A stretch of 64,000 nucleotides of DNA from assembly GCF_019448235.1 (NCBI RefSeq), contig NZ_CP080409.1:1612001-1676000 (forward strand), read 5' to 3'. Shown piece by piece: positions 1 through 64,000 of the stretch; positions within the stretch are counted from its first letter, which is position 1; every line of letters begins with the position of its first letter. Both the position numbers and the translations under genes were made by a program. The stretch is from Nocardioides panacisoli (lineage in GTDB: Bacteria > Actinomycetota > Actinomycetes > Propionibacteriales > Nocardioidaceae). The notes under the pieces were generated by a model. The model was not told where the DNA came from. It did no database searches and saw only the letters and a program-made list of their open reading frames with translations.

Positions 1-1591
1 AGGTCTCCTCCCCCGCACGGTGCACGTCGGTGCCGTACTGCATGGGGTTCCAGCGTTCCGCGAACGGACCCCGCTGCTCGGGGGCGCGACCGGCGCGGAG
101 GACGTACTCCTCCAGCGCACTGAGCAGCGCGTTGGCCGTGGGCGCGGAGTCGGCCAGCGGCAGGTCCTTGAAGGGGCTCGTCTCGCTGGTCGTGTGGGGC
201 AGCCACTTGATCCACTCCAGCTCGCCCGCCCAGTCGCTGTCGGCGAAGGCGACGCTGACGACCTCGTTGGGTGCGTGGAGGCCGAAGAGTTGGACCGCGA
301 GCCCGCGCATCGCATCCGAAGCCGGGCCCGTCGGTCCTGCCACGCCGACCGACCCGACCGCGCGCAGCGACTCCAGCAGCGGGACGCCGTCGACGTAGCG
401 GTAGCGCGCCCGGAGGCGGTCGAGCCGCTCGATGTACTCGGGCAGGCCGTCCTGGGTGTCCTGCTCGGCGATGGAGTTGCGTGAGACGGCACGGGTCGTG
501 CCGAGGCGCAACGCCAAGTAGTTCCAGTGCTCGGGGCGGCGCGTCCACAGCATCGGGCCCAGCCGCATCGCGTGCTCGTAGACCTCCGCGACGGGCGGGA
601 CCTCGTCGTTGCGCGCCTGCTCCTCCTCCGGCTTGGCCCGGAAGAGCGTCTCCTCGAGGTACTCGAACTGCCGCTCGAAGAGCTCGATCTCGTGGTTCTT
701 CTTGTTGGCGGTCTGGGTGCGTTGGTTGATGAAGTTGCCCATCGCCATCATGGGCGTCATGAAGATCAGCAACAGCGCACGCTCGCGGCCGGTGATGGCG
801 TAGATCGCGGCCGCCATGATGATCGGTGCGACGAGCATCGTCCACGGGAAGAGCTTGCCGATCGCCTCGGTCGGCATGCGCGGTGGCGGGTGGGCGATGC
901 CCGGGTAGCGCACGTCGACCCGCGGGCTGCGGTTGAACAGCAGGCCGCCGCCACGTTCGAGGACCGGGTCGTCGACGCCGTCGAAGTCGCGGGCGAGGTA
1001 GAGCACCAGCGTCGTGCCGCCGATGACGAAGGACTTGCCGGGCGCGACGCGGACGCGCTGCACCGGAGCACCGTCGACGAGTACGCCGTTGGCGGAGTTG
1101 AGGTCGACCAGCTCGACCGAACTGCTCACCTCGATGCGGGCGTGGGTCTTGGACACCATCGGGTCGTCGAGCACGATGTCGTTGCCGGGCAGGCGGCCGA
1201 TCGTCGCGTGGCCGGTGCTCAGCGGGAACTCCTGGCCGCGCAACGGACCGTCGGCCGCCAGCAGGACGCCGATCGTGTCCCGGTGGGCGCCCGCGCCCAC
1301 CGGCGCCGAGGCCTCCGTCCGCGGCCCCAGGTTGACCACGGTGGCCGAGAAGCCCGAACCGATCGCGGCCTCGCCGATGTGCACCCCCGGCTCCAGCGGC
1401 TCGAGACGGTCATCGGTCGGCGGCGCCACGGCGAGGGTGAGCACGTCGTCGGCGGCCGCGAGGATCGTGCGGGCCGGGTCCGACTCGGCGATGTGGCGGG
1501 CGACGTCGGCCGCGGTCGCCGTCGAGTCGGCGGTCACGATCACGTCCGTGGGCTCGACCCCGTCACGGTGCAACGTCAGCTTGACCTTCAT
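1..1591 (-). CDS. FHA-domain FtsK/SpoIIIE-type (EssC/EccC-like) protein, N-terminal part only
   Basis: Partial: the ATG is at 1591 and the frame stays open to the left edge, giving about 530 residues of what is normally a 1000-1500 residue protein. Residues 1-75 look like a small ubiquitin-like fold (MKVKLTLHRDG start). An FHA domain at about 105-195 keeps its phosphothreonine-binding signature (TIGR, SKTHARI, NSANG). Two adjacent membrane segments follow at about 247-290, then a soluble region typical of the stretch before the ATPase domains. FHA plus paired membrane helices plus ATPases is the layout of EssC, the type VII secretion motor of Firmicutes; EccC of actinobacteria lacks the FHA. 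The FtsK motor itself lies outside the window, so the ATPase call is inference from this layout and the neighbours. It is the last visible gene of the long operon, 56 bp after the RDD-FHA gene. Confidence 0.72.
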   Translation of the reverse strand, partial: MKVKLTLHRDGVEPTDVIVTADSTATAADVARHIAESDPARTILAAADDVLTLAVAPPTDDRLEPLEPGVHIGEAAIGSGFSATVVNLGPRTEASAPVGAGAHRDTIGVLLAADGPLRGQEFPLSTGHATIGRLPGNDIVLDDPMVSKTHARIEVSSSVELVDLNSANGVLVDGAPVQRVRVAPGKSFVIGGTTLVLYLARDFDGVDDPVLERGGGLLFNRSPRVDVRYPGIAHPPPRMPTEAIGKLFPWTMLVAPIIMAAAIYAITGRERALLLIFMTPMMAMGNFINQRTQTANKKNHEIELFERQFEYLEETLFRAKPEEEQARNDEVPPVAEVYEHAMRLGPMLWTRRPEHWNYLALRLGTTRAVSRNSIAEQDTQDGLPEYIERLDRLRARYRYVDGVPLLESLRAVGSVGVAGPTGPASDAMRGLAVQLFGLHAPNEVVSVAFADSDWAGELEWIKWLPHTTSETSPFKDLPLADSAPTANALLSALEEYVLRAGRAPEQRGPFAERWNPMQYGTDVHRAGEET

Positions 1592-1647
1592 CCCTCACCT
1601 CACCTCGGACCGTGTCTGCGTCAGGCCGGGCCGGTCACGCCGGCCAC

Positions 1648-3030
1648 TCATGTGCGCGCCACCGCAGCGCTCCGGTCGCCGAACCGGATCGTGTCGCCGG
1701 GGACCGCGACCCCCGCCTCGCCGACCGGCAACGACCGCTCCTTGCCGTCGTGGACGATCGACGTCCCGTTGGTCGATCCTTGGTCCACGACCTCCACGCC
1801 GTCCTCGGCCGGGCGCAGCACCAGGTGTGTCTTGGAGACCGACAGCGAGTCGTCGTCGATCGCCACCGTTCGTGCCCCCTCGCGGTCGGCCGGCATCCGC
1901 CCGACCAGCAGTGGCTCGGCGATCTCGATCCGGTCGCCAGTGTCCAGACGCACGAGGAACTCGGCCAACGGCGACGTCGCCGTGCCGTCGTCGCGCCGCG
2001 CCCCCGGTGCCGGTGGCGCGGGTGGCGGGGACGACGCCTGCCCAGCCTCCGGTGCCGGAGGCGCGGGCGACGCCGGGGGCTGCGGGGACGGGACCGACGA
2101 CGGTGCCGTGGGAGGTGCGGCGTCGGTGGGCGCCGCCGGCCGGTCGGACTGGGAGGAGAGGTAGCCACCGATCACCGGGCGTCCCGGTGCGGCGCCGGAG
2201 GTGCCGGCGGGCGGGGTGTCGGACTGCTCCAGCCCCGTCAGGCCCACCCGGGTGCGTCCCTGGGCGCCGTGGGGGCGGGCGACACCGAGGACACCCGCGC
2301 TCGTCCGGCCGGCCGGGCGGTACTCCCCCTCGTGACCGGCCTCGGTGGCCGTCGCGAGCGACGGGAGTGCCTTGGCCTGCGGGGCCGGCGCAGCCGTCAC
2401 CGTCTTGCGGGCGATGCGCATCCGCTTCTTGTCGTACGGGTGCAGGCCGTGCCGGACGTCGACCAGCCACAGCTGGCCGATCACGTCGTGCCAGCCGCGT
2501 CCGCGGCGCTGGGGATCGAAGAGCGGGGACAGCAGGAAGACCAGCGGCCCGACCACCGCGGCCGCCGATCCCCACAGCACCAGCCCGCGCAGTGCGACCC
2601 GCCAGAAGCCCGGCTTGGCGAGGGTCCTGACGTTGACCGCCCGCAGGCCGGTCACGGCCTTGCCGAGGGTGACACCCGACCGCCCCAGGAGGGCCAGCTG
2701 CACGATGACGAAGGCGAGGGTGAGCACGGTCGTGACCGAGGCCATGACCACCGCCAGGATGAAGTCGGGGTGGTTCACGAACCCGTACCAGCTGATGCGT
2801 CCGGCGAGCAGGCTGACCAGCAGCGGCAACGAGAACACCCAGTACGGGACCTGCAGCAGCAGGTAGAGGCCGATGTCCACCGCGGCGGCACCCGCGCGTC
2901 GCCCGAGCGGAGCCGGCAGCAGGCCCAACGCGGCGGCGTACGCCGGGTCGGGGTCGCCGTACTCGTCGAGGCCGTCGACCCGCTCGTCCTCGTCGGGCAA
3001 CTCCCAGATCGGGGTGTGGGGCGAGCTCAT
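1648..3030 (-). CDS. RDD-family membrane protein with C-terminal FHA domain (first copy)
   Basis: 460 residues, ATG start, overlapping the neighbouring RDD-FHA gene by 4 bp. The N-terminal half (about 40-215) is an RDD domain with several hydrophobic segments and the expected G-x-T-L-G-K turn (GVTLGKAVTGL). A long Pro/Ala-rich, probably disordered linker covers about 235-360. The C-terminal FHA domain (about 365-455) has intact LLVGR, SVSKTH and STNGT motifs, so it should bind phosphothreonine. RDD domains are poorly understood membrane modules; in this operon the protein plausibly tethers a phospho-reader to the membrane for the kinase encoded upstream. Nothing suggests an enzyme. The following gene is a paralogue of the same architecture, so this looks like an in-operon duplication. 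Confidence 0.8.
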   Translation of the reverse strand: MSSPHTPIWELPDEDERVDGLDEYGDPDPAYAAALGLLPAPLGRRAGAAAVDIGLYLLLQVPYWVFSLPLLVSLLAGRISWYGFVNHPDFILAVVMASVTTVLTLAFVIVQLALLGRSGVTLGKAVTGLRAVNVRTLAKPGFWRVALRGLVLWGSAAAVVGPLVFLLSPLFDPQRRGRGWHDVIGQLWLVDVRHGLHPYDKKRMRIARKTVTAAPAPQAKALPSLATATEAGHEGEYRPAGRTSAGVLGVARPHGAQGRTRVGLTGLEQSDTPPAGTSGAAPGRPVIGGYLSSQSDRPAAPTDAAPPTAPSSVPSPQPPASPAPPAPEAGQASSPPPAPPAPGARRDDGTATSPLAEFLVRLDTGDRIEIAEPLLVGRMPADREGARTVAIDDDSLSVSKTHLVLRPAEDGVEVVDQGSTNGTSIVHDGKERSLPVGEAGVAVPGDTIRFGDRSAAVART

Positions 3031-4085
3031 CGGTCGACCTCCACGGTGACGGTGAAGGCACCGAACTCGACGACGTCACCCTCACGCAGCGTGGTCCGCG
3101 AGTGGGGCTCGAGTGCGGTGGCGGCGGTGTCCCGGTGCAGGGTGACGCCGTTGGTCGAATGCCAGTCCTCGACCCAGGCCGTGCCGTCCTCGACGCCGAG
3201 CAGTGCGTGGGTCTTGGACATCGTCAACTGGGGGTCGTCCAGTGCCCATGCCGCCGCTCCGGCGACCAGGTCGGGGTCGGGGTCGCGTCCCACGAGGAGG
3301 GGGCCGTCGAGGACGTGCGAGGGACCGGCCGCGGTGGTCAGCCGCCACGCCGGCGAGGGCTGTGCGGGAGACGGAGACGGCGTCGCCGCGACGTCAGGGG
3401 TGACCGTCTGCTCGACCGGCGTGCTCGACTCCGGCGGCGTGCTCGGCTCCGGCGGGGGCGGCACCACGCCGGGCGGCGGACCGACCACCATCCCGGTCGG
3501 CGGTGTCGCCTTTGCCGCGGGCGTCACCGTCTCCTCCTGTGGCCGACCGCCCGTGGTCGGTGGCGGGGGCGGGGCCGAGACCGGGGCCGCCGGCGGCGCG
3601 GACGGGTTGTACGCCGCCGCCCCGGTCGCCGGGTCGGCGGGCGCCACGGCCGGCGCGCGGTCACCGGTCGCGACGACCACGGAACGGACCGCCTTGTCGT
3701 GCCAGCCCTGCCGGCGGAGGTCCCGGGCCGTGATGACGACGTTCGCGAGTCCGGGGACCCAGCACGCGGCGAAGAGCAACCCGAACACGAAGTCCCGGCC
3801 GAGGGCGCGGCCGACCCCGACCGGCGCGCCGGTGTCCTGGTCCTGCACCCGCAACCCCAGCACCTGCTTGCCGATGCTCTGCCCACGACGACCCACCCGG
3901 ACGACCTGGTTGTAGAACGAGAACGCGACCGCGAGGACGACCAGCGCGACTCCGAGGAGTGCCGGCAGTCCGTCGGCGAGGAGCAGGAGCGCGTAGCCGC
4001 CACCGAGCAGGGGCGCGACGACCACACCGTCCACCAGTCGCGCAGCGAGGCGCGTCCCGATGCCGACCTGTTGCTGTCCGGTCAT
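3027..4085 (-). CDS. RDD-family membrane protein with C-terminal FHA domain (second copy)
   Basis: 352 residues. The start is set at the ATG at 4085 (MTGQQQVGIG) because GGGAGGTG lies just upstream; an in-frame extension to 4184 would run through the end of the transglutaminase gene. RDD domain at about 8-135 with hydrophobic segments and the GQSIGKQVLGLR turn, Pro/Ala/Thr-rich linker, and an FHA domain at about 255-345 with LLVGRD, TMSKTH and STNGV intact. Same architecture as the adjacent 460-residue protein. Likely role: membrane-anchored phosphothreonine reader within the kinase/phosphatase operon (inference). The gap to the transglutaminase gene is 13 bp. Confidence 0.8.
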   Translation of the reverse strand: MTGQQQVGIGTRLAARLVDGVVVAPLLGGGYALLLLADGLPALLGVALVVLAVAFSFYNQVVRVGRRGQSIGKQVLGLRVQDQDTGAPVGVGRALGRDFVFGLLFAACWVPGLANVVITARDLRRQGWHDKAVRSVVVATGDRAPAVAPADPATGAAAYNPSAPPAAPVSAPPPPPTTGGRPQEETVTPAAKATPPTGMVVGPPPGVVPPPPEPSTPPESSTPVEQTVTPDVAATPSPSPAQPSPAWRLTTAAGPSHVLDGPLLVGRDPDPDLVAGAAAWALDDPQLTMSKTHALLGVEDGTAWVEDWHSTNGVTLHRDTAATALEPHSRTTLREGDVVEFGAFTVTVEVDR

Positions 4086-4098
4086 GCCCGCACCTCCC

Positions 4099-6387
4099 TC
4101 AGTCCCGACCGCCACGACGGGCCAGCCCACCGAGGCGGCCCACGACGGCCGACGTCCACCGCCGCGGAGCCCGCCGGACGGCACGTCCGGCCTCGCGCCA
4201 CGGCAACGACGCCGGTGAGAGTACCGCCCACCAGCGCCGCCAGCGCGGCACCTCGCGACGCATCCGCTTCAACGCCGTCCCGACGTCCTCCCAGTACGCC
4301 GCGACCTCCTCCTCGCTCAACGTGCCGGGACCGAAGGTGTGCCGGTCCGCGGTCACGGCGAGGTCGGTCGGCGCGCTCTCGCCGAAGCGCCCCACGAGCA
4401 CCGCGCAGTTCTCACTGCGGGTGTGGCCGACCGGGATCGTCGTGCCCAGGTCCTTCGCGCGGTCGGTGATCTCGCGCCACCCGCCGCTGAGCCGCACCAG
4501 CGGGTCGGCCGCCTTGCGGCGGCGCCGACGGCGGATCCGCTTGATCAGCACGATCAGCCACAGCGGTGAGAGGAGGAGCAGCACCTGCAGCAGGATCCAG
4601 AGGTAGCCCAGCAGGTCGAACAGCCAGTCCCAGAGCTCGTCAGCGAGGTCCTTGCCGGCGCCTTCGGGCGGCACGCCCTGGACGTCCTCGGGCTCCTCGG
4701 GGATGACCGGCGGCTGGACCACGTAGGGCTGCGGCACCGGGTTGTTCTTCTCGTCCAGCGGCGGGGGCGTGCGGTCCTCGGGCGGCGTGGGGTCGAACGG
4801 CACCCAGCCGTGGTCGGCGAAGGCGATCTCGACCCAGGCCGCGATGTCGTCGCCGGTCACGGTGCCGGTGCCGCTGATCTCCTCGAACCCGAGCGCGACC
4901 CGGGCCGGGAGGCCGAGGCGTTGCGCGGCGTACGCCATCGCGGAGGCGTACTGCTCGTCGTTGCCGACCATCCGCTTCTCGTCCTGCACCAGGTCGGCCA
5001 ACCGCTTGGTGCCGTGGCCGGAGGCGGAGAAGCCGAAGCGCTCGGGGTCCTCCCCGTCGTTGAAGTAGCCGTTGTCGCGGAAGCCCTGTTCGAGCGCCAC
5101 GGCCCGTTGGAAGTCCGAGGACGCCCCGGACTGCCCCACCCACTGCTGCGCGAGCTGGTCCAGCTTCTCGATCGGTGGCGAGGAGGACTCCGGCACCAGG
5201 ACGGAGCGGTCGGCGTCACGCGACAGCAGCGCGTTTGTGCGCTCGGGCCGGGGCGCCCAGTCGACGAGGAACTCGTCCCCGGGTCGCACCTCCCCCGACA
5301 TCGCCACGCCGCCCGTGGCGGTGTTGAGCAGCAGCTCACGCGGCACGTCGGGCGCGGCGTCGCTGTCCAGCGTGGCGGCCGTCGCGGTGCCGACCGAAGG
5401 CACCCAGGTGCCGGTGTACTCCTCGGAGGTGACCCGCAGGGAGCCACCGCCCTGGGCGCTGGGAGCCGGCCGGTAGGCGCTGGTGCCGCTGGCGAGGTCG
5501 GAGGTGGTGACGTTCCAGACGAGGCCGTCGAAGCTGTCCATCGTGGCGAGCCGTACGTGCGGGTCACCCGCGGGGACGTTGTCGAACCGGAACAGGACGT
5601 CGGTCTTGTGGGCCTTGTAGTAATGGCGGTAGCGGGCGAGCGGGCTCTTGAGGTCGAGCTCGGCCAGGGGCGGCTCCACGTGGTCGCGCAGCACCTCCCG
5701 CTCAGGGCCCGCGGTGGCCGTGGCCAGCCCCCACCCGGCGAGGCCGGCGACCGTGACCACGGCGGCACCCATCGCGACGCGGCGTACCCACGAGGTGCGC
5801 AACGTCCGCAGCGACCGCCAACGGTTCCACAGCACCAGCACGACGACCAGCAGGAGGCCGCGCGCCAGCGGCAGCGCGGCCTCGCTGCTGCCGAACGCTG
5901 CTGCCGCCAGGAACGCGGCCGCGACCGTGAGGTGGGCGAGTCCCGGGAACCGCGTCCGCCACAGGAAGGTGGTCGCCAGGACGCCCGCGCCCAGCGCGAT
6001 GACGAAGGGCACCACGAGTTCGCCGCGATCGACGCCCAGCGGCAGGGGCAGCGTGATCACGCTGCGCCAGGACTCGACGAGCCCGACGACCACCGTCCGC
6101 GCGGCATCGGGGGTCGGTACGACGCCGCCGACGGTCTGGCTCGGGGCGGCCGCAGCCGGCGCCACGACCAGGTAGCCGAGCGCCACCAGCAGACCGGTGA
6201 GCACCGGTCCCAACCGGTAGCGCTCGGCCACCAGTGTGGTGCCCACTGCCAGCAGCAGGCCGACCGCGACGGTGACCATCCACGTGCGGTCGGCCCAGAC
6301 GTCGGTGAGCGGCGAGACCGCGATCGCGAGCGCGAGCGCCAGGCACGCGGTGTCGGCGACGCGCAGCCGGAGGTCGGCGCGGCTCAT
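4099..6387 (-). CDS. transglutaminase-fold membrane protein with degenerate catalytic site (DUF3488/TgpA-type)
   Basis: 762 residues, ATG start overlapping the DUF58 stop (ATGA). Six or so hydrophobic segments at the N-terminus (to about 225), an extracytoplasmic transglutaminase-like core (about 250-540), one further membrane segment (about 580-610) and a cytoplasmic tail, as in TgpA/DUF3488 proteins. The core is recognisable (GLPARVALGF, AAWVEIAF, GWVPFDPTP) but two members of the Cys-His-Asp triad are missing: the Cys position is Asp477 in GNDEQYASAM, and the His position before AWVE is Ala516; Asp532 remains. It is therefore predicted not to be a thiol transglutaminase or protease. It corresponds to the transglutaminase member of the bifidobacterial PFNA cluster; a structural or binding role toward the Ig/FN3 surface protein is inference. 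Confidence 0.85.
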   Translation of the reverse strand: MSRADLRLRVADTACLALALAIAVSPLTDVWADRTWMVTVAVGLLLAVGTTLVAERYRLGPVLTGLLVALGYLVVAPAAAAPSQTVGGVVPTPDAARTVVVGLVESWRSVITLPLPLGVDRGELVVPFVIALGAGVLATTFLWRTRFPGLAHLTVAAAFLAAAAFGSSEAALPLARGLLLVVVLVLWNRWRSLRTLRTSWVRRVAMGAAVVTVAGLAGWGLATATAGPEREVLRDHVEPPLAELDLKSPLARYRHYYKAHKTDVLFRFDNVPAGDPHVRLATMDSFDGLVWNVTTSDLASGTSAYRPAPSAQGGGSLRVTSEEYTGTWVPSVGTATAATLDSDAAPDVPRELLLNTATGGVAMSGEVRPGDEFLVDWAPRPERTNALLSRDADRSVLVPESSSPPIEKLDQLAQQWVGQSGASSDFQRAVALEQGFRDNGYFNDGEDPERFGFSASGHGTKRLADLVQDEKRMVGNDEQYASAMAYAAQRLGLPARVALGFEEISGTGTVTGDDIAAWVEIAFADHGWVPFDPTPPEDRTPPPLDEKNNPVPQPYVVQPPVIPEEPEDVQGVPPEGAGKDLADELWDWLFDLLGYLWILLQVLLLLSPLWLIVLIKRIRRRRRRKAADPLVRLSGGWREITDRAKDLGTTIPVGHTRSENCAVLVGRFGESAPTDLAVTADRHTFGPGTLSEEEVAAYWEDVGTALKRMRREVPRWRRWWAVLSPASLPWREAGRAVRRAPRRWTSAVVGRLGGLARRGGRD

Positions 6388-7673
6388 CCCGCCAGCCTCC
6401 GCATCAGCAGTGGCAGCTCGTCGAGTTCACCGAGCATGGTGGTGTCGAGGTCAGCCATGGTGCGCAGCAGCACCTCGGAGCCGAGGGTGGCCCGCACGAC
6501 GATCGTGCGCACGTCCAGCGGCAGCTGCCGGCGGGCGCGGCGCAGATCGGCGTCGGGGACCAGCGAGCCGACGACGAAGATGGCGACGCTGGCGCCGGAG
6601 ACCTCGCCGCCCAACCGGCGGACCGTGTCGACCAGGCGGGGCGCCTGACCCTCGTAGTCGACGCCGGAGAGCTGGTCGAGGAGGACCACGGGGTGCTCGG
6701 AACGCAGGTGGGCGGTGGAGGTCATCTCCGAGAGCGTGTGTCCGTCGCGGAGGGTCTGTGCCCCGAGCGAGCCGGCCACGGAGACGGCGAGCTCGAACTC
6801 CTCATCCGAGACGTAGTCGTCGAGCCGGGTGCTCAGCACGACCATCAGGTGCGCCCGTCGGGTCTCCTCGAACTGCCGCACCATGAGCGTGCCGGTGCGC
6901 GCGCTGGTCTTCCAGTGGATGAAGCGCCGGTCGTCGCCGGGGACGTACTCCCGCAGCGCGTGGAACGCGACGTCGTGGTCGGAGATCTTGCGGACCGTGG
7001 TGCCCTCGAGGTCGCGGATGAAGCCGGAGGAGGAGCTGCCGATCGGCACCGTGCGGGGATGCACGTGCAACACGTCGGGCTCGGTGAGGTCCTGGTCGCG
7101 GCGCAGCAGCCAGAGCGGATCGGCCCGCACGGCCCGCACCGGGCCGAGGTCGAGGACGGCGCGCCGCTGGGTGGGGATGGCGAAGAGTTCCTCGTGGCGT
7201 TCCTCCCCGTGCAGCGAGGGCAGGTCGAAGTCGGCCGTGGTGGGGCCGACCGGCAGCTGGATGGTCAGCGGCAGGATCCGGCGGCGGGAGGTGTTGGTGA
7301 CCACGAGGCTGCCCGTGGCCCGCTCTCCCACGACCACGCGGTTGCGACTGAGGTCGAGCTCGGCGGCGACGTGGTGGCCGCCGAGGACGAAGGCGACGCC
7401 CACGAGCAGCACGACCCCCAGGAAGCAGGCAACGAGCCAGAGCTCGCTCCAGTGCAGCCGGAGTCCGGCCCAGAGGCATGCGACCGCGCAGCACGCCAGG
7501 ACCCACGCTGCGGGCGAGACCACCGACGTGACCGGGGCGACCGCCGCCCGCGGCCGCTCGGTGCGGTCAGCGAGCCACGCACGGCCGTCGAGCATCCGCC
7601 CGACGGCGCGCCGCCGCAGGCCCGTGAGGCGTCGCCCCCACGAGCCGCGCTGCTCCGCGACCGTCGACGTCAT
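6384..7673 (-). CDS. DUF58 domain-containing membrane protein
   Basis: 429 residues. Start is the ATG at 7673, which overlaps the MoxR stop as ATGA; the open frame extends further upstream only as a shadow of the MoxR gene. Basic N-terminus, two close membrane segments (about 50-105), then a soluble domain carrying the DUF58 signature (RRFIHWKTSARTGTLMVRQF) and a von Willebrand A-like fold. DUF58 proteins are habitually encoded beside MoxR ATPases and transglutaminase-fold proteins, as here, and are thought to form MoxR-assisted complexes in the membrane. The tight MoxR-DUF58-transglutaminase trio supports one complex. Confidence 0.88.
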   Translation of the reverse strand: MTSTVAEQRGSWGRRLTGLRRRAVGRMLDGRAWLADRTERPRAAVAPVTSVVSPAAWVLACCAVACLWAGLRLHWSELWLVACFLGVVLLVGVAFVLGGHHVAAELDLSRNRVVVGERATGSLVVTNTSRRRILPLTIQLPVGPTTADFDLPSLHGEERHEELFAIPTQRRAVLDLGPVRAVRADPLWLLRRDQDLTEPDVLHVHPRTVPIGSSSSGFIRDLEGTTVRKISDHDVAFHALREYVPGDDRRFIHWKTSARTGTLMVRQFEETRRAHLMVVLSTRLDDYVSDEEFELAVSVAGSLGAQTLRDGHTLSEMTSTAHLRSEHPVVLLDQLSGVDYEGQAPRLVDTVRRLGGEVSGASVAIFVVGSLVPDADLRRARRQLPLDVRTIVVRATLGSEVLLRTMADLDTTMLGELDELPLLMRRLAG

Positions 7674-8641
7674 GCAGGCTGCCGCTCCTGGGGTGCCGGC
7701 ACGGTGTCGAGGATGCGCTGGATGACCTTCTCGTTGGTGAGGCCGCGGAACTCCTCCTCCGGGTCCAACACCATGCGGTGGGCCAACACGGGGATCGCGA
7801 GCACCTTGATGTCGTCGGGCAGCACGTAGTTGCGGCCACAGGCCGCGGCCCACACGCGAGCGGCACGCATCAGTGCGAGGCCGGCGCGGATGCTGCACCC
7901 GAGCACCACGTCGGTGGCGTTGCGCGTCTCCTCGCAGAGAGTGGCGACGTACTCCAGGACCGCGCCGTCGGCGTGGACCTCCTCGGCGAGCTCGACCATG
8001 CTCACCACGTGCTCGGGGCTGATGATGGCGTCGAGGCCGCCACCGTGGCGGCCGGCCTTGGGGTTGGCCAGGATCGACACCGAGCTGCCGTGGTCGGGGT
8101 AGCCGATGGAGGACTTCATCATGAAGCGGTCCAGTTGCGCCTCCGGCAGGCGGTAGGTGCCGGCCTGCTCGATCGGGTTCTGCGTGGCGATCACCATGAA
8201 GGGCCGCCCCACCTTGTGCGTCACGCCGTCGACGGTGACCTGGTGCTCCTCCATGACCTCCAGCAGTGCGGACTGCGTCTTGGGCGAGGCGCGGTTGATC
8301 TCGTCGGCGAGGACCACGTTGGCGAAGATCGGCCCGCGGCGGAACTCGAAGCGCTGGGTCGCCTGGTCGAAGATCGTCACGCCGGTCACGTCGCTGGGCA
8401 GCAGGTCCGGGGTGAACTGGATGCGATGGTGCTCGCCCTTGAGGGTGTCGGCCATCGCCCGGGCCAGCGAGGTCTTGCCGGTGCCGGGGAAGTCCTCGAG
8501 CAGCAGGTGGCCCTCGGCGACGAGCGCGGTGAAGGCGAGCTGCACGACCTCGTGCTTGCCCACGACGGCGCGCTCGACGTTCGCGACCAGTTGCGCGAAG
8601 GTCTGGGCGAACCACTGGGTCTGTTCGGCGGACAGGGTCAC
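7670..8641 (-). CDS. MoxR-family AAA+ ATPase
   Basis: 323 residues with a GTG start at 8641 preceded by GAGGAG. Walker A (EDFPGTGKTSLA), Walker B (VVLADEINRASPKTQSALLE) and the sensor region (ATQNPIEQAGTYRLPEAQLD) are all intact, so it should be an active ATPase. MoxR proteins act as chaperones that assemble or remodel partner complexes containing von Willebrand A-type proteins; the DUF58 product encoded immediately downstream (ATGA overlap) is the obvious partner. It corresponds to the AAA-ATP member of the PFNA cluster. The gap to the giant Ig/FN3 gene upstream is 28 bp. Confidence 0.93.
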   Translation of the reverse strand: MTLSAEQTQWFAQTFAQLVANVERAVVGKHEVVQLAFTALVAEGHLLLEDFPGTGKTSLARAMADTLKGEHHRIQFTPDLLPSDVTGVTIFDQATQRFEFRRGPIFANVVLADEINRASPKTQSALLEVMEEHQVTVDGVTHKVGRPFMVIATQNPIEQAGTYRLPEAQLDRFMMKSSIGYPDHGSSVSILANPKAGRHGGGLDAIISPEHVVSMVELAEEVHADGAVLEYVATLCEETRNATDVVLGCSIRAGLALMRAARVWAAACGRNYVLPDDIKVLAIPVLAHRMVLDPEEEFRGLTNEKVIQRILDTVPAPQERQPA

Positions 8642-8669
8642 TGCTGCTCCTCGGTCATGGAAGGGGTCG

Positions 8670-11600
8670 TCACGGCACGTTCCTCGAGCCGGACCAGTTG
8701 GCGTGGCGGCCCTGGATGGTCACCGTCACCCGGGTGCCACTGCAGCTCCCGGAGATGAACCAGCTGGTGGTGGTGGCACCGCGGCCGTCGGAACCGATGC
8801 CCATGCTCTTGCGGGACCCGCCGAAGTTGCCGGGGCCACAGCTGCCCGGCCCCGAGCCGGTCTGTGCCGTCATGGTCCAGGAGCCCTGGAGGAAGCCGGC
8901 GGCGGAGACGCGCACGTTGTAGCAAGGACGCGCGCAGTCGCTCACCGGGGCGTTGGCACCGGACACGAAGCTGACGTCCACGGTGGGATCGTCGGCCCGG
9001 CGACAGCCGTGCTCGTTGACCGTGGAGGTGCCGCCCGCGGTGCGGATCGAGGACTTGAAGCACCGCGAGTCACCGCCCTCGATCGGGCTCTCGGTGTGGC
9101 GCTGCCCGCACCGGGCGCCGTTGACAGACTGCCCGGACTGGGCACCGGTGTAGACGGCGTTGAAGTCCTGCACGGGACGCCCGTTGCCGTCGCAGCTCCA
9201 CGTCGCACCGACCATGCGGTAACCCTGGATCCAGGAGATGCTCGGCGGGAACGGCTTGGCGTAGGGGCTGAAGTTGCCGCCGCGGGCCGCAGCGCCGGCG
9301 ATCTCCCCGCGGCCCGGTGGTCGGGTGACCGGGGTGATGGTCACGTCCTTGCCGGCACCGATGGAGGTGAAGTTCACCCGGCGCTGGACCGTGGTCTCAC
9401 CCGCGCCGACGGTCCAGCGACCGGTGACGCCGTCGGTGGTCCGGAAGTCGTAGGCGACGACCGGGTAGCCACCGTTGTCGGCGGGCGCCTGGAAGCGCAC
9501 GACGCCGCGGTAGGCCGACGTCGACGCGCCGCAGTTGTCACAGTCGTTGACCTTGGTGATGTTGCGGGGTGCCGATGCCTGGTCATAGGTGATCTGCGCG
9601 GCCGACTGGCCCGACCAGTCGCTCCAGCCCGCCCGGTTGGTCGCCCGCACGGTGGCGGTGTAGGAGGAGCCGTTGGGCACGGTGAAGTCGGTGCTCGTCG
9701 CGGTCGCCGGCTTGGTCCGGTACAACGCACCGTCGCGGAAGACCTGGACCTCGTACGACGTCACCGGGTCGTGGCCGTTGGCCGGCGGCTGGGGCTCGGC
9801 CCAGCGCACGGCGAGGTAGCCCTCACCGTTGCCGTCCTCGTTGCCGGCCGCCTCGAGCGTGGGCGGCGACATCTGCGACGGCCTGGTGAACGGTGTCTGG
9901 GTGTCCGACCACGGCGACCACACGCCCTCGCCCCGATCGTTGACCGCCCGGACGCGGAACCGGTACGACGTGCCGTTCTGCAGGCCCTGCCACGTCACCT
10001 GGGTCTGCCCGGCACCGACCGACTTGCGCGAGGTCGCCGGCTGCGACTCCAGCTCGTAGCTGGTGATGTCGGACCCCTCGTTCTGCGGCTTGGTCCAGGA
10101 CAGTCGGAGCTTGCCGTTGCGGTCCTCGTAGTCGGACTCGCTCAGCACGGGCGCCACCATGGTCCCGGGCACGGTGTCGGGCGTGACCGGACCGGAGGCG
10201 GCACTCGGCTCGCCCTCGCCGATCGCGTTCACTGCCGCGACGGTGAAGCGGTACTCGGCGCCCGCATCGAGGCCCTCGATGGTGCACTGGGTCGCCACGC
10301 ACCGGGTGGTGTCGCCGGAGCCGACGCGGCGGACGAGGTAGTGCTGGATCGGGCTGCCCTGGTCATCGGGCGCCCGCCAGGTCAGTTGCACCGAGTCCGG
10401 CCCACCCTCGACCGCCGTGGGCGGTAGCGGGGCAGCCGGCACGTCGGCGACGACCACGACCACGCGGCCCTGGACCTCGCGTGCGGCGTCGCCGGACCCG
10501 TCGTCGAGGCGATAGGTCACCACGATCTCGCCGGCACCGTCGGGAGTCAGGGTGATCGTCGATCCCGAGGCCGTGCCCGTCGAGGTGAACGTCACGGTCT
10601 TGGACTGGCCCGGGTAGGGGTCGAAGGCGACGGCCTCGGCGGTGTCGACGGTCACCGGCTCGCCCGCGACGCCGTCGGCGACGCGCAGCTCCACCAGCTG
10701 CATCGGGGGCGCCGACTCCTGCTCCTCCTCGTCCTCCTCCTCATCGGGGTCGACACCGATGACGGTGACGCCCACGGTGCCCACCTGCGGGTCGGCATCG
10801 CCGTCGGAGGCCCGCACCTCGAGGTCCAGCTCGCCGCTGGGCGCACCGTCCTCTGCGGAGACGACGAGGACGCCGTCCTCGATGCCGGCCTCGACGCCGT
10901 CGCGGGCTCCCTCGACCTCGAAGTCGAGGTCGTCCTCGTTGACGTCGGTCGCCAGGCGGTCGAGGTCGACCGTGCGGGGCTCACCGCCGGCGTACACGAC
11001 GACCTCGGTGGAGCGCACCTCGGGCGCCACGTTGCTCGCCGGCAGCACGTTGATCGGGATCGTGACCTGCGCGGTCAGGCCGGTCGGGTCGTTGAGGTCC
11101 TCGCCGTCGATGACGTCCAGGGTCACCGAGGCCGGCCCGTGGTAGGCCGGCGGCGCACGGAAGAGCAACTCGGTGAGGCCCTCGGTGCGGGTGTCGCCGT
11201 TGGTGGTGGTGATGCGGTCGGTGCGCGCCACCTTGGGCGTGCGGCCGTCGCGGACGACCACCACGTCCTCGAGCGCGATCGTCTCCTCCTCGCCGGCGAC
11301 GACCTCGACCGGCACCGCCGCGGTGTTGAGCTGCGGCGGGGTGTTCTCGGTGCCGGAGACGTAGACGAAGCCGAACGAGGACTGCCCGGTCGCATCGGTG
11401 ATCTTGTAGGGCACCGTGCGTGCCTCCGGCCGGAGCTCCACCTGCAACTGACGACCCTCGATCGAGGAGCCGTCGGTCTCGACCGCCTCGAGCTCGAGGT
11501 CGTCGCGGGAGCCGTCCAGGTCACCGTCGTTGGCGAGCACGTCGACGTCGACGGTCTCCCCCGCCGTCTTGCCGGCCATCTGGTCGGTGGTGACGACGTC

Positions 11601-14600
11601 GTCGGCGGCGAGCGGCGCATGGTCCGGCGCGTCCTTGCGGGCAGTGACGGTCAGCAGCGCCGAGGACGACGTGCCGAGGCCGTCGGTGATCGAGTAGAGC
11701 GCGCCCTTGCTGACCTCGGACTGCTCCCCCAGCGCCGGGACCTTCATCTCGACGAAGTCGTCGACGATGCGGGCGTCCACGCCCTCGGGTGCACTGAACT
11801 CGTCCTCCTCCAGGATCAGCGGGTCGCCGTCGGGGTCGGAGTCGTTCTGCGTGACGGGGTACTGGATGGTGAGGCCGGGCTTGACCAGCAGCCGGTCGTC
11901 GAGCGCGGCCGGCGCCTGGTTGACCGCGCTGCGGGCCGCCACGCCGATGCGGACGTCGGCGGTGCCCGACGCACCGTAGGGGTCGCTGACGCGCACCTTG
12001 AACTGGTCGGTGCCGGTGTTCTTCTCTCCCTCGAAGGGCTCGTACTCGAACCAGCCGGCGCCGGCACGGACGATCCGGCCGAACCGTGGCGGCTCCTCCA
12101 GCCCCGTGTAGACCACGGGGTCGCCGTCGGGGTCGGCACCGAAGATGTCCACGGGCACCCGGATGCGCTGTCCCGAGACCGTGCGGTCCTCGATGGGCGG
12201 CGCCTCGGGCGCACGGTTGTTGTCCGGGTCGTCGGGCTTGATGTTGAGCACCAGCCGCGCGTCGGCGCGCGCCTGCTCGCGGTCGCGTACGCCGTACCCG
12301 ACCTGCATCTGGGTGGTGCCGTCGTCGGGCACCTTGACCCGGATGCCGTCGCCGGTGGCGACGATCGGGACGGTGCCGTCGGCGACCCACTCGGTGTGGG
12401 TGTCGACGTCGAAGAGGTCTTGTTGGTAGACCGAGAGCGAGTCGCCGTCGGGGTCCTCGTCGTTGTCGAGCACCGGGACGGTGACGATCGTGCCGGCACG
12501 GACGGTGACGACGTCCTCCCGCGCAACCGGTCGACGGTTCTTCAGGTTGTCCGACAGCGCGACCGACACCTGACCGCTCACCTGGTCGCTCTCGCCGTCG
12601 GAGACGAGGTACTCGAACTCGGGACGCTCGTCCTGCAGGTCGCCGGTGACCTCCACGCGCACGAAGCGCTTGTTGATCAGCGAGGCGGTCACGGAGTCCT
12701 GCCACTCCGGGGGCACCCGCACGCCCTGCACCACCATGACGTCGCCGTCGGGGTCCACGTCGTTGGCCAGGACGTCGACCAGCACGGTGCCGTCGGACTG
12801 CACGGCGGCGACGTCGCGGGTGGCCACCGGGGGCCGGTTGTTGCCGCTGCGGGGCAGCACGTCGACCCGGATGACCTCGGTGTCCGACGGCTGCCCGTTG
12901 GAGCTGGAGGCCTCGTACTCGAGGTAGTAGGTGCCGTGCCGGTCGGACTCGAAGGTGGCCGTGCCGCGCTCGGTGTCCTTGGCGATCGACGCCGCGCCAC
13001 CGGCCACGACCTGCACGCGCGGCAGGGTGAGCTGGCCCCCGAGGGGGTCGGTGTCGTTCTCCAGCGGCTCGAGCAGGATCGAGGAGCCGACCGGGCCGGA
13101 GAACCGGTCGGCGACCACCTCCGGCCGTGCCTTCTCCGGGTCGACCACGGTCAGCTCGACGCTGCCCTCGGCCGTCGCCTCACCGCCACGGACGACGAAG
13201 TCGATCGTCTTGCGTCCCCCGCCGGTGCCGTCGTCGAGGAAGTCCACGGTGCCGTCGGGCCGGAACCCGACCTCGCCTCCCTCGCTGCTCGCCTCGGCGA
13301 GGACCAGGGAGTCACCCTCGGGGTCGATCCAGCCCGGCAGCACGTTGGTCGTCGCCTCGTGGCCCGAGGCCACGGTGAGCTCGTTCTTCTGGCCCTCGAT
13401 CAGCGCTGGCTTCTTGTCCACGTCCTCCCCGAACACCTGGATCGTGACCTTCGCCTCCGAGGGCGGGTTGGCCGGCCGACCGTCGGAGATCTCGTAGGTG
13501 AAGCTGACCGAGCCCTCCACGTTCGGTGCGAGTCGGGCCTGCACCTGGGTGCCGCCGCCGGTGATGCTGAAGCTCGCCTGCCGGGTCGATCCCGGCGCCT
13601 TGGTGAGGGTGAGGACGTCACCGTCGGGGTCGATGTCGTTGAGCGTGACCGGCAGCACCACGGTCGCGCCCGGCCGACCACCGAAGGTGTCGTCGACCGC
13701 CTGGGGAGGCTTGTTGCGCTTCGAGCTCGACTTCTCGTCGGAGGCCTCGGCCACCTGGGGGTCGCGGGCGTTGGGGTTGACCGAGGGCCAGTTGTCCACC
13801 AGCGTCAGGCCGTTCTGCTCCACCAGCCACGCACCGCCGGTGGCGACGTCGTTGATGACCACCACGTCGCGGTTGCTGCGGAAGACCAGCTCGCCGTCGC
13901 GGCTCAACGGCTCGATGCGGTCGGTGAACGGCTCGTCGTCGCCGCACTGCCGCTGGTAGTTGTCCTCGCCCGGCGCGAGCCAGGCCGCGTGGACGCACCC
14001 GGCGACGACGGCCGGCGCCGCGGCGGGGCCACCGGCGGGCACTGCCGTGCGCTCCTCGAGTCCGCCGCCGGACAGCTCGCCCTGCCACAGCGCCTCGTCG
14101 GTGGCGACCTGCACGGTGGAGGAGGCCGGACCGACCTGCTGCAGCACCGCGCCGTCGCCGGCCACGGGGACCGGCTCCTCGCCGGCACGCAGCAGGGTGC
14201 CCTCCTGCAGGGCGACCGGGACCTCGCCGACCGCGGTGAGCGCCACGTCGTCGGTGAACTCGGTGCCGAAGTCGTGGACGTCCTCCTCCAGCGGGACCCC
14301 CGAGACGTCGAGGCGGTACGCCGTCACGGTGCCGGCGGGTCGGTCCGCCACGAGCGCCGTGCCGCGCTCGGTGACCACGAGCTGGCCGCGGGGGGCCACC
14401 TCGAAGTCCGGCGGGGTGTTCTCGGTGAAGGAGTCGAGCTGGTCGGCGCGCCGGACCCACACGCTGCCGGTCTCCCGATCGGTGATCGCGACCGTGCCGC
14501 CGCCGGCCCGGGCGAGGAAGGACTCGGGGAGATCGACGGGCTCGGCGGTGCCGGTGACCGGGTCGGCGAGCCGCAGCGCGCGCTCGGCGTTGCCTCCACC

Positions 14601-14900
14601 GTCGTCGTAGACCTGCACGCTGGCGCCCTGCTGGAAGATGTCGTCGCTGGTCGACGAGGTCAGGATGCCCATGTCGAGCTCCTTGACCTGCGAGTTCAGC
14701 CGACCCATCATCTGCAGGTTCTGGTTGCTGACCCACACGCCGCCGTCGTTGAGGTCGACGTCGTTGATCGGCGAACCGTCGTGGTTGATCGCGAGGACGG
14801 TCAGCACACCGGCGACCAGCGTGATCGCGAGCGCCTGGGCCGTGCGGCGGCGCGGGTGGCGACGGGTGGCGCGGCCGGGCAGCCGCGGCCGCCACCTCAC
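8670..14900 (-). CDS. giant membrane-anchored Ig-like/FN3 repeat surface protein
   Basis: 2076 residues. Start is the GTG at 14900, overlapping the upstream stop as GTGA; the frame continues to 15452 only as a shadow. A basic Arg-rich cytoplasmic tail (1-20) precedes one membrane segment (about 21-38), so the bulk is outside the cell. Residues 40-395 resemble a beta-propeller-like region with no repeat I can name. About 397-1485 holds ten or eleven repeats of roughly 100 residues of the Ig-like/cadherin type with the recurring VDVLANDVDPDGD-like motif, which is typical of Ca2+-binding loops. Four fibronectin type III domains follow (about 1487-1870), then a Cys-rich C-terminal domain (about 1870-2076). 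An acidic run (EEEDEEEQE) lies near 1390. It is the FN3 member of the PFNA-type set; adhesion or cell-surface sensing is inference. No LPXTG motif, signal cleavage site or enzymatic domain was seen. Confidence 0.88.
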   Translation of the reverse strand: MRWRPRLPGRATRRHPRRRTAQALAITLVAGVLTVLAINHDGSPINDVDLNDGGVWVSNQNLQMMGRLNSQVKELDMGILTSSTSDDIFQQGASVQVYDDGGGNAERALRLADPVTGTAEPVDLPESFLARAGGGTVAITDRETGSVWVRRADQLDSFTENTPPDFEVAPRGQLVVTERGTALVADRPAGTVTAYRLDVSGVPLEEDVHDFGTEFTDDVALTAVGEVPVALQEGTLLRAGEEPVPVAGDGAVLQQVGPASSTVQVATDEALWQGELSGGGLEERTAVPAGGPAAAPAVVAGCVHAAWLAPGEDNYQRQCGDDEPFTDRIEPLSRDGELVFRSNRDVVVINDVATGGAWLVEQNGLTLVDNWPSVNPNARDPQVAEASDEKSSSKRNKPPQAVDDTFGGRPGATVVLPVTLNDIDPDGDVLTLTKAPGSTRQASFSITGGGTQVQARLAPNVEGSVSFTYEISDGRPANPPSEAKVTIQVFGEDVDKKPALIEGQKNELTVASGHEATTNVLPGWIDPEGDSLVLAEASSEGGEVGFRPDGTVDFLDDGTGGGRKTIDFVVRGGEATAEGSVELTVVDPEKARPEVVADRFSGPVGSSILLEPLENDTDPLGGQLTLPRVQVVAGGAASIAKDTERGTATFESDRHGTYYLEYEASSSNGQPSDTEVIRVDVLPRSGNNRPPVATRDVAAVQSDGTVLVDVLANDVDPDGDVMVVQGVRVPPEWQDSVTASLINKRFVRVEVTGDLQDERPEFEYLVSDGESDQVSGQVSVALSDNLKNRRPVAREDVVTVRAGTIVTVPVLDNDEDPDGDSLSVYQQDLFDVDTHTEWVADGTVPIVATGDGIRVKVPDDGTTQMQVGYGVRDREQARADARLVLNIKPDDPDNNRAPEAPPIEDRTVSGQRIRVPVDIFGADPDGDPVVYTGLEEPPRFGRIVRAGAGWFEYEPFEGEKNTGTDQFKVRVSDPYGASGTADVRIGVAARSAVNQAPAALDDRLLVKPGLTIQYPVTQNDSDPDGDPLILEEDEFSAPEGVDARIVDDFVEMKVPALGEQSEVSKGALYSITDGLGTSSSALLTVTARKDAPDHAPLAADDVVTTDQMAGKTAGETVDVDVLANDGDLDGSRDDLELEAVETDGSSIEGRQLQVELRPEARTVPYKITDATGQSSFGFVYVSGTENTPPQLNTAAVPVEVVAGEEETIALEDVVVVRDGRTPKVARTDRITTTNGDTRTEGLTELLFRAPPAYHGPASVTLDVIDGEDLNDPTGLTAQVTIPINVLPASNVAPEVRSTEVVVYAGGEPRTVDLDRLATDVNEDDLDFEVEGARDGVEAGIEDGVLVVSAEDGAPSGELDLEVRASDGDADPQVGTVGVTVIGVDPDEEEDEEEQESAPPMQLVELRVADGVAGEPVTVDTAEAVAFDPYPGQSKTVTFTSTGTASGSTITLTPDGAGEIVVTYRLDDGSGDAAREVQGRVVVVVADVPAAPLPPTAVEGGPDSVQLTWRAPDDQGSPIQHYLVRRVGSGDTTRCVATQCTIEGLDAGAEYRFTVAAVNAIGEGEPSAASGPVTPDTVPGTMVAPVLSESDYEDRNGKLRLSWTKPQNEGSDITSYELESQPATSRKSVGAGQTQVTWQGLQNGTSYRFRVRAVNDRGEGVWSPWSDTQTPFTRPSQMSPPTLEAAGNEDGNGEGYLAVRWAEPQPPANGHDPVTSYEVQVFRDGALYRTKPATATSTDFTVPNGSSYTATVRATNRAGWSDWSGQSAAQITYDQASAPRNITKVNDCDNCGASTSAYRGVVRFQAPADNGGYPVVAYDFRTTDGVTGRWTVGAGETTVQRRVNFTSIGAGKDVTITPVTRPPGRGEIAGAAARGGNFSPYAKPFPPSISWIQGYRMVGATWSCDGNGRPVQDFNAVYTGAQSGQSVNGARCGQRHTESPIEGGDSRCFKSSIRTAGGTSTVNEHGCRRADDPTVDVSFVSGANAPVSDCARPCYNVRVSAAGFLQGSWTMTAQTGSGPGSCGPGNFGGSRKSMGIGSDGRGATTTSWFISGSCSGTRVTVTIQGRHANWSGSRNVP

Positions 14901-15607
14901 GGCGCCGTCTCCTCGTCCAGGAGCGGGAGGTGCTCGGGGCGGACGATGCGGGCGGTGACGGCGTACTCCACCAGCCGGGCGCGGCGCTGGGTGGCGTTGT
15001 TGCCGCGGCCACCGCGCAGCCCCTGCACGCCGGCACGGTCGAACTTGTCGCAGACGTTGTCGAGCTTGCGGTTGAACCGGGTGATCGGCCAGCCGAGCCG
15101 GTCGGCGGCCTGGGCGTTGGTCGGCAGGTCGGTCGGCCCGGTGCCGCTGCGCCGCAACGCGTTCTCGCACAGCGAGAGCACCATCAGGAACTGGCTGGAG
15201 GTGAGGTTGACGCTGCCCAGCGTCATGTCCGTGTTGTCGAGGCCGTCGGGACCGGCGGACTGCGGGACGGCGTTGAAGGTGGGCACGTCGCAGCTCACGT
15301 TGACCTCGTAGGTGGTCTGGCCCGCGGTGAAGAGCAACGCCACCGAGGGCAGCACGATCGGCACCCGGGCGCCCGGGGCGAGGACGGCGTGCAGCGTGCC
15401 GGCCTCCCCGCTGACCGTGAGCGAGAGCCGGGTCCCGACGTTGGCGACCCACCAGAAGCCGTCGGCGAAGGAGAGCTCGGCCAGCTGGCGGTGCAGGTAG
15501 GCGTTGTCGTCGACGACGAGGTCGGCGTCGCGGCCGATGGTGAAGTTGCGGTCGCCGCTGAGCGGAAACTCCTCGCCGCAGTACTCAACGGTGAGTTCGG
15601 CCGTCAA
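14897..15607 (-). CDS. degenerate FHA-domain protein with conserved C-terminal domain
   Basis: 236 residues if translation begins at TTG 15607, which has GGAAAGG about 9 nt upstream and starts directly on the first FHA strand; an ATG at 15658 would add 17 residues of non-conserved look and lacks a ribosome site. The N-terminal half is FHA-like (FTIGRDADLVVDD) but the usual Ser-x-x-His is replaced by YLHRQLAEL and the Asn-Gly turn by NVGTRLSL, so phosphothreonine binding is doubtful. The C-terminal half (about 140-225), with SSQFLMVLSLCENALRR and an ITRFNRKLDNVCDKF stretch, resembles a winged-helix or helical interaction domain. It sits between the kinase and the giant surface protein, overlapping the latter by 4 bp, so it may be a non-canonical adaptor between them. 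Confidence 0.72.
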   Translation of the reverse strand: MTAELTVEYCGEEFPLSGDRNFTIGRDADLVVDDNAYLHRQLAELSFADGFWWVANVGTRLSLTVSGEAGTLHAVLAPGARVPIVLPSVALLFTAGQTTYEVNVSCDVPTFNAVPQSAGPDGLDNTDMTLGSVNLTSSQFLMVLSLCENALRRSGTGPTDLPTNAQAADRLGWPITRFNRKLDNVCDKFDRAGVQGLRGGRGNNATQRRARLVEYAVTARIVRPEHLPLLDEETAP

Positions 15608-15688
15608 GGTCTGTCGCCTTTCCCGAGTGATGGTCGCGGGCATCGTACCCATGTTCAACGTCGTTGATCCCCCGAAGTGACGAACCGG

Positions 15689-17230
15689 TCAGGCGCCCTG
15701 TTGCGGCACGACGATGCACTCGGTCAGCGCCTCGGACACGGCACCGCTGCGGACCACGGTGATCGAGATGCAGGCCTGGTCTCCCGGACTGACCGGGACG
15801 CCCACGCGGTTGCGCTCTCCGCGGTACTGCTCCGACATGGTCGCGATCGTCTCGCCGGCCCGCACCTGGAAGGTGTCGCCGACCTCCGGGGAGGGGTTGC
15901 GCCAGGTGAAGACCGCACGGCCCTCGCGCACGCGGTGCTCCAGGTCGACCGGTGCGAGGGGGCCGCCGACCACCACGTCGACCGACGGCGGAGCGGCCAC
16001 GTTCCCGGGGTCCTCGGGGTCCGGCCCGGTGCCCAGTGCGAGAGCCGCCCCCACGCCGACGACGACCGCGAGCAGGAGCCCGACGCCCAGCAGCAGCCGG
16101 GAGCGGCGCAGGTGGGGTCGGGTGTCCTCGGACGGTGCGGCCACGCCCGGCCCGACCTCCGGCGCCCCCACCGGGGTGGGCGGTCGCTGGTGGATCGTGT
16201 CCGGGGCGGGCTCACGGCGGGGCGGGAGAGCAGTCCGGTCATCGACCTGGGCGACCTCGCGCGGCCGCAGCAGCGTGCCCTGCCGGGCGATCTCCTCGGG
16301 GACGATGACCTGTACCGGCTTGACCAGCGTGCGCTCGTCGGCCACCGCGGTCCCTGCGTCGCCCTCCGGCGAGGCGTCCATGACCTCGAGCCGGGTGGGT
16401 GCGAGCTGGAGCTCGATCTGCACCTCCTGCAGCAGCCGCGCGAACGCCATCGCCGAGGAGGGCCGGTCCGCCATCCGGCGCGACAGGGCCCGGGCCAGCA
16501 GGTCGTTGAGAGCCTCCGGCACGTCGGGACGCAGGACCCGGCTCGGCACCTTGTTCTCGATCCGGTGGATCAGCGTCGCCGTGTCGTTGGCGGCGCCGGG
16601 AACCTCGAACGGCGAGCGTCCGGCGAGCAGCGAGTAGACCGTCGCCGCGAGCGCGTAGACGTCGCTGCGGACGTCGAGGGGGGCGTCCTCCCCCAGGACC
16701 TCGGGCGGGGACCAGGGCACCGACATGCCGCGGCTGGCCTCGGTGTCCTCGCTGGCCACGGCCGCGATGCCGAAGTCGGTCAGCAACGGCGCCCCGAACG
16801 GGCTGGTCAGGATGTTGTGCGGCTTGATGTCGCGGTGCAGGATCCCGACGCGGTGGGCGGTCTCGACGGCGCTGGCGATCTTGACGCCGATGTCGAGGAC
16901 CTCGGGTACCGGGATGCGCTCGTGGCGGTAGCGCTGGGCGATGTGGGGCGGCGGGCAGTACTCCATCACCAGGAACGCCCGGCCGTCGGTGCTGACGTCG
17001 GCCTGGTGGATGGAGACGATCGAGGGGTGCCCCGACAACTGGGCCATCACGTTGGCCTCGGCGTGGAACTGCTCGCGGCCGACCTGGGTCGCCGACTCAC
17101 GCAGCACCTTCACCGCGACACGGCGCGCCGGCAGCTCCTGCTGGTAGAGGTGGACGTCGGCGAACCCACCGGTGCCGATGGGTTCGACGAAGGAGAAGCC
17201 GGGGATCTGTGGAGGGGAGCCAGACGTCAC
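15689..17230 (-). CDS. membrane-anchored eukaryotic-like Ser/Thr protein kinase
   Basis: 513 residues, GTG start overlapping the upstream FHA gene stop (GTGA). The catalytic domain (12-275) is complete: Gly-rich loop GTGGFADVH (19-27), Lys41 in VAVKVL, catalytic HRDIKPHN (Asp134), DFG at 152-154 and a PPE in the P+1 loop. A linker of about 110 residues leads to one membrane segment (about 385-409) and an extracellular C-terminal domain of about 100 residues with a possible FN3/Ig-like sandwich; no PASTA repeats. It corresponds to Pkb2 of the PFNA cluster. Likely substrates include itself and proteins that then recruit the FHA products of the same operon. An active kinase is expected from the residues seen. 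Confidence 0.93.
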   Translation of the reverse strand: MTSGSPPQIPGFSFVEPIGTGGFADVHLYQQELPARRVAVKVLRESATQVGREQFHAEANVMAQLSGHPSIVSIHQADVSTDGRAFLVMEYCPPPHIAQRYRHERIPVPEVLDIGVKIASAVETAHRVGILHRDIKPHNILTSPFGAPLLTDFGIAAVASEDTEASRGMSVPWSPPEVLGEDAPLDVRSDVYALAATVYSLLAGRSPFEVPGAANDTATLIHRIENKVPSRVLRPDVPEALNDLLARALSRRMADRPSSAMAFARLLQEVQIELQLAPTRLEVMDASPEGDAGTAVADERTLVKPVQVIVPEEIARQGTLLRPREVAQVDDRTALPPRREPAPDTIHQRPPTPVGAPEVGPGVAAPSEDTRPHLRRSRLLLGVGLLLAVVVGVGAALALGTGPDPEDPGNVAAPPSVDVVVGGPLAPVDLEHRVREGRAVFTWRNPSPEVGDTFQVRAGETIATMSEQYRGERNRVGVPVSPGDQACISITVVRSGAVSEALTECIVVPQQGA

Positions 17231-18297
17231 GTATCCGCTCCCCGGACCGCGAGCGTCGCGGTGACGTCGTCGGAGAGCCCCAGGACGCAGCCGTCGCCGA
17301 GGACCGTCGGCTCGTCACGCGTCAGTCGCTGTGGCTCGCGTCCGGGCCGGGTCAGCGTGGTGCCGTTGGTCGAGCGATCGATGGCGACCACGGCGTCGTC
17401 CTCCACGGCGACCTCCAGGTGGGTGCCTGACACGTAGGGGTCGTCGACGACGACCAGTCGCGGCAGCTGGGTGCTGCTCATCCGGTCGGCCCGGGGAGAG
17501 CGGCCGATGACCACGGGCTGGGTCAGCTCCACCGCCTCGCCGTCGCTCATCATCAGGGTCGCGCTCGCGCGCGGACCCACGGCACCCGGACCGCTGGGCG
17601 CGCTCTGCTCACGGAGCTCCTGCAACTGCGCAGCGGTGATGGTCCGGCCGTCGTGGTCACCGGCGGGCTGCTCGGGCGCCGGCGGAGCAGGTGGCGGCTC
17701 GGGTGCTCGCTGTCCCTGGATGGTCGCGCCGACCACCTCGTCGAAGGAGTCCTCCTCGGACAGGGTGAACTCGGGGTCCGGCTCGGCGGGCGGGGCAGGC
17801 GCTGGCGCAGGGCCCGGTGCGGCCGCGGCGTCCGGCGCCGCGAGCGGTGGCACGGGTGCTGCCACTGCGTCGGCCGACGTCGCTGGTGCCCCGGCGTGCC
17901 AGGCGACGCGGGCGGCGAGCACGACGCCCCCGTCCAGCGGCAGCGTCGTGTCCTCCACGGCGGATTCCGCGGCCACGACGACGAAGTCGGTATCGCCGGC
18001 CGCGACCCGGTGCTCACGCCAGGTGGCCACGTCGCCGCCCGACCACGCCTCCTCGCCCCGCTCGATCCGGTACTGCCCGCGGACCATGACGACGTACTCC
18101 TCGCCGTCGACGACCACGGCGGCGAACTCGGGGAGCCGCGCCACGTCGCCACCGGACAGCGCCGACAGGACGCCCAGCGGCGTGGCGGCCCCCTCCGCGA
18201 GCGCCGCGAGGTCGGCCGCACGCTCGCCGGCAGCCATCACGACCGCCCGCGGCCCCACGGCGACGGCACGCTCCCCCGGCGCGTACCAGGCGTTCAT
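17227..18297 (-). CDS. FHA-domain protein
   Basis: 356 residues. The ATG at 18297 overlaps the PP2C stop (ATGA); the longer frame upstream is a shadow. Residues 1-110 form a compact beta-rich domain I cannot name (NAWYAPGERAVAVGPRAV start), followed by an Ala/Pro-rich linker (about 110-240) and a C-terminal FHA domain (about 255-350) with VVIGRSP, VSGTHLEV and STNGTTL intact. It lies exactly between phosphatase and kinase, each junction a 4-bp overlap, so co-translation in fixed ratio is likely. No membrane segment; probably a cytoplasmic phosphothreonine adaptor for the kinase (inference). Confidence 0.85.
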   Translation of the reverse strand: MNAWYAPGERAVAVGPRAVVMAAGERAADLAALAEGAATPLGVLSALSGGDVARLPEFAAVVVDGEEYVVMVRGQYRIERGEEAWSGGDVATWREHRVAAGDTDFVVVAAESAVEDTTLPLDGGVVLAARVAWHAGAPATSADAVAAPVPPLAAPDAAAAPGPAPAPAPPAEPDPEFTLSEEDSFDEVVGATIQGQRAPEPPPAPPAPEQPAGDHDGRTITAAQLQELREQSAPSGPGAVGPRASATLMMSDGEAVELTQPVVIGRSPRADRMSSTQLPRLVVVDDPYVSGTHLEVAVEDDAVVAIDRSTNGTTLTRPGREPQRLTRDEPTVLGDGCVLGLSDDVTATLAVRGADT

Positions 18298-19154
18298 CGG
18301 CTCCTCCGTCCGCTCGGGATGGTGTCCTCGGCCACGGCCACCGGGGACAGCGAGTCCAGGGTGTCCTCGACCACGGCCCGGTCCCCCACCGAGACCACGT
18401 CGACGATCACCACGGTGACGTTGTCGTGCCCGCCCGCCTCGACGGCGCGGCGCACCAGCAGGTCGACCGCGGCCGCCGACCCCGGCTCGTCGCCCAGGAC
18501 CTGCGAGATCGAGTGCTCGCTGAGCTCCCCGGTCAGTCCGTCGCTGCACAGCAGCAGCCGGGCGCCGGCCTCGACCGGGACCAGGGAGAACTCGGGCCCG
18601 GTGCCGCCGGTGCCGCCCAGCGCACGAGTGATCACGTGGCGCTCGGGGTGGACCCGTGCCTCCTCCTCGGTGATCTCCCCGTCGTCGACCATCTCCTGCA
18701 CGATCGAGTGGTCCGTGGTGATCCGCACCAGGGTGCCCCGGCGCCACTGGTAGGCGCGGGAGTCGCCCTCGTGGGCGATGGCCCAGTAGCCCCGTCCGGA
18801 CTGCTCGACGTACGCCGCCGCGAGCACCGTGGAGCCCGGCGAGACCCGTTCGGTGGCGAGCGACCGGATCCGGACGCGGGCGTTCGCAATGCAGTTCTCG
18901 AGGTCCGTGGGCGCGACGTGGTCACGACCGACCAGCGCCTCGAACTCCTCCACGACGATGGCTGAGGCGATGTCGCCCCGCTCGTAGCCGCCCATGCCGT
19001 CGGCGACGACGAAGACCGGCGGACCAGCGAGGAAGGAGTCCTCGTTGACGGCGCGCACCTGGCCGACGTGGGTGTCGGCGGAGTACTGCAACTGCGTCGT
19101 CGTCCCCGTCGCGGGTGGGGACCATCGCACGTCGGACAGTTCGTCAGCCGTCAC
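18294..19154 (-). CDS. PP2C-family Ser/Thr protein phosphatase
   Basis: 286 residues. Start taken as GTG 19154 because GGAAGGA sits 9 nt upstream; longer in-frame starts would cross the promoter region. All PP2C metal-binding motifs are present: VRAVNEDSFL, FVVADGMGGY, GDSRAYQW, CSDGLTGELSE and GGHDNVTVV, so it should be an active Mn2+/Mg2+-dependent phosphatase reversing the action of the kinase two genes downstream. Soluble, no membrane segment, unlike mycobacterial PstP. It is the first gene of the long operon and corresponds to the PP2C (PrpC) member of the PFNA cluster. Confidence 0.94.
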   Translation of the reverse strand: MTADELSDVRWSPPATGTTTQLQYSADTHVGQVRAVNEDSFLAGPPVFVVADGMGGYERGDIASAIVVEEFEALVGRDHVAPTDLENCIANARVRIRSLATERVSPGSTVLAAAYVEQSGRGYWAIAHEGDSRAYQWRRGTLVRITTDHSIVQEMVDDGEITEEEARVHPERHVITRALGGTGGTGPEFSLVPVEAGARLLLCSDGLTGELSEHSISQVLGDEPGSAAAVDLLVRRAVEAGGHDNVTVVIVDVVSVGDRAVVEDTLDSLSPVAVAEDTIPSGRRSR

Positions 19155-19200
19155 TGGGCAGCGTCCTTCCTGCGTCCCCCATGGGCGTACACCGGCCCAC

Positions 19201-19206
19201 ATACTA
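19201..19206 (-). promoter_or_regulatory. candidate -10 element of the phospho-signalling operon
   Basis: On the minus strand the hexamer TAGTAT fits the actinobacterial -10 consensus and would place the start of transcription near 19194, about 40 nt before the PP2C start codon. No convincing -35 hexamer lies 16-18 bp upstream. It is in the only clear gap (112 bp) ahead of the operon. Prediction only. Confidence 0.35.
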
Positions 19207-19266
19207 GGGCGCGAAGGACGCCTCACGCGATGGGGACGACTCCCCATCGGGCGATCCCGCCGCCGC

Positions 19267-19566
19267 TCACGCGCCGACGGGCGTGGACTCGGCACGGACG
19301 AACCGGTGCAACCGGGTCAGGTGGAGCAGGCGCCGGATCGGGGCCGAGGCTCCCCGGAGCCTGACCTGCCGTCCCGCGCGGCAGCTGGCCGCCGCGAGCA
19401 TCCGCAGGGCGGTCGCGTCCACGGCGGTCACGTCCGCGACGTCCAGCACGGCCCGGTCGCCGTACCGGTCCAGGTGCCGGTGGACCTCCCCGCGGATCGC
19501 GGCGGTCGAGCGTCCCGTCAGGTCGCCCGACAACCGCAGCGTGGTGCCGTCAGCCATGATGTCCAT
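19267..19566 (-). CDS. STAS-domain protein (anti-sigma-factor-antagonist-like)
   Basis: 99 residues; the ATG at 19566 follows GAGAGGGACAC. The single STAS domain has the expected N-terminal LSGDLTG strand and the AVLDVADVTAVDATALRML core. In SpoIIAA/RsbV relatives this core reads D-S-S-G-L with a phosphorylatable Ser; here it is D-A-T-A-L, so the Ser is gone and only a Thr is left. It may therefore be a non-phosphorylatable or Thr-controlled antagonist, or a protein-interaction STAS domain with another role. It is transcribed toward the PP2C operon with a 112-bp gap and is divergent from the cobalamin adenosyltransferase gene. No partner anti-sigma kinase is visible nearby. Confidence 0.8.
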   Translation of the reverse strand: MDIMADGTTLRLSGDLTGRSTAAIRGEVHRHLDRYGDRAVLDVADVTAVDATALRMLAAASCRAGRQVRLRGASAPIRRLLHLTRLHRFVRAESTPVGA

Positions 19567-19705
19567 GTGTCCCTCTCGGTGGGGGCACACCCCGAGAACT
19601 GGGTGCTTCCACCCCTCCAGACGCACGACGGCCCGGTTTGGTTGCATCCCGGCGGCAACGAGATCCTCGGGAGCACCCGCGGACCGGCACGAGACAGGAG
19701 CAACA

Positions 19706-20341
19706 GTGGTCAACCTGACCCGCATCTACACCCGCACCGGGGACGCCGGCGAGACGCGCCTGGGCGACATGAGCCTCGCCGCCAAGACCGACCTGCGGCT
19801 CGAGGCCTACGCCAACTCCGACGAGGCCAACGCCCACCTCGGCGTGGCCGTGGCCACCGGCGGGCTGGACGCGGACGTGGTGGCCGTGCTCCATCACGTC
19901 CAGAACGACCTCTTCGACGTCGGGGCGGACCTGTCCAACCCCGTCACCCCCGATCCCGAGTACCCGCCGCTGCGGGTCGAGCAGGACTACGTCGACCGGC
20001 TCGAGGAGTGGTGCGACCGCTACAACGAGGACCTGCCGAAGTTGCGCTCGTTCATCCTCAACGGCGGGACCCCCGCCGCGGCACACCTCCATGTCGCGCG
20101 CACCGTCACCCGCCGTGCCGAGCGGGCCGGCTGGGCGGCGTACGCCGAGCACGGCGAGACGATGAACAAGCTGGCCATCACCTACCTCAACCGGCTCTCC
20201 GACCTGCTGTTCATCCTGGCGCGGTACGCGAACCGGGCGGAGGGGGACGTGCTGTGGGTGCCCGGCGGTGAGCGGACGGAGCGAGGAACGAGCGGAGTCC
20301 GCGACACCGCGGACCAGCGCGGCGGTGAGCGGGGCCGATGA
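19706..20341 (+). CDS. PduO-type cob(I)yrinic acid a,c-diamide adenosyltransferase
   Basis: 211 residues; GTG start at 19706 with GACAGGAG upstream. The N-terminal RIYTRTGDAGETRLGD motif binds ATP, and the conserved helical R-x-x-x-R-R-A-E-R (ARTVTRRAERAG) and LNRLSDLLF motifs are typical of PduO/MMAB enzymes, which transfer the adenosyl group of ATP to cob(I)alamin to make coenzyme B12. The enzyme proper ends near WVPGG; the last 23 or so residues (ERTERGTSGVRD... to ERGR) are Arg/Gly-rich and appear to come from a short repeat insertion. The stop overlaps the next start as ATGA, although the next gene is functionally unrelated. Confidence 0.92.
   Translation: MVNLTRIYTRTGDAGETRLGDMSLAAKTDLRLEAYANSDEANAHLGVAVATGGLDADVVAVLHHVQNDLFDVGADLSNPVTPDPEYPPLRVEQDYVDRLEEWCDRYNEDLPKLRSFILNGGTPAAAHLHVARTVTRRAERAGWAAYAEHGETMNKLAITYLNRLSDLLFILARYANRAEGDVLWVPGGERTERGTSGVRDTADQRGGERGR
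20264..20332 (+). repeat. 12-bp direct repeats flanking a hairpin inside the adenosyltransferase 3' end
   Basis: GGCGGTGAGCGG occurs at 20264-20275 and again at 20321-20332. Between them lies a perfect 7-bp hairpin (GTCCGCG at 20297-20303, loop ACAC, CGCGGAC at 20308-20314). The 57-bp interval is a multiple of three, so the reading frame survives; removing one repeat plus the interval would leave the tail VPGGERGR. This looks like a small REP-like insertion in the coding end. Confidence 0.6.
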
Positions 20342-21285
20342 CCCGGCGGCGCCGCACCGTCGCGGCCGTCCTCGCGGCGGCCACGTTGCTCGCTGCCTGC
20401 AGCAACGGACCGGACGGGGCGCCGGGCACCGCGGGGCCGGACGCACCGGCTCCGTCCGCGGTGGAGACCACTTCACCGCCCCGCTTCGACCCGCAGGAGC
20501 CGGCCGACGGTCCGGCAGACCTCGCCCGGCGGGTCACCGACGCCGAGGACGCCGTACGCCGCTCGGCAACGCCGGGCGAGCAGGTCCGGGCGGCGGCGTT
20601 CGAGCTCCAGGTGCTCTACCGCCAGCTGGGGCGGCGTGGCGGATGGCACGACCGGGTGGTCGCGGCGGTGCCGCCGCGCCACCGGGACACGGTGCGTGCC
20701 CACATCACCGCACGGACCGAGCTCCGGTCGATGCACAGCTCGCTGTCGGACACGCTGCCCGCGTGGCGGATCGTCGACCCGGCGCCGGCGGCGCAGCTGC
20801 GCCGCCACTACCGCGACGCCGAGGCGGAGTTCGGGGTGCCGTGGGAAGTGCTCGCGGCGGTCAACCTCGTCGAGACCGGCATGGGCCGTATCCGCGGGAC
20901 CTCGGTGGCCGGCGCGCAGGGACCGATGCAGTTCATCCCCTCCACCTGGGACGCGTTCGGCCGGGGCGACATCAACGATCCGCGGGACGCCATCATGGCC
21001 GCGGCCCGCTACCTCGCCCACAACGGTGGGGGTTCGGGCCGCATCGACAACGCCCTGTTCCGCTACAACAACCACCCGGCGTACGTCGCCGCGGTGAAGG
21101 CGTGGGCATCGATCATGACCGAGGACGCGCGCGCATTCCGCGGTTTCTACCACTGGCGCATCATCTACCTGTCCGAGGTCGGCGACGTCTGGCTCCCGGT
21201 GGGCTACGACCGCGCCGATCCCGTCCCGGTGCGGCGCTACCTGCGCGAGAACCCCGGCCACCGGCTCAGCACCGCCACCAGCTGA
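20338..21285 (+). CDS. lytic transglycosylase lipoprotein (SLT domain)
   Basis: 315 residues. Lipoprotein signal with basic MTRRRR start and lipobox LLAAC (Cys20). After a Pro/Ala-rich linker, the C-terminal domain (about 150-270) is a Slt/MltB-like fold: VNLVETGMGRI with catalytic Glu179, then AGAQGPMQFIPSTWDAFG and ALFRYNN. It should cleave peptidoglycan glycan strands with 1,6-anhydro end formation at the outer face of the membrane. Similar proteins serve in wall remodelling or resuscitation. The start overlaps the stop of the adenosyltransferase gene. It converges on the LysE gene with a 21-bp gap. Confidence 0.88.
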   Translation: MTRRRRTVAAVLAAATLLAACSNGPDGAPGTAGPDAPAPSAVETTSPPRFDPQEPADGPADLARRVTDAEDAVRRSATPGEQVRAAAFELQVLYRQLGRRGGWHDRVVAAVPPRHRDTVRAHITARTELRSMHSSLSDTLPAWRIVDPAPAAQLRRHYRDAEAEFGVPWEVLAAVNLVETGMGRIRGTSVAGAQGPMQFIPSTWDAFGRGDINDPRDAIMAAARYLAHNGGGSGRIDNALFRYNNHPAYVAAVKAWASIMTEDARAFRGFYHWRIIYLSEVGDVWLPVGYDRADPVPVRRYLRENPGHRLSTATS

Positions 21286-21306
21286 CCGGTCCCGGGCCGC
21301 ACGCGC

Positions 21307-21954
21307 TCAGTGCGTCGAGCCACTGCCCTGCAGCACGAGGGTGGCGCCCAGGCCGATCATCATCGTGCCGCCGGTCGCGCCGAGGGCGTCGAGACGATGG
21401 GGGCGACGGGCGAACCAGGTGCGCGCCTTGCCGGCCGCCAGCGCCCAGATCGAGTCCGAGAGCACCGCGAGCACGCCGAACAGCACGCCCAGGACGACGA
21501 CCTGCGGCGCCGCGGGTGCCCCGGCGGTGACGAACTGCGGCAGGAAGGCGGCGAAGAAGACGATCGTCTTCGGGTTCGTCGCGCCGACCACCAGGCCGGT
21601 GCGGACCGAACGCCACGCCGGCGCCCGCTCCATCGCCACGTCGAGCTCCAGCGCCGCCCGTGCGGCTCCACGGTGCCGGATCGCCTGGACGCCGAGGTAG
21701 ACCACGTAGCCCGCGCCGAGGACCTTCAGCACGGTGAACGCGGTCGAGGAGGCCGCCACGAGTGCGCCGAGCCCGACCGCGACGCACACGACCTGGAGCA
21801 CCAGGCCGAGGGCGTTGCCCACGACCGAGAGGAGGGCGTCGCGCCGCCCCACGGTCAGCGCGCGCCCGATGGTGAACAACAGGCTCGGGCCGGGCACCTG
21901 GATGAACAGCAGGGAGGCGACCGCGAAGGCGAGGAACTGGCTGGTCGTCGGCAC
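21307..21954 (-). CDS. LysE/RhtB-family amino-acid exporter
   Basis: 215 residues with GTG start at 21954. About six hydrophobic segments and the family signature near the N-terminus (QVPGPSLLFTIGRAL) and centre (GATNPKTIVFFAAFLPQF) identify the LysE/RhtB translocator family, which exports amino acids such as lysine, homoserine or threonine. The substrate cannot be told from sequence. It stands alone, divergent from the M6 protease gene. Confidence 0.9.
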   Translation of the reverse strand: MPTTSQFLAFAVASLLFIQVPGPSLLFTIGRALTVGRRDALLSVVGNALGLVLQVVCVAVGLGALVAASSTAFTVLKVLGAGYVVYLGVQAIRHRGAARAALELDVAMERAPAWRSVRTGLVVGATNPKTIVFFAAFLPQFVTAGAPAAPQVVVLGVLFGVLAVLSDSIWALAAGKARTWFARRPHRLDALGATGGTMMIGLGATLVLQGSGSTH

Positions 21955-22023
21955 GGCGCAAGTATCGCCGCTCCCCCGTCGTCGGCACCAGTCGCGCGCG
22001 ACCAAATGAGTCCGTTCAGGGTG

Positions 22024-22052
22024 TGTTCAAGATCATTTAAGGCGTCTAGAGT
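22024..22052 (+). promoter_or_regulatory. candidate promoter of the M6 metalloprotease gene
   Basis: TGTTCA (22024-22029), a 17-bp spacer and TAGAGT (22047-22052) form a plausible actinobacterial sigma-70-type promoter. Transcription would start near 22059, leaving a leader of about 64 nt before the GTG at 22123. The surrounding stretch is notably AT-richer than the genes. Confidence 0.45.
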
Positions 22053-22122
22053 CGGTCCACCGGTCGACTCGGCGGCACGGACCGCGGAGTCGTTTTCATC
22101 TCGGAACTGAAGGGAACACTTC

Positions 22123-24570
22123 GTGAGAATCTCGAGGAAGGCTGCCGGACTGATCAGTCTGGCTTTCGCCGCCACCGGGCTCAGCGTGACCTACGCTGAC
22201 GGCCCGGCGACCGCCACACCCCCGGTGGTCGGCCAACCCGATCCGGACACGGCCACGCCGACCGACGCGCTGCCGAACCCGATCTCGGACAAGCAGGACC
22301 GCCTCCGGCAGGAGGCCGTGGCCCAGGTGCTCAAGGGTGAGACCAAGCCGCGCCGCATCAACGGCAACCGGGTGGTGCGTCTGGGTGACGAGCCGGCCGC
22401 GGCGACGTCCCAGCGGGGCCACACCCGGCGCTCGCAGGCCAAGACCGAGCGCCAGCCGCAGTACGTCGAGCTCGACAACGAGCGCACCGACCGCGTGTTC
22501 GTGTTCCTGGTCGAGTTCGGCGACGAGCGCCACCCCGACTTCCCCGACCAGGACACCGACCCCGACACCGAGGGTCCGGCGAGGTTCGACGGACCGCGCT
22601 TCAACGAGATCCCCGAGCCCGGTCCGAACGACAACACCACCCAGTGGGAGCCCGAGTACGACCGGGAGTACTACGAGGACCTCTACTTCGGTGAGGGCCA
22701 GGGCGTGGAGTCGCTCAAGACCTACTACGAGAAGCAGTCCTCGGGTCGCTACTCCGTCGAGGGCAACGTCACCGAGTTCACCAAGGTCCAGTACAACCAG
22801 GCGCGCTACGGCCGGAGCAACGGCGAGCCGTGCGCCGGGATCGTGTGCAACAACACCTGGGCGCTGATCGAGGACGGCATGGAGCAGTGGGTCGAGGACC
22901 AGCGTGCTGCCGGCAAGTCCGACGCAGCGATCCGCGAGGAACTGGCGACCTTCGACGTCCGTGACCGCTACGACTACGACGGCGACGGCAACTTCGACGA
23001 GCCCGACGGTTACCTCGACCGCTTCCAGATCGTCCACGCCGGCGGCGACCAGGCCGACGGTGACCCGATCTACGGCGAGGACGCCATCTGGAGCCACCGC
23101 TGGTACACCAACTACCAGGACTTCGGACAGACGGGTCCCTCGGAGAACCTCTCCGGCGGCACCGAGATCGGTGACACCGGCCTGTGGGTCGGTGACTACA
23201 CCGTGCAGCCCGAGAACGGCGGGCTGTCGGTCATCGCCCACGAGTACGGCCACGACCTCGGCCTGCCCGACCACTACGACACCGCCGCGAGCGGCGACAA
23301 CCCCGTCAGCTGGTGGACACTGATGGCCCAGAGCCGCGTGTCGGCGAAGGGCGACCAGGGCCTCGGCACCCGTGCCGCCGACCTGGGTGTGTGGGACAAG
23401 CTGCAGCTGGGCTGGCTCGACTACGAGACGGTCGTCGCGGGCCAGAACCGCAAGATCGACCTCGGCCCCCACGAGTACAACTCGCCGCGGGCGCAGGGCG
23501 TGGCCGTGGTGCTGCCCGACAAGGAGGTCACCACTGACCTGCCCGATCCCGCCGAGGGCGAGCAGCAGTGGTGGAGCGGCTCCGGCGACGACTACACGGC
23601 CACGATGTCGCGTGCCGACCTCGAGGTACCCGCTGCGGGTGCCCAGCTGGACCTGAAGCTGAACTACAACATCGAGGAGGACTACGACTACGGCTACCTC
23701 GAGGTCGAGGTCCCGGCCGGGAGCGGCAACTGGACCACGCTGCCGACCGACCAGTTCGACGACGACGGTGACGGCGCCGCGGTGGAGGACGGCATCGACG
23801 GCGTCAGCGGTGGCTACGTCGACGCCAGCTACGACCTGACGCCCTACGCCGGCCAGACGATCGGCTTCCGCGCCCAGTACCGCACCGACGGTGCCGTGCA
23901 GGGCCAGGACCCCGAGCTGGACTGGTCCGGGCTGTTCGTCGACGACATCGTCCTCACCTCCGGTGGCCAGACGCTGTTCGCCGACGGTGCGGAGAACCCG
24001 CCGAACGGGTGGAGCCTCAACGGGTTCCAGGCCGTGGGCGGGGAGCAGACCCAGGAGTTCGACCAGTTCTACCTGGCGAGCAACCGGGCGTACGTGTCCT
24101 ACGACCGCTACCTCGAGACGGGCCCGTACAACTTCGGGTTCCCCGAGCAGCCTGACCGGGCGGAGCACTTCCCGTACCAGAACGGACTGCTGGTCAACTA
24201 CTGGGACACCTCCTACACCGACAACAACACCAGCCAGCACCCCGGCCACGGCCTGGTGCTGCCGGTCGATGCCCACCCCGAGGTCGACTACAACCTCGAG
24301 GGTGAGGCGTGGCGTGGTCGTATCCAGACCTACGACGCGCCGTTCGGCAAGGAGCGCGTTGACTCCTTCCCCCTCCACGTGGACGGCAAGCGCAGCTACG
24401 TGCGCGGCGGCAAGGGCAACAACGTCTTCAAGGACAACGACCCCGACCGCTACTACGCGCCGTACGCCGAGGCGGGCATGGAGCGGATCGGCGTCAAGGT
24501 CGCCGGCGCCGGGGTGAAGATCAAGGTGCTCAAGCAGAAGGGACCGCGGATGACGATTCGCGTCAGGTGA
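22123..24570 (+). CDS. secreted M6-family metalloprotease (immune inhibitor A-like)
   Basis: 815 residues; GTG start at 22123 with AAGGGA 8 nt upstream. Sec signal peptide (MRISRKAAGLISLAFAATGL) and a propeptide-like region to about 120. The catalytic domain contains the zinc motif IAHEYGHDLGLPDHYD (His373, Glu374, His377) and a downstream WWTLMAQS segment, both characteristic of peptidase family M6. The C-terminal 300 residues are acidic and beta-rich (VDDIVLTSGGQTLF), like the InhA accessory domains. It should be an extracellular protease; substrates unknown. Single gene with its own promoter and terminator. Confidence 0.92.
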   Translation: MRISRKAAGLISLAFAATGLSVTYADGPATATPPVVGQPDPDTATPTDALPNPISDKQDRLRQEAVAQVLKGETKPRRINGNRVVRLGDEPAAATSQRGHTRRSQAKTERQPQYVELDNERTDRVFVFLVEFGDERHPDFPDQDTDPDTEGPARFDGPRFNEIPEPGPNDNTTQWEPEYDREYYEDLYFGEGQGVESLKTYYEKQSSGRYSVEGNVTEFTKVQYNQARYGRSNGEPCAGIVCNNTWALIEDGMEQWVEDQRAAGKSDAAIREELATFDVRDRYDYDGDGNFDEPDGYLDRFQIVHAGGDQADGDPIYGEDAIWSHRWYTNYQDFGQTGPSENLSGGTEIGDTGLWVGDYTVQPENGGLSVIAHEYGHDLGLPDHYDTAASGDNPVSWWTLMAQSRVSAKGDQGLGTRAADLGVWDKLQLGWLDYETVVAGQNRKIDLGPHEYNSPRAQGVAVVLPDKEVTTDLPDPAEGEQQWWSGSGDDYTATMSRADLEVPAAGAQLDLKLNYNIEEDYDYGYLEVEVPAGSGNWTTLPTDQFDDDGDGAAVEDGIDGVSGGYVDASYDLTPYAGQTIGFRAQYRTDGAVQGQDPELDWSGLFVDDIVLTSGGQTLFADGAENPPNGWSLNGFQAVGGEQTQEFDQFYLASNRAYVSYDRYLETGPYNFGFPEQPDRAEHFPYQNGLLVNYWDTSYTDNNTSQHPGHGLVLPVDAHPEVDYNLEGEAWRGRIQTYDAPFGKERVDSFPLHVDGKRSYVRGGKGNNVFKDNDPDRYYAPYAEAGMERIGVKVAGAGVKIKVLKQKGPRMTIRVR

Positions 24571-24635
24571 CCTCCCCCGGCGGGAGGTGACCGACCGGCG
24601 CCCCGCGGGTCCTGCGTGTCAGGAACCGCGGGGCG
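24570..24635. terminator. tandem hairpins, bidirectional terminator
   Basis: First hairpin: ACCTCCC (24570-24576), loop CCGGC, GGGAGGT (24582-24588). Second and stronger: CGCCCCGCGG (24599-24608) pairs perfectly with CCGCGGGGCG (24626-24635), with an inner TCCTG/CAGGA stem and loop CGTGT. It lies between convergent genes and can serve both strands. No U-run follows, as is usual in high-GC actinobacteria. The stop codon of the facing lipoprotein gene (24619-24621) sits inside the second hairpin. Confidence 0.7.
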
Positions 24636-25050
24636 TCGTCATGTCACCGACCACCACGACGACCGGGTGACCGGAGTGCTCGCGGTCCGGACGCGACTGG
24701 CCCGTCACCCGGACGGACTGGTCGACGCGGAGCGCGGTCACGTCACCGCCGACGAGCGCCCAGCGCACCCCGTTGCCGTCCTCGAGCACGGCGTGGTCAT
24801 CACCCACCGAGACGACCACGCCGACCAGGCGCACCTTGGTACCCGCATCGGAGGGCGTCGTCGGCGGGCGGGTGGGGGCGGCCGACGTGGGCAGCGGCGT
24901 CGCCGTTCCGGGGCTCGTGGCAGGCTCGCCGTCGTCCGACGCTCGCTGCGTCGCATCGCCACAGGCGGTGATGCCCAGGCAGAGGACCACGAGCGCCACG
25001 AGGCCCGGGGCACACCAGGACGGGACCTGGCGGGTGCGGGGAACGGTCAT
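24619..25050 (-). CDS. small putative lipoprotein, OB-like C-terminal domain
   Basis: 143 residues. Signal with lipobox ITAC (Cys30), a Pro/Thr-rich linker (about 38-70) and a compact beta-rich domain (KVRLVGVVVSVGDDHAVLED and WALVGGDVTALRVDQSVRVT) that looks like an OB-fold of the kind found in small envelope proteins. I do not recognise a named family. The stop codon is embedded in the bidirectional terminator. Likely anchored on the outer face of the membrane. Role unknown. Confidence 0.7.
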   Translation of the reverse strand: MTVPRTRQVPSWCAPGLVALVVLCLGITACGDATQRASDDGEPATSPGTATPLPTSAAPTRPPTTPSDAGTKVRLVGVVVSVGDDHAVLEDGNGVRWALVGGDVTALRVDQSVRVTGQSRPDREHSGHPVVVVVGDMTTPRGS

Positions 25051-25110
25051 GACTCTGGGACGTACGACGTCCGCCGCCGGTTCCCGGCCGGCCCCGGTTC
25101 GGATCCGACC

Positions 25111-25557
25111 TCAGGCGAGCCGGTTCCAGTCGGTGCCGGGGGGTCGCGCCTCCAGCCAGGCCTGGAAGCCCATCAGCGAGGCGGCGCTCATGGCGAACTC
25201 GACCTCGCCGTCCGGCGACCCGCACCGGATCACGAGGTGGTCGGGGTACAACGAGGCCTGCTCGGCCCCCATCGGTTCGCGGCGGCCGTCGTAGCTGAGC
25301 TGGTCGCGCTCCCAGACAACCTTGGGCCCGGGCCACAGCGTGAAGATGCGGAACCACTCCAGGCGCTCCCCGGAGTAGCGTCCCAGCCCCAGCACCCAGC
25401 CCCGGCCCGACTGCTCGGGCCGGAGCCGGTGGCTGAGTTCGAACGTGCCACCGTGACGTGCCAGGAGCCGGCGTCGGAGCACCATGCCCAGCACGGCGGC
25501 CACGGCGAGGAGCAGCATCAAGCCGCAGAACTGCAGCAGCCACTCCCACCACGTCAT
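25111..25557 (-). CDS. DUF2550 family membrane protein
   Basis: 148 residues, ATG start. One N-terminal membrane segment (FCGLMLLLAVAAVLGMVL) and a cytoplasmic domain with GLGRYSGERLEWFRIFTLWP and a YPDHLVIRC stretch, matching the DUF2550 family encoded directly after atpC in many actinobacteria. Function unknown. The gap to atpC is 12 bp, so it is co-transcribed with the ATP synthase operon. Confidence 0.88.
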   Translation of the reverse strand: MTWWEWLLQFCGLMLLLAVAAVLGMVLRRRLLARHGGTFELSHRLRPEQSGRGWVLGLGRYSGERLEWFRIFTLWPGPKVVWERDQLSYDGRREPMGAEQASLYPDHLVIRCGSPDGEVEFAMSAASLMGFQAWLEARPPGTDWNRLA

Positions 25558-25569
25558 GTCAGCGACGCA

Positions 25570-27485
<1,916 letters not shown>

Positions 27486-28388
27486 TCAGTCGTTGGCAGC
27501 CTGGGCGTCGGCCAACGCATTGACGCCACCGACGATCTCGCTGATCTCCTGGGTGATGCCGGCCTGGCGCGCCTGGTTGGCGATCCGGGTGAACTTCTTG
27601 ATGAGCTCGTCGGCGTTGTCGGTCGCCGCCTTCATCGCCTTCTGGCGCGCGGCGAGCTCGGAGGCCGCCGCCTGCAGCAGGCAGAAGAAGATCCGGCTCT
27701 GCACGTACTGGGGCAGCAGCGAGTCCAGCACCGACTCCGGGGACGGCTCGAACTCGTACAGCGGCAGCAGGTCGGCGTCGTCGGGAGTCTCCTCGCCCTC
27801 GACCACCGACAGCGGCAGCAGGCGAATCGCGGTCGGCTCCTGCACCAGCATCGACTTGAACCGGGTGTAGACCACGTGGACCTCGTCGACCCCCTCGTCG
27901 TCGACGAAGGTGTCGATGAGCGTCTGGCCGATCTCGGCCGCGACGTCATAGGTCGGCTGGTCGGAGAACCCGGTCCAGGACTGCACGACCGGGCGCTGGC
28001 GGAACTTGAAGTACGCCTCACCCTTGCGGCCGGTGATGTAGTGCTGGACGTCCTTGCCCTCCTCACGGAGGAGAGTCGTGAGCCGGTCGGCCTCCTTGAG
28101 CACGCTCGAGGAGTACGCACCGGCCAGTCCACGGTCGCTGGTCACGATCAGCACGGCGGCACGCCGCGGCTCCTCCGGCTCGGTGGTCAGCGGGTGGTCC
28201 ACGTTGGAGTACGTGGCCACCGCCGACACCGCGCGGGTGAGCTCGTGGGCATACGGCGCCGCCGCCTTGGCCCGCTGCTGGGCCTTGATGATCCGCGACG
28301 CAGCAATGAGCTCCATGGCGCGCGTGATCTTCTTCATCGACTCCGTCGACTTGATCCGCGCACGGTACTCACGCAGCGATACAGCCAT
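27486..28388 (-). CDS. atpG: F1Fo ATP synthase subunit gamma
   Basis: 300 residues. The N-terminal helix ([20 protein letters not shown]) and the C-terminal helix ([20 protein letters not shown]) that form the rotating coiled coil in F1 are conserved. Residues 190-225 include an acidic loop ([18 protein letters not shown]) of the actinobacterial type. Gap of 33 bp to atpA. Confidence 0.98.
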
Positions 28389-28421
28389 CAGCGACCACCC
28401 TTGTCTTCGTTGCGCACGCCG

Positions 28422-30056
<1,635 letters not shown>

Positions 30057-30107
30057 CGTCTCGTCCTTCTCTCTCGGATTCGTGGGTCGAATGTCAGGGT
30101 CGCTGGA

Positions 30108-30931
30108 TCAACCAGCGAGGAGTCGTCGGGCGTCGGCCAAGCGGCTGGAGACGGTGCCGTCGATGACATCGTCCCCGATCTCGACCCGGATACCGCCGAC
30201 GACCTCGGGGTCGACGACGACATTGAGGTGCACGGGGCGGCCGTACTGCCGGCTGAGCGACTCGGCGAGGCGCTGCGTGTCGGCCTCGGAGAGCTCCCGG
30301 GCAACGCGGACCGTGGCGACGTTCTCACCGTGCACGTCCGCGGCCACCTCCTGGTACTCCTCGAGGGCGACCGACACCGAGCGGTGGCCCCCGGTCAGTG
30401 ACTGCCGGGCCAGCAGCACCGTGGCTGCCAGCGCCTTGCCGTCCAGCAGCGAGGACAGCAGCTCCTGCTTGGCCACCACGGGACGTGCCGGGTCCGAGAG
30501 CGCGGTGCGCAGCTCGGCGTGGTCGTCCACGAGCGAGCGCAGGGAGAACAGCTCCCCCACGAGCTTCTCGGTGTCGCTGCCGGTCGAGCGGACCGCGGCG
30601 ATGACGCCGAGGTGCTCCAGGGCGTCGGCGAGGTCGCGCGCGCGACTCCACCGGTGCTGCACCGCCGAGCGGACCAGGTCCAGCGTGCCGCCGGTGACCT
30701 TCGCGGAGAACAGCTCCTCGACCAGGCCCGTGCGGGCCTCGGCCGGGACCGAGCTGTCGGTCGCGAAGCGCCGCAGCGCACCCTCACCCCGCAGGGTGCC
30801 GGCGACCGAGAACAGCTCCTCGGCCACCGCACCCAGCTCACCGCTCGCCGTGTCGGCGAGGGAGGCGAGCTGGTCGGTGAGCTCGGCCACGGCGTCGGAC
30901 GAGCCGCCACGGAAGCCGTATCGAACCGTCA

Positions 30932-30932
<1 letters not shown>
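30108..30932 (-). CDS. atpH: F1Fo ATP synthase subunit delta
   Basis: 274 residues, the longer actinobacterial form (about 270 rather than 180). The C-terminal half matches OSCP/delta (VSVALEEYQEVAADV, GGIRVEIGDDVIDGTV); the N-terminal extension is typical of the phylum. Unlike mycobacteria, it is not fused to a b subunit. Its ATG overlaps the atpF stop by one base (TGATG). Confidence 0.96.
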
Positions 30933-31528
<596 letters not shown>

Positions 31529-31534
31529 TCAGTC

Positions 31535-31738
31535 CTAGAGGACGAACGCGATGGCGAGCGTGATGATGAACAGGGCCTCAGCCAGCACGAAGCCGAGGAT
31601 CGCGCGGCCGAACAGCACGTTCGCAGCCTCGGGCTGACGGGCGATCCCGCTGATCAGGGCAGCGAAGATCAGGCCGATCGCGACACCGGGGCCGATCGCC
31701 GAGAGGCCGAGACCGATCAGGTTGAGGTTGCCGTCCAT
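31535..31738 (-). CDS. atpE: F1Fo ATP synthase subunit c
   Basis: 67 residues, two membrane helices around the polar loop ARQPEA. The proton-carrying carboxylate is Glu54 in FVLAEALFI. The protein is at the short end of the family (mycobacterial forms are about 80). A strong ribosome site GAAAGGAAAAG precedes the ATG, consistent with the high c-ring stoichiometry. Confidence 0.98.
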
Positions 31739-31851
31739 GGGCTTTTCCTTTCGTCGGCGACGCGTCGGTCGCGCCGCTGTTGGCGAAAATCGTGGGTTTC
31801 AGTTGTGGAGGTGGTCGGTGTGGCCGGGTGGCCAGCACGACGCGGTGCGGC

Positions 31852-32622
31852 TCAGTGGTCCTCGGCGATGGCCTCGCCGATGTACATGGCCGACAACAGG
31901 GTGAAGACGTAGGCCTGGAGGAACATCACGATGATCTCCAGGAAGCCCACGAGCACGCCCATGACGAACGCGAGCACGCCGGTCGCGGCGTACAGCACGT
32001 TGCCACTGGTCAGCAGGTAGGCACCGCCGGTCGCGAACAGCGCCAGCAGCAGGTGCCCGGCGAACATGTTGCCGAACAGACGCAGCGTGAGCGTGAACGG
32101 CCGGACGACGATGTTGGAGAGGAACTCCAGCGGCACCAGCAGGACCAGGATCCAGGGCGGGACGCCGCTGGGGACGGTCGCGTGCTTGAAGTAGCCCAGC
32201 GCTCCGTGGCGCCACATGCCGGCACCGATGAACACCAGCCACGAGACCAGCGCCATCGGGATGATGTAGCCGATCCGCGAGAACGTGGGGAACTGCAACA
32301 GCGGGACGATGCCGTAGTAGTTGTTGATGATGATGAACATGAAGAGGCCGAAGAGGTACGGCACGAACTTCATGTAGTGGTCGGCACCGATGTTGTCGCG
32401 CGCGATCGAGTTGCGCACGAAGTCATAGGCCTGCTCGCCGGCGAACTGCAGGCGGCCCGGCACCACCGCGGCCTGGCGGGAGGCGAGGTGCATGACGCCG
32501 ATGACGATGACGGCCGACAGCGTCAGCAGGACCATCGGCTTGGTGATCTCCCAGACGATGGGAGGGAGCTCGAAGAGCCCGGGGCCCGGCGCGATGAACT
32601 CCTCGGCGGCGGTCACGCTCAC
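31852..32622 (-). CDS. atpB: F1Fo ATP synthase subunit a
   Basis: 256 residues; GTG start at 32622 with AGGAG five bases upstream. Multiple membrane helices; the essential Arg lies in LTLRLFGNMFAGHLL. Subunit a forms the proton half-channels against the c-ring. A 113-bp gap separates it from atpE, containing the atpE ribosome site and a small TGGCC/GGCCA hairpin. Confidence 0.97.
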   Translation of the reverse strand: MSVTAAEEFIAPGPGLFELPPIVWEITKPMVLLTLSAVIVIGVMHLASRQAAVVPGRLQFAGEQAYDFVRNSIARDNIGADHYMKFVPYLFGLFMFIIINNYYGIVPLLQFPTFSRIGYIIPMALVSWLVFIGAGMWRHGALGYFKHATVPSGVPPWILVLLVPLEFLSNIVVRPFTLTLRLFGNMFAGHLLLALFATGGAYLLTSGNVLYAATGVLAFVMGVLVGFLEIIVMFLQAYVFTLLSAMYIGEAIAEDH

Positions 32623-32635
32623 TTGGTCTCCTGCC

Positions 32636-32890
32636 CTACTTGTCGTGCTTGGTGGTCTCGTGCTTGTTCGGAAGGCCGCCGAAGCGGGCGAAGGTCATGT
32701 ACGTGCCGAGACCCGCTCCGAAGAGGATCCCGATGACGACCAGGAACGACGTCCCCAGCCACCGGTCGAGTGCCCAGCCGATCAGACCATAGAACAGCAC
32801 GCCCGCCACGAGGTAACCGAATGCGTGCCAGGGATCGCCCGGCGGGGAGTCGTCGTGCGGACCTGCAGCTTGATCGTCCTGCTGAGCCAT
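32636..32890 (-). CDS. AtpZ/AtpI-family small membrane protein
   Basis: 84 residues with two hydrophobic segments (WHAFGYLVAGVLFYGLIGWA and FLVVIGILFGAGLGTYMTF) and the family G-x-x-x-D-R (GWALDRWLGT). Small proteins of this family are encoded at the head of atp operons and are linked to Fo assembly or Mg2+ handling. Gap to atpB is 13 bp. Confidence 0.85.
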   Translation of the reverse strand: MAQQDDQAAGPHDDSPPGDPWHAFGYLVAGVLFYGLIGWALDRWLGTSFLVVIGILFGAGLGTYMTFARFGGLPNKHETTKHDK

Positions 32891-32920
32891 CGCGCGACGG
32901 ACGATAGCAGGCGGTCGTGA

Positions 32921-33391
32921 TCATCGGACACCGCCCTCGGTCAGATCGAAGAGCAGCTCGCGACGGGTCGCGACGGTGCGCACCTGGACCCCCATCCACA
33001 GCAGCGTGCAGGCCACCATGACGCCGGCCAGCCAGCCCGCGTCGAGGGTGCCGTCGACGAGCACCTCACTGCCCTGGAGTCGCGCGAAGACGGCCACGGC
33101 GAGCACCACCTGGCCGGCGTAGGTCACCAGGGCGACCAGCAGCGCGGCCGCCGGAAGGAGCCGGGAGACGACGGCGACGACCAGTGCCCCGGTGAGGAAG
33201 ATGCCCAGCGCCATCGCGGTCCCGACACCCGCGCCACGGGCAGCGGACGGTCCGACGAGGAGCCCGCCCAGCACAGCGGCACCGGCTCCGACGGCGGCGC
33301 ATCCCAGCCCGACCCAGAGGACCGCCCGGACCTGCGGATCCGCGCCCAGCGAGCCAGGCAGGGGCCTGGTCAGCGGGCTGTCGGTCGTCAT
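32921..33391 (-). CDS. ATP synthase protein I-like membrane protein
   Basis: 156 residues from the ATG at 33391 (an in-frame GTG at 33418 has no better ribosome site). Four hydrophobic segments in a compact arrangement, resembling AtpI-type proteins found first in actinobacterial atp operons. The tail is basic (TVATRRELLFDLTE). Probably helps c-ring assembly; the family call rests on position and topology. Confidence 0.7.
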   Translation of the reverse strand: MTTDSPLTRPLPGSLGADPQVRAVLWVGLGCAAVGAGAAVLGGLLVGPSAARGAGVGTAMALGIFLTGALVVAVVSRLLPAAALLVALVTYAGQVVLAVAVFARLQGSEVLVDGTLDAGWLAGVMVACTLLWMGVQVRTVATRRELLFDLTEGGVR

Positions 33392-33448
33392 GATGGCGGC
33401 CGTTCTGCTCGGGGTCACGAGGCGTCGTGGCGACGCTCGTGAAAACTA

Positions 33449-34612
33449 TCACAAGGGGTGCTCGGACTCCGAACCGGTCGACTCCCCCAGGTGGTGCACG
33501 TCCGGCAGCGTGGGCACGACCAGCGTGAGCGCCAGGGTCACCGCAAAGCCCACGCCGACCCCCACCCAGACCAGCCACCCGGTCAGCAGGCTGGCCAGCA
33601 CGGTGCCGAAACCGATGAGCGCGGCCCAGAGCCACATGATCAGCACCGCGCGGCGGTGGGAGTGCCCGATCTCGAGCAGCCGGTGGTGCAGGTGCTGCTT
33701 GTCCGGGGCGAACGGCGAGCGTCCGGCCGCCGTACGCCGCACCACCGCGAGCACGAGGTCGGCCAACGGCACGATCAGGATCAGGATCGGTATCGCGATG
33801 GGCAGCAGCAGCGGCAGCAGGCTCGCCCGCGCCCCGTCGGCACCACTGGCGATGTCGACCGAGGAGAACCCCGTGGTCACCGAGATCGCCGCCCCCGAGA
33901 GCACCAGCCCGATCAGCATGGAGCCGCTGTCGCCCATGAACAGCCGCGCCGGATGGAAGTTGTGCACCAGGAAGCCGGCGCAGGCACCGGCCAGCGCGGC
34001 CGACAGCAGGGCCCCCGTGCTGGCCCGACCGACGTCGTTGACCACGGTGAGGAGGTAGCAGAACAGGAAGAACGCCGTGGCCCCGATGCCGATCACGCCC
34101 GCGGCCAGCCCGTCGAGCCCGTCGATGAAGTTGACCGCGTTGACGGTGGCCAGCACGACCAGCGCGGTGAGCAGGACCGCCTGGGCCTCGTCGAGCGAGA
34201 ACTGCTCGCCGTTGGGCTGGATGAAGAAGCGGTACCGGACTCCGGAGTAGACCAGGATCCCGACCGCGAGCACCTGGCCGCCGAACTTGGTCAGCGCGTC
34301 GAGGTCGAAGATGTCGTCCAGGACGCCCACCGCGCAGATCAGCGCGCCGGCGACGAGCACCCCGGCCGCGTCCTCCCGGGCGAAGGGGCCGAGGTTGGAC
34401 CCCAGGAACGGCAGCTCCCGCGCCACGACGTACGCCGACGCGAGGCCGCCGAGCATCGCCAGCCCGCCCAGGTACGGGATCGGCTCGGCGTGCACGTCGC
34501 GGTCGCGGACCTTGGCCACCGCACCGGTCCGCACGGCGATCTCGCGGGCGATCACGGTCAGCAGGAAGGTCACCGCCCCGGCGACCAGGAAGACGACGAC
34601 GTACTCGCGCAT
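33449..34612 (-). CDS. wecA: MraY/WecA-family polyprenyl-phosphate sugar-1-phosphate transferase
   Basis: 387 residues with about ten membrane segments. The family motifs are present: DVHAEPIPYLGGLAM, the Asp pair in GVLDDIFDLDALTKF, NAVNFIDGLDGLAAG and the His-rich HLHHRLLEIGHSHR. The enzyme moves a sugar 1-phosphate from UDP-sugar (GlcNAc in characterised actinobacterial relatives) to decaprenyl phosphate, starting synthesis of wall linker or other envelope polymers. It precedes the atp operon, as in mycobacteria. Confidence 0.88.
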   Translation of the reverse strand: MREYVVVFLVAGAVTFLLTVIAREIAVRTGAVAKVRDRDVHAEPIPYLGGLAMLGGLASAYVVARELPFLGSNLGPFAREDAAGVLVAGALICAVGVLDDIFDLDALTKFGGQVLAVGILVYSGVRYRFFIQPNGEQFSLDEAQAVLLTALVVLATVNAVNFIDGLDGLAAGVIGIGATAFFLFCYLLTVVNDVGRASTGALLSAALAGACAGFLVHNFHPARLFMGDSGSMLIGLVLSGAAISVTTGFSSVDIASGADGARASLLPLLLPIAIPILILIVPLADLVLAVVRRTAAGRSPFAPDKQHLHHRLLEIGHSHRRAVLIMWLWAALIGFGTVLASLLTGWLVWVGVGVGFAVTLALTLVVPTLPDVHHLGESTGSESEHPL

Positions 34613-34619
34613 CCGGGGG

Positions 34620-35294
34620 CTAGTCCCCCGACTCGGTCTCGACGGTCACGTCGAGGTCGGCCAACGTGGCGTCCAGGTCGGCGACGTCGATCGCGCCCCG
34701 GCGCAGCAGCCGCGGCCGCTCGGCCGTGGCGTCGATGATCGTCGACGGCGTCGCTCCGCCCGAGGCACCGCCGTCGACGACGAGGGCCACCCGGCCGTCC
34801 AGCATCTGCTCGGCGGCGTCGGCGTCGACCGCCGCCGGCTCGCCGGTGAGGTTGGCCGAGCTCACCGCGAGCGGGCCGGTCCGCTCCAGCAGGTCGCGGG
34901 CGAGGTCGTGGTCGGGCATCCGCACGGCGACGGTGCCGCGGGTGTCGCCCAGGTCCCATCGCAGCGACTGCTGCTGGTGGCAGACCAGGGTCAGCGCACC
35001 GGGCCAGTGGGCGGTGATCAGGCTGCGGGCGTAGTCGGGGACGCGCGTGGCGAGCGCGTCGACCGTGCCCGGTGAGGAGACCAGCACCGGCGGCGGCATG
35101 TCCCGGCCGCGCCCCTTCGCCTCGAGCAGGCGCTTGACCGCCGCCGGGTCGAAGGCGTCGGCGGCCAGGCCGTAGACGGTGTCGGTCGGGAAGACGACCA
35201 GCTCGCCGCGCTGGATGGCTCGGCTCGCCGCCTCCAGGGCGTCGTCGTACTCCTCCGCACTCGTGGTGGGCAACCGCTGCGTCACGGAGGTCAT
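34620..35294 (-). CDS. L-threonylcarbamoyladenylate synthase (Sua5/YciO/YrdC family)
   Basis: 224 residues; single YrdC domain with the substrate-binding FPTDTVYGLAADAF and SSANLTGEPA motifs. It makes threonylcarbamoyl-AMP from threonine, bicarbonate and ATP for the t6A37 modification of tRNAs reading ANN codons. The ATG overlaps the prmC stop (ATGA); prfA-prmC-sua5 is a common translation-accuracy cluster. Confidence 0.92.
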   Translation of the reverse strand: MTSVTQRLPTTSAEEYDDALEAASRAIQRGELVVFPTDTVYGLAADAFDPAAVKRLLEAKGRGRDMPPPVLVSSPGTVDALATRVPDYARSLITAHWPGALTLVCHQQQSLRWDLGDTRGTVAVRMPDHDLARDLLERTGPLAVSSANLTGEPAAVDADAAEQMLDGRVALVVDGGASGGATPSTIIDATAERPRLLRRGAIDVADLDATLADLDVTVETESGD

Positions 35295-36169
35295 GTTGCC
35301 AGTCGTGCCGTGGTGAAGCGGGGACGGCCCGCCAGGTCGTGGTGGTCACGAACCGTGCTCCACCGTCCCGACCGGACGAAGACGGCGGGCACCGCGTCGC
35401 CCTGGGCGTCGGCGTGCTCGACCCCGAGCACTCCCCCGCGCCGCAGCAGGAGCGCCGCGCGGTGCTCCAGCACCCGGATCGCGTCGAGCCCGTCGCGTCC
35501 GGAGAAGAGTGCGAGGTGCGGGTCGTGGTCGCGGGCCTCGGGGGCCACCGACTCCCAGGCGTCGAGGGGGACGTAGGGCGGGTTGCACACCACGACGTCG
35601 ACGCTGCCGACGAGGTCGTCGAAGGCGGCAGCGAAGTCGCCACGCCGCAGGTCGACCCCGGTGCCGGCGAGGTTGCGGGAGGCCCACCCGTGCGCCGCCT
35701 CGTCGAGCTCGACCGCGTGCACCCGGGCCTCGGGAACCTCGTCGGCGATCGCGCGCGCGATCGCGCCCGACCCGGTGCACAGGTCGACGACGACCGGGGG
35801 GCCGGTGAGGCCGGGCGCCGTCGCCGCCTCGATCGCCCAGCCGGCCAGCAGCTCGGTCTCGGGGCGGGGGACGAACACGCCCGGTCCGACCGCCAGCTCG
35901 ACGTGGCGGAACGCCGCGACGCCGGTCAGGTGCTGCAGCGGCTCCCGCTCGGCGCGTCGCGCGACCAGCGCGTCGTACGTCGCGGCGTCAGCGCCGGCCA
36001 CGTCGTCGACCAGGACGAGCTCGCCGCGGGAGCGGCCGAGTACGTGTGCCAACAAGGCCCCGGCGTCGTGCTCCGGGCTGGGTACGCCGGCCGCGGCCAG
36101 CCGCGTGGTGGCCTCGCGGACGAGGTCGCGGGGCGTCGACGGGCTCACCAGCGGTGGCGGCTCACCCAC
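35291..36169 (-). CDS. prmC: peptide chain release factor N5-glutamine methyltransferase
   Basis: 292 residues from GTG 36169, chosen because GAGGAGGG lies 8-9 nt upstream; a GTG at 36148 is possible. An N-terminal helical domain recognises the release factor; the C-terminal SAM domain has [16 protein letters not shown] and the catalytic NPPY ([11 protein letters not shown]). PrmC methylates the Gln of the GGQ motif in release factors; its target PrfA is encoded immediately upstream and the genes overlap by 8 bp. Confidence 0.94.
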
Positions 36170-37238
36170 CGGAGCCCTCCTCGAGTGCGGCGAGGCGCTC
36201 GGCCATGTCGGCGTCGACACAGGAGGCGAGGACCGGACCGAGGTCGCCGTCGAGCACTTGGTCGAGGTTGTAGGCCTTGTAGCCAGTGCGGTGGTCGGAG
36301 ATCCGGTTCTCGGGGAAGTTGTAGGTGCGGATCCGCTCGGAACGGTCCACGGTGCGGACCTGGCTGCGGCGGGCCTCGCCGGCGGCGGCGTCGGCCTCCT
36401 CCTGCGCGGCGGCCAGGAGTCGGGCACGGAGGATCCGCAGCGCCTGCTCCTTGTTCTGCAGCTGGCTCTTCTCGTTCTGGCAGCTCACCACGATGCCGGT
36501 CGGCTCGTGGGTGATCCGGACGGCCGAGTCGGTCGTGTTGACGCTCTGGCCGCCGGGCCCCGAGCTGCGGAAGACGTCGATGCGCAGGTCGTTGTCGTGG
36601 ATCTCCACGTCGATGGCCTCGGCCTCGGGCAGCACCAGGACGCCGGCTGCGCTGGTGTGGATGCGGCCCTGGGACTCGGTCACGGGGACGCGCTGCACGC
36701 GGTGGACGCCACCCTCGAACTTCAACAGGGCGTACGGCGTCTCCTCGGCGCTGGCGCCCTTCACCGCGACCGTCACGGACTTGTAGCCCCCGAGGTCGGA
36801 CTCGGTGGCGTCGATCAGCTCGGTCTGCCAGCCGGTGCGCTCGGCGAACCGGGAGTACATCCGCAGCAGGTCGGCGGCGAACAGCGCGCTCTCCTCGCCG
36901 CCCTCGCCGGACTTGACCTCCAGCAACGCGTCCTTGTCGTCCGCCGGGTCCCGCGGGACGAGGAGCCGGCGCAACCGCTCGGCCGACTCCTCCCGCGACG
37001 TGGCGAGGTCGTCGGCCTCCTCGGCGAAGGCGCCGTCGTCGACGGCGAGCTCACGCGCAGCGGACTCGTCCTCGCCGAGCTGCTGCCACTCCCGCCACCC
37101 GGCGATGATGCGGCCGAGCTCGGCGTAGCGCCGGTTCAGCCGCCGCGCGAGGCGGGCGTCGGCATGCGTCTCGGGCTCGGCGAGACGCTGCTCGATCTCG
37201 CCGTGCTCGACCAGGAGACCTTCAACGGCCTCGAACAT
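36162..37238 (-). CDS. prfA: peptide chain release factor 1
   Basis: 358 residues. The GGQ motif is at 229-231 ([15 protein letters not shown]) and the codon-recognition tripeptide is PVT at 185-187, the RF1 type that reads UAA and UAG, not the SPF of RF2. The ATG at 37238 is preceded by GGAGGAGGGA, and this ribosome site lies wholly within a perfect 12-bp inverted repeat (separate entry). Operon rpmE-prfA-prmC-sua5 on the minus strand. Confidence 0.97.
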
Positions 37239-37246
37239 GAGAGAAG

Positions 37247-37310
37247 TCCCTCCTCCGCAGGATGGATCGCAGCGTCGTTCGGTGCGTGCGATCGCAAGGC
37301 GGAGGAGGGA
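37247..37310 (-). promoter_or_regulatory. prfA leader stem-loop that can mask the ribosome binding site
   Basis: In the mRNA, UCCCUCCUCCGC (37310 down to 37299) pairs perfectly over 12 bp with GCGGAGGAGGGA (37258 down to 37247), which is the prfA Shine-Dalgarno sequence, ending 8 nt before the ATG. The 40-nt loop holds a nested GATCGC/GCGATC pairing. It could be a translational switch for RF1, or a terminator between rpmE and prfA. The perfect complementarity is seen; the function is inferred. Confidence 0.65.
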
Positions 37311-37382
37311 GTCGGCCTCCTAGCGAAGCGGGCCGGCGACCGACGACAACGCAGCGAGTGCGCGTGCCGAGCGGCGCTGGGG

Positions 37383-37589
37383 CTAGCGCTTGCCGTACTT
37401 CTTCTCGAACTTGGCGACGCGACCACCGGTGTCGAGGATCTTCTGCTTGCCGGTGTAGAACGGGTGGCACTTGGCACACACGTCCGCGTGCAGGCTGCCG
37501 CTCTCGGAGGTGCTACGGGTCGTGAAGGTGTTGCCGCAGGTGCAGGTCACCTCGGTCACGACGTAGTCGGGGTGGATGTCCTTCTTCAT
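37383..37589 (-). CDS. rpmE: 50S ribosomal protein L31, zinc-binding form
   Basis: 68 residues. It carries the zinc ligands Cys16, Cys18, Cys38 and Cys41 ([20 protein letters not shown]), so it is the C+ form that is present when zinc is sufficient. Good ribosome site (GAGAGGACACC before ATG 37589). The gap to prfA is 144 bp and contains the ribosome-site-masking stem. Confidence 0.98.
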
Positions 37590-37652
37590 GGTGTCCTCTC
37601 ATGACGCCGGGTCGCCGCACGGGGTGTGGGCGTGAACCGGAATCGACGTGCC

Positions 37653-37658
37653 ATCCTA
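37653..37658 (-). promoter_or_regulatory. candidate -10 element for rpmE-prfA
   Basis: TAGGAT on the minus strand matches the actinobacterial -10 consensus; with an 18-bp spacer, TTCGCC is a possible but weak -35. Transcription would start near 37646, about 57 nt before rpmE. It lies just downstream of the rho hairpin, as expected for a new transcription unit. Confidence 0.45.
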
Positions 37659-37673
37659 CGGAGCCCCAACGCT

Positions 37674-37696
37674 GCGGGCGAATCGGTGATTCCCGC
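37674..37696 (-). terminator. hairpin after rho
   Basis: GCGGG (37674-37678) pairs with CCCGC (37692-37696), with an inner GAATC/GATTC stem and a GGT loop. It lies 21 bp after the rho stop codon on the minus strand and before the candidate rpmE promoter. No U-run. Confidence 0.5.
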
Positions 37697-37717
37697 ACCG
37701 GGCAGGGGGCCTGGTCC

Positions 37718-39499
37718 TCAGGAGTCCTCGGGCTTGGGGGTGGTCTTCTGGACCTCCATGAGGAACTCCACGTTGGTCCGGGACTTCTTCAGCTTGCCCA
37801 TCAGCAGCTCGAGGGCCTGCTGACCGTCGAGTGCTGACAGCACCCGGCGCAGCTTCCACACGATCTGGAGCTCGTCGCTGCTCATCAGCAGCTCCTCGCG
37901 GCGGGTGCCCGAGGCGACGGCGTCGATGGCGGGGAAGAGCCGCTTCTCGGCGAAGTCGCGCCGCAGCCGCAGCTCCATGTTGCCGGTGCCCTTGAACTCC
38001 TCGAAGATCACTTCATCCATCTTCGAGCCGCTCTCGATCAGGGCGGTCGCCAGGATCGTCAGCGAGCCGCCGCCCTCGATGTTGCGGGCGGCGCCGAAGA
38101 ACTTCTTGGGCGGGTAGAGCGCCGCGGAGTCCACGCCGCCGGAGAGGATCCGGCCGCTGGCGGGGGCGGCGAGGTTGTAGGCCCGGCCGAGGCGGGTGAT
38201 GCCGTCCAGCAGCACGACGACGTCGTGGCCGGCCTCCACCAGCCGCTTGGCACGCTCGATGCTCAGCTCGGCGACCGTGGTGTGGTCGGTGGCGGGCCGG
38301 TCGAAGGTGGAGGAGATGACCTCGCCCTTGACCGAACGCTGGAAGTCGGTGACCTCCTCGGGCCGCTCGTCCACGAGGACCACCATCAGGTGGCACTCGG
38401 GGTTGTTGGCGGTGATGGAGTTCGCGACCGACTGCAGGATCATGGTCTTGCCGGCCTTGGCGGGCGAGACGATGAGGCCACGCTGGCCCTTGCCGATGGG
38501 CGCCGCGATGTCGATGACGCGTCCGATGAGGTTGTCCGGACCGGTCTCGAGGCGCAGCCGCTCGCTCGGGTAGAGCGGGGTCAGCTTGGAGAACTCCGGC
38601 CGCTCCTTGGCCTGCTCGGGGTCGATCCCGTTGACGCTGTCGATGCGCACCATCGGGTTGAACTTCTCCCGGCGCTCCCCCTCGCGGGGCTGGCGCACCT
38701 GGCCGACGATGGCGTCACCGCGCCGCAGGCCGTACTTCCGCACCAGCGACAGCGACAGGTAGACGTCGTCGGGACCGGGCAGGTAGCCGCTGGTCCGCAC
38801 GAAGGCGTAGTTGTCGAGCACGTCGAGGATGCCGGCCGCCGGCACGAGGACGTCGTCCTCACGGATCTCGGTGTCGGGCTCGCGGTTGCCGCCCCGACCA
38901 CGGCCGCGGCGGCGGTTGCGGTTGCGGTTGCGGCCGTCGTCACCCTGGCCGCCGCCCTGGTTGCCGCCCCCCTGCGGGTTCTGCTGCCCCGGGCGGTTGC
39001 CCTGGCCGGACTTCTCCTCGGAGTCGTCCTTGCCCCGGTCCTGGTCCTTGCCGCGGCCCTTGGCCTGGTCGGGCCTGCCCTGCTTGCGCTGGTCGGGCTG
39101 GTCCTGCTTGGTCGGCTTGCCCTGGTCGGACTTGCCCTGGTCGGACTTGCCCTGGTCGGACTTGCCCTGGCCGCGGTCCTCGCGGGCCGGCTTCGCACGC
39201 TGGTCCTCGCCGTTCGGCGCGTCGGCACGGTCGGGCCGGTTCGACCCGCCCGACTGGGCGGACTGGCCCGACTGGCCTGACTGCTTGGCGTCGGCCGCCT
39301 GCTGCGCGTCGGACGTGGCCTGCGACTGCTGGGCCTTGATCGCCTCGACGAGCTGCGCCTTCTTCATGTTGTTGGCGCCGGCGACACCCATGCCGTTCGC
39401 CATCGCCTTCAGGTCGGCGATGAGCATGGAGTTGAGCCCACCGCGCTTCTTCGGCGCCTTCTCGGGCGCCGGCGTGGTGGCGTCGGATGCTTCGGTCAC
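37718..39499 (-). CDS. rho: transcription termination factor Rho
   Basis: 593 residues from GTG 39499, which has GGAAGGACC upstream; an extension to 39556 is in frame but lacks support. Rho N-terminal domain at about 20-65, then a disordered insertion of roughly 150 residues (about 65-215) rich in Gln, Gly, Asp, Arg and Lys, the RNA-binding domain (about 220-300) and the hexameric ATPase with P-loop [16 protein letters not shown]. The insertion is typical of high-GC Gram-positive Rho and adds RNA affinity in studied cases. It contains three GKSDQ repeats encoded by a 15-bp tandem repeat and an Arg/Asn block ([14 protein letters not shown]). Confidence 0.97.
39121..39165 (+). repeat. 15-bp tandem repeat within rho
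   Basis: CCCTGGTCGGACTTG occurs three times head to tail at 39121, 39136 and 39151, followed by a degenerate fourth start. On the coding strand each unit encodes a five-residue step of GKSDQ type in the disordered insertion. Copy number could vary between strains without breaking the frame. Confidence 0.85.
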
Positions 39500-39709
39500 G
39501 TGAGGTCCTTCCCACGTTGTGCGGCCGTCCTGCTCAACCCCGGGGCGGAGTAGCACGGCGAGCTGGTCAGATCTTCCCCGTCAGAGCACACGGACGCGAG
39601 GCCCGCAACGGGCGAGGAAGGAGGATGTGCTCCGGAGCGCGGCCCCGTGAGCATGCGCCGAAATGGCGGCGTGTCGCCAATGTAACACCCGCGGTCTCCA
39701 CGTCCGCCA
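39500..39709 (-). other. rho leader region, 210 bp without a gene
   Basis: No open frame with a credible ribosome site. Visible on the minus strand: a possible -10 TACATT (39684-39679) and several short inverted repeats, including the palindrome GCTCCGGAGC and a CGCCG/CGGCG stem. Long rho leaders are often involved in autoregulation of Rho, but nothing decisive is seen here. Confidence 0.4.
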
Positions 39710-40606
39710 TCACCACGGCAGCGGGCCGTGCGTGTCGACACCGAGCCGGTGGGCCGTCCACCCCACGGGGCACCGGTCGAGCACCCCGTCGGTGGTGTCG
39801 GTGAAGACCAGGACCGTCGGCCCCGCACCCGAGACGATGGCCGGATGACCGTCGCCGCGCAGTTGCTCGACCAGGTCCAGGCTCGCCGGCATCGCCGGTC
39901 GCCGGTACGGCTGGTGCAACAGGTCGCGCGTCGCGCGCAGCAGCTGGTCGGGCCGGCCCGCGAGCGCGGCCACGAGCAGCGCCGTACGGCCGGCGTTGGC
40001 GGCGGCGTCGGCGTGCGGGACCGCGTCGGGGAGCAGGCCCCGGGCGGCCTCGGTGGAGACCGGCTCGGGCGGGACGAACACGGCGGCGCCGATGCGTGGA
40101 TCGACGTCGGAGGCGACGGCATAGCTGGCGCCGTCCTCGTCCTGGCCGGAGATGACGAAGCCGCCGAAGAGGGCCGGCGCGACGTTGTCGGGGTGTCCCT
40201 CGAGGCCGGTGGCCAGGTCCAGCAGCGCGTCGTCGTCGAGCAGCAGGCGCCCACCGGCCACCAGGTCACGCGCCAGCCACAGCCCGCCCACGATCGCTGC
40301 CGAGGACGACCCGAGGCCGCGGGCGTGCGGGATCACGTTGCGACAGTGCAGGCGCAGCCCCGGTGGCTCCACGGCGAGCCGGGCGAAGGCGGCCCGCATC
40401 GCGCGCACGACCAGGTGCTCCTCCCCCAGCGGCACCTCGCCCTGGCCGACACCCTCGACCGTCACGGCGAGGCCGTCGGGGACGACCTCGGCCTCCAACC
40501 GGTCCCGCAGGCCCAGGGCGAGGCCGAGGGAGTCGAACCCGGGACCGAGGTTGGCCGACGTCGCGGCCACGCTCGTGCGGACCGGCCCCTGGACGAACGA
40601 CGTCAC
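39710..40606 (-). CDS. thrB: homoserine kinase
   Basis: 298 residues; GTG at 40606 overlaps the thrC stop (GTGA). GHMP kinase fold with [20 protein letters not shown] and the ATP-binding [17 protein letters not shown], plus a C-terminal [10 protein letters not shown]. It phosphorylates homoserine with ATP to give the ThrC substrate. Last gene of the lysA-hom-thrC-thrB unit. Confidence 0.96.
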
Positions 40607-41685
40607 GTCAGGCCCGCCGCAGCCGCCGCCGCGGCGACCTCGGCGTCGATGACCTCGTCCACCACGGTGTCGCCCACCTCGTCGTGGAAGGACAGCGCGG
40701 TGTCGGTGTCCTTGAGCCCGTGGCCGGTGACGGTGACGACGACGGTGCGGCCCGCGAAGGACTCGCCACGTTGCACGGCGGCCAGCAGGCCGGCCACGCC
40801 CGCCGCGCTGGCCGGCTCCACGAAGACGCCGGTGCGGGCCAGCTCGCGCTGGGCGCTGAGGATCGCGTGGTCGCTCAGCGCGGCGAAGCCACCGCCGGAC
40901 TCGGCCGCCGCCGCCTCGGCCAGCTTCCACGAGGCGGGGTTGCCGACCCGGATCGCCGTCGCCACGGTCTCCGGCTCCGGGAAGGGCTCACCGGTGACCA
41001 GCGGGCTGGCGCCCTCGGCCTGGAAGCCCCGCATCGCCGGGCTCCTGCTCGCGCGTCCCAGCGCGGCGTACTCGGTGTAGCCCATCCAGTACGCCGAGAT
41101 GTTGCCGGCGTTGCCGACCGGCAGGAAGTGGAGGTCGGGTGCGTCGCCGAGGAAGTCCACGACCTCGAACGCGGCCGTCTTCTGGCCCTGGAGCCGGACC
41201 GGGTTCACCGAGTTCACCAGGGCCACCGGGTGCTGGTCGGCCAGGCCGCGTGCGAGGCCCAGGCAGTCGTCGAAGTTGCCGCGCACCATGATCACGCGGC
41301 CGCCGTGCATGATCGCCTGCGCCATCTTGCCGGCGGCGATCTTGCCCTCGGGCACCAGCACGATGGGCTTCAGCCCGGCCTTGGCGGCGTACGCCGACAT
41401 CGACGCCGAGGTGTTGCCGGTGGAGGCACACACGACCGCCTCCGCGCCCTGGTGCCGGGCCACCGAGATCGCGCACGTCATGCCGCGGTCCTTGAAGGAG
41501 CCGGTCGGGTTGTCCCCCTCGACCTTGAGCCAGACCTCCGCACCGGTCTCGTCGGAGAGCCACTCGGAGTGGACCAACGGCGTGCCACCCTCGCGCAGCG
41601 TGACGGCGGGCGTGTCCGCGGGGATCTCGAGCAGGTCGCGGTACTCCTCGATGACGCCGCGCCACTGGTGGGTCGTCGGGCTCAT
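40603..41685 (-). CDS. thrC: threonine synthase
   Basis: 360 residues, ATG start. The PLP lysine is Lys65 in GSFKDRGM, and the phosphate-binding loop is [13 protein letters not shown]. It converts O-phosphohomoserine to threonine. The ATG overlaps the hom stop by 4 bp, so hom-thrC-thrB are translationally coupled. Confidence 0.97.
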
Positions 41686-42974
41686 TCCATCTCCCCTTCC
41701 ACCCGCATCACCGAGGTGACGTCGCGCACGATGTCCATGCCCTTGAGCTCCCGCACCGTGGCGGAGAGCTGGGCATCGGTGGCCTCGTGGGAGACGACCA
41801 CCAGCTCGGCCTCCTCACCGCGGCCCTGCTGCCGGACGGTCTGGATGGAGACGTCGTGGGTGGCGAAGGCGTTGGCCACCGCGGCCAGCACGCCCGCACG
41901 GTCGTCGACGCCGATGTTGACGTGGTAGCGGGTGCGGGCCTCCCCGATCGGGAGCACGCGGCGGGCGGCGTAGGTCGACTCCCCCATGCCCTTGGTGTCG
42001 AGCTGGCGGTTGCGCGCCACGGTGACCAGGTCGCCGAGCACGGCACTCGCCGTCGGCGACCCGCCCGCGCCCGGGCCGTAGAACATCAGCTGGCCCGCGG
42101 CGTCGGACTCCACGAAGACGGCGTTGAAGGCCTCGCGGACGCTCGCCAGCGGGTGCGACCGCGGGATCATCGCGGGGTGCACGCGCACCGAGACCGCGTC
42201 ATCGTGCAGCTCGGCGATGGCCAGCAGCTTGACCACGCAGCCCATCGCCTGCGCGGAGCGGGCGTCGGCCGCGGTGATCTCACTGATGCCCTCGCGGTAG
42301 ACGTCCGCCGCCGTGACCCGGGTGTGGAAGGCGAGGCTGGCCAGGATCGCCGCCTTCGCCGCCGCGTCGAATCCCTCGACGTCGGCCGTCGGGTCCGCCT
42401 CGGCGTAGCCCAGCTCCTGGGCCTCGGTGAGGGTCTCCTCGTAGCCGGCGCCCACCGAGTCCATCTTGTCCAGCACGTAGTTGGTGGTGCCGTTGACGAT
42501 CCCCAGCACCCGCGTGACGCGGTCGCCGGCCAACGACTCCCGCAACGGCCGCACGATCGGGATGGCGCCCGCGGCGGCGGCCTCGTAGTAGAGGTCGCGG
42601 CCGGCGTCCTCGGCGGCCTGGAACAGCTCGGGTCCGTGCTCGGCGATCAGTGCCTTGTTGGCGCTGACGACGCTCGCGCCGTGGCGCAGGGCCGACAGGA
42701 TCAGGGTGCGCGCCGGTTCGAACCCGCCGATGAGCTCGACGACCACGTCGACGTCCTCGCGGGACACCAGTCCCTCGGCATCGGTGGTGAGCAGGTCGGC
42801 GGGCACGTCGATCTCGCGGTCGCCCTCGAGGCGGCGTACGGCGACCCCGGCCAGCTCGACAGGGGCGCCGATGCGGGCGGCGAGGTCGTCGGCCTGCTCC
42901 CCGAGCAGGCGCACCACCTGGGAGCCGACCGAGCCACAGCCCAGCACGGCCACCTTCAGCGGCTTGTCACTCAC
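41682..42974 (-). CDS. hom: homoserine dehydrogenase with ACT domain
   Basis: 430 residues from GTG 42974, overlapping the lysA stop (GTGA). N-terminal NAD(P) fold with [14 protein letters not shown], catalytic-domain motifs [14 protein letters not shown] and [12 protein letters not shown], and a C-terminal ACT domain (about 350-430), the usual site of feedback inhibition by threonine. Reduces aspartate semialdehyde to homoserine. Confidence 0.97.
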
Positions 42975-44377
42975 GCGTGCGCTCCCATGTCCGTCGCCAA
43001 CAGGTCGTCCACAGTCTCCCGCCGGAGGACGACGCGCGCTGCGCCGTCCCGCACCGCGATCACCGGTGGGCGGAGGGCGTGGTTGTAGTTGGAGGCCATC
43101 GAGCGGCAGTAGGCGCCGGTGCCCGGCACCGCCACGAGGTCTCCGGGGGCGACGTCGGCGGGCACGAACTCGTCGCGCACCACGATGTCGCCGGCCTCGC
43201 AGTGCTTGCCCACGACACGGCCCAGGACGGGCGGCGCCTCGGAGGTGCGGCCGGCCAGGGTGCAGGAGTAGTCGGCGTCGTAGAGCGCCGTGCGGACGTT
43301 GTCGCTCATGCCGCCGTCGACGCTGACGTAGGTGCGCACCGCCCCGGCGTCGAGCGTGACCGGCTTGACCGTGCCCACGGTGTAGACGGTGCACATCGAC
43401 GGGCCCACCACGGCCCGTCCGGGCTCGATGGACAGGCGCGGCCGTTCGATGCCCAGCGCAGCGCACTCGCCGGTGACGATCTGCTGCATCCCCGCCGCGA
43501 GGTCGGCCGGGTCGGCCGGGTCGTCCTGCGTGGTGTAGGCGATGCCGAAGCCGCCACCGAGGTCCAGCTCGGGTGCGGTGACCCCGAGCTCCTCGGCCAC
43601 CTGGGCGTGGAGGCGCAGGACGCGTCGGGCCGCGACCTCGAAGCCGGAGGTGTCGAAGATCTGGCTGCCGATGTGGGAGTGCAGGCCGAGGAACTCCACG
43701 CGCGGGGCCGCGACGAGGCGGCGTACGGCCTCGAGCGCATCGCCGGAGGTGATGGAGAAGCCGAACTTCTGGTCCTCGTGCGCCGTGGCGATGTACTCGT
43801 GGGTGTGGGCCTCGACGCCGGCGGTGACCCGCACCATGACGCGGGCAGTGGTCCCGGTCTCCTCGGTGATCGCGACCAGCCGCTCGACCTCGTCGAAGGA
43901 GTCGACGACGATCCGGCCCACGCCCTCGGCCACTGCCCGCCGCAACTCGACGTGGGCCTTGTTGTTGCCGTGGTAGCCGATGCGCTCGGCCGGGAACCCG
44001 GCACGCAGGGCGACGGTCAGCTCGCCGTCGGAGCAGACGTCGAGGCAGAGGCCCTCCTCGGCCACCCACTGGGCGACCGTGGTGCACAGGAAGGCCTTGC
44101 CCGCGTAGTAGACGTCCCAGCCCGCCTCGTCGAACGCGTCCCGGAAGGCGCGCGCACGGTGGCGGAAGTCCTCCTCGTCCAGTACGTACGCCGGGGTGTT
44201 GTGCTCGGCGACCAGGTCCGCGACCGCCACGCCACCGATGACCAGGTCGCCGTCGACCTTGCGGGCGGTGCGGGACCACAGCTGGGGCACCAGCGCGTTG
44301 ACGTCGGTGGGGCGATCCAGCCACGACGGGCCGCGCAGTGCGCCGGGCGCGTGGGCCCAGCCTGCTTCGTGGGTCAT
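42971..44377 (-). CDS. lysA: diaminopimelate decarboxylase
   Basis: 468 residues. PLP lysine Lys94 in YYAGKAFL, the LGLHSHIGSQI and EPGRAVVG motifs, and the C-terminal GAYCRSMASNYN typical of LysA. It decarboxylates meso-diaminopimelate to lysine, the last lysine step. Four bases separate it from argS, so argS-lysA-hom-thrC-thrB probably form one transcript, as in corynebacteria and mycobacteria. Confidence 0.96.
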   Translation of the reverse strand: MTHEAGWAHAPGALRGPSWLDRPTDVNALVPQLWSRTARKVDGDLVIGGVAVADLVAEHNTPAYVLDEEDFRHRARAFRDAFDEAGWDVYYAGKAFLCTTVAQWVAEEGLCLDVCSDGELTVALRAGFPAERIGYHGNNKAHVELRRAVAEGVGRIVVDSFDEVERLVAITEETGTTARVMVRVTAGVEAHTHEYIATAHEDQKFGFSITSGDALEAVRRLVAAPRVEFLGLHSHIGSQIFDTSGFEVAARRVLRLHAQVAEELGVTAPELDLGGGFGIAYTTQDDPADPADLAAGMQQIVTGECAALGIERPRLSIEPGRAVVGPSMCTVYTVGTVKPVTLDAGAVRTYVSVDGGMSDNVRTALYDADYSCTLAGRTSEAPPVLGRVVGKHCEAGDIVVRDEFVPADVAPGDLVAVPGTGAYCRSMASNYNHALRPPVIAVRDGAARVVLRRETVDDLLATDMGAHA

Positions 44378-44381
44378 GTGC

Positions 44382-46055
44382 TCACATCCGTTCCGGGGCG
44401 GTGACGCCCAGCAGGTCCAGGCCGCCGGCGAGCACCGTCTGGATCGCCGCGACCAGCAGCAGGCGCGCCTCGTTGGTGGGCGTCACCGGCTCGTCGCCCT
44501 GGGGCAGCATGCGGCACTCCTTGGTGTCGTACCACTTGTTGAACACCGAGGCGGTGTCCTCCAGGTAGCGGGCGATGCGGTGCGGCTCGCGCAGCTCCGC
44601 CGCACTGGCGACCACGCGCGGGAACTCGGCCAGCGCCCGCAGCAGCTGCCCGTCGCGCTCGTGACTGAGCAGGGAGGGGTCGAAGGCGTCGCCCTCGGGG
44701 AGCGTCATGCCGAGGTCGCTCGCGTTCTCCCGCATCCGGCAGGTGCGCGCGTGGGCGTACTGCACGTAGTAGACCGGGTTGTCGTTGGAGGCCTTGGTGA
44801 TCTCGGCGACGTCGAGGGTCAGCGGGCTGTCCGCGGGATAGCGCGCCAGGGAGTAGCGCAGGGCGTCCACCCCGATCTCCTCGGCGAGCTCGTGGAGCGT
44901 CACGATCGTGCCGGCGCGCTTGGAGAGCTTCAGCTCCGCGCCGTCCCGCAGGATCTTGACCAGCTGGCCGATCATCACGTTGAGCGTCTGGTCCGGGTCG
45001 TCGCCCACGCAGGCGGCCATCGCCCGCAGCCTGCCGACGTAGCCGTGGTGGTCGGCGCCGAGCAGGTAGATGCAGTGGTCGAACCCGCGGCGCCGCTTGT
45101 CCAGGTAGTAGGCGGTGTCGGAGGCGAAGTAGGTCAGTTCGCCGTCGGACTTGATCAGCACCCGGTCCTTGTCGTCGCCGAAGTCGGTGGTGCGCATCCA
45201 CAGCGCGCCGTCCTCGTCGTAGACGTGGCCGAGCTCCTTGAGGTGGGCCAGGGTGTCGGGCACCGAGCCGGACTCGTGCAGCGACAGTTCGGAGAACCAC
45301 ACGTCGAAGTGGGTGTGGAAGCCCGCGAGCTGGTCCTGCTGCTCGCGCAGCTGCAGGGCGTAGGCCTGCTCGCGCACCGCGACCCGGCGCTCGTCCTCGG
45401 GCAGGTCGAAGATGCCCGGTGACGCCTCGGCCACCGCCGCGGCGAGGTCCTCGATGTAGCCGCCCGCGTAGCCGTTCTCCGGGGTGGGCTGCCCCGTCGC
45501 GGCCGCGATCACGGAGTCGGCGAAGTGGTTCATCTGCACGCCGCGGTCGTTGATGTAGAACTCGCGCGTCACCTCGGCGCCGGCGGCGGCGAGCACCCGG
45601 CCGATCGCGTCCCCGAGCACGGCCCACCGGGTGTGCCCCAGGTGGAGGGGGCCGGTGGGGTTGGCGGAGATGAACTCCACGTTGATGTGCTGGCCGGCCA
45701 GCGTCTCGGTGCGGCCGTACGCCGCACCGGCCGCCACGATGTCGGCCGCGACCTTGCCCTGGGCGTCGGCCTCGACGGTGATGTTGACGAAGCCGGGTCC
45801 AGCCACCTCGACGTCGCTGATGCCCGCCGCCTGCTGGAGCTCGGCGGCGAGCAGCTCACCGATGGCACGGGGGTTGGCGCCGGCGGACTTGGCCAGCTGC
45901 ATCGCGATGTTGGTGGCGTAGTCGCCGTGGCCCTGCTGCCGCGGTCGCTCCACCCTGACCTCGCCCGGAACGCCGTCGGACAGGGCCAATTCACCACGGT
46001 CGACGAGCGCGGTGAGGCAGTCGACGATGGTGGCGGAGAGTTGCTGCGGAGTCAC
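44382..46055 (-). CDS. argS: arginyl-tRNA synthetase
   Basis: 557 residues, GTG start. Class I signatures: HIGH variant HLGHT in ANPTGPLHLGHTRW and KMSKS-loop variant LKLSKRAGT. N-terminal Add-1 domain and C-terminal DALR anticodon-binding domain are present. The start codon may coincide with the transcription start (separate entry). It is divergent from a tRNA-Arg gene 84 bp away, a suggestive pairing of synthetase and substrate. Confidence 0.97.
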   Translation of the reverse strand: MTPQQLSATIVDCLTALVDRGELALSDGVPGEVRVERPRQQGHGDYATNIAMQLAKSAGANPRAIGELLAAELQQAAGISDVEVAGPGFVNITVEADAQGKVAADIVAAGAAYGRTETLAGQHINVEFISANPTGPLHLGHTRWAVLGDAIGRVLAAAGAEVTREFYINDRGVQMNHFADSVIAAATGQPTPENGYAGGYIEDLAAAVAEASPGIFDLPEDERRVAVREQAYALQLREQQDQLAGFHTHFDVWFSELSLHESGSVPDTLAHLKELGHVYDEDGALWMRTTDFGDDKDRVLIKSDGELTYFASDTAYYLDKRRRGFDHCIYLLGADHHGYVGRLRAMAACVGDDPDQTLNVMIGQLVKILRDGAELKLSKRAGTIVTLHELAEEIGVDALRYSLARYPADSPLTLDVAEITKASNDNPVYYVQYAHARTCRMRENASDLGMTLPEGDAFDPSLLSHERDGQLLRALAEFPRVVASAAELREPHRIARYLEDTASVFNKWYDTKECRMLPQGDEPVTPTNEARLLLVAAIQTVLAGGLDLLGVTAPERM

Positions 46056-46061
46056 CGGTCA

Positions 46062-46067
46062 AGCCTA
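46062..46067 (-). promoter_or_regulatory. candidate -10 of argS, implying a leaderless mRNA
   Basis: TAGGCT on the minus strand lies 6 nt before the GTG at 46055, so transcription would begin at or next to the start codon. No ribosome site is visible before the GTG. Leaderless mRNAs are common in actinobacteria. No convincing -35. Confidence 0.4.
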
Positions 46068-46106
46068 TCGACCGGTGCTGGTTTCCCCGCAGCCGATGTC
46101 GACCGG

Positions 46107-46112
46107 TAGTGT
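46107..46112 (+). promoter_or_regulatory. candidate -10 of the tRNA-Arg gene
   Basis: TAGTGT fits the -10 consensus and lies 28 bp before the mature tRNA 5' end; TTCCCC 18 bp upstream is a weak -35. Confidence 0.35.
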
Positions 46113-46139
46113 TCGCGACTGCGCCGGTCGCCGGCGCAT

Positions 46140-46212
46140 GCCTCCGTAGCTCAGGGGATAGAGCACTGGTTTCCGGTACCAGGAGTCGCAGGTTCGAATC
46201 CTGCCGGAGGCG
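46140..46212 (+). tRNA. tRNA-Arg (anticodon CCG)
   Basis: 73 nt folding into a full cloverleaf: acceptor GCCTCCG/CGGAGGC, D arm with AGCTCAGGGGATAGAGC, anticodon stem CTGGT/ACCAG with loop TTCCGGT (anticodon CCG, reading CGG), and T arm GCAGG-TTCGAAT-CCTGC. Discriminator base G; the CCA end is not encoded. CGG is a frequent Arg codon in this genome. Its 3' end opens onto a repeat-rich gap, but no duplicated tRNA end (attachment site) was found in the window. Confidence 0.96.
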
Positions 46213-46630
46213 CCCACCCCCTCTTTCCGTCGTCGACTGCGACGGGTCCCGACACGGTTCGACCGACAGGGGCACCCGACCCTGGACGCTCCGGGGGTCT
46301 CGACACGGCTCGCTGGCGCTCGCCGGCTCGACCACCAAGGCCACTCACTCGGGGGCCGACACGGCTCGACCACCGACCTCACTCGACGGTCCCGACCACG
46401 CTTCGCCGGCTCGACCACCAAGGCCACTCACTCGGGGGCCGACACGGCTCGACCACCAAGGCCACTCACTCGGGGGCCGACACGGCTCGACCACCGAGCT
46501 CACTCGAGGGTCCGACCACGCTCCGCCGGCTCGACCAGCAGAGCCGCTCGATCCTCGGGCGGCAATGACTTGGTGGTCGAGCCGGTGTCGCGAGGGACGA
46601 GCGGCACCGTGTCGAGACCTCCGCAGCCGC
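46213..46630. repeat. 418-bp gene-free region with tandem and inverted intergenic repeats
   Basis: No gene. A 38-bp unit starting GGCTCGACCACCAAGGCCAC occurs at 46325-46362, 46408-46445 and 46446-46483, with related 43-45 bp units at 46363-46407 and 46484-46526. The block is bordered by GGTCTCGACACGG at about 46296 in plus orientation and by the same motif in minus orientation near 46608-46620, each followed inward by GGCTCGACCACCAAG (second copy on the minus strand near 46570-46584), so the ends are inverted relative to each other. This resembles a REP/BIME-like element. No promoter, RNA gene or transposase is seen. Confidence 0.8.
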
Positions 46631-47497
46631 TCAGCCCGAGCGGCCCAGCCGCCTCGCGAGCGCGTCGGCGAAGGGACCGGCGTTCTCCGGCATGACGTCG
46701 AGGTAGAGGCCGGGCTCGGTGAGCTCGACCTCGCTCACGACCCAGGCGTCGCGCCACCACAACAGGTCGACGCGCGCATAGACCAGGTCGACCCCGAGCA
46801 GCCGGGAGACGGTCGCGCACGCGTCGAGTGCGGGGGTGGTCGCCGCCTCGGTGAGGGCCACGGGGGTCGAGGTGCCGCCGTAGGTCTCGTGAACCCGGAT
46901 CTCCCCCGACGCGGGCCGTTTGGCGACCTGCGCGACCGGTGCGCCATCGATGACGAAGACCGACGCCTCGCCCGCCTCGGCGACGCTCGGCACGAAGGGC
47001 TGCACGACCCACGGTCCCGCACCGCCGACACGGTCCACGCCACGCGGGTCGTCGACCAGGACCACTCCCCGACCACCGGCGCCGACGGCCGGCTTCACCA
47101 CCCAGGAGCCCTCGCGAGCCACCAGGTCCCGCACCTCCGCGGTGGTGGTCGCGACCTCGGTGGGCACGATCGGCACCCCGGCGGCGCCGAGCTCGGCGAG
47201 GTAGCCCTTGTGGGTGTTCCAGCCGAAGACCGTCGGGCCGTGCACCACCTGCGACCCGACGCGGGCCGACCACGCCAGGAACTCCTCGACCCGCTCGGCG
47301 TAGTCCCAGGTGGACCGGACCGCGACCAGGTCGGCCGCGGTCCAGTCCACCGCAGGATCGTCCCAGCGCACCCACCGGGACGCGATGCCCCGGTCGGCCA
47401 ACGCTGCCTCGAGCGCCGCGGCCCCCGGCTCGCCGTCGGGCAGCCGCTCGCAGGTGGCGAGCAGCACGGTCGGCGACGGGTCACGGAGCGCGCTCAC
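46631..47497 (-). CDS. ATP-grasp domain protein
   Basis: 288 residues, GTG start. The ATP-grasp fold is indicated by the lysine strand and Gly-rich loop VVKPAVGAGGRGVVLV, the GPWVVQPFV hinge and the metal-binding VSEVELTEPGLYLD end. Such enzymes join a carboxylate to an amine or thiol with ATP; relatives include RimK-type ligases and many orphan proteins of about 290 residues. Substrate unknown. It follows the SurA-like lipoprotein gene by 17 bp. Confidence 0.8.
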   Translation of the reverse strand: MSALRDPSPTVLLATCERLPDGEPGAAALEAALADRGIASRWVRWDDPAVDWTAADLVAVRSTWDYAERVEEFLAWSARVGSQVVHGPTVFGWNTHKGYLAELGAAGVPIVPTEVATTTAEVRDLVAREGSWVVKPAVGAGGRGVVLVDDPRGVDRVGGAGPWVVQPFVPSVAEAGEASVFVIDGAPVAQVAKRPASGEIRVHETYGGTSTPVALTEAATTPALDACATVSRLLGVDLVYARVDLLWWRDAWVVSEVELTEPGLYLDVMPENAGPFADALARRLGRSG

Positions 47498-47514
47498 GGC
47501 GCCATCTCACACCA

Positions 47515-48267
47515 TCAGACGTTGACCGAGATCTCCGCGTCCTTGCGGAGGTCCTTCAGCAGCGTCTGGGCGACGCCGTTGAGCTTCTCGCTCTTGACCT
47601 GCTCCTCCAGCTGCGAACGGGACTTCTGGAAGGACGGCGCCTTCTGGCCGGTCTGCTTGCTCTGCGACTTGAGCTGGTCGTAGGCCTTGCGGAGCTCGGC
47701 GTCGGTGATCTTCACCCCGCCCGACTCCTTCTCCAGCAGCTGGTCGAGCTTGACCTGCACCGCGACCTGGGACAGGACCTCGTCCTCGGACATGCCCTGC
47801 TCCTTCAGCGCGGAGATGAACTCGTCCGCCGAGCCCATCTGGTTGCTCTTGGCCAGGTCGGCGAGGGTCCGGTCGACCTGCTTCTCACTGGCCTCGATGC
47901 CACGCTCGGCGGCCGCCTGCTCCAGCAGCTCGGTGTTGACCAGCTGGTCGGCGACCTGCTTCTTGAGCTCGTCCTGGTCCGGCTGCTGCCCGGTCATCTG
48001 CGACTGGGCGGCCATCTGCTGGAACTGCTGCTCGTACGCCGGCACGAACTCGTCCTTGCTGATCTCCTCGCCGTTGACCTCGGCCACGACGTCGGGAACG
48101 CCGTCGAGGTCCGGCTCTGCGGCGGCCTCGCCGCCGGCGCCCTCCTCCGCGGAGGAGGACGACTCCTGCGAGGTCGCCTCGGAACCTGCCCCGTCGTCGG
48201 ACGAGCAGGCCGCCAGGAACACCGTGGGCGCGACCAGGGCGGCCGCGAGCACCTTCTTCACACGCAC
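47515..48267 (-). CDS. SurA N-terminal domain lipoprotein (PrsA/SurA-like foldase)
   Basis: 250 residues. Lipobox FLAAC (Cys21), an acidic Ser/Glu-rich linker, then a SurA-type N-terminal chaperone domain (VVAEVNGEEISKDEFVPAYE onward) almost wholly helical. No parvulin (PPIase) domain is visible, so chaperone rather than isomerase activity is likely. Predicted outer-face lipoprotein helping secreted proteins fold. Confidence 0.85.
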   Translation of the reverse strand: MRVKKVLAAALVAPTVFLAACSSDDGAGSEATSQESSSSAEEGAGGEAAAEPDLDGVPDVVAEVNGEEISKDEFVPAYEQQFQQMAAQSQMTGQQPDQDELKKQVADQLVNTELLEQAAAERGIEASEKQVDRTLADLAKSNQMGSADEFISALKEQGMSEDEVLSQVAVQVKLDQLLEKESGGVKITDAELRKAYDQLKSQSKQTGQKAPSFQKSRSQLEEQVKSEKLNGVAQTLLKDLRKDAEISVNV

Positions 48268-48306
48268 TGCGAGAACTCCCTCTCCGTTGGTGGCGTCCGG
48301 ACGAAC

Positions 48307-49518
48307 CTACGGACCCGGGGCAAGGGAACCGTCGTCCCGGCGAGGGGCGCCGCGACGTGCCGTGGCGGCACCCAGGGCGGTGGTGAGCGGCACGGCGGCG
48401 ACCAGGCCGATGGTCGCCACCGCGCTGCGGACGATCTCCTGGGCGATGATCTGGTCGGTCACCACGTCACCGAAGGACTGGTTGCCGGCGATGATGAGGA
48501 TCATCAGCGGCAGCGACGAGCCGGCGTAGGCGAGGATGATGGTGTTGATCACCGACGCGATGTGGGAGCGCCCCACCCGGGCGCCGGCGCGGTAGAGGTC
48601 GCCGAAGCGGTAGGTGGGGTTCGCACGAGCCAGCTCGGTGACGGTCGCCGACTGGGTGACGGTCACGTCGTCGAGGACGCCCAGGGACCCGATGACGATG
48701 CCGGCGAGCAGGAGGCCCTGCAGGTTCACGCTGTGGATCTCGCCGACGAAGGTGGAGGCGTCGTCGGCGAAGCCGGTCAGGTGCATCGCCTCGACGGCGA
48801 CCAGCGCCAACACGCCGGTCAGGGCGAGGCTGCCCAACGTGCCGAGCACCGCGACGGTCGTCGACCACGCGAGGCCGTGGGTCAGGTAGAGCACCGTGAG
48901 CATGATCGCCGCCGACCCGATGATGGCCACCAGCAGTGGCGGCGAGCCGTCGAGGATGGCCGGCACCACGAAGTAGAGCAGCACGAAGAAGGTCACCGCG
49001 AGGCCGGCAAGCGCGCTGACACCCCGCCAGCGACCGAAGGCGACCACCGCGAGCACGAACGCGATGCCCAGCAGCCACAGCTGGCTGTCGCGCTGGTGGT
49101 CGACGATGGCGTACGTCGCCCCGTCGGGCGTCTCGGACTCCAGCAGCACCACCTGGTCGCCCTCGACGATCTCGGCCGCGCCGGGGCCGTTGGGCAGTGG
49201 GACGTCGTACTCGGTGCCCTCGCGCTGCCCCTCGGTCACGCGCACCGTGGCGGTCCCGCACCCGTTGACCTGGTCGGCCGGCGACTGCGCCTCGGGAACC
49301 TCGGGCTCCTCCGGGCAGGGCTCCTGCTCGATGGCGGTCACCTCGGCGTCGTACTGCGCCCCGGCCCCCTCGGGCGTGGGGGCCTCCTCGACCGGCGGCG
49401 GCCAGAGCCACACCAGCCCCGCCAGCGTGACCAACGCCAACGGCGCGATCACCGCGATCGCGATGCGCCGCATCGGGTGGTCGTCGGTCTCGGCGTGCCG
49501 AGCGTGGTGGCTGCCCAT
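48307..49518 (-). CDS. YibE/F family membrane protein
   Basis: 403 residues: one N-terminal membrane segment, an extracytoplasmic domain (about 45-155, with CPEEPEVPEAQ and two Cys), then about seven membrane segments. The conserved GVLDDVTVTQSATV and the AGSSLPLMILI motif identify YibE/F-like proteins. Function unknown; a transport role is often presumed. Confidence 0.9.
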   Translation of the reverse strand: MGSHHARHAETDDHPMRRIAIAVIAPLALVTLAGLVWLWPPPVEEAPTPEGAGAQYDAEVTAIEQEPCPEEPEVPEAQSPADQVNGCGTATVRVTEGQREGTEYDVPLPNGPGAAEIVEGDQVVLLESETPDGATYAIVDHQRDSQLWLLGIAFVLAVVAFGRWRGVSALAGLAVTFFVLLYFVVPAILDGSPPLLVAIIGSAAIMLTVLYLTHGLAWSTTVAVLGTLGSLALTGVLALVAVEAMHLTGFADDASTFVGEIHSVNLQGLLLAGIVIGSLGVLDDVTVTQSATVTELARANPTYRFGDLYRAGARVGRSHIASVINTIILAYAGSSLPLMILIIAGNQSFGDVVTDQIIAQEIVRSAVATIGLVAAVPLTTALGAATARRGAPRRDDGSLAPGP

Positions 49519-49565
49519 GGCAGCAGATTGTCCCCTGTCGCCCTCACCTCAGGGGCGAGCGGGCC

Positions 49566-50408
49566 TCAGTGCAGCTCCAGGGTGCAGCACTTCACGCTGC
49601 CGCCGGCCTTGAGCAGCTCGGAGAGCTCGATGCCGACGGGCTCGAAGCCACGCACCCGGAGGGCGTCGTGGAGGCCGGTCGCGGCGGCGCTGAGGAACAC
49701 GTGGTGGCCATCAGAGACCGCGTTCAGGCCGAGCACCGCGGCGTCCTCGTCGGTGGCGATGATCGCGTCGGGGAAGAGACGGCGCAGCAGCGTGCGGCTG
49801 GCCGGCGTGAAGGCCGGTGGGTAGTACGCGACGGTCTCCGCGTCGAGGACGGCCAGCGCGGTGTCGAGGTGGTAGAAGCGCGGGTCGACGAGCTCGAGGG
49901 TGACCACCGGGACCCCGAAGAAGCGCTCCACCTCACGGTGTGCGGCCACCGAGGTGCGGAAGCCGGTGCCGGCGAGCATGATCTCGCCGACCTGGAGGAA
50001 GTCGCCCTGGCCCTCGTTGTCGTCGGTGGAGCGCGTGACGTCGCGGTGCGCCTGCTCGAACCAGGCCTGGTAGGCGTCGCCCTCGGGCTGGCGCTCGGGG
50101 TGCACGAACCGCGCAGCCATGGCGCGCTCCCCGATGGCGATGCCGCCGTTGGCCGCGAACACCATGTCGGGCAGCCCCGGCTCCGGGGCGAGGGTCTCGA
50201 CCGTGTGGCCGTGGGCGACGTACGCCGCCCGGAGGGCCTCCCACTGGCCGATCGCCCGGGCGCGGTCCACCGGGGTGCTGGTGTCCATCCACGGGTTGAT
50301 GGCGTAGCTGACCTCGAAGTGGTCGGGCCGGCACATCAGGTACCGACGCGGCGTCGCCCGGCCCTCCGGCTCGGGAACAGCAGTCAGTGGCGCGGTGGTC
50401 GCGGTCAT
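49566..50408 (-). CDS. dimethylargininase-like amidinohydrolase (DDAH/amidinotransferase fold)
   Basis: 280 residues from ATG 50408, preceded by GGGAGG at 5-nt spacing; GTG 50414 is an alternative. The guanidino-modifying fold has the N-terminal CRPDHFEVSYAINPWM, FAANGGIAIG, the catalytic His in FYHLDTALAVL and the catalytic Cys near the C-terminus (GGSVKCCTLELH). These enzymes hydrolyse methylarginines or arginine-like substrates to citrulline or ornithine; mycobacterial Rv2323c is a relative. The divergent Lrp regulator suggests amino-acid-responsive control. Confidence 0.82.
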   Translation of the reverse strand: MTATTAPLTAVPEPEGRATPRRYLMCRPDHFEVSYAINPWMDTSTPVDRARAIGQWEALRAAYVAHGHTVETLAPEPGLPDMVFAANGGIAIGERAMAARFVHPERQPEGDAYQAWFEQAHRDVTRSTDDNEGQGDFLQVGEIMLAGTGFRTSVAAHREVERFFGVPVVTLELVDPRFYHLDTALAVLDAETVAYYPPAFTPASRTLLRRLFPDAIIATDEDAAVLGLNAVSDGHHVFLSAAATGLHDALRVRGFEPVGIELSELLKAGGSVKCCTLELH

Positions 50409-50441
50409 GGGCACCTCCCGGGTCGGAGCACGGTCAGGGCG

Positions 50442-50485
50442 ACACTACGTTGCGCAGAACGTCGCAACGAGGGACTTTCGTTGCA
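50442..50485. promoter_or_regulatory. Lrp-type operator overlapping the hydrolase promoter
   Basis: A perfect inverted repeat CGTTGCG (50448-50454), 8-bp spacer, CGCAACG (50463-50469) is followed by a third half site CGTTGCA (50479-50485). On the minus strand, a promoter TCGTTG-17-TAGTGT (-10 at 50447-50442) places the inverted repeat exactly between -35 and -10. The adjacent Lrp gene is the obvious source of the regulator. Confidence 0.6.
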
Positions 50486-50541
50486 GATTCGGCATACTTG
50501 GTGTCGATTCGTTGATCGGTGACGCAAGGATCGGAGGCACC

Positions 50542-50988
50542 ATGGACGAGGTCGACCGCGACATCCTCGGCCACCTGCTGCGCGACGGGCGCGCCAGCTT
50601 CGCCGAGATCGGCAGCGGCGTGGGCCTCTCGGCCCCGGCCGTCAAGCGCCGTGTCGACCGCATGCGGGCCAGCGGCGAGATCGCGGGCTTCACCGCCGTC
50701 GTCGACCCCGCCGCCCTGGGGTGGTCCACCGAGGCCTACGTGGAGGTGTACTACCGCGGCAACGTCTCGCCCGCCGAGCTGCGCCGGAGCCTGGAGACCA
50801 TCCCGCAGGTGGTCGGCGTGTGGACCGTCTCCGGCGACGCGGACGCGCTGGTGCACGTCATGGCGCGCAACATGGCCGACGTCGAGGCCTGCGTGGAGCA
50901 GGTCCGGCAGAACATGCGGGTCGACCGCACCCGGAGCTCGATCGTGATGACCCGGCTCTTCGAGCGCCCCCGCGGCACCGCCGGGTAG
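50542..50988 (+). CDS. Lrp/AsnC-family transcriptional regulator
   Basis: 148 residues; ATG at 50542 with GGAGGCACC directly upstream. N-terminal winged helix (MDEVDRDILGHLLRDGRASF, LSAPAVKRRVDRM) and C-terminal RAM ligand domain (GVWTVSGDADALVHVMARNM). Divergent from the dimethylargininase-like gene with a shared operator region, so it probably controls that gene and itself. It ends back to back with azlD. Confidence 0.93.
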   Translation: MDEVDRDILGHLLRDGRASFAEIGSGVGLSAPAVKRRVDRMRASGEIAGFTAVVDPAALGWSTEAYVEVYYRGNVSPAELRRSLETIPQVVGVWTVSGDADALVHVMARNMADVEACVEQVRQNMRVDRTRSSIVMTRLFERPRGTAG

Positions 50989-51297
50989 TCAGAACCAGAG
51001 ACCGGTCACCCAGAAGACGCCCATGCCCGCTGCGACGACGGCCAGCAGGTTTCGGAACCGCCACGCCACCGCCGCGCCCACGGCGAGGGCGGCTGCCTCC
51101 GGTACGCCGACGGCCAGGCTCCCCGACCCGTCCAGGAGCAACGTGGCGACCAGCGCCGCCAACGTGGCGGGCCCGACGTACTCCAGGGCCTGCTCGACGC
51201 GCGGCGGCAGGGTCCGGTCGGCGAAGGCGACGATGAAGACGGCGCGACTGGCATAGGTGCCGAGTCCGGTGAGCACGATGGCGAGGGCGACGGTCAT
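50989..51297 (-). CDS. azlD: AzlD-family branched-chain amino acid exporter subunit
   Basis: 102 residues, four hydrophobic segments, with GLGTYASRAVFIV and the ALEYVGPATLAALV stretch typical of AzlD. ATG at 51297 overlaps the azlC stop. With AzlC it forms an exporter of the BrnFE/AzlCD type for branched-chain amino acids or methionine. Confidence 0.92.
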   Translation of the reverse strand: MTVALAIVLTGLGTYASRAVFIVAFADRTLPPRVEQALEYVGPATLAALVATLLLDGSGSLAVGVPEAAALAVGAAVAWRFRNLLAVVAAGMGVFWVTGLWF

Positions 51298-52013
51298 CGG
51301 CGCGACCTCCGTTCGGCGAGGTACCCGGCACCGAACCCGGCCGCGACACCCGCGACGGCGCCGACGAGCAGGCCCGACTGGCTCGGCAGGCCGGCACTGA
51401 GCCAGGTGACGAGCACCGCCACCGTCGCCGCGACCAGCTTCGGCGCACGGTCGATCGCCATCACCACGATGCCGGTGAACATCACCGGGATCGCGAACTT
51501 CAGCTGCCACTCCTCGGGCACGACCGGCCCGATGAGCAGGCCCAGCGCCACGGCGGTGAACCAGAACACCGCGAACGCGGCGCCCATCGCCAGGTAGTAG
51601 GTCCGGAAGGTGCGCGGGTCGTCGCCCCGGCGCAGGGTCGCCAGCGCGAACACCTGGTCGATGAGCAGGTAGGGCGCGAACCAGCGGAACCAGCGCGGCT
51701 GGCCGCGGAAGTACCGCGCGAGGGCGGCGGAGTACATCAGGTGGCGGGCGTTGACCACCAGGGCCGCGCCGACTGCCGCCACCCAGAACGCGCCGCCGCC
51801 GAGGAGCGTGATCAGCGTCAGCTGGGCAGCGCCCGCGAACACGACGGGGGCGGTGGTCCACCCGAGGAGATTGCCGAGCCCGGACTCGGTGATGGCGAGC
51901 CCGACCACCAGGGCGAACGGCACCGCGGGGATGATCAGGGGAACGGCGTCGAGCAGGGCGCGACGAACGATCGGGGCCCGGTCGCCCGACACCACCGACT
52001 CGGGCTCACTCAC
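51294..52013 (-). CDS. azlC: AzlC-family branched-chain amino acid permease
   Basis: 239 residues from GTG 52013; an in-frame GTG at 52061 is possible but would add a segment with no ribosome site. About seven membrane segments; the family motifs PFALVVGLAITESGLG, NARHLMYSAAL and LIDQVFAL are present. Large subunit of the AzlCD exporter. The neighbouring Lrp gene may regulate it, as BrnFE is controlled by Lrp in corynebacteria (inference). Confidence 0.92.
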   Translation of the reverse strand: MSEPESVVSGDRAPIVRRALLDAVPLIIPAVPFALVVGLAITESGLGNLLGWTTAPVVFAGAAQLTLITLLGGGAFWVAAVGAALVVNARHLMYSAALARYFRGQPRWFRWFAPYLLIDQVFALATLRRGDDPRTFRTYYLAMGAAFAVFWFTAVALGLLIGPVVPEEWQLKFAIPVMFTGIVVMAIDRAPKLVAATVAVLVTWLSAGLPSQSGLLVGAVAGVAAGFGAGYLAERRSRR

Positions 52014-52114
52014 GGCGCTCAGCCTAGGACCGGGCGCCGACAGCGCCCCAATCGTTGACACCCCCGATCTGCGGCGACAGGAACATCGGCGGCCGCCCGC
52101 CCGTTGGGCTCGTC

Positions 52115-53287
52115 GTGACGCGCGCGACCGAGGGCTCCGTGGCGCCCGGCGGGATCGCCGGGCGCGACTTCCGGCTGCTGCTCGCCGCGACGCTGGCGAC
52201 CTTCGCCAACTACGCCCCGCTGCTCTCGGTCGGCGCTCTCTGGGCCGACGCCGGTGGCGCCGGCTCGGCGGGCGCCGGCTCGCTCACCGCGGTCATGATG
52301 GCCGGCACGGTCGCCGCCCAGCTCAGCATGGGCGTGCTGCTGCGGCTGCTGTCGCTCCGCTCGATGTTCGTCCTGGGTGCCCTGCTGCTGGGCGTCCCGA
52401 CGCTGGCCTACCTGCCCTCCCAGGAGCTGTGGTGGCTGCTCGCGGTCTCCGCGGTGCGCGGCGTCGGCTTCGGCATGGTCGTGGTCGCCGGCAGCGCACT
52501 GGTGGCGGTGCTCGTCCCGCCGGCCGAACGCGGCCGGGCCGCGGGACAGTACGGCGTGGCCGTCGGGCTCCCCGCCGTCCTGCTGCTCCCGCTCGGCGTG
52601 TGGTTGGTGGAGCAGGTCGGGTTCGCGCCGATCTTCTGGACCGCTGCGCTGCTCGCGGTCGCGGCGGTCCCCCTGCTCCGCGGCATGACCGACGACCGAC
52701 TGCTGGTCGCCTCCCCCACCACGCCGACCGATGCCCTCGCCTCCGGCCGTCGCTGGACGCCCCTGCTGGCCCCGTGGGTGCTGCTGCTGGCCGTCGCGTG
52801 CGCCTACGGCGGCGTGGTGACCTTCGTGCCGCTGACCCTGCCGTCCTCGGACGTGGCGTCGGTCGTGCTCTTCGTCGCGTCGGCGGCGATGATCACCGGA
52901 CGCTGGGCGGCCGGCGTCCTCAGCGACCGCACGGGAGCGACCACCCTGCTGCTGATGACGGGCATCGCGACCGCGGCGCTCGGCATGGCCGGCCTCGGCG
53001 TCGCCCTGGACCTGGACAGCGGCGCGGCGCTCCTCGCCGTCCCGGCCGCTGCGGCGTACGGCGTCGGGTTCGGGGCGATCCAGAACGAGACGCTGGTGCT
53101 GATGTTCCAGCGGGCCGGCCCCGGGGCGCACGGACGCGCCAGCACGGTGTGGAACCTCGCCTACGACGCGGGCAGCGGGTTCGGTGCCTACGCGATCGGC
53201 GTGCTCGCCCTGCCGCTGGACATGGGCGGCGCCTTCCTCGTGGCCGCCCTGGCCATCGTGCTGGTGCTGCCCGCCGTACGCCGCTGA
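52115..53287 (+). CDS. MFS transporter (CynX/NimT-like)
   Basis: 390 residues from GTG 52115; the frame opens at TTG 52055, but TTGACA there is more likely a -35 box than a start. Twelve hydrophobic segments with the MFS cytoplasmic loop GRAAGQYGVAVG and the repeated GRWAAGVLSDRTGA. Substrate unknown. Divergent from azlC; ends 25 bp before the convergent LCP gene. Confidence 0.85.
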   Translation: MTRATEGSVAPGGIAGRDFRLLLAATLATFANYAPLLSVGALWADAGGAGSAGAGSLTAVMMAGTVAAQLSMGVLLRLLSLRSMFVLGALLLGVPTLAYLPSQELWWLLAVSAVRGVGFGMVVVAGSALVAVLVPPAERGRAAGQYGVAVGLPAVLLLPLGVWLVEQVGFAPIFWTAALLAVAAVPLLRGMTDDRLLVASPTTPTDALASGRRWTPLLAPWVLLLAVACAYGGVVTFVPLTLPSSDVASVVLFVASAAMITGRWAAGVLSDRTGATTLLLMTGIATAALGMAGLGVALDLDSGAALLAVPAAAAYGVGFGAIQNETLVLMFQRAGPGAHGRASTVWNLAYDAGSGFGAYAIGVLALPLDMGGAFLVAALAIVLVLPAVRR

Positions 53288-53312
53288 GCGCCGTCCGCGG
53301 GAGCGCGCCCGG

Positions 53313-54218
53313 TCAGCAGTTCTTGATGACGCCCGTGGTGCGGGCCTGGTCGCCCCAACTGCGGGCCTTGCTGGTCGAGGGGAACACGACCGAGGCGCCG
53401 CCGACGTTGCCGATGCTGCCGGGCAGGACGCAGTTGGTGATCTTGCCGGCGTCGACCTGGGTGCCGGCCTGCGCGAGCTTGAACAGCTCGACGGGACCGA
53501 GGTCGGTGTGCAGGTGCTGCATCACCGAGGTCACGCCCCGCTCGACGAAGCCCGGCTGGGCGGCGCGCTCGAGGACCCGCTCGTGGATGCCCCGCAGCAC
53601 GCGCTGCTGGTTGGCGGACCGGTCGAAGTCACCGCCCGGCAGCGACTTGCGGATGCGGCCGAACGCGGTGGCGCCGTGGCCGTTGACCCGGACCGAGCCC
53701 TGCTTGAAGCCCTGGGGCCACAGGTCGGAGTCGGAGAAGTAGCGCGGGTTCTGGACGCGGATGCCGCCGATGGAGTTGACCATCTCGCGCAGCCCCTGGA
53801 AACGGGTCACGAAGACGTAGTCCGGCTGCACCCCGATCAGGTTGCCCACGGTCTCGCCGAGCAGCTGCGGGCCCCCGAAGAAGAGCGCCGCGTTGACCCG
53901 GCTCGAGCCGCGACCGGGGATCGGGACCCAACTGTCACGCGGGATGCCGATCGCGGTGGCCGCGCCGGTGCGGGTGTTGATGCCGATCATCTGCAGGGCG
54001 TCCCCGCGGGTGCGCAGCATGTCCTGGCCCTGACGGGCGTCGGACCCCACCGCGAGCACCCAGACCACGTTCGGGTGCACGTCGACCCCGTCGGTCTGCT
54101 GGAACTTCACCAGGGCCGCCTGGGTCGGGGCCACCGAACTGTTGGGCACCACGACCGCCGCCAGGGCCAGGACCAGGCCGAGCACCACGGTCCGCACCGG
54201 GTTGCGCCAGCGCGTCAT
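53313..54218 (-). CDS. LytR-CpsA-Psr (LCP) family protein
   Basis: 301 residues from ATG 54218, overlapping the upstream stop by one base (TGATG). Short cytoplasmic tail, one membrane segment (about 10-30) and an extracytoplasmic LCP domain: VGSDARQGQDMLRTRGDALQ with the Asp/Arg pair, IGIPRDSWVPIPG, SSRVNAALFFGG and a C-terminal DFDRSANQQRVLRGI. LCP enzymes transfer undecaprenyl- or decaprenyl-linked polymers to peptidoglycan. Ends in a Cys. Confidence 0.92.
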   Translation of the reverse strand: MTRWRNPVRTVVLGLVLALAAVVVPNSSVAPTQAALVKFQQTDGVDVHPNVVWVLAVGSDARQGQDMLRTRGDALQMIGINTRTGAATAIGIPRDSWVPIPGRGSSRVNAALFFGGPQLLGETVGNLIGVQPDYVFVTRFQGLREMVNSIGGIRVQNPRYFSDSDLWPQGFKQGSVRVNGHGATAFGRIRKSLPGGDFDRSANQQRVLRGIHERVLERAAQPGFVERGVTSVMQHLHTDLGPVELFKLAQAGTQVDAGKITNCVLPGSIGNVGGASVVFPSTSKARSWGDQARTTGVIKNC

Positions 54219-54805
54219 CACTTGCCCTTCCCCTTCACGTTGCGCGTCATGTCGAACCCGAAGACCTTCCACTGCTTCCCCTTCGGCGTCAGCATCAGGC
54301 GACCGCTGATGCGGTCCTTGCGCTCCACGTCGCCGTCGAGCTGGACCACCAGGACCACACGCGCCGTGGCGCCGGCGGGCTTGCCGCCCGGCGCGAGGAC
54401 GTCGACGGTGACCTTGCGCTTCTTCACCGTGACCTGCTCGACGCGGTCACCGACGGCCGCGTTGCTCATCACCTTGGGCTGCTTGCGCGCCAGCGCCGCC
54501 GCACCCTGCGTGAAGCCGGGGAATGCCTTGCCGAAGTCCGAGCGCGGGTAGTCGCCGGCGACGTACGCCGCGTCGAGCCACTCGTCGACCGTGGCCGTGG
54601 CGTCCTGGAGGAACTGGCGACGCTGCTTCTTGCCGAGCCTGCCCGCCACGGTGCCCACCGATGCCGAGGTCTCGACCGGCGCCTGGGTCGTCGACGAGCC
54701 GGCGCCGCCGCCACCCGACTCCGGGGTCTCCTCGTCGCCGGTGCACCCCACGAGCACCGTCGAGGCGAGCAACAGGCCCGCTGCTCCGGCCATGATCCTG
54801 CGCAC
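54218..54805 (-). CDS. putative lipoprotein (unknown family)
   Basis: 195 residues; GTG 54805 with AGGGAGGACG upstream. Lipobox VLVGC (Cys21), Gly/Ser/Thr-rich linker, then an alpha/beta domain (about 55-185) with FLQDATATVDEWLDAAYVAG and KQWKVFGFDMTRNV, resembling small NTF2-like or Mce-associated secreted domains. Coupled to the LCP gene, so it may assist wall polymer attachment. Not recognised further. Confidence 0.7.
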   Translation of the reverse strand: MRRIMAGAAGLLLASTVLVGCTGDEETPESGGGGAGSSTTQAPVETSASVGTVAGRLGKKQRRQFLQDATATVDEWLDAAYVAGDYPRSDFGKAFPGFTQGAAALARKQPKVMSNAAVGDRVEQVTVKKRKVTVDVLAPGGKPAGATARVVLVVQLDGDVERKDRISGRLMLTPKGKQWKVFGFDMTRNVKGKGK

Positions 54806-54922
54806 CGATCGTCCTCCCTGTTCCTGCCCGGACGGCCCCCGGGAACGGCCCCCAGAGTGTCACGCTGCGCACACTGTGCCCCAAAGGATGGGTGGCAGGC
54901 GGCATTTCATCCGTGGTGGGTC

Positions 54923-54974
54923 TAGCCTTGTCCCCGGACGCCCGTGGACGCGGGCGAGGTCGAACCCGGAGCCA
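54923..54974 (+). promoter_or_regulatory. candidate -10 and leader hairpin of kgd
   Basis: TAGCCT (54923-54928) is a possible -10, with transcription from near 54935 and a leader of about 60 nt. The leader contains CGCCCG/CGGGCG (6-bp stem, loop TGGACG) around 54938-54955. Evidence is motif only. Confidence 0.3.
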
Positions 54975-54995
54975 GCGGAAGAGGCGAAGCGAGTC

Positions 54996-57900
54996 GTGGC
55001 GCAGTCGTCAGACAAGCAGTCCAACAACACAGTCGACTTCGGAGCCAACGAGTGGCTCGTCGAGGAGATGAAGGAACGGTTCGACGCCGATCCCGACAGC
55101 GTGGATCCGGCGTGGGCCGAGTACTTCCGCGGCGAGGGCGCCAGTCCGGCCGAGGCACGCCACAGCAACGGCCGCGGCGGCGAGGCCCGCTCGCCGCAGC
55201 CGGCCGGAGCGACCGCCTCGTCCGGCTCGCAGGGCTCGGCATCGGCGTCGACGGCGAAGTCCGCGAAGGCGTCCGGCAAGGACGGGTCCACCACGAAGTC
55301 CGCGAAGGCCACCACCTCGGAGAAGCCGGCCACGTCCGAGAAGTCCGGCACGTCGAGCAAGTCGGACACGTCGAGCAAGTCCGACGAGGCCAAGAAGGGC
55401 GACAAGGGTCGGAAGGGCGAGAAGGGCGGCAAGCCGACCCCGAAGGAGTCGCCCCGCCCCGAGCCGACCGAGGCCACCGACGAGCCGACCTACACCACGC
55501 TGCGCGGCATCGCCGCGGCGACCGCGAAGAACATGGACGTCTCGCTGACGGTGCCGACCGCGACGTCCGTGCGCGACATCCCGGTGAAGCTGCTGTGGGA
55601 CAACCGCATCGTCATCAACAGCCACCTCAAGCGCGCCCGCGGCGGCAAGGTCTCCTTCACCCACATCATCGGCTACGCGCTCGTGCGCGCCCTGACCTCG
55701 ATGCCGGAGATGAACAACTCCTTCGGCGAGGTCGACGGCAAGCCCACGATGGTGAGCCCGGCCCACATCAACCTCGGCCTGGCGATCGACCAGCAGAAGC
55801 CCGACGGCACCCGCCAGCTCGTGGCGCCCTCGATCAAGGGCTGCGAGACCATGGACTTCGCGGCCTTCTGGACGGCGTACGAGGACATGATCCGCAAGGC
55901 CAAGGACAACAAGCTGACGATGGAGGACTACGGCGGCACGACCGTCAGCCTCACCAACGTCGGCGGCCTGGGGACGGTCCACTCCGTCCCGCGGCTGATG
56001 AAGGGCCAGGCGGCCATCATCGGCGTCGGTGCGATGAACTACCCCGCCGCCTGGCAGGGGGCGTCGGAGGACGCGATCGCCCGCAACGGCATCAGCAAGG
56101 TCATGACGATGACCTCCACCTACGACCACCGCGTCATCCAGGGTGCGCAGTCCGGTGAGTTCCTCAAGCGGGTCCACGAGCTGCTGCTGGGCGAGAACGG
56201 CTTCTACGACGACATCTTCCGCGCCCTGCGGATCCCGTACGAGCCGATCCGCTGGTCCGCCGACATCGCGACCTCCCACGACGACGAGATCAGCAAGCAG
56301 GCCCGCATCCTGGAGCTGATCCACGCCTACCGCGTGCGCGGCCACATGATGGCCGACACCGACCCGCTGGAGTACCAGCAGCGCAGCCACCCCGACCTGC
56401 GGATCGAGTCGCACGGGCTGACGCTGTGGGACCTGGACCGCGAGTTCGCGACCGGCTCGTTCGGCGGCGAGGGTCGCCGCTTCATGAAGCTGCGCCACAT
56501 CCTGGGGATCCTGCGCGACTCCTACTGCCGCACCACCGGCATCGAGTACATGCACATCATGGATCCCGAGCAGCGCCGCTGGATCCAGGAGCGCGTCGAG
56601 CAGCCGCACACCAAGCCGCCCCGCGAGGAGCAGCTGCGGATCCTGCTCAAGCTCAACCAGGCCGAGGCGTTCGAGACCTTCCTGCAGACCAAGTTCGTCG
56701 GCCAGAAGCGCTTCAGCCTCGAGGGCGGCGAGACCACCGTCCCGGTCATCGACGAGATCTGCGAGGCCTCCGCGGAGTCCGGCCTCGACGAGGTCACCAT
56801 CGGCATGGCCCACCGGGGCCGCCTCAACGTGCTCGCGAACATCGTGGGGAAGAACTACTCCCAGATCTTCCGCGAGTTCGAGGGCAACATCGACCCCCGC
56901 ACCGTGCAGGGCTCGGGCGACGTGAAGTACCACCTCGGCGCCGAGGGCGAGTTCGTCGCGGACCGCGGCGACAAGGTCAAGGTCTCGGTGGCCGCCAACC
57001 CGTCCCACCTCGAGGCCGTCGACCCGGTCCTGGAGGGCATCTCCCGCGCCAAGCAGGACGTGCTCGACCGGGGCGAGGAGTTCCCGGTGCTGCCGCTGCT
57101 GGTGCACGGTGACGCCGCGTTCGCCGGGCAGGGAGTCGTGGCAGAGACGCTCAACCTCTCGCAGCTGCGGGGCTACCGCACCGGCGGCACGATCCACCTC
57201 GTGGTCAACAACCAGGTCGGCTTCACCACCGCGCCGGCCGCGTCGCGGTCCTCGCTGTACTGCACCGACGTGGCCCGGATGGTGCAGGCGCCGATCTTCC
57301 ACGTCAACGGCGACGACCCCGAGGCCTGCATCCGCGTGGCTCGGCTGGCCTTCGAGTACCGCCAGGCGTTCAACAAGGACGTCGTGATCGACCTGGTCTG
57401 CTACCGGCGCCGCGGCCACAACGAGGGCGACGACCCGTCGTACACGCAGCCGCTGATGTATGACCTGATCGAGCAGAAGCGCTCGGTGCGCAAGCTCTAC
57501 ACCGAGTCGCTCATCGGTCGCGGTGACATCACCGTGGAGGAGGCCGAGCAGGTCGTCAAGGACTACCAGGAGAAGCTCGAGCGGGTCTTCACCGAGGTCC
57601 GCGAGGCGACCAGCCAGCCCGACGAGTGGACGACCGTCCCCGACTACCCCGACAAGCCGGCGGCGGAGACCAACACCGCGGTCTCGTTCGAGACGCTGAA
57701 GCAGATCGCCGACGCCTACGTGACGCCGCCGGAGGGCTTCACCGTCCACCCGAAGGTGATGCCGCAGCTGCAGCGCCGCGCCTCGGCCATCACCGAGGGT
57801 CCGGTCGACTGGGGCACCGGCGAGATCCTCGCCTTCGGCGCGCTGCTGCTCGACGGTCGTCCGGTGCGGCTGTCCGGCCAGGACTCGCGTCGTGGCACGT

Positions 57901-58823
57901 TCGTCCAGCGGTTCGCGACGATCATCGACCGCAACAACGCCGACGAGTGGACGCCGCTGAGCGGTCTCAGTGAGGAGCAGGCGAAGTTCCACATCTACGA
58001 CAGCCTGCTCTCGGAGTTCGCCGCCCTCGGTTTCGAGTACGGCTACTCCGTCGCTCGTCCGGACGCGCTCGTGGCGTGGGAGGCCCAGTTCGGCGACTTC
58101 GTCAACGGCGCCCAGACCATCATCGACGAGTTCATCACCGCCGGTGAGAGCAAGTGGCAGCAGCAGTCCGGCGTGGTCCTGCTCCTCCCCCACGGCTACG
58201 AGGGCCAGGGCGCGGACCACTCCTCGGCGCGCATCGAGCGGTTCCTCACCATGGCCGCCGACGAGGCCTTCGTGGTGGCCCAGCCGTCGAGCCCGGCGTC
58301 CCACTTCCACCTGCTGCGCAAGCACTCGCTGGGCGGCGAGCACAAGCCGCTCATCGTCTTCACGCCGAAGTCGATGCTGCGCCGCAAGGAGGCGGCCTCC
58401 CCCGTCAGCGCGTTCACCGAGGGCACCTTCCAGCCCTTCCTCGGCGACGCCGAGGCCGACCCCGACAAGGTCGAGACGCTGCTGCTGTGCTCGGGCCGCG
58501 TCACCTGGGACCTGATGGCCGAGCGCGGCAACCGCGACAACGCCGAGAGCTACGCGATCGGCCGGATCGAGCAGCTCTACCCGACCCCGGCCGACCAGAT
58601 CGCCAGCGAGATCGCGAAGTACCCGAACCTCAAGCACGTGCGCTGGGTGCAGGACGAGCCGCTCAACATGGGGCCGGCGCCCCACCTGCGGCTCAACCTG
58701 TGGCCGGCGATCGACGCCGAGGTCGAGCAGATCACGCGCGTCGCATCCTCCTCCCCCGCCGTCGGCACCGCCAAGCGGCACCTGGAGGAGCAGAAGGACC
58801 TGGTCGCGCGCGCGTTCGACTGA
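54996..58823 (+). CDS. kgd: multifunctional 2-oxoglutarate dehydrogenase E1 / decarboxylase with E2-type domain (Kgd/OdhA)
   Basis: 1275 residues from GTG 54996. Short N-terminal helical motif (FGANEWLVEEMKERFDADPD), a Lys/Ser/Thr-rich linker (about 50-155), an acyltransferase-type E2 core (about 165-395, with the catalytic TYDHRVIQGAQSG near 376), then the thiamine-diphosphate E1 part (about 405-1275, GMAHRGRLNVLAN, GDAAFAGQG, RRRGHNEGDDP). This fusion is specific to actinobacteria; the protein works in a supercomplex with pyruvate dehydrogenase components in the TCA cycle. Its activity in relatives is controlled by the FHA protein GarA/OdhI, phosphorylated by Ser/Thr kinases; no garA gene is seen in this window. 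Confidence 0.97.
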   Translation: MAQSSDKQSNNTVDFGANEWLVEEMKERFDADPDSVDPAWAEYFRGEGASPAEARHSNGRGGEARSPQPAGATASSGSQGSASASTAKSAKASGKDGSTTKSAKATTSEKPATSEKSGTSSKSDTSSKSDEAKKGDKGRKGEKGGKPTPKESPRPEPTEATDEPTYTTLRGIAAATAKNMDVSLTVPTATSVRDIPVKLLWDNRIVINSHLKRARGGKVSFTHIIGYALVRALTSMPEMNNSFGEVDGKPTMVSPAHINLGLAIDQQKPDGTRQLVAPSIKGCETMDFAAFWTAYEDMIRKAKDNKLTMEDYGGTTVSLTNVGGLGTVHSVPRLMKGQAAIIGVGAMNYPAAWQGASEDAIARNGISKVMTMTSTYDHRVIQGAQSGEFLKRVHELLLGENGFYDDIFRALRIPYEPIRWSADIATSHDDEISKQARILELIHAYRVRGHMMADTDPLEYQQRSHPDLRIESHGLTLWDLDREFATGSFGGEGRRFMKLRHILGILRDSYCRTTGIEYMHIMDPEQRRWIQERVEQPHTKPPREEQLRILLKLNQAEAFETFLQTKFVGQKRFSLEGGETTVPVIDEICEASAESGLDEVTIGMAHRGRLNVLANIVGKNYSQIFREFEGNIDPRTVQGSGDVKYHLGAEGEFVADRGDKVKVSVAANPSHLEAVDPVLEGISRAKQDVLDRGEEFPVLPLLVHGDAAFAGQGVVAETLNLSQLRGYRTGGTIHLVVNNQVGFTTAPAASRSSLYCTDVARMVQAPIFHVNGDDPEACIRVARLAFEYRQAFNKDVVIDLVCYRRRGHNEGDDPSYTQPLMYDLIEQKRSVRKLYTESLIGRGDITVEEAEQVVKDYQEKLERVFTEVREATSQPDEWTTVPDYPDKPAAETNTAVSFETLKQIADAYVTPPEGFTVHPKVMPQLQRRASAITEGPVDWGTGEILAFGALLLDGRPVRLSGQDSRRGTFVQRFATIIDRNNADEWTPLSGLSEEQAKFHIYDSLLSEFAALGFEYGYSVARPDALVAWEAQFGDFVNGAQTIIDEFITAGESKWQQQSGVVLLLPHGYEGQGADHSSARIERFLTMAADEAFVVAQPSSPASHFHLLRKHSLGGEHKPLIVFTPKSMLRRKEAASPVSAFTEGTFQPFLGDAEADPDKVETLLLCSGRVTWDLMAERGNRDNAESYAIGRIEQLYPTPADQIASEIAKYPNLKHVRWVQDEPLNMGPAPHLRLNLWPAIDAEVEQITRVASSSPAVGTAKRHLEEQKDLVARAFD

Positions 58824-58841
58824 GCGAGGGGCAGGTCAGCG

Positions 58842-59018
58842 ATGTACTTCACCGATCGCGGCATCGAGGAGCTCCAGCAACGCCGGGGAGACGAGGAGGT
58901 CTCCCTGGCGTGGCTGGGCGACCAGCTGCAGGCATTCGTCGACGTCCACCCCGAGTTCGAGACGCCGATCGAGCGGTTCGCGACCTGGCTCGCACGCCTG
59001 GACGACCCCGACGACTGA
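58842..59018 (+). CDS. DUF6104 family small protein
   Basis: 58 residues, starting MYFTDRGIEELQQRRGDEEV and ending RFATWLARLDDPDD. It follows kgd by 18 bp with GAGGGGCAGG upstream of the ATG. The same small acidic protein occurs after kgd in Streptomyces and related genera (DUF6104). Function unknown; co-transcription with kgd suggests a link to the 2-oxoglutarate dehydrogenase complex. Confidence 0.85.
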   Translation: MYFTDRGIEELQQRRGDEEVSLAWLGDQLQAFVDVHPEFETPIERFATWLARLDDPDD

Positions 59019-59033
59019 GGGTCGCCGCCCTCC

Positions 59034-60092
59034 TCAGGGCTCGACGGTGACCTTGATGGCCTCGCCGTTCTTGACCACGTCGAAGGCGTCGAGCACCTTC
59101 TCCAGCGGGACGTGGCGGGTGATGAGGTCCTTGACCGGCACCTGCCCCGTCCCGATGTACTCCAGTGCGCGCTTGTTGTGCGCGGGGGCCGACCCGTTGG
59201 CACCGTGGATGTGCAGCTGCCGGTAGTGCACGACGTTGGAGTCGCAGGTGATCGTCGGGTCGGTCTTGGGCAGCCCGCCGAAGAAGGAGATCCGGCCGTT
59301 GCGGGCCGCCATCGCGATCGCCTGCTCCTGGGTGAGGTTGGCCGAGGTGGCGGTGATGACCACGTCGGCGCCGCGCCCGTCGGTCAGCTCCATGACCCGC
59401 TCGACCACGTCGACCTCGGCGGCGTTGATCGTCTCGTCCGGCGACACCGCGTCGGCCGACATGGCCAACCGCTCGGCGTTGACGTCGACCAGGTAGACCG
59501 GGCCCACGTCGTACACGCCGCGAGCGATGCGGATGTGCAGGCACCCGATGGGGCCGGCACCGAAGACCACGACGCTGTCGCCGGGCTCGATCCCGAGCAG
59601 CTCCTGGGCGTTGATGGCACAGGCCAACGGCTCGGCCGCCGAGGCCTCGTCGAACCCGACGTTGTCGGGGATCTGGTTGAGGCCGTCGACCTTGAGGACC
59701 TCGCGCGGCACGACCATGTACTCCGCGAACCCGCCGTCGTACTGGTAGCCGACCGAGGTCTGGTTCTGGCACACCGCCATCCAGCCCTTGCGGCACTCGT
59801 GGCACTCCCCGCACGGGACGGCGGCGATGACCTGGGCCCGGTCACCGACCTGCCAGTCGGTGCCGTGGGTGGCGTTGACGTCGGCCCCGACCTCGACGAC
59901 CTCGCCGGCGATCTCGTGGCCGGTGATCCGCGGCGGGGTGAGGTTCTGGTGGCCGTTGTGCTGGATCTTCACGTCCGTGCCGCACGTGGAGCAGTTGCGC
60001 ACCCGGAGCTTGACCTCGCCCGGACCGCACTGGGGCTCCGGCACGTCCTCGAGCCGGAGGTCGCCGGGGGCGTAGAAGCGGAGTGCCTTCAT
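59034..60092 (-). CDS. zinc-dependent sugar-alcohol (phosphate) dehydrogenase, MDR family
   Basis: 352 residues from ATG 60092 with AAGGA 9 nt upstream. Medium-chain dehydrogenase: catalytic zinc region NCSTCGTDVKIQHNGH and ITGHEIAGEVVEVG, structural-zinc Cys cluster PCGECHECRKGWMAVC, and the nucleotide fold VVVFGAGPIGCLHIRIA. Divergent from the PTS gene, it likely oxidises the phosphorylated sugar alcohol delivered by that transporter, as GatD-type enzymes do for galactitol 1-phosphate. Free polyols such as sorbitol are an alternative substrate. Confidence 0.88.
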   Translation of the reverse strand: MKALRFYAPGDLRLEDVPEPQCGPGEVKLRVRNCSTCGTDVKIQHNGHQNLTPPRITGHEIAGEVVEVGADVNATHGTDWQVGDRAQVIAAVPCGECHECRKGWMAVCQNQTSVGYQYDGGFAEYMVVPREVLKVDGLNQIPDNVGFDEASAAEPLACAINAQELLGIEPGDSVVVFGAGPIGCLHIRIARGVYDVGPVYLVDVNAERLAMSADAVSPDETINAAEVDVVERVMELTDGRGADVVITATSANLTQEQAIAMAARNGRISFFGGLPKTDPTITCDSNVVHYRQLHIHGANGSAPAHNKRALEYIGTGQVPVKDLITRHVPLEKVLDAFDVVKNGEAIKVTVEP

Positions 60093-60163
60093 CTCAGGGG
60101 TCCTTTCAGCGGGACGGATCACGAGGTCGGTGTGACGTCGCCCACTGACCGTAGCAGCGAATC

Positions 60164-60221
60164 GGGCACAAAACCACACAAAGACGTGCCCATTTTTGCC
60201 CACTCTCTTGGCAATGTGCCC
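60164..60221. promoter_or_regulatory. helically phased TGCCC repeats, candidate DeoR operator
   Basis: TGCCC occurs at 60187-60191, 60197-60201 and 60217-60221, starts 10 and 20 bp apart, so all lie on one face of the helix; an inverted GGGCA is at 60164-60168. The first two flank an A/T run. The cluster lies between the divergent dehydrogenase and PTS genes and overlaps the candidate -35 of the PTS promoter. DeoR-family proteins commonly bind such direct repeats. Confidence 0.55.
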
Positions 60222-60237
60222 GTTCGTGGGGTTTACT
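60208..60237 (+). promoter_or_regulatory. candidate promoter of the PTS-deoR operon
   Basis: TTGGCA (60208-60213), 18-bp spacer, TTTACT (60232-60237). Transcription would start near 60244, about 40 nt before the ATG at 60284. Confidence 0.45.
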
Positions 60238-60246
60238 GGACATCGA

Positions 60247-60262
60247 TGTGATCGACATCACT
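60247..60262. promoter_or_regulatory. candidate Crp/GlxR binding site
   Basis: TGTGA-N6-TCACT matches the Crp-family consensus TGTGA-N6-TCACA with one mismatch. It overlaps or lies just after the predicted transcription start, so it would act as a roadblock for the PTS operon or serve the divergent dehydrogenase gene from upstream. Confidence 0.5.
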
Positions 60263-60283
60263 TGATCGCCTGGAGGAGCCACG

Positions 60284-62269
60284 ATGTCCACCACCACCCC
60301 TGCACACCGCACCGGCGTCCGGGTCCGCGTGCAGCAATTCGGCACGTTCCTGTCCAACATGGTCATGCCCAACATCGGCGCGTTCATCGCCTGGGGCCTG
60401 ATCACCGCGCTGTTCATCGAGACCGGCTGGCTGACCAGCATGGCGATCGGTGAGGACCCGGGCAGCTGGGTCGCCAAGATCGGCGGCTGGGGCGACTTCG
60501 CCGGCGGCGGCATCGTCGGTCCGATGATCGTCTACCTCCTGCCCGTGCTCATCGGCGCCACCGGCGGTCGCATCGTCTACGACACCCGTGGCGGCGTCGT
60601 CGGCGCGATCGCGACCATGGGCGTCATCGCCGGCTCGGAGGTGCCGATGTTCCTCGGTGCCATGATCATGGGACCGCTCGGCGGCTGGTCGATGAAGCGC
60701 ATCGACGCGCTCTGGGACGGCAAGATCCGGCCCGGTTTCGAGATGCTGGTCAACAACTTCTCCGCCGGGATCTGGGGCGGCATCCTCGCCAGCGTCGGCT
60801 TCTTCGCCGTCGGCCCGGCGGTCACCCGCTTCAGCGAGCTCGCCGAGACGGTCGTCGACACCCTCGTCGACGCCGGGCTCCTCCCCCTCACCTCGATCCT
60901 GATCGAGCCGGCGAAGGTCCTCTTCCTCAACAACGCGATCAACCACGGCGTGCTGACCCCGCTGGGCACCAACCAGGCGTTGGAGGACGGCAAGTCGGTG
61001 CTGTTCCTGCTCGAGGCCAACCCCGGCCCCGGACTCGGCCTGCTCCTGGCCTTCATGGTCTTCGGCAAGGGCCTCGCCCGTGCCTCCGCACCCGGCGCGG
61101 CGATCATCCACTTCCTCGGCGGCATCCACGAGATCTACTTCCCCTACGTGCTGATGAAGCCCAAGCTGATCCTGGCCATGATCGGCGGCGGCATGACCGG
61201 TGTGTTCATCAACGTCGCCTTCGACTCCGGCCTGCGCGCCCCGGCCGCACCGGGCTCGATCTTCGCCGTCTACGCCCAGACCGCCAGCGACAGCTACCTC
61301 GGCGTGACGCTGTCGGTGCTCGGCGCCGCCACCGTCACCTTCCTGATCGCCGCCGTGCTGCTCAAGACCGACCGCAGCGACGACGAAGCCGACCTGGCCA
61401 CCGCCACGAGCGCCATGGAGTCGATGAAGGGCAAGCGCTCGGTGGCCTCCAGCGCCCTGGTCGGCAGCTCGGGCGACGCCCCGGCGATCACGAGCATCGT
61501 GTTCGCCTGCGACGCCGGCATGGGCTCCTCGGCCATGGGCGCCTCGGTGCTCCGCCGCAAGATCGACGCAGCGGGGCTGACCGACGTCACCGTGGTCAAC
61601 CAGGCGATCGCGAACCTGACCGACACCTACGGTCTCGTCGTCACCCACCGTGACCTCACCGCCCGTGCCGAGCAGCGGACCCCGTCGGCGGTCCACGTCT
61701 CGGTGGACGACTTCATGGGCAGCCCGCGCTATGACGAGATCGTGGAGATGCTCCAGGAGTCCGACCGCGGTGCACCTGCGTCCGGCGCGGCTCCGGCATC
61801 GGACACCGCCGGGGCCGGCGGCGCTGCCGGGACCAAGGTGTCGGCCCTCGAGCTCGGAGCCGTCGCCCTGGACGGGACGGCCACGACGCGCGACGGCGCG
61901 ATCACCGAGGCCGGCGAACTGCTGGTGACGACCGGCGCGGTGGAGGCCTCCTACGTCGAGGCGATGCACGAGCGCGAGCGTTCGGTCTCGACCCACATGG
62001 GCAACCTGCTCGCCATCCCCCACGGCACCAACGAGGCCAAGAGTGCGATCCGGCGTACGGCGCTCTCCTTCGTCCGCTACCCCGAGGGCATCGACTGGAA
62101 CGGCAAGCGGGCCGAGTTCGTGATCGGCATCGCGGGCGCGGGCCAGGACCACCTCGACCTGCTCCGCCGGATCGCAGCCGTCTTCGTCGACGAGGGTCGC
62201 GTCGAGCGGCTCCGCGCGGCCCGCACCGCCGAGGAGGTGCGGGACCTGCTGGAGGCCGAGCACGGCTGA
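60284..62269 (+). CDS. mtlA: mannitol-type PTS transporter EIICBA
   Basis: 661 residues; ATG with GGAGGAGCC upstream. EIIC membrane domain (about 10-360, MVMPNIGAFIAWGLITA, GTNQALEDGKS, PGAAIIHFLGGIHEIYFPYV), EIIB with phosphocysteine Cys409 in VFACDAGMGSSAMG, and EIIA with phosphohistidine His580 in AIPHGTNEAK. The complete C-B-A order means it needs only EI and HPr, which are not in this window. Imports and phosphorylates mannitol or a related hexitol. Confidence 0.95.
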   Translation: MSTTTPAHRTGVRVRVQQFGTFLSNMVMPNIGAFIAWGLITALFIETGWLTSMAIGEDPGSWVAKIGGWGDFAGGGIVGPMIVYLLPVLIGATGGRIVYDTRGGVVGAIATMGVIAGSEVPMFLGAMIMGPLGGWSMKRIDALWDGKIRPGFEMLVNNFSAGIWGGILASVGFFAVGPAVTRFSELAETVVDTLVDAGLLPLTSILIEPAKVLFLNNAINHGVLTPLGTNQALEDGKSVLFLLEANPGPGLGLLLAFMVFGKGLARASAPGAAIIHFLGGIHEIYFPYVLMKPKLILAMIGGGMTGVFINVAFDSGLRAPAAPGSIFAVYAQTASDSYLGVTLSVLGAATVTFLIAAVLLKTDRSDDEADLATATSAMESMKGKRSVASSALVGSSGDAPAITSIVFACDAGMGSSAMGASVLRRKIDAAGLTDVTVVNQAIANLTDTYGLVVTHRDLTARAEQRTPSAVHVSVDDFMGSPRYDEIVEMLQESDRGAPASGAAPASDTAGAGGAAGTKVSALELGAVALDGTATTRDGAITEAGELLVTTGAVEASYVEAMHERERSVSTHMGNLLAIPHGTNEAKSAIRRTALSFVRYPEGIDWNGKRAEFVIGIAGAGQDHLDLLRRIAAVFVDEGRVERLRAARTAEEVRDLLEAEHG

Positions 62270-62274
62270 GCGCC

Positions 62275-63051
62275 ATGCACCACAATGCCTGCATGGATTC
62301 GGACACGCGGCAGTCGCAGATCCTCGAGTTCGCCCGGACCCGCGGGCGGGTGGAGGTCATCCCCCTCGCCGGTGAGTTCGACGTGGCGACGGAGACCATC
62401 CGTCGCGACCTGCGGGCCCTCGCCGACCGTCGCCTGGTGAAGCGGGTGCACGGCGGGGCGATCCCGCTGGAGAGCGTGGGCTTCGAGTCCGGGGTCGAGT
62501 ACCGCAGCCGGGTCGACCTGGCGCAGAAGCGCCGGATCGCCTCGGCTGCGGCCGACCTGCTGCACGGGGCGGAGACCGTCTACCTCGACGAGGGCTACAG
62601 CCCGCGGCTGGTGGCCGAGAAGCTCGCCGACCGCGAGCTGACGGTGGTGACCTCCTCGCTGCTGGCCGCCGAGGCGCTCGCGGGCAGTGACAGCGTCACC
62701 GTCCTGCTGCTGGGCGGCCGGATGCGCGGCCGGACGCTCGCCACGGTGGACCACTGGGCGCTGCGCATGCTCGACGAGCTCGTCATCGACCTCGCCTACC
62801 TCGGCACCAACGCGATCACTCCCGACGACGGCCTGACGACCCCGGACCCGGCCGTGGCCGCCGTGAAGCACGCGGCGCTCAAGCGGTCCCGGCGTCGCGT
62901 GCTGCTGGCCGCCCACAGCAAGTTCGGCATCAGCAACTTCACGCGCTTCGCCGACGTCGCCGACTTCGAGGCCATCGTCACCGGCACCGAGCTCCCGCTC
63001 GAGGACGCCCGGAGGTACGAGGCGCTCGGTCCGCACGTCATCCGGGTCTGA
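62275..63051 (+). CDS. DeoR/GlpR-family transcriptional regulator
   Basis: 258 residues from ATG 62275; ATG 62293 (MDSDTRQSQI) is equally plausible. N-terminal helix-turn-helix (FDVATETIRRDLRALADR, RVHGGAIPLE) and a C-terminal sugar-phosphate isomerase-like sensor domain (VYLDEGYSPRLVAEKLADRE, DLAYLGTNAI). Six bases after mtlA, so it probably represses the PTS operon and the divergent dehydrogenase, with a sugar phosphate as inducer. Confidence 0.93.
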   Translation: MHHNACMDSDTRQSQILEFARTRGRVEVIPLAGEFDVATETIRRDLRALADRRLVKRVHGGAIPLESVGFESGVEYRSRVDLAQKRRIASAAADLLHGAETVYLDEGYSPRLVAEKLADRELTVVTSSLLAAEALAGSDSVTVLLLGGRMRGRTLATVDHWALRMLDELVIDLAYLGTNAITPDDGLTTPDPAVAAVKHAALKRSRRRVLLAAHSKFGISNFTRFADVADFEAIVTGTELPLEDARRYEALGPHVIRV

Positions 63052-63087
63052 CGCCGGACACGCCCCGTCGCCCCGACCTGCGCGGTC

Positions 63088-63093
63088 TAGGGT
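63088..63093 (+). promoter_or_regulatory. candidate -10 giving a leaderless mRNA
   Basis: TAGGGT ends 6 nt before the GTG at 63100, so transcription would begin on the start codon. No Shine-Dalgarno sequence precedes the GTG. A -35 is not evident. Confidence 0.45.
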
Positions 63094-63099
63094 GTCCGC

Positions 63100-63789
63100 G
63101 TGACCCGCGAGGAACGGATCGAGTACGCCGCCTGGGGCGAGCTCTTCTTCGCGGAGGCCGTCACGACCGAGCGGGTGCTGACCGGCGTCAACGTCCTCGC
63201 CGGGCAGCCGATCGACGTGGGCCCCCTCGGTGTCGGCCCGGGGCGCCTGGCCCGGGTCCGTGCCCGGGGCCGGATCGGCACCGCGACGGGGCGTCGCGTC
63301 GCGCGGGCCCCGCTGTGCTTCGCCGTCGACCTGCCGGTCGACCTCGAGTTCGTCATCGACCTGGGCCTGCACAAGCAACGCTTCGACGCCGCCATCGTGG
63401 TGCCCCTGTCGATCTCCGTCCACGCCCGCGCCGACCTCGCCATCGAGCTCGACGTGGTCGCTCCGGAGCCGCACGAGGTCGAGGTGAAGCTCGTGGCGCA
63501 GGGCCTGCCCGCCTCCATCACCCGGTACGCCGCCGGCGTCGAGCGCGAGCTGTGCCGGTTCGTCGCGCGCTATGTCGCGCGTGAGGTGGAGAAGCCGCAC
63601 GTCCGCCGGGCCCGCACGATCGACGTCTCCGGAGCCGTGGGGCGTGCCGTCGCCTCCCTCGGCCCCGGACCGGACCGCGCCGAGGAGCTGACCGAGGACC
63701 TCCCCGGGGCCTTGGAGACCGAGATCGTCGAGACAGCCGACCGCTACCTCGACCCCGAGACCGACCCACGAGAGGTGGATCCCTCATGA
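63100..63789 (+). CDS. unrecognised conserved-looking protein
   Basis: 229 residues, GTG start, no signal peptide or membrane segment. The middle (about 68-135) alternates hydrophobic and polar residues in long beta strands (LCFAVDLPVDLEFVIDLGLH, IVVPLSISVHARADLAIELD), suggesting a beta-barrel or lipid-binding sandwich, followed by a helix (LCRFVARYVAREVEKPHVRR) and an acidic tail. I cannot name the family. It overlaps the next gene by 4 bp (ATGA) and so is coupled to an acetoacetate decarboxylase-like protein. Confidence 0.75.
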   Translation: MTREERIEYAAWGELFFAEAVTTERVLTGVNVLAGQPIDVGPLGVGPGRLARVRARGRIGTATGRRVARAPLCFAVDLPVDLEFVIDLGLHKQRFDAAIVVPLSISVHARADLAIELDVVAPEPHEVEVKLVAQGLPASITRYAAGVERELCRFVARYVAREVEKPHVRRARTIDVSGAVGRAVASLGPGPDRAEELTEDLPGALETEIVETADRYLDPETDPREVDPS

Positions 63790-64000
63790 CGTCCTATCCC
63801 CCCGCGCCGTGGCCGATGCACGGCTCCATGTGGCTCACGGTCTTCCGGGTCCGCGAGGACGTCGACGAGACGCGCCCCGCCGGCATCTACGGCGCGGCGC
63901 TGGTGGACTACCGGGCGCCGAGCCCGCTCACCTACGGCGAGCTGCTCGTCGCACGCAGCGTGGCGACGGGGACCACCGGCCCCCAGACTGTCAGCATCAC
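63786..64000 (+). CDS. acetoacetate decarboxylase-like protein, N-terminal part
   Basis: Truncated by the right edge after about 71 residues. The N-terminus YPPAPWPMHGSMWLTVFRVR followed by PAGIYGAALVDYRAPSPLTY and GELLVARSV is what I recall of acetoacetate decarboxylase-fold (ADC) proteins of actinobacteria. The catalytic Lys is not yet reached, so activity cannot be judged; many members of the fold act on other 2- or 3-oxo acids. Confidence 0.6.
   Translation, partial: MTSYPPAPWPMHGSMWLTVFRVREDVDETRPAGIYGAALVDYRAPSPLTYGELLVARSVATGTTGPQTVSI

Follow-up and report, generated by a model that had tools for sequence, protein, structure and literature searches.

The window is a stretch of 64,000 nucleotides from Nocardioides panacisoli, corresponding to positions 1,612,001 to 1,676,000 of contig NZ_CP080409.1. 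The sequence to the left of the window (piece L005) was examined too. At the left end of the window lies an operon of eleven contiguous genes on the minus strand (Table 1). An earlier interpretation made from the letters alone (the sequence-only reading) had described these genes with six overlaps of 4 bp, all of which are reproduced by analysis of the ORFs and junctions. It had placed the remaining gaps between 13 and 81 bp. With the start codons chosen in this analysis the four junctions are 13, 28, 30 and 56 bp; the range is not exactly reproduced because 81 bp is reached only if the gene at 14897..15658 begins at a later codon. Pfam confirms each of the domain identities that had been assigned, with the exception of the degenerate FHA protein, which has no match at E 0.01. 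A scan upstream of the PP2C gene found no promoter or terminator. Comparison of neighborhoods reveals that the same genes recur as neighbors in many families, and so the gene set is beyond chance. Actinobacterial families share the gene order, the absence of which the sequence-only reading had named as a refutation.

Table 1. Features of the operon, in coordinates of the window.
Feature	Position	Strand	Evidence
PP2C-type phosphatase, 286 aa, eraser	18294..19154	-	PF13672 3.9e-9; GTG start from ribosome-site choice
Soluble FHA protein, 356 aa, reader	17227..18297	-	PF00498
Ser/Thr kinase, 513 aa, writer; one predicted membrane helix 376-404	15689..17230	-	PF00069 4.7e-39; HRD and DFG present
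Kinase juxtamembrane linker, residues 268-376, threonine motifs	16103..16429	-	Motif analysis
Degenerate FHA and conserved C-terminal domain; marker of motor-linked subtype	14897..15658	-	Conserved R, N..LHR motif
Ig/cadherin/FN3 giant, 2076 aa; N-terminal membrane anchor 19-41	8670..14900	-	Big_9 8 stretches, fn3 3 stretches; hydropathy
MoxR AAA+ ATPase, 323 aa	7670..8641	-	PF07726 1.5e-64
DUF58 membrane protein, 429 aa	6384..7673	-	PF01882
TgpA-like membrane protein, transglutaminase fold without catalytic Cys, 762 aa	4099..6387	-	PF01841 1.5e-13
RDD1: RDD membrane protein with C-terminal FHA, 352 aa	3027..4085	-	PF06271, PF00498
RDD2: RDD membrane protein with C-terminal FHA, 460 aa	1648..3030	-	PF06271, PF00498
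Motor, first 530 residues of 1500-aa EssC/EccC-type protein; runs off window	2..1591	-	Completed by left flank
Motor ubiquitin-like domain, residues 1-92	1316..1591	-	Profile and predicted model
Motor FHA domain, residues 115-198	998..1249	-	PF16697/PF00498; GarA/OdhI relatives

The catalytic residues of the kinase and the phosphothreonine residues of the FHA domains are conserved across the alignments. In the soluble FHA protein R, S and H are invariant in all 55 rows. The degenerate FHA protein has lost the canonical Ser and His, and keeps R and the N..LHR motif in 57 of 57 rows; our guess is that its C-terminal domain is a helix-turn-helix. Profile searches of the PDB gave nothing usable for this protein or for D402, a protein encoded beyond the motor. 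The kinases linked to this marker form a subtype with repeated acidic-T-x-hydrophobic-R motifs in the linker. There are 78 motifs in 43 such kinases, compared with a shuffle mean of 5.3 and a maximum of 11, for a motif that was defined after inspection of 45 linkers. In 22 unseen kinases 13 motifs were counted against an expectation of 4.2, a number that the highest of 200 shuffles also reached. The linker of the kinase in this operon has mostly K or P variants of the motif, e.g. DERTLVKP and QGTLLRP. A phospho-motif common to all components was considered and rejected; the enrichment is found only in the kinase.

The sequence-only reading proposed that FtsK-type ATPase domains and WXG100 genes should be found to the left of position 1, and both are present there. 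The completed leftmost gene encodes an EssC/EccC-type ATPase with three ATPase modules, in which Pfam identifies FtsK/SpoIIIE domains. Its scores with EssC and EccC models are 531, 332 and 301 bits, and with FtsK 58 bits; the value of 531 bits is for the NCBIfam EssC model and lies below its equivalog cut-off of 778. The best PDB relatives are EccC and YukB. The ATPase type and a single FHA domain assigned earlier to this protein are upheld, but the first domain is ubiquitin-like and not a second FHA, which is ruled out by profile and predicted model. The N-terminus thus begins with a domain resembling that of EccD, followed by an FHA with its phosphothreonine residues intact. In the predicted model residues 1-92 are a ubiquitin-like fold, with EccD ubiquitin-like domains among its structural neighbors. 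No FHA chain is among the neighbors listed, an absence that alone proves nothing. Single-member Pfam scans of this domain were weak and scattered. The best match for the sequence in the window was a chalcone synthase domain (0.00088); YukD was matched by 2 of 40 members and OTU1_UBXL by 4 of 40.

Beyond the motor, within L005, are genes for WXG100-type, D402, D214 and D204 proteins, probably including a polymorphic-effector cassette. The WXG100 gene is located at L005:14691-14987 (PF06013, 1.4e-11), and a second WXG-type gene (99 aa) reached no WXG100 model. All 54 named loci having at least 5 kb of downstream sequence have WXG-type genes downstream of the motor, and 47 of them have D402. RDD2 accompanies the motor gene in 78 of 80 named loci.

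The core of the operon was suggested earlier to be of the type found in the PFNA cluster of bifidobacteria, and this is borne out. The bifidobacterial cluster comprises pkb2, fn3, aaa-atp, duf58 and tgm, plus prpC and fha in some species. The five genes for kinase, Ig/FN3 protein, MoxR, DUF58 and transglutaminase fold have identical order and similar architectures in the two; in the three bifidobacterial genomes compared MoxR is 51-58% identical, and FN3 28% identical over 1249-1892 aa. The present operon differs in having the degenerate-FHA marker inserted between kinase and FN3, and in adding two RDD-FHA proteins, the motor and WXG100 cassettes. In the excerpts available PFNA is stated to occur only in bifidobacteria (PMC10688814), with no orthologs found outside them (PMC6803598), yet we find the core in other families. 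The excerpted accounts name no secretion system (PMC10688814, PMC6803598, PMC8430577), and a search of the open-license literature found no paper tying PFNA to one. The bifidobacterial operon is currently studied as a host-cytokine communication system.

The nine Bifidobacteriaceae genomes examined have the PFNA core and no strong motor. In two of them a T7SSd-like locus, which has a kinase and an Ig protein of its own, lies 31 kb from PFNA. These are two separate loci, ruling out PFNA as part of T7SSd in this family. The protein to which the sequence-only reading gave a transglutaminase fold does have it, but its catalytic Cys is absent from 75 of 75 rows, one of them gapped there, with none within two columns. 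Cross-linking was therefore rejected as a mechanism, and the PFNA 'transglutaminase' is predicted from these alignments not to be an enzyme.

Association of core and motor was analyzed in 149 genomes of another order. PFNA-type MoxR is present in 33 of the 40 motor-bearing genomes and absent from 7, and 29 of the 62 genomes with this MoxR lack a strong motor. The 33 co-occurrences compare with 26.5 expected by within-family permutation (P = 0.0002). In 22 of these 33 genomes, from nine families, the core MoxR lies no more than 15 kb from the motor; the two are far apart in four and on different contigs in seven. In a sample of the class, all ten strong-motor genomes carry the marker gene together with PFNA-type MoxR at at least 408 bits. 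Within the genus itself 4 of 12 genomes have motor and marker, and 8 have neither. In 5 of 15 genomes there is a marker but no strong motor, and 4 of 20 named genomes have no marker. Of 63 loci in the nearest named relatives with at least 8 kb upstream, only 24 have a core gene there; in Nocardioides and its relatives the motor module is found on its own. Some motors that fall outside the clade containing this one also have core-like genes nearby (loci L157 and L160). Core and motor are two modules, separate in many genomes; on this point, and on the motor-free Bifidobacteriaceae, the sequence-only reading is corrected. The nearest relatives of the core and of the motor module differ, making the window a mosaic and suggesting repeated joining.

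Type VII secretion systems (T7SS) include T7SSa or ESX, with EccB, EccC, EccD and MycP, and T7SSb, with EssC/YukB, EsxA, EsaB/YukD, EssB and EsaA. The locus has two features expected of a T7SS, an EccC/EssC-type multi-ATPase membrane motor and a WXG100-family gene. It shares with T7SSa the EccC-type ATPase, and EccD ubiquitin-like domains resemble the motor N-terminus, but the operon lacks EccB. The same genome has an EccB-like frame 1.5 Mb away (C1:3134427-3135449), and an EccB-like gene is found in 3 of the 10 strong-motor genomes. T7SSb likewise has WXG100 and an EssC-type motor with cytoplasmic N-terminal domains. However, the present motor falls short of the EssC equivalog cut-off, and it has one ubiquitin-like domain and one FHA with phosphothreonine residues, where EssC is described in the excerpted text as having two FHA domains without them (PMC4925161). 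EssB and EsaA had no Pfam match among the proteins scanned.

We think it probable, though by no means assured, that the operon is a T7SS variant in which control and the envelope component come from the PFNA module, threonine phosphorylation exerting the control. Gene content, the recurrent neighborhood and the intact writer, eraser and reader residues are seen in the sequences, and the ubiquitin-like fold comes from the predicted model. We infer every interaction, the gating and the secretion in the following scheme. The membrane kinase would sense an envelope cue and phosphorylate threonines, those of its own juxtamembrane linker first, and the PP2C would remove the phosphates. The marks would be read by the FHA domains of the two RDD proteins, the soluble FHA protein and the motor, with the result that phosphorylation brings the motor together at a membrane site. 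Its fused ubiquitin-like domain may do the job of the EccD domain, or of YukD/EsaB, in other T7SS. MoxR and DUF58 might remodel or insert the membrane complex, the transglutaminase-fold protein lacking the cysteine might be a scaffold or ligand-binder, and the Ig/FN3 giant would span the wall. The motor would then export WXG100-type proteins and the polymorphic effector from the downstream cassettes.

The 29 genomes and nine Bifidobacteriaceae with PFNA-type MoxR and no strong motor, and the solitary motor modules of Nocardioides and relatives, could also be explained by two independent systems in one operon, a PFNA envelope-maintenance module like that of bifidobacteria with a T7SS at its 3' end, sharing transcription and not a machine. 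Yet core and motor are contiguous in nine families, with a significant within-family association, the marker gene and linker motifs track the motor-linked subtype, and the motor's own FHA has conserved phosphothreonine residues. Independence is therefore rather unlikely, although it keeps appreciable weight. That the motor is an FtsK-like DNA translocase, with the WXG100-like genes incidental, would be consistent with its FtsK/SpoIIIE domains. Given the much higher EssC and EccC scores, the three ATPase modules, and WXG-type genes downstream in every locus with enough flank, we give this almost no credence.

T7SSd, described in Olsenella and Bifidobacterium (Garrett, Higginson and Palmer 2024), has in the excerpted account a kinase, an EssC-type ATPase bearing an FHA with phosphothreonine residues, WXG100 and a large Ig-like protein, and encodes no ubiquitin-like protein separately (PMC11217815). 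The present locus shares all of these, its Ig protein being at most a candidate ortholog of TsdI, and might be T7SSd with more of its neighbors noted. But the five core components listed in that excerpt lack MoxR, DUF58, transglutaminase fold, RDD and phosphatase. In the motor tree T7SSd is represented by one T7SSd-like Bifidobacteriaceae row, the label being our own and Olsenella TsdC left out. The present motor belongs to a clade of 75 among the 104 rows, with support 0.997, and this row, 28% identical to it, lies outside. Neither of the two T7SSd-like motors, both from Bifidobacteriaceae, is matched by the profile of the N-terminal ubiquitin-like domain (E 0.88), and the Ig protein of the T7SSd-like locus is unmatched by the FN3 profile. 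Identity with T7SSd thus seems improbable, and on the best reading of the sequences the variant would stand outside the T7SSd-like motors sampled here. Since both T7SSd-like motors miss the profile, the fused domain is unsupported as a general explanation for the reported lack of a ubiquitin-like subunit in T7SSd.

Taken as a T7SS variant under phosphorylation control, the locus suggests that PFNA-type core and motor could together belong to a single cell-surface export machine that is widespread and can be switched. More tentatively, and with some doubt, a PFNA module and an EssC-type motor with a swallowed ubiquitin-like subunit might define a distinct type of T7SS across the Actinomycetes, the bifidobacterial PFNA operon being a motor-free branch of a phosphorylation-controlled export and envelope machine. 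If true, this would join two literatures that have no mutual contact in the excerpts available, those of T7SS variants and of the bifidobacterial PFNA operon. The predicted model would make this a T7SS motor to which a ubiquitin-like domain has become fused. A testable route to phosphorylation control of T7SS is offered by the threonines of the kinase linker and the FHA domains that would read them, including the one carried by the motor. The presence of the PFNA core in environmental actinobacteria casts doubt on its having originated as a means of communicating with the human immune system.

The eleven-gene operon and the six 4-bp overlaps described by the sequence-only reading stand; with the starts chosen here the remaining gaps are 13, 28, 30 and 56 bp, not 13-81 bp. 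Pfam identifies PP2C, FHA, kinase, Ig/cadherin/FN3, MoxR (AAA_3), DUF58, TgpA_N (under its cut-off) with Transglut_core, two RDD-FHA proteins and an FHA/FtsK motor. The source genome (G000) is one contig of 3.57 Mb, and sequence left of the window (L005) completes the motor to 1500 aa. The adjoining WXG100 gene that had been anticipated there is present, and further genes follow.

Features of the operon, its flanks and the source genome
Feature	Position	Strand	Remarks
Marker (degenerate-FHA protein)	14897-15658	minus	253 residues; no Pfam match at E 0.01
WXG100 protein	L005, directly after motor	same as motor	98 aa; PF06013, 1.4e-11
99-aa protein, D402 (402 aa), 214-aa (D214) and 204-aa (D204) proteins, more genes	L005, after WXG100 gene	same as motor
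STAS-like ORF	19267-19725	minus	112 bp upstream of PP2C; STAS is our own reading
Family-5 solute-binding protein and neighbour	L005:7036-9676		border the motor module here and likewise in Nocardioides, genome G433 and Microbacterium; side varies
L31 ribosomal-protein leader	37603-37646	minus	elsewhere in window
tRNA	46140-46212	plus	elsewhere in window
EccB-like frame	G000:C1:3134427-3135449		apart from operon; perhaps an ESX-4-like T7SSa in the same genome

The sequences are best accounted for if the operon encodes a type VII secretion variant controlled by threonine phosphorylation. The main rival is that two systems, the PFNA-type core and the motor module, share one operon. We compared 80 named loci (57-81% identity; Nocardioides, Microbacterium, Agrococcus, Agromyces and others), with genes assigned by phmmer. 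An RDD-FHA gene precedes the motor in 78. Where at least 5 kb of downstream sequence is available, a WXG-type gene lies downstream of the motor in 54/54 loci and D402 in 47/54; 16 of the 80 have two or more D402 genes. A core gene is found upstream in 24 of the 63 loci with at least 8 kb on that side. The conserved order sought in relatives recurs in Salinibacterium (L052), as FN3-MoxR-DUF58-TG-RDD-motor-WXG-D402 (TG, transglutaminase fold); in Agrococcus and many Microbacterium, TG-RDD, PP2C, FHA, kinase and marker all lie ahead of the motor. The module is separate from the core in Nocardioides and others. The marker lies elsewhere in 16 of 20 named genomes whose module is separate from the core, and the four that lack it are all Nocardioides. 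These four cluster kinase, FHA, FN3, MoxR, DUF58 and transglutaminase fold (L235, L237-L239), and they and one more genome, the five searched, all have PFNA-type MoxR (416-429 bits).

Among 197 class genomes, 10 carry a motor scoring at least 790 bits (a strong motor); each of these has the marker (above 140 bits) as well as a PFNA-type MoxR scoring at least 408 bits. Five of the 15 marker-containing genomes have no strong motor, three of these having one of 385-414 bits. Within the genus (n=12), motor and marker occur together in four genomes and neither in eight. The sample from another order (149 genomes) contains 40 with a strong motor and 62 with PFNA-type MoxR (380 bits or more): both are present in 33, the motor alone in seven and this MoxR alone in 29 (Fisher odds ratio 13). 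Permuting within families gives a mean of 26.5 for both (P = 0.0002). In the 33, motor and MoxR are within 15 kb in 22 (nine families), far apart on one contig in four and on separate contigs in seven.

The nearest relative of the window core is own-genus genome G092 (MoxR 77%, marker 62%, DUF58 59%), although kinase and PP2C are slightly nearer to a second own-genus cluster, L233. The G092 motor, adjoining its own core, is 50% identical to that of the window. The nearest relatives of the motor module are Nocardioides glacieisoli and G433 (motor 81%, WXG1 82-90%, D204 62-63%), both with the module apart from the core; the motor tree pairs the window with N. glacieisoli (support 0.999). A Nocardioides relative is the probable source organism. 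A clade of 75 of the 104 tree rows (support 0.997) contains the core-linked motors: core genes lie in the examined flanks, of unequal length, for 36/75 motors inside and 3/29 outside. In wider stretches, core-like genes lie near two out-of-clade motors (L157; L160, ~7 kb away). Genomes of the genus may contain two PFNA clusters, of which only one includes the marker (L233 in G045, L234 in G176). At the end of three further PFNA clusters, L242, L244 and L245 (G117, G094, G213), lie an RDD-FHA-like gene and a frame that is EssC-like but short (1007-1164 aa), perhaps another motor subtype.

The kinase HRD Asp and DFG are kept in 75/76 rows. FHA Arg, Ser and His are kept in RDD1 (window 3027-4085; 33/33) and the soluble FHA protein (55/55), and in 94/94, 93/94 and 93/94 rows of RDD2 (1648-3030) and 93/108, 93/108 and 94/108 of the motor. 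The marker retains Arg and an invariant N..LHR (57/57 rows), having lost the canonical Ser and His. With catalytic columns assigned as we take them to lie, none of the 75 transglutaminase-fold rows has a Cys up to two columns from the nucleophile position, and 28 have the His.

Kinases contain the motif [DE]x(0-1)TxΦR, a pattern picked after inspecting 45 linkers, 93 times in 67 proteins vs 15.3 when shuffled, mostly past the kinase domain. In 22 unseen kinases there are 13 vs 4.2 expected, the largest of 200 shuffles also giving 13. With a marker within 3 kb, 43 kinases have 78 motifs (shuffled 5.3, maximum 11), at least one in 34; the 26 without a nearby marker, a few of which may have one past the examined flank, have nine (shuffled 3.0, maximum 8), at least one in seven.

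D402 may be a polymorphic T7SS substrate, to judge by its conserved residues 1-275, its variable remainder and a hydrophobic stretch at 198-249. A chaperone or immunity role is possible for D204 and D214. T7SSd has five core components (Garrett et al., PMC11217815); the available text of that paper mentions MoxR, fibronectin, RDD, DUF58 and transglutaminase zero times, whereas the window operon has MoxR, DUF58, transglutaminase fold and RDD.

In the parts available of two papers, PFNA is said to occur solely in bifidobacteria (PMC10688814) and its orthologues are reported absent outside them (PMC6803598); these claims are not borne out when PFNA in Bifidobacteriaceae is compared with the clusters outside. 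Our sample from family f50 was nine genomes. A 16S primer, in what we take to be its sequence, matched 8 of 15 genomes tested (up to 2 mismatches), all in f50, leaving G463 of that family unmatched. MoxR with adjoining DUF58 is present in 9/9 and a strong motor in 0/9. In each of the eight genomes retrieved in full the order is kinase-FN3-MoxR-DUF58-transglutaminase fold, with PP2C-like and FHA genes next in four. In G438 Pfam supports kinase, Ig with two fn3, AAA_3, DUF58, TgpA_N/Transglut_core and FHA; its PP2C-like protein matches solely our own profile and no Pfam family at E 0.01. In G474 and G524 a T7SSd-like locus with its own kinase and motor lies 31 kb from MoxR, and that of G474 encodes a 1798-aa protein with Ig-like matches.
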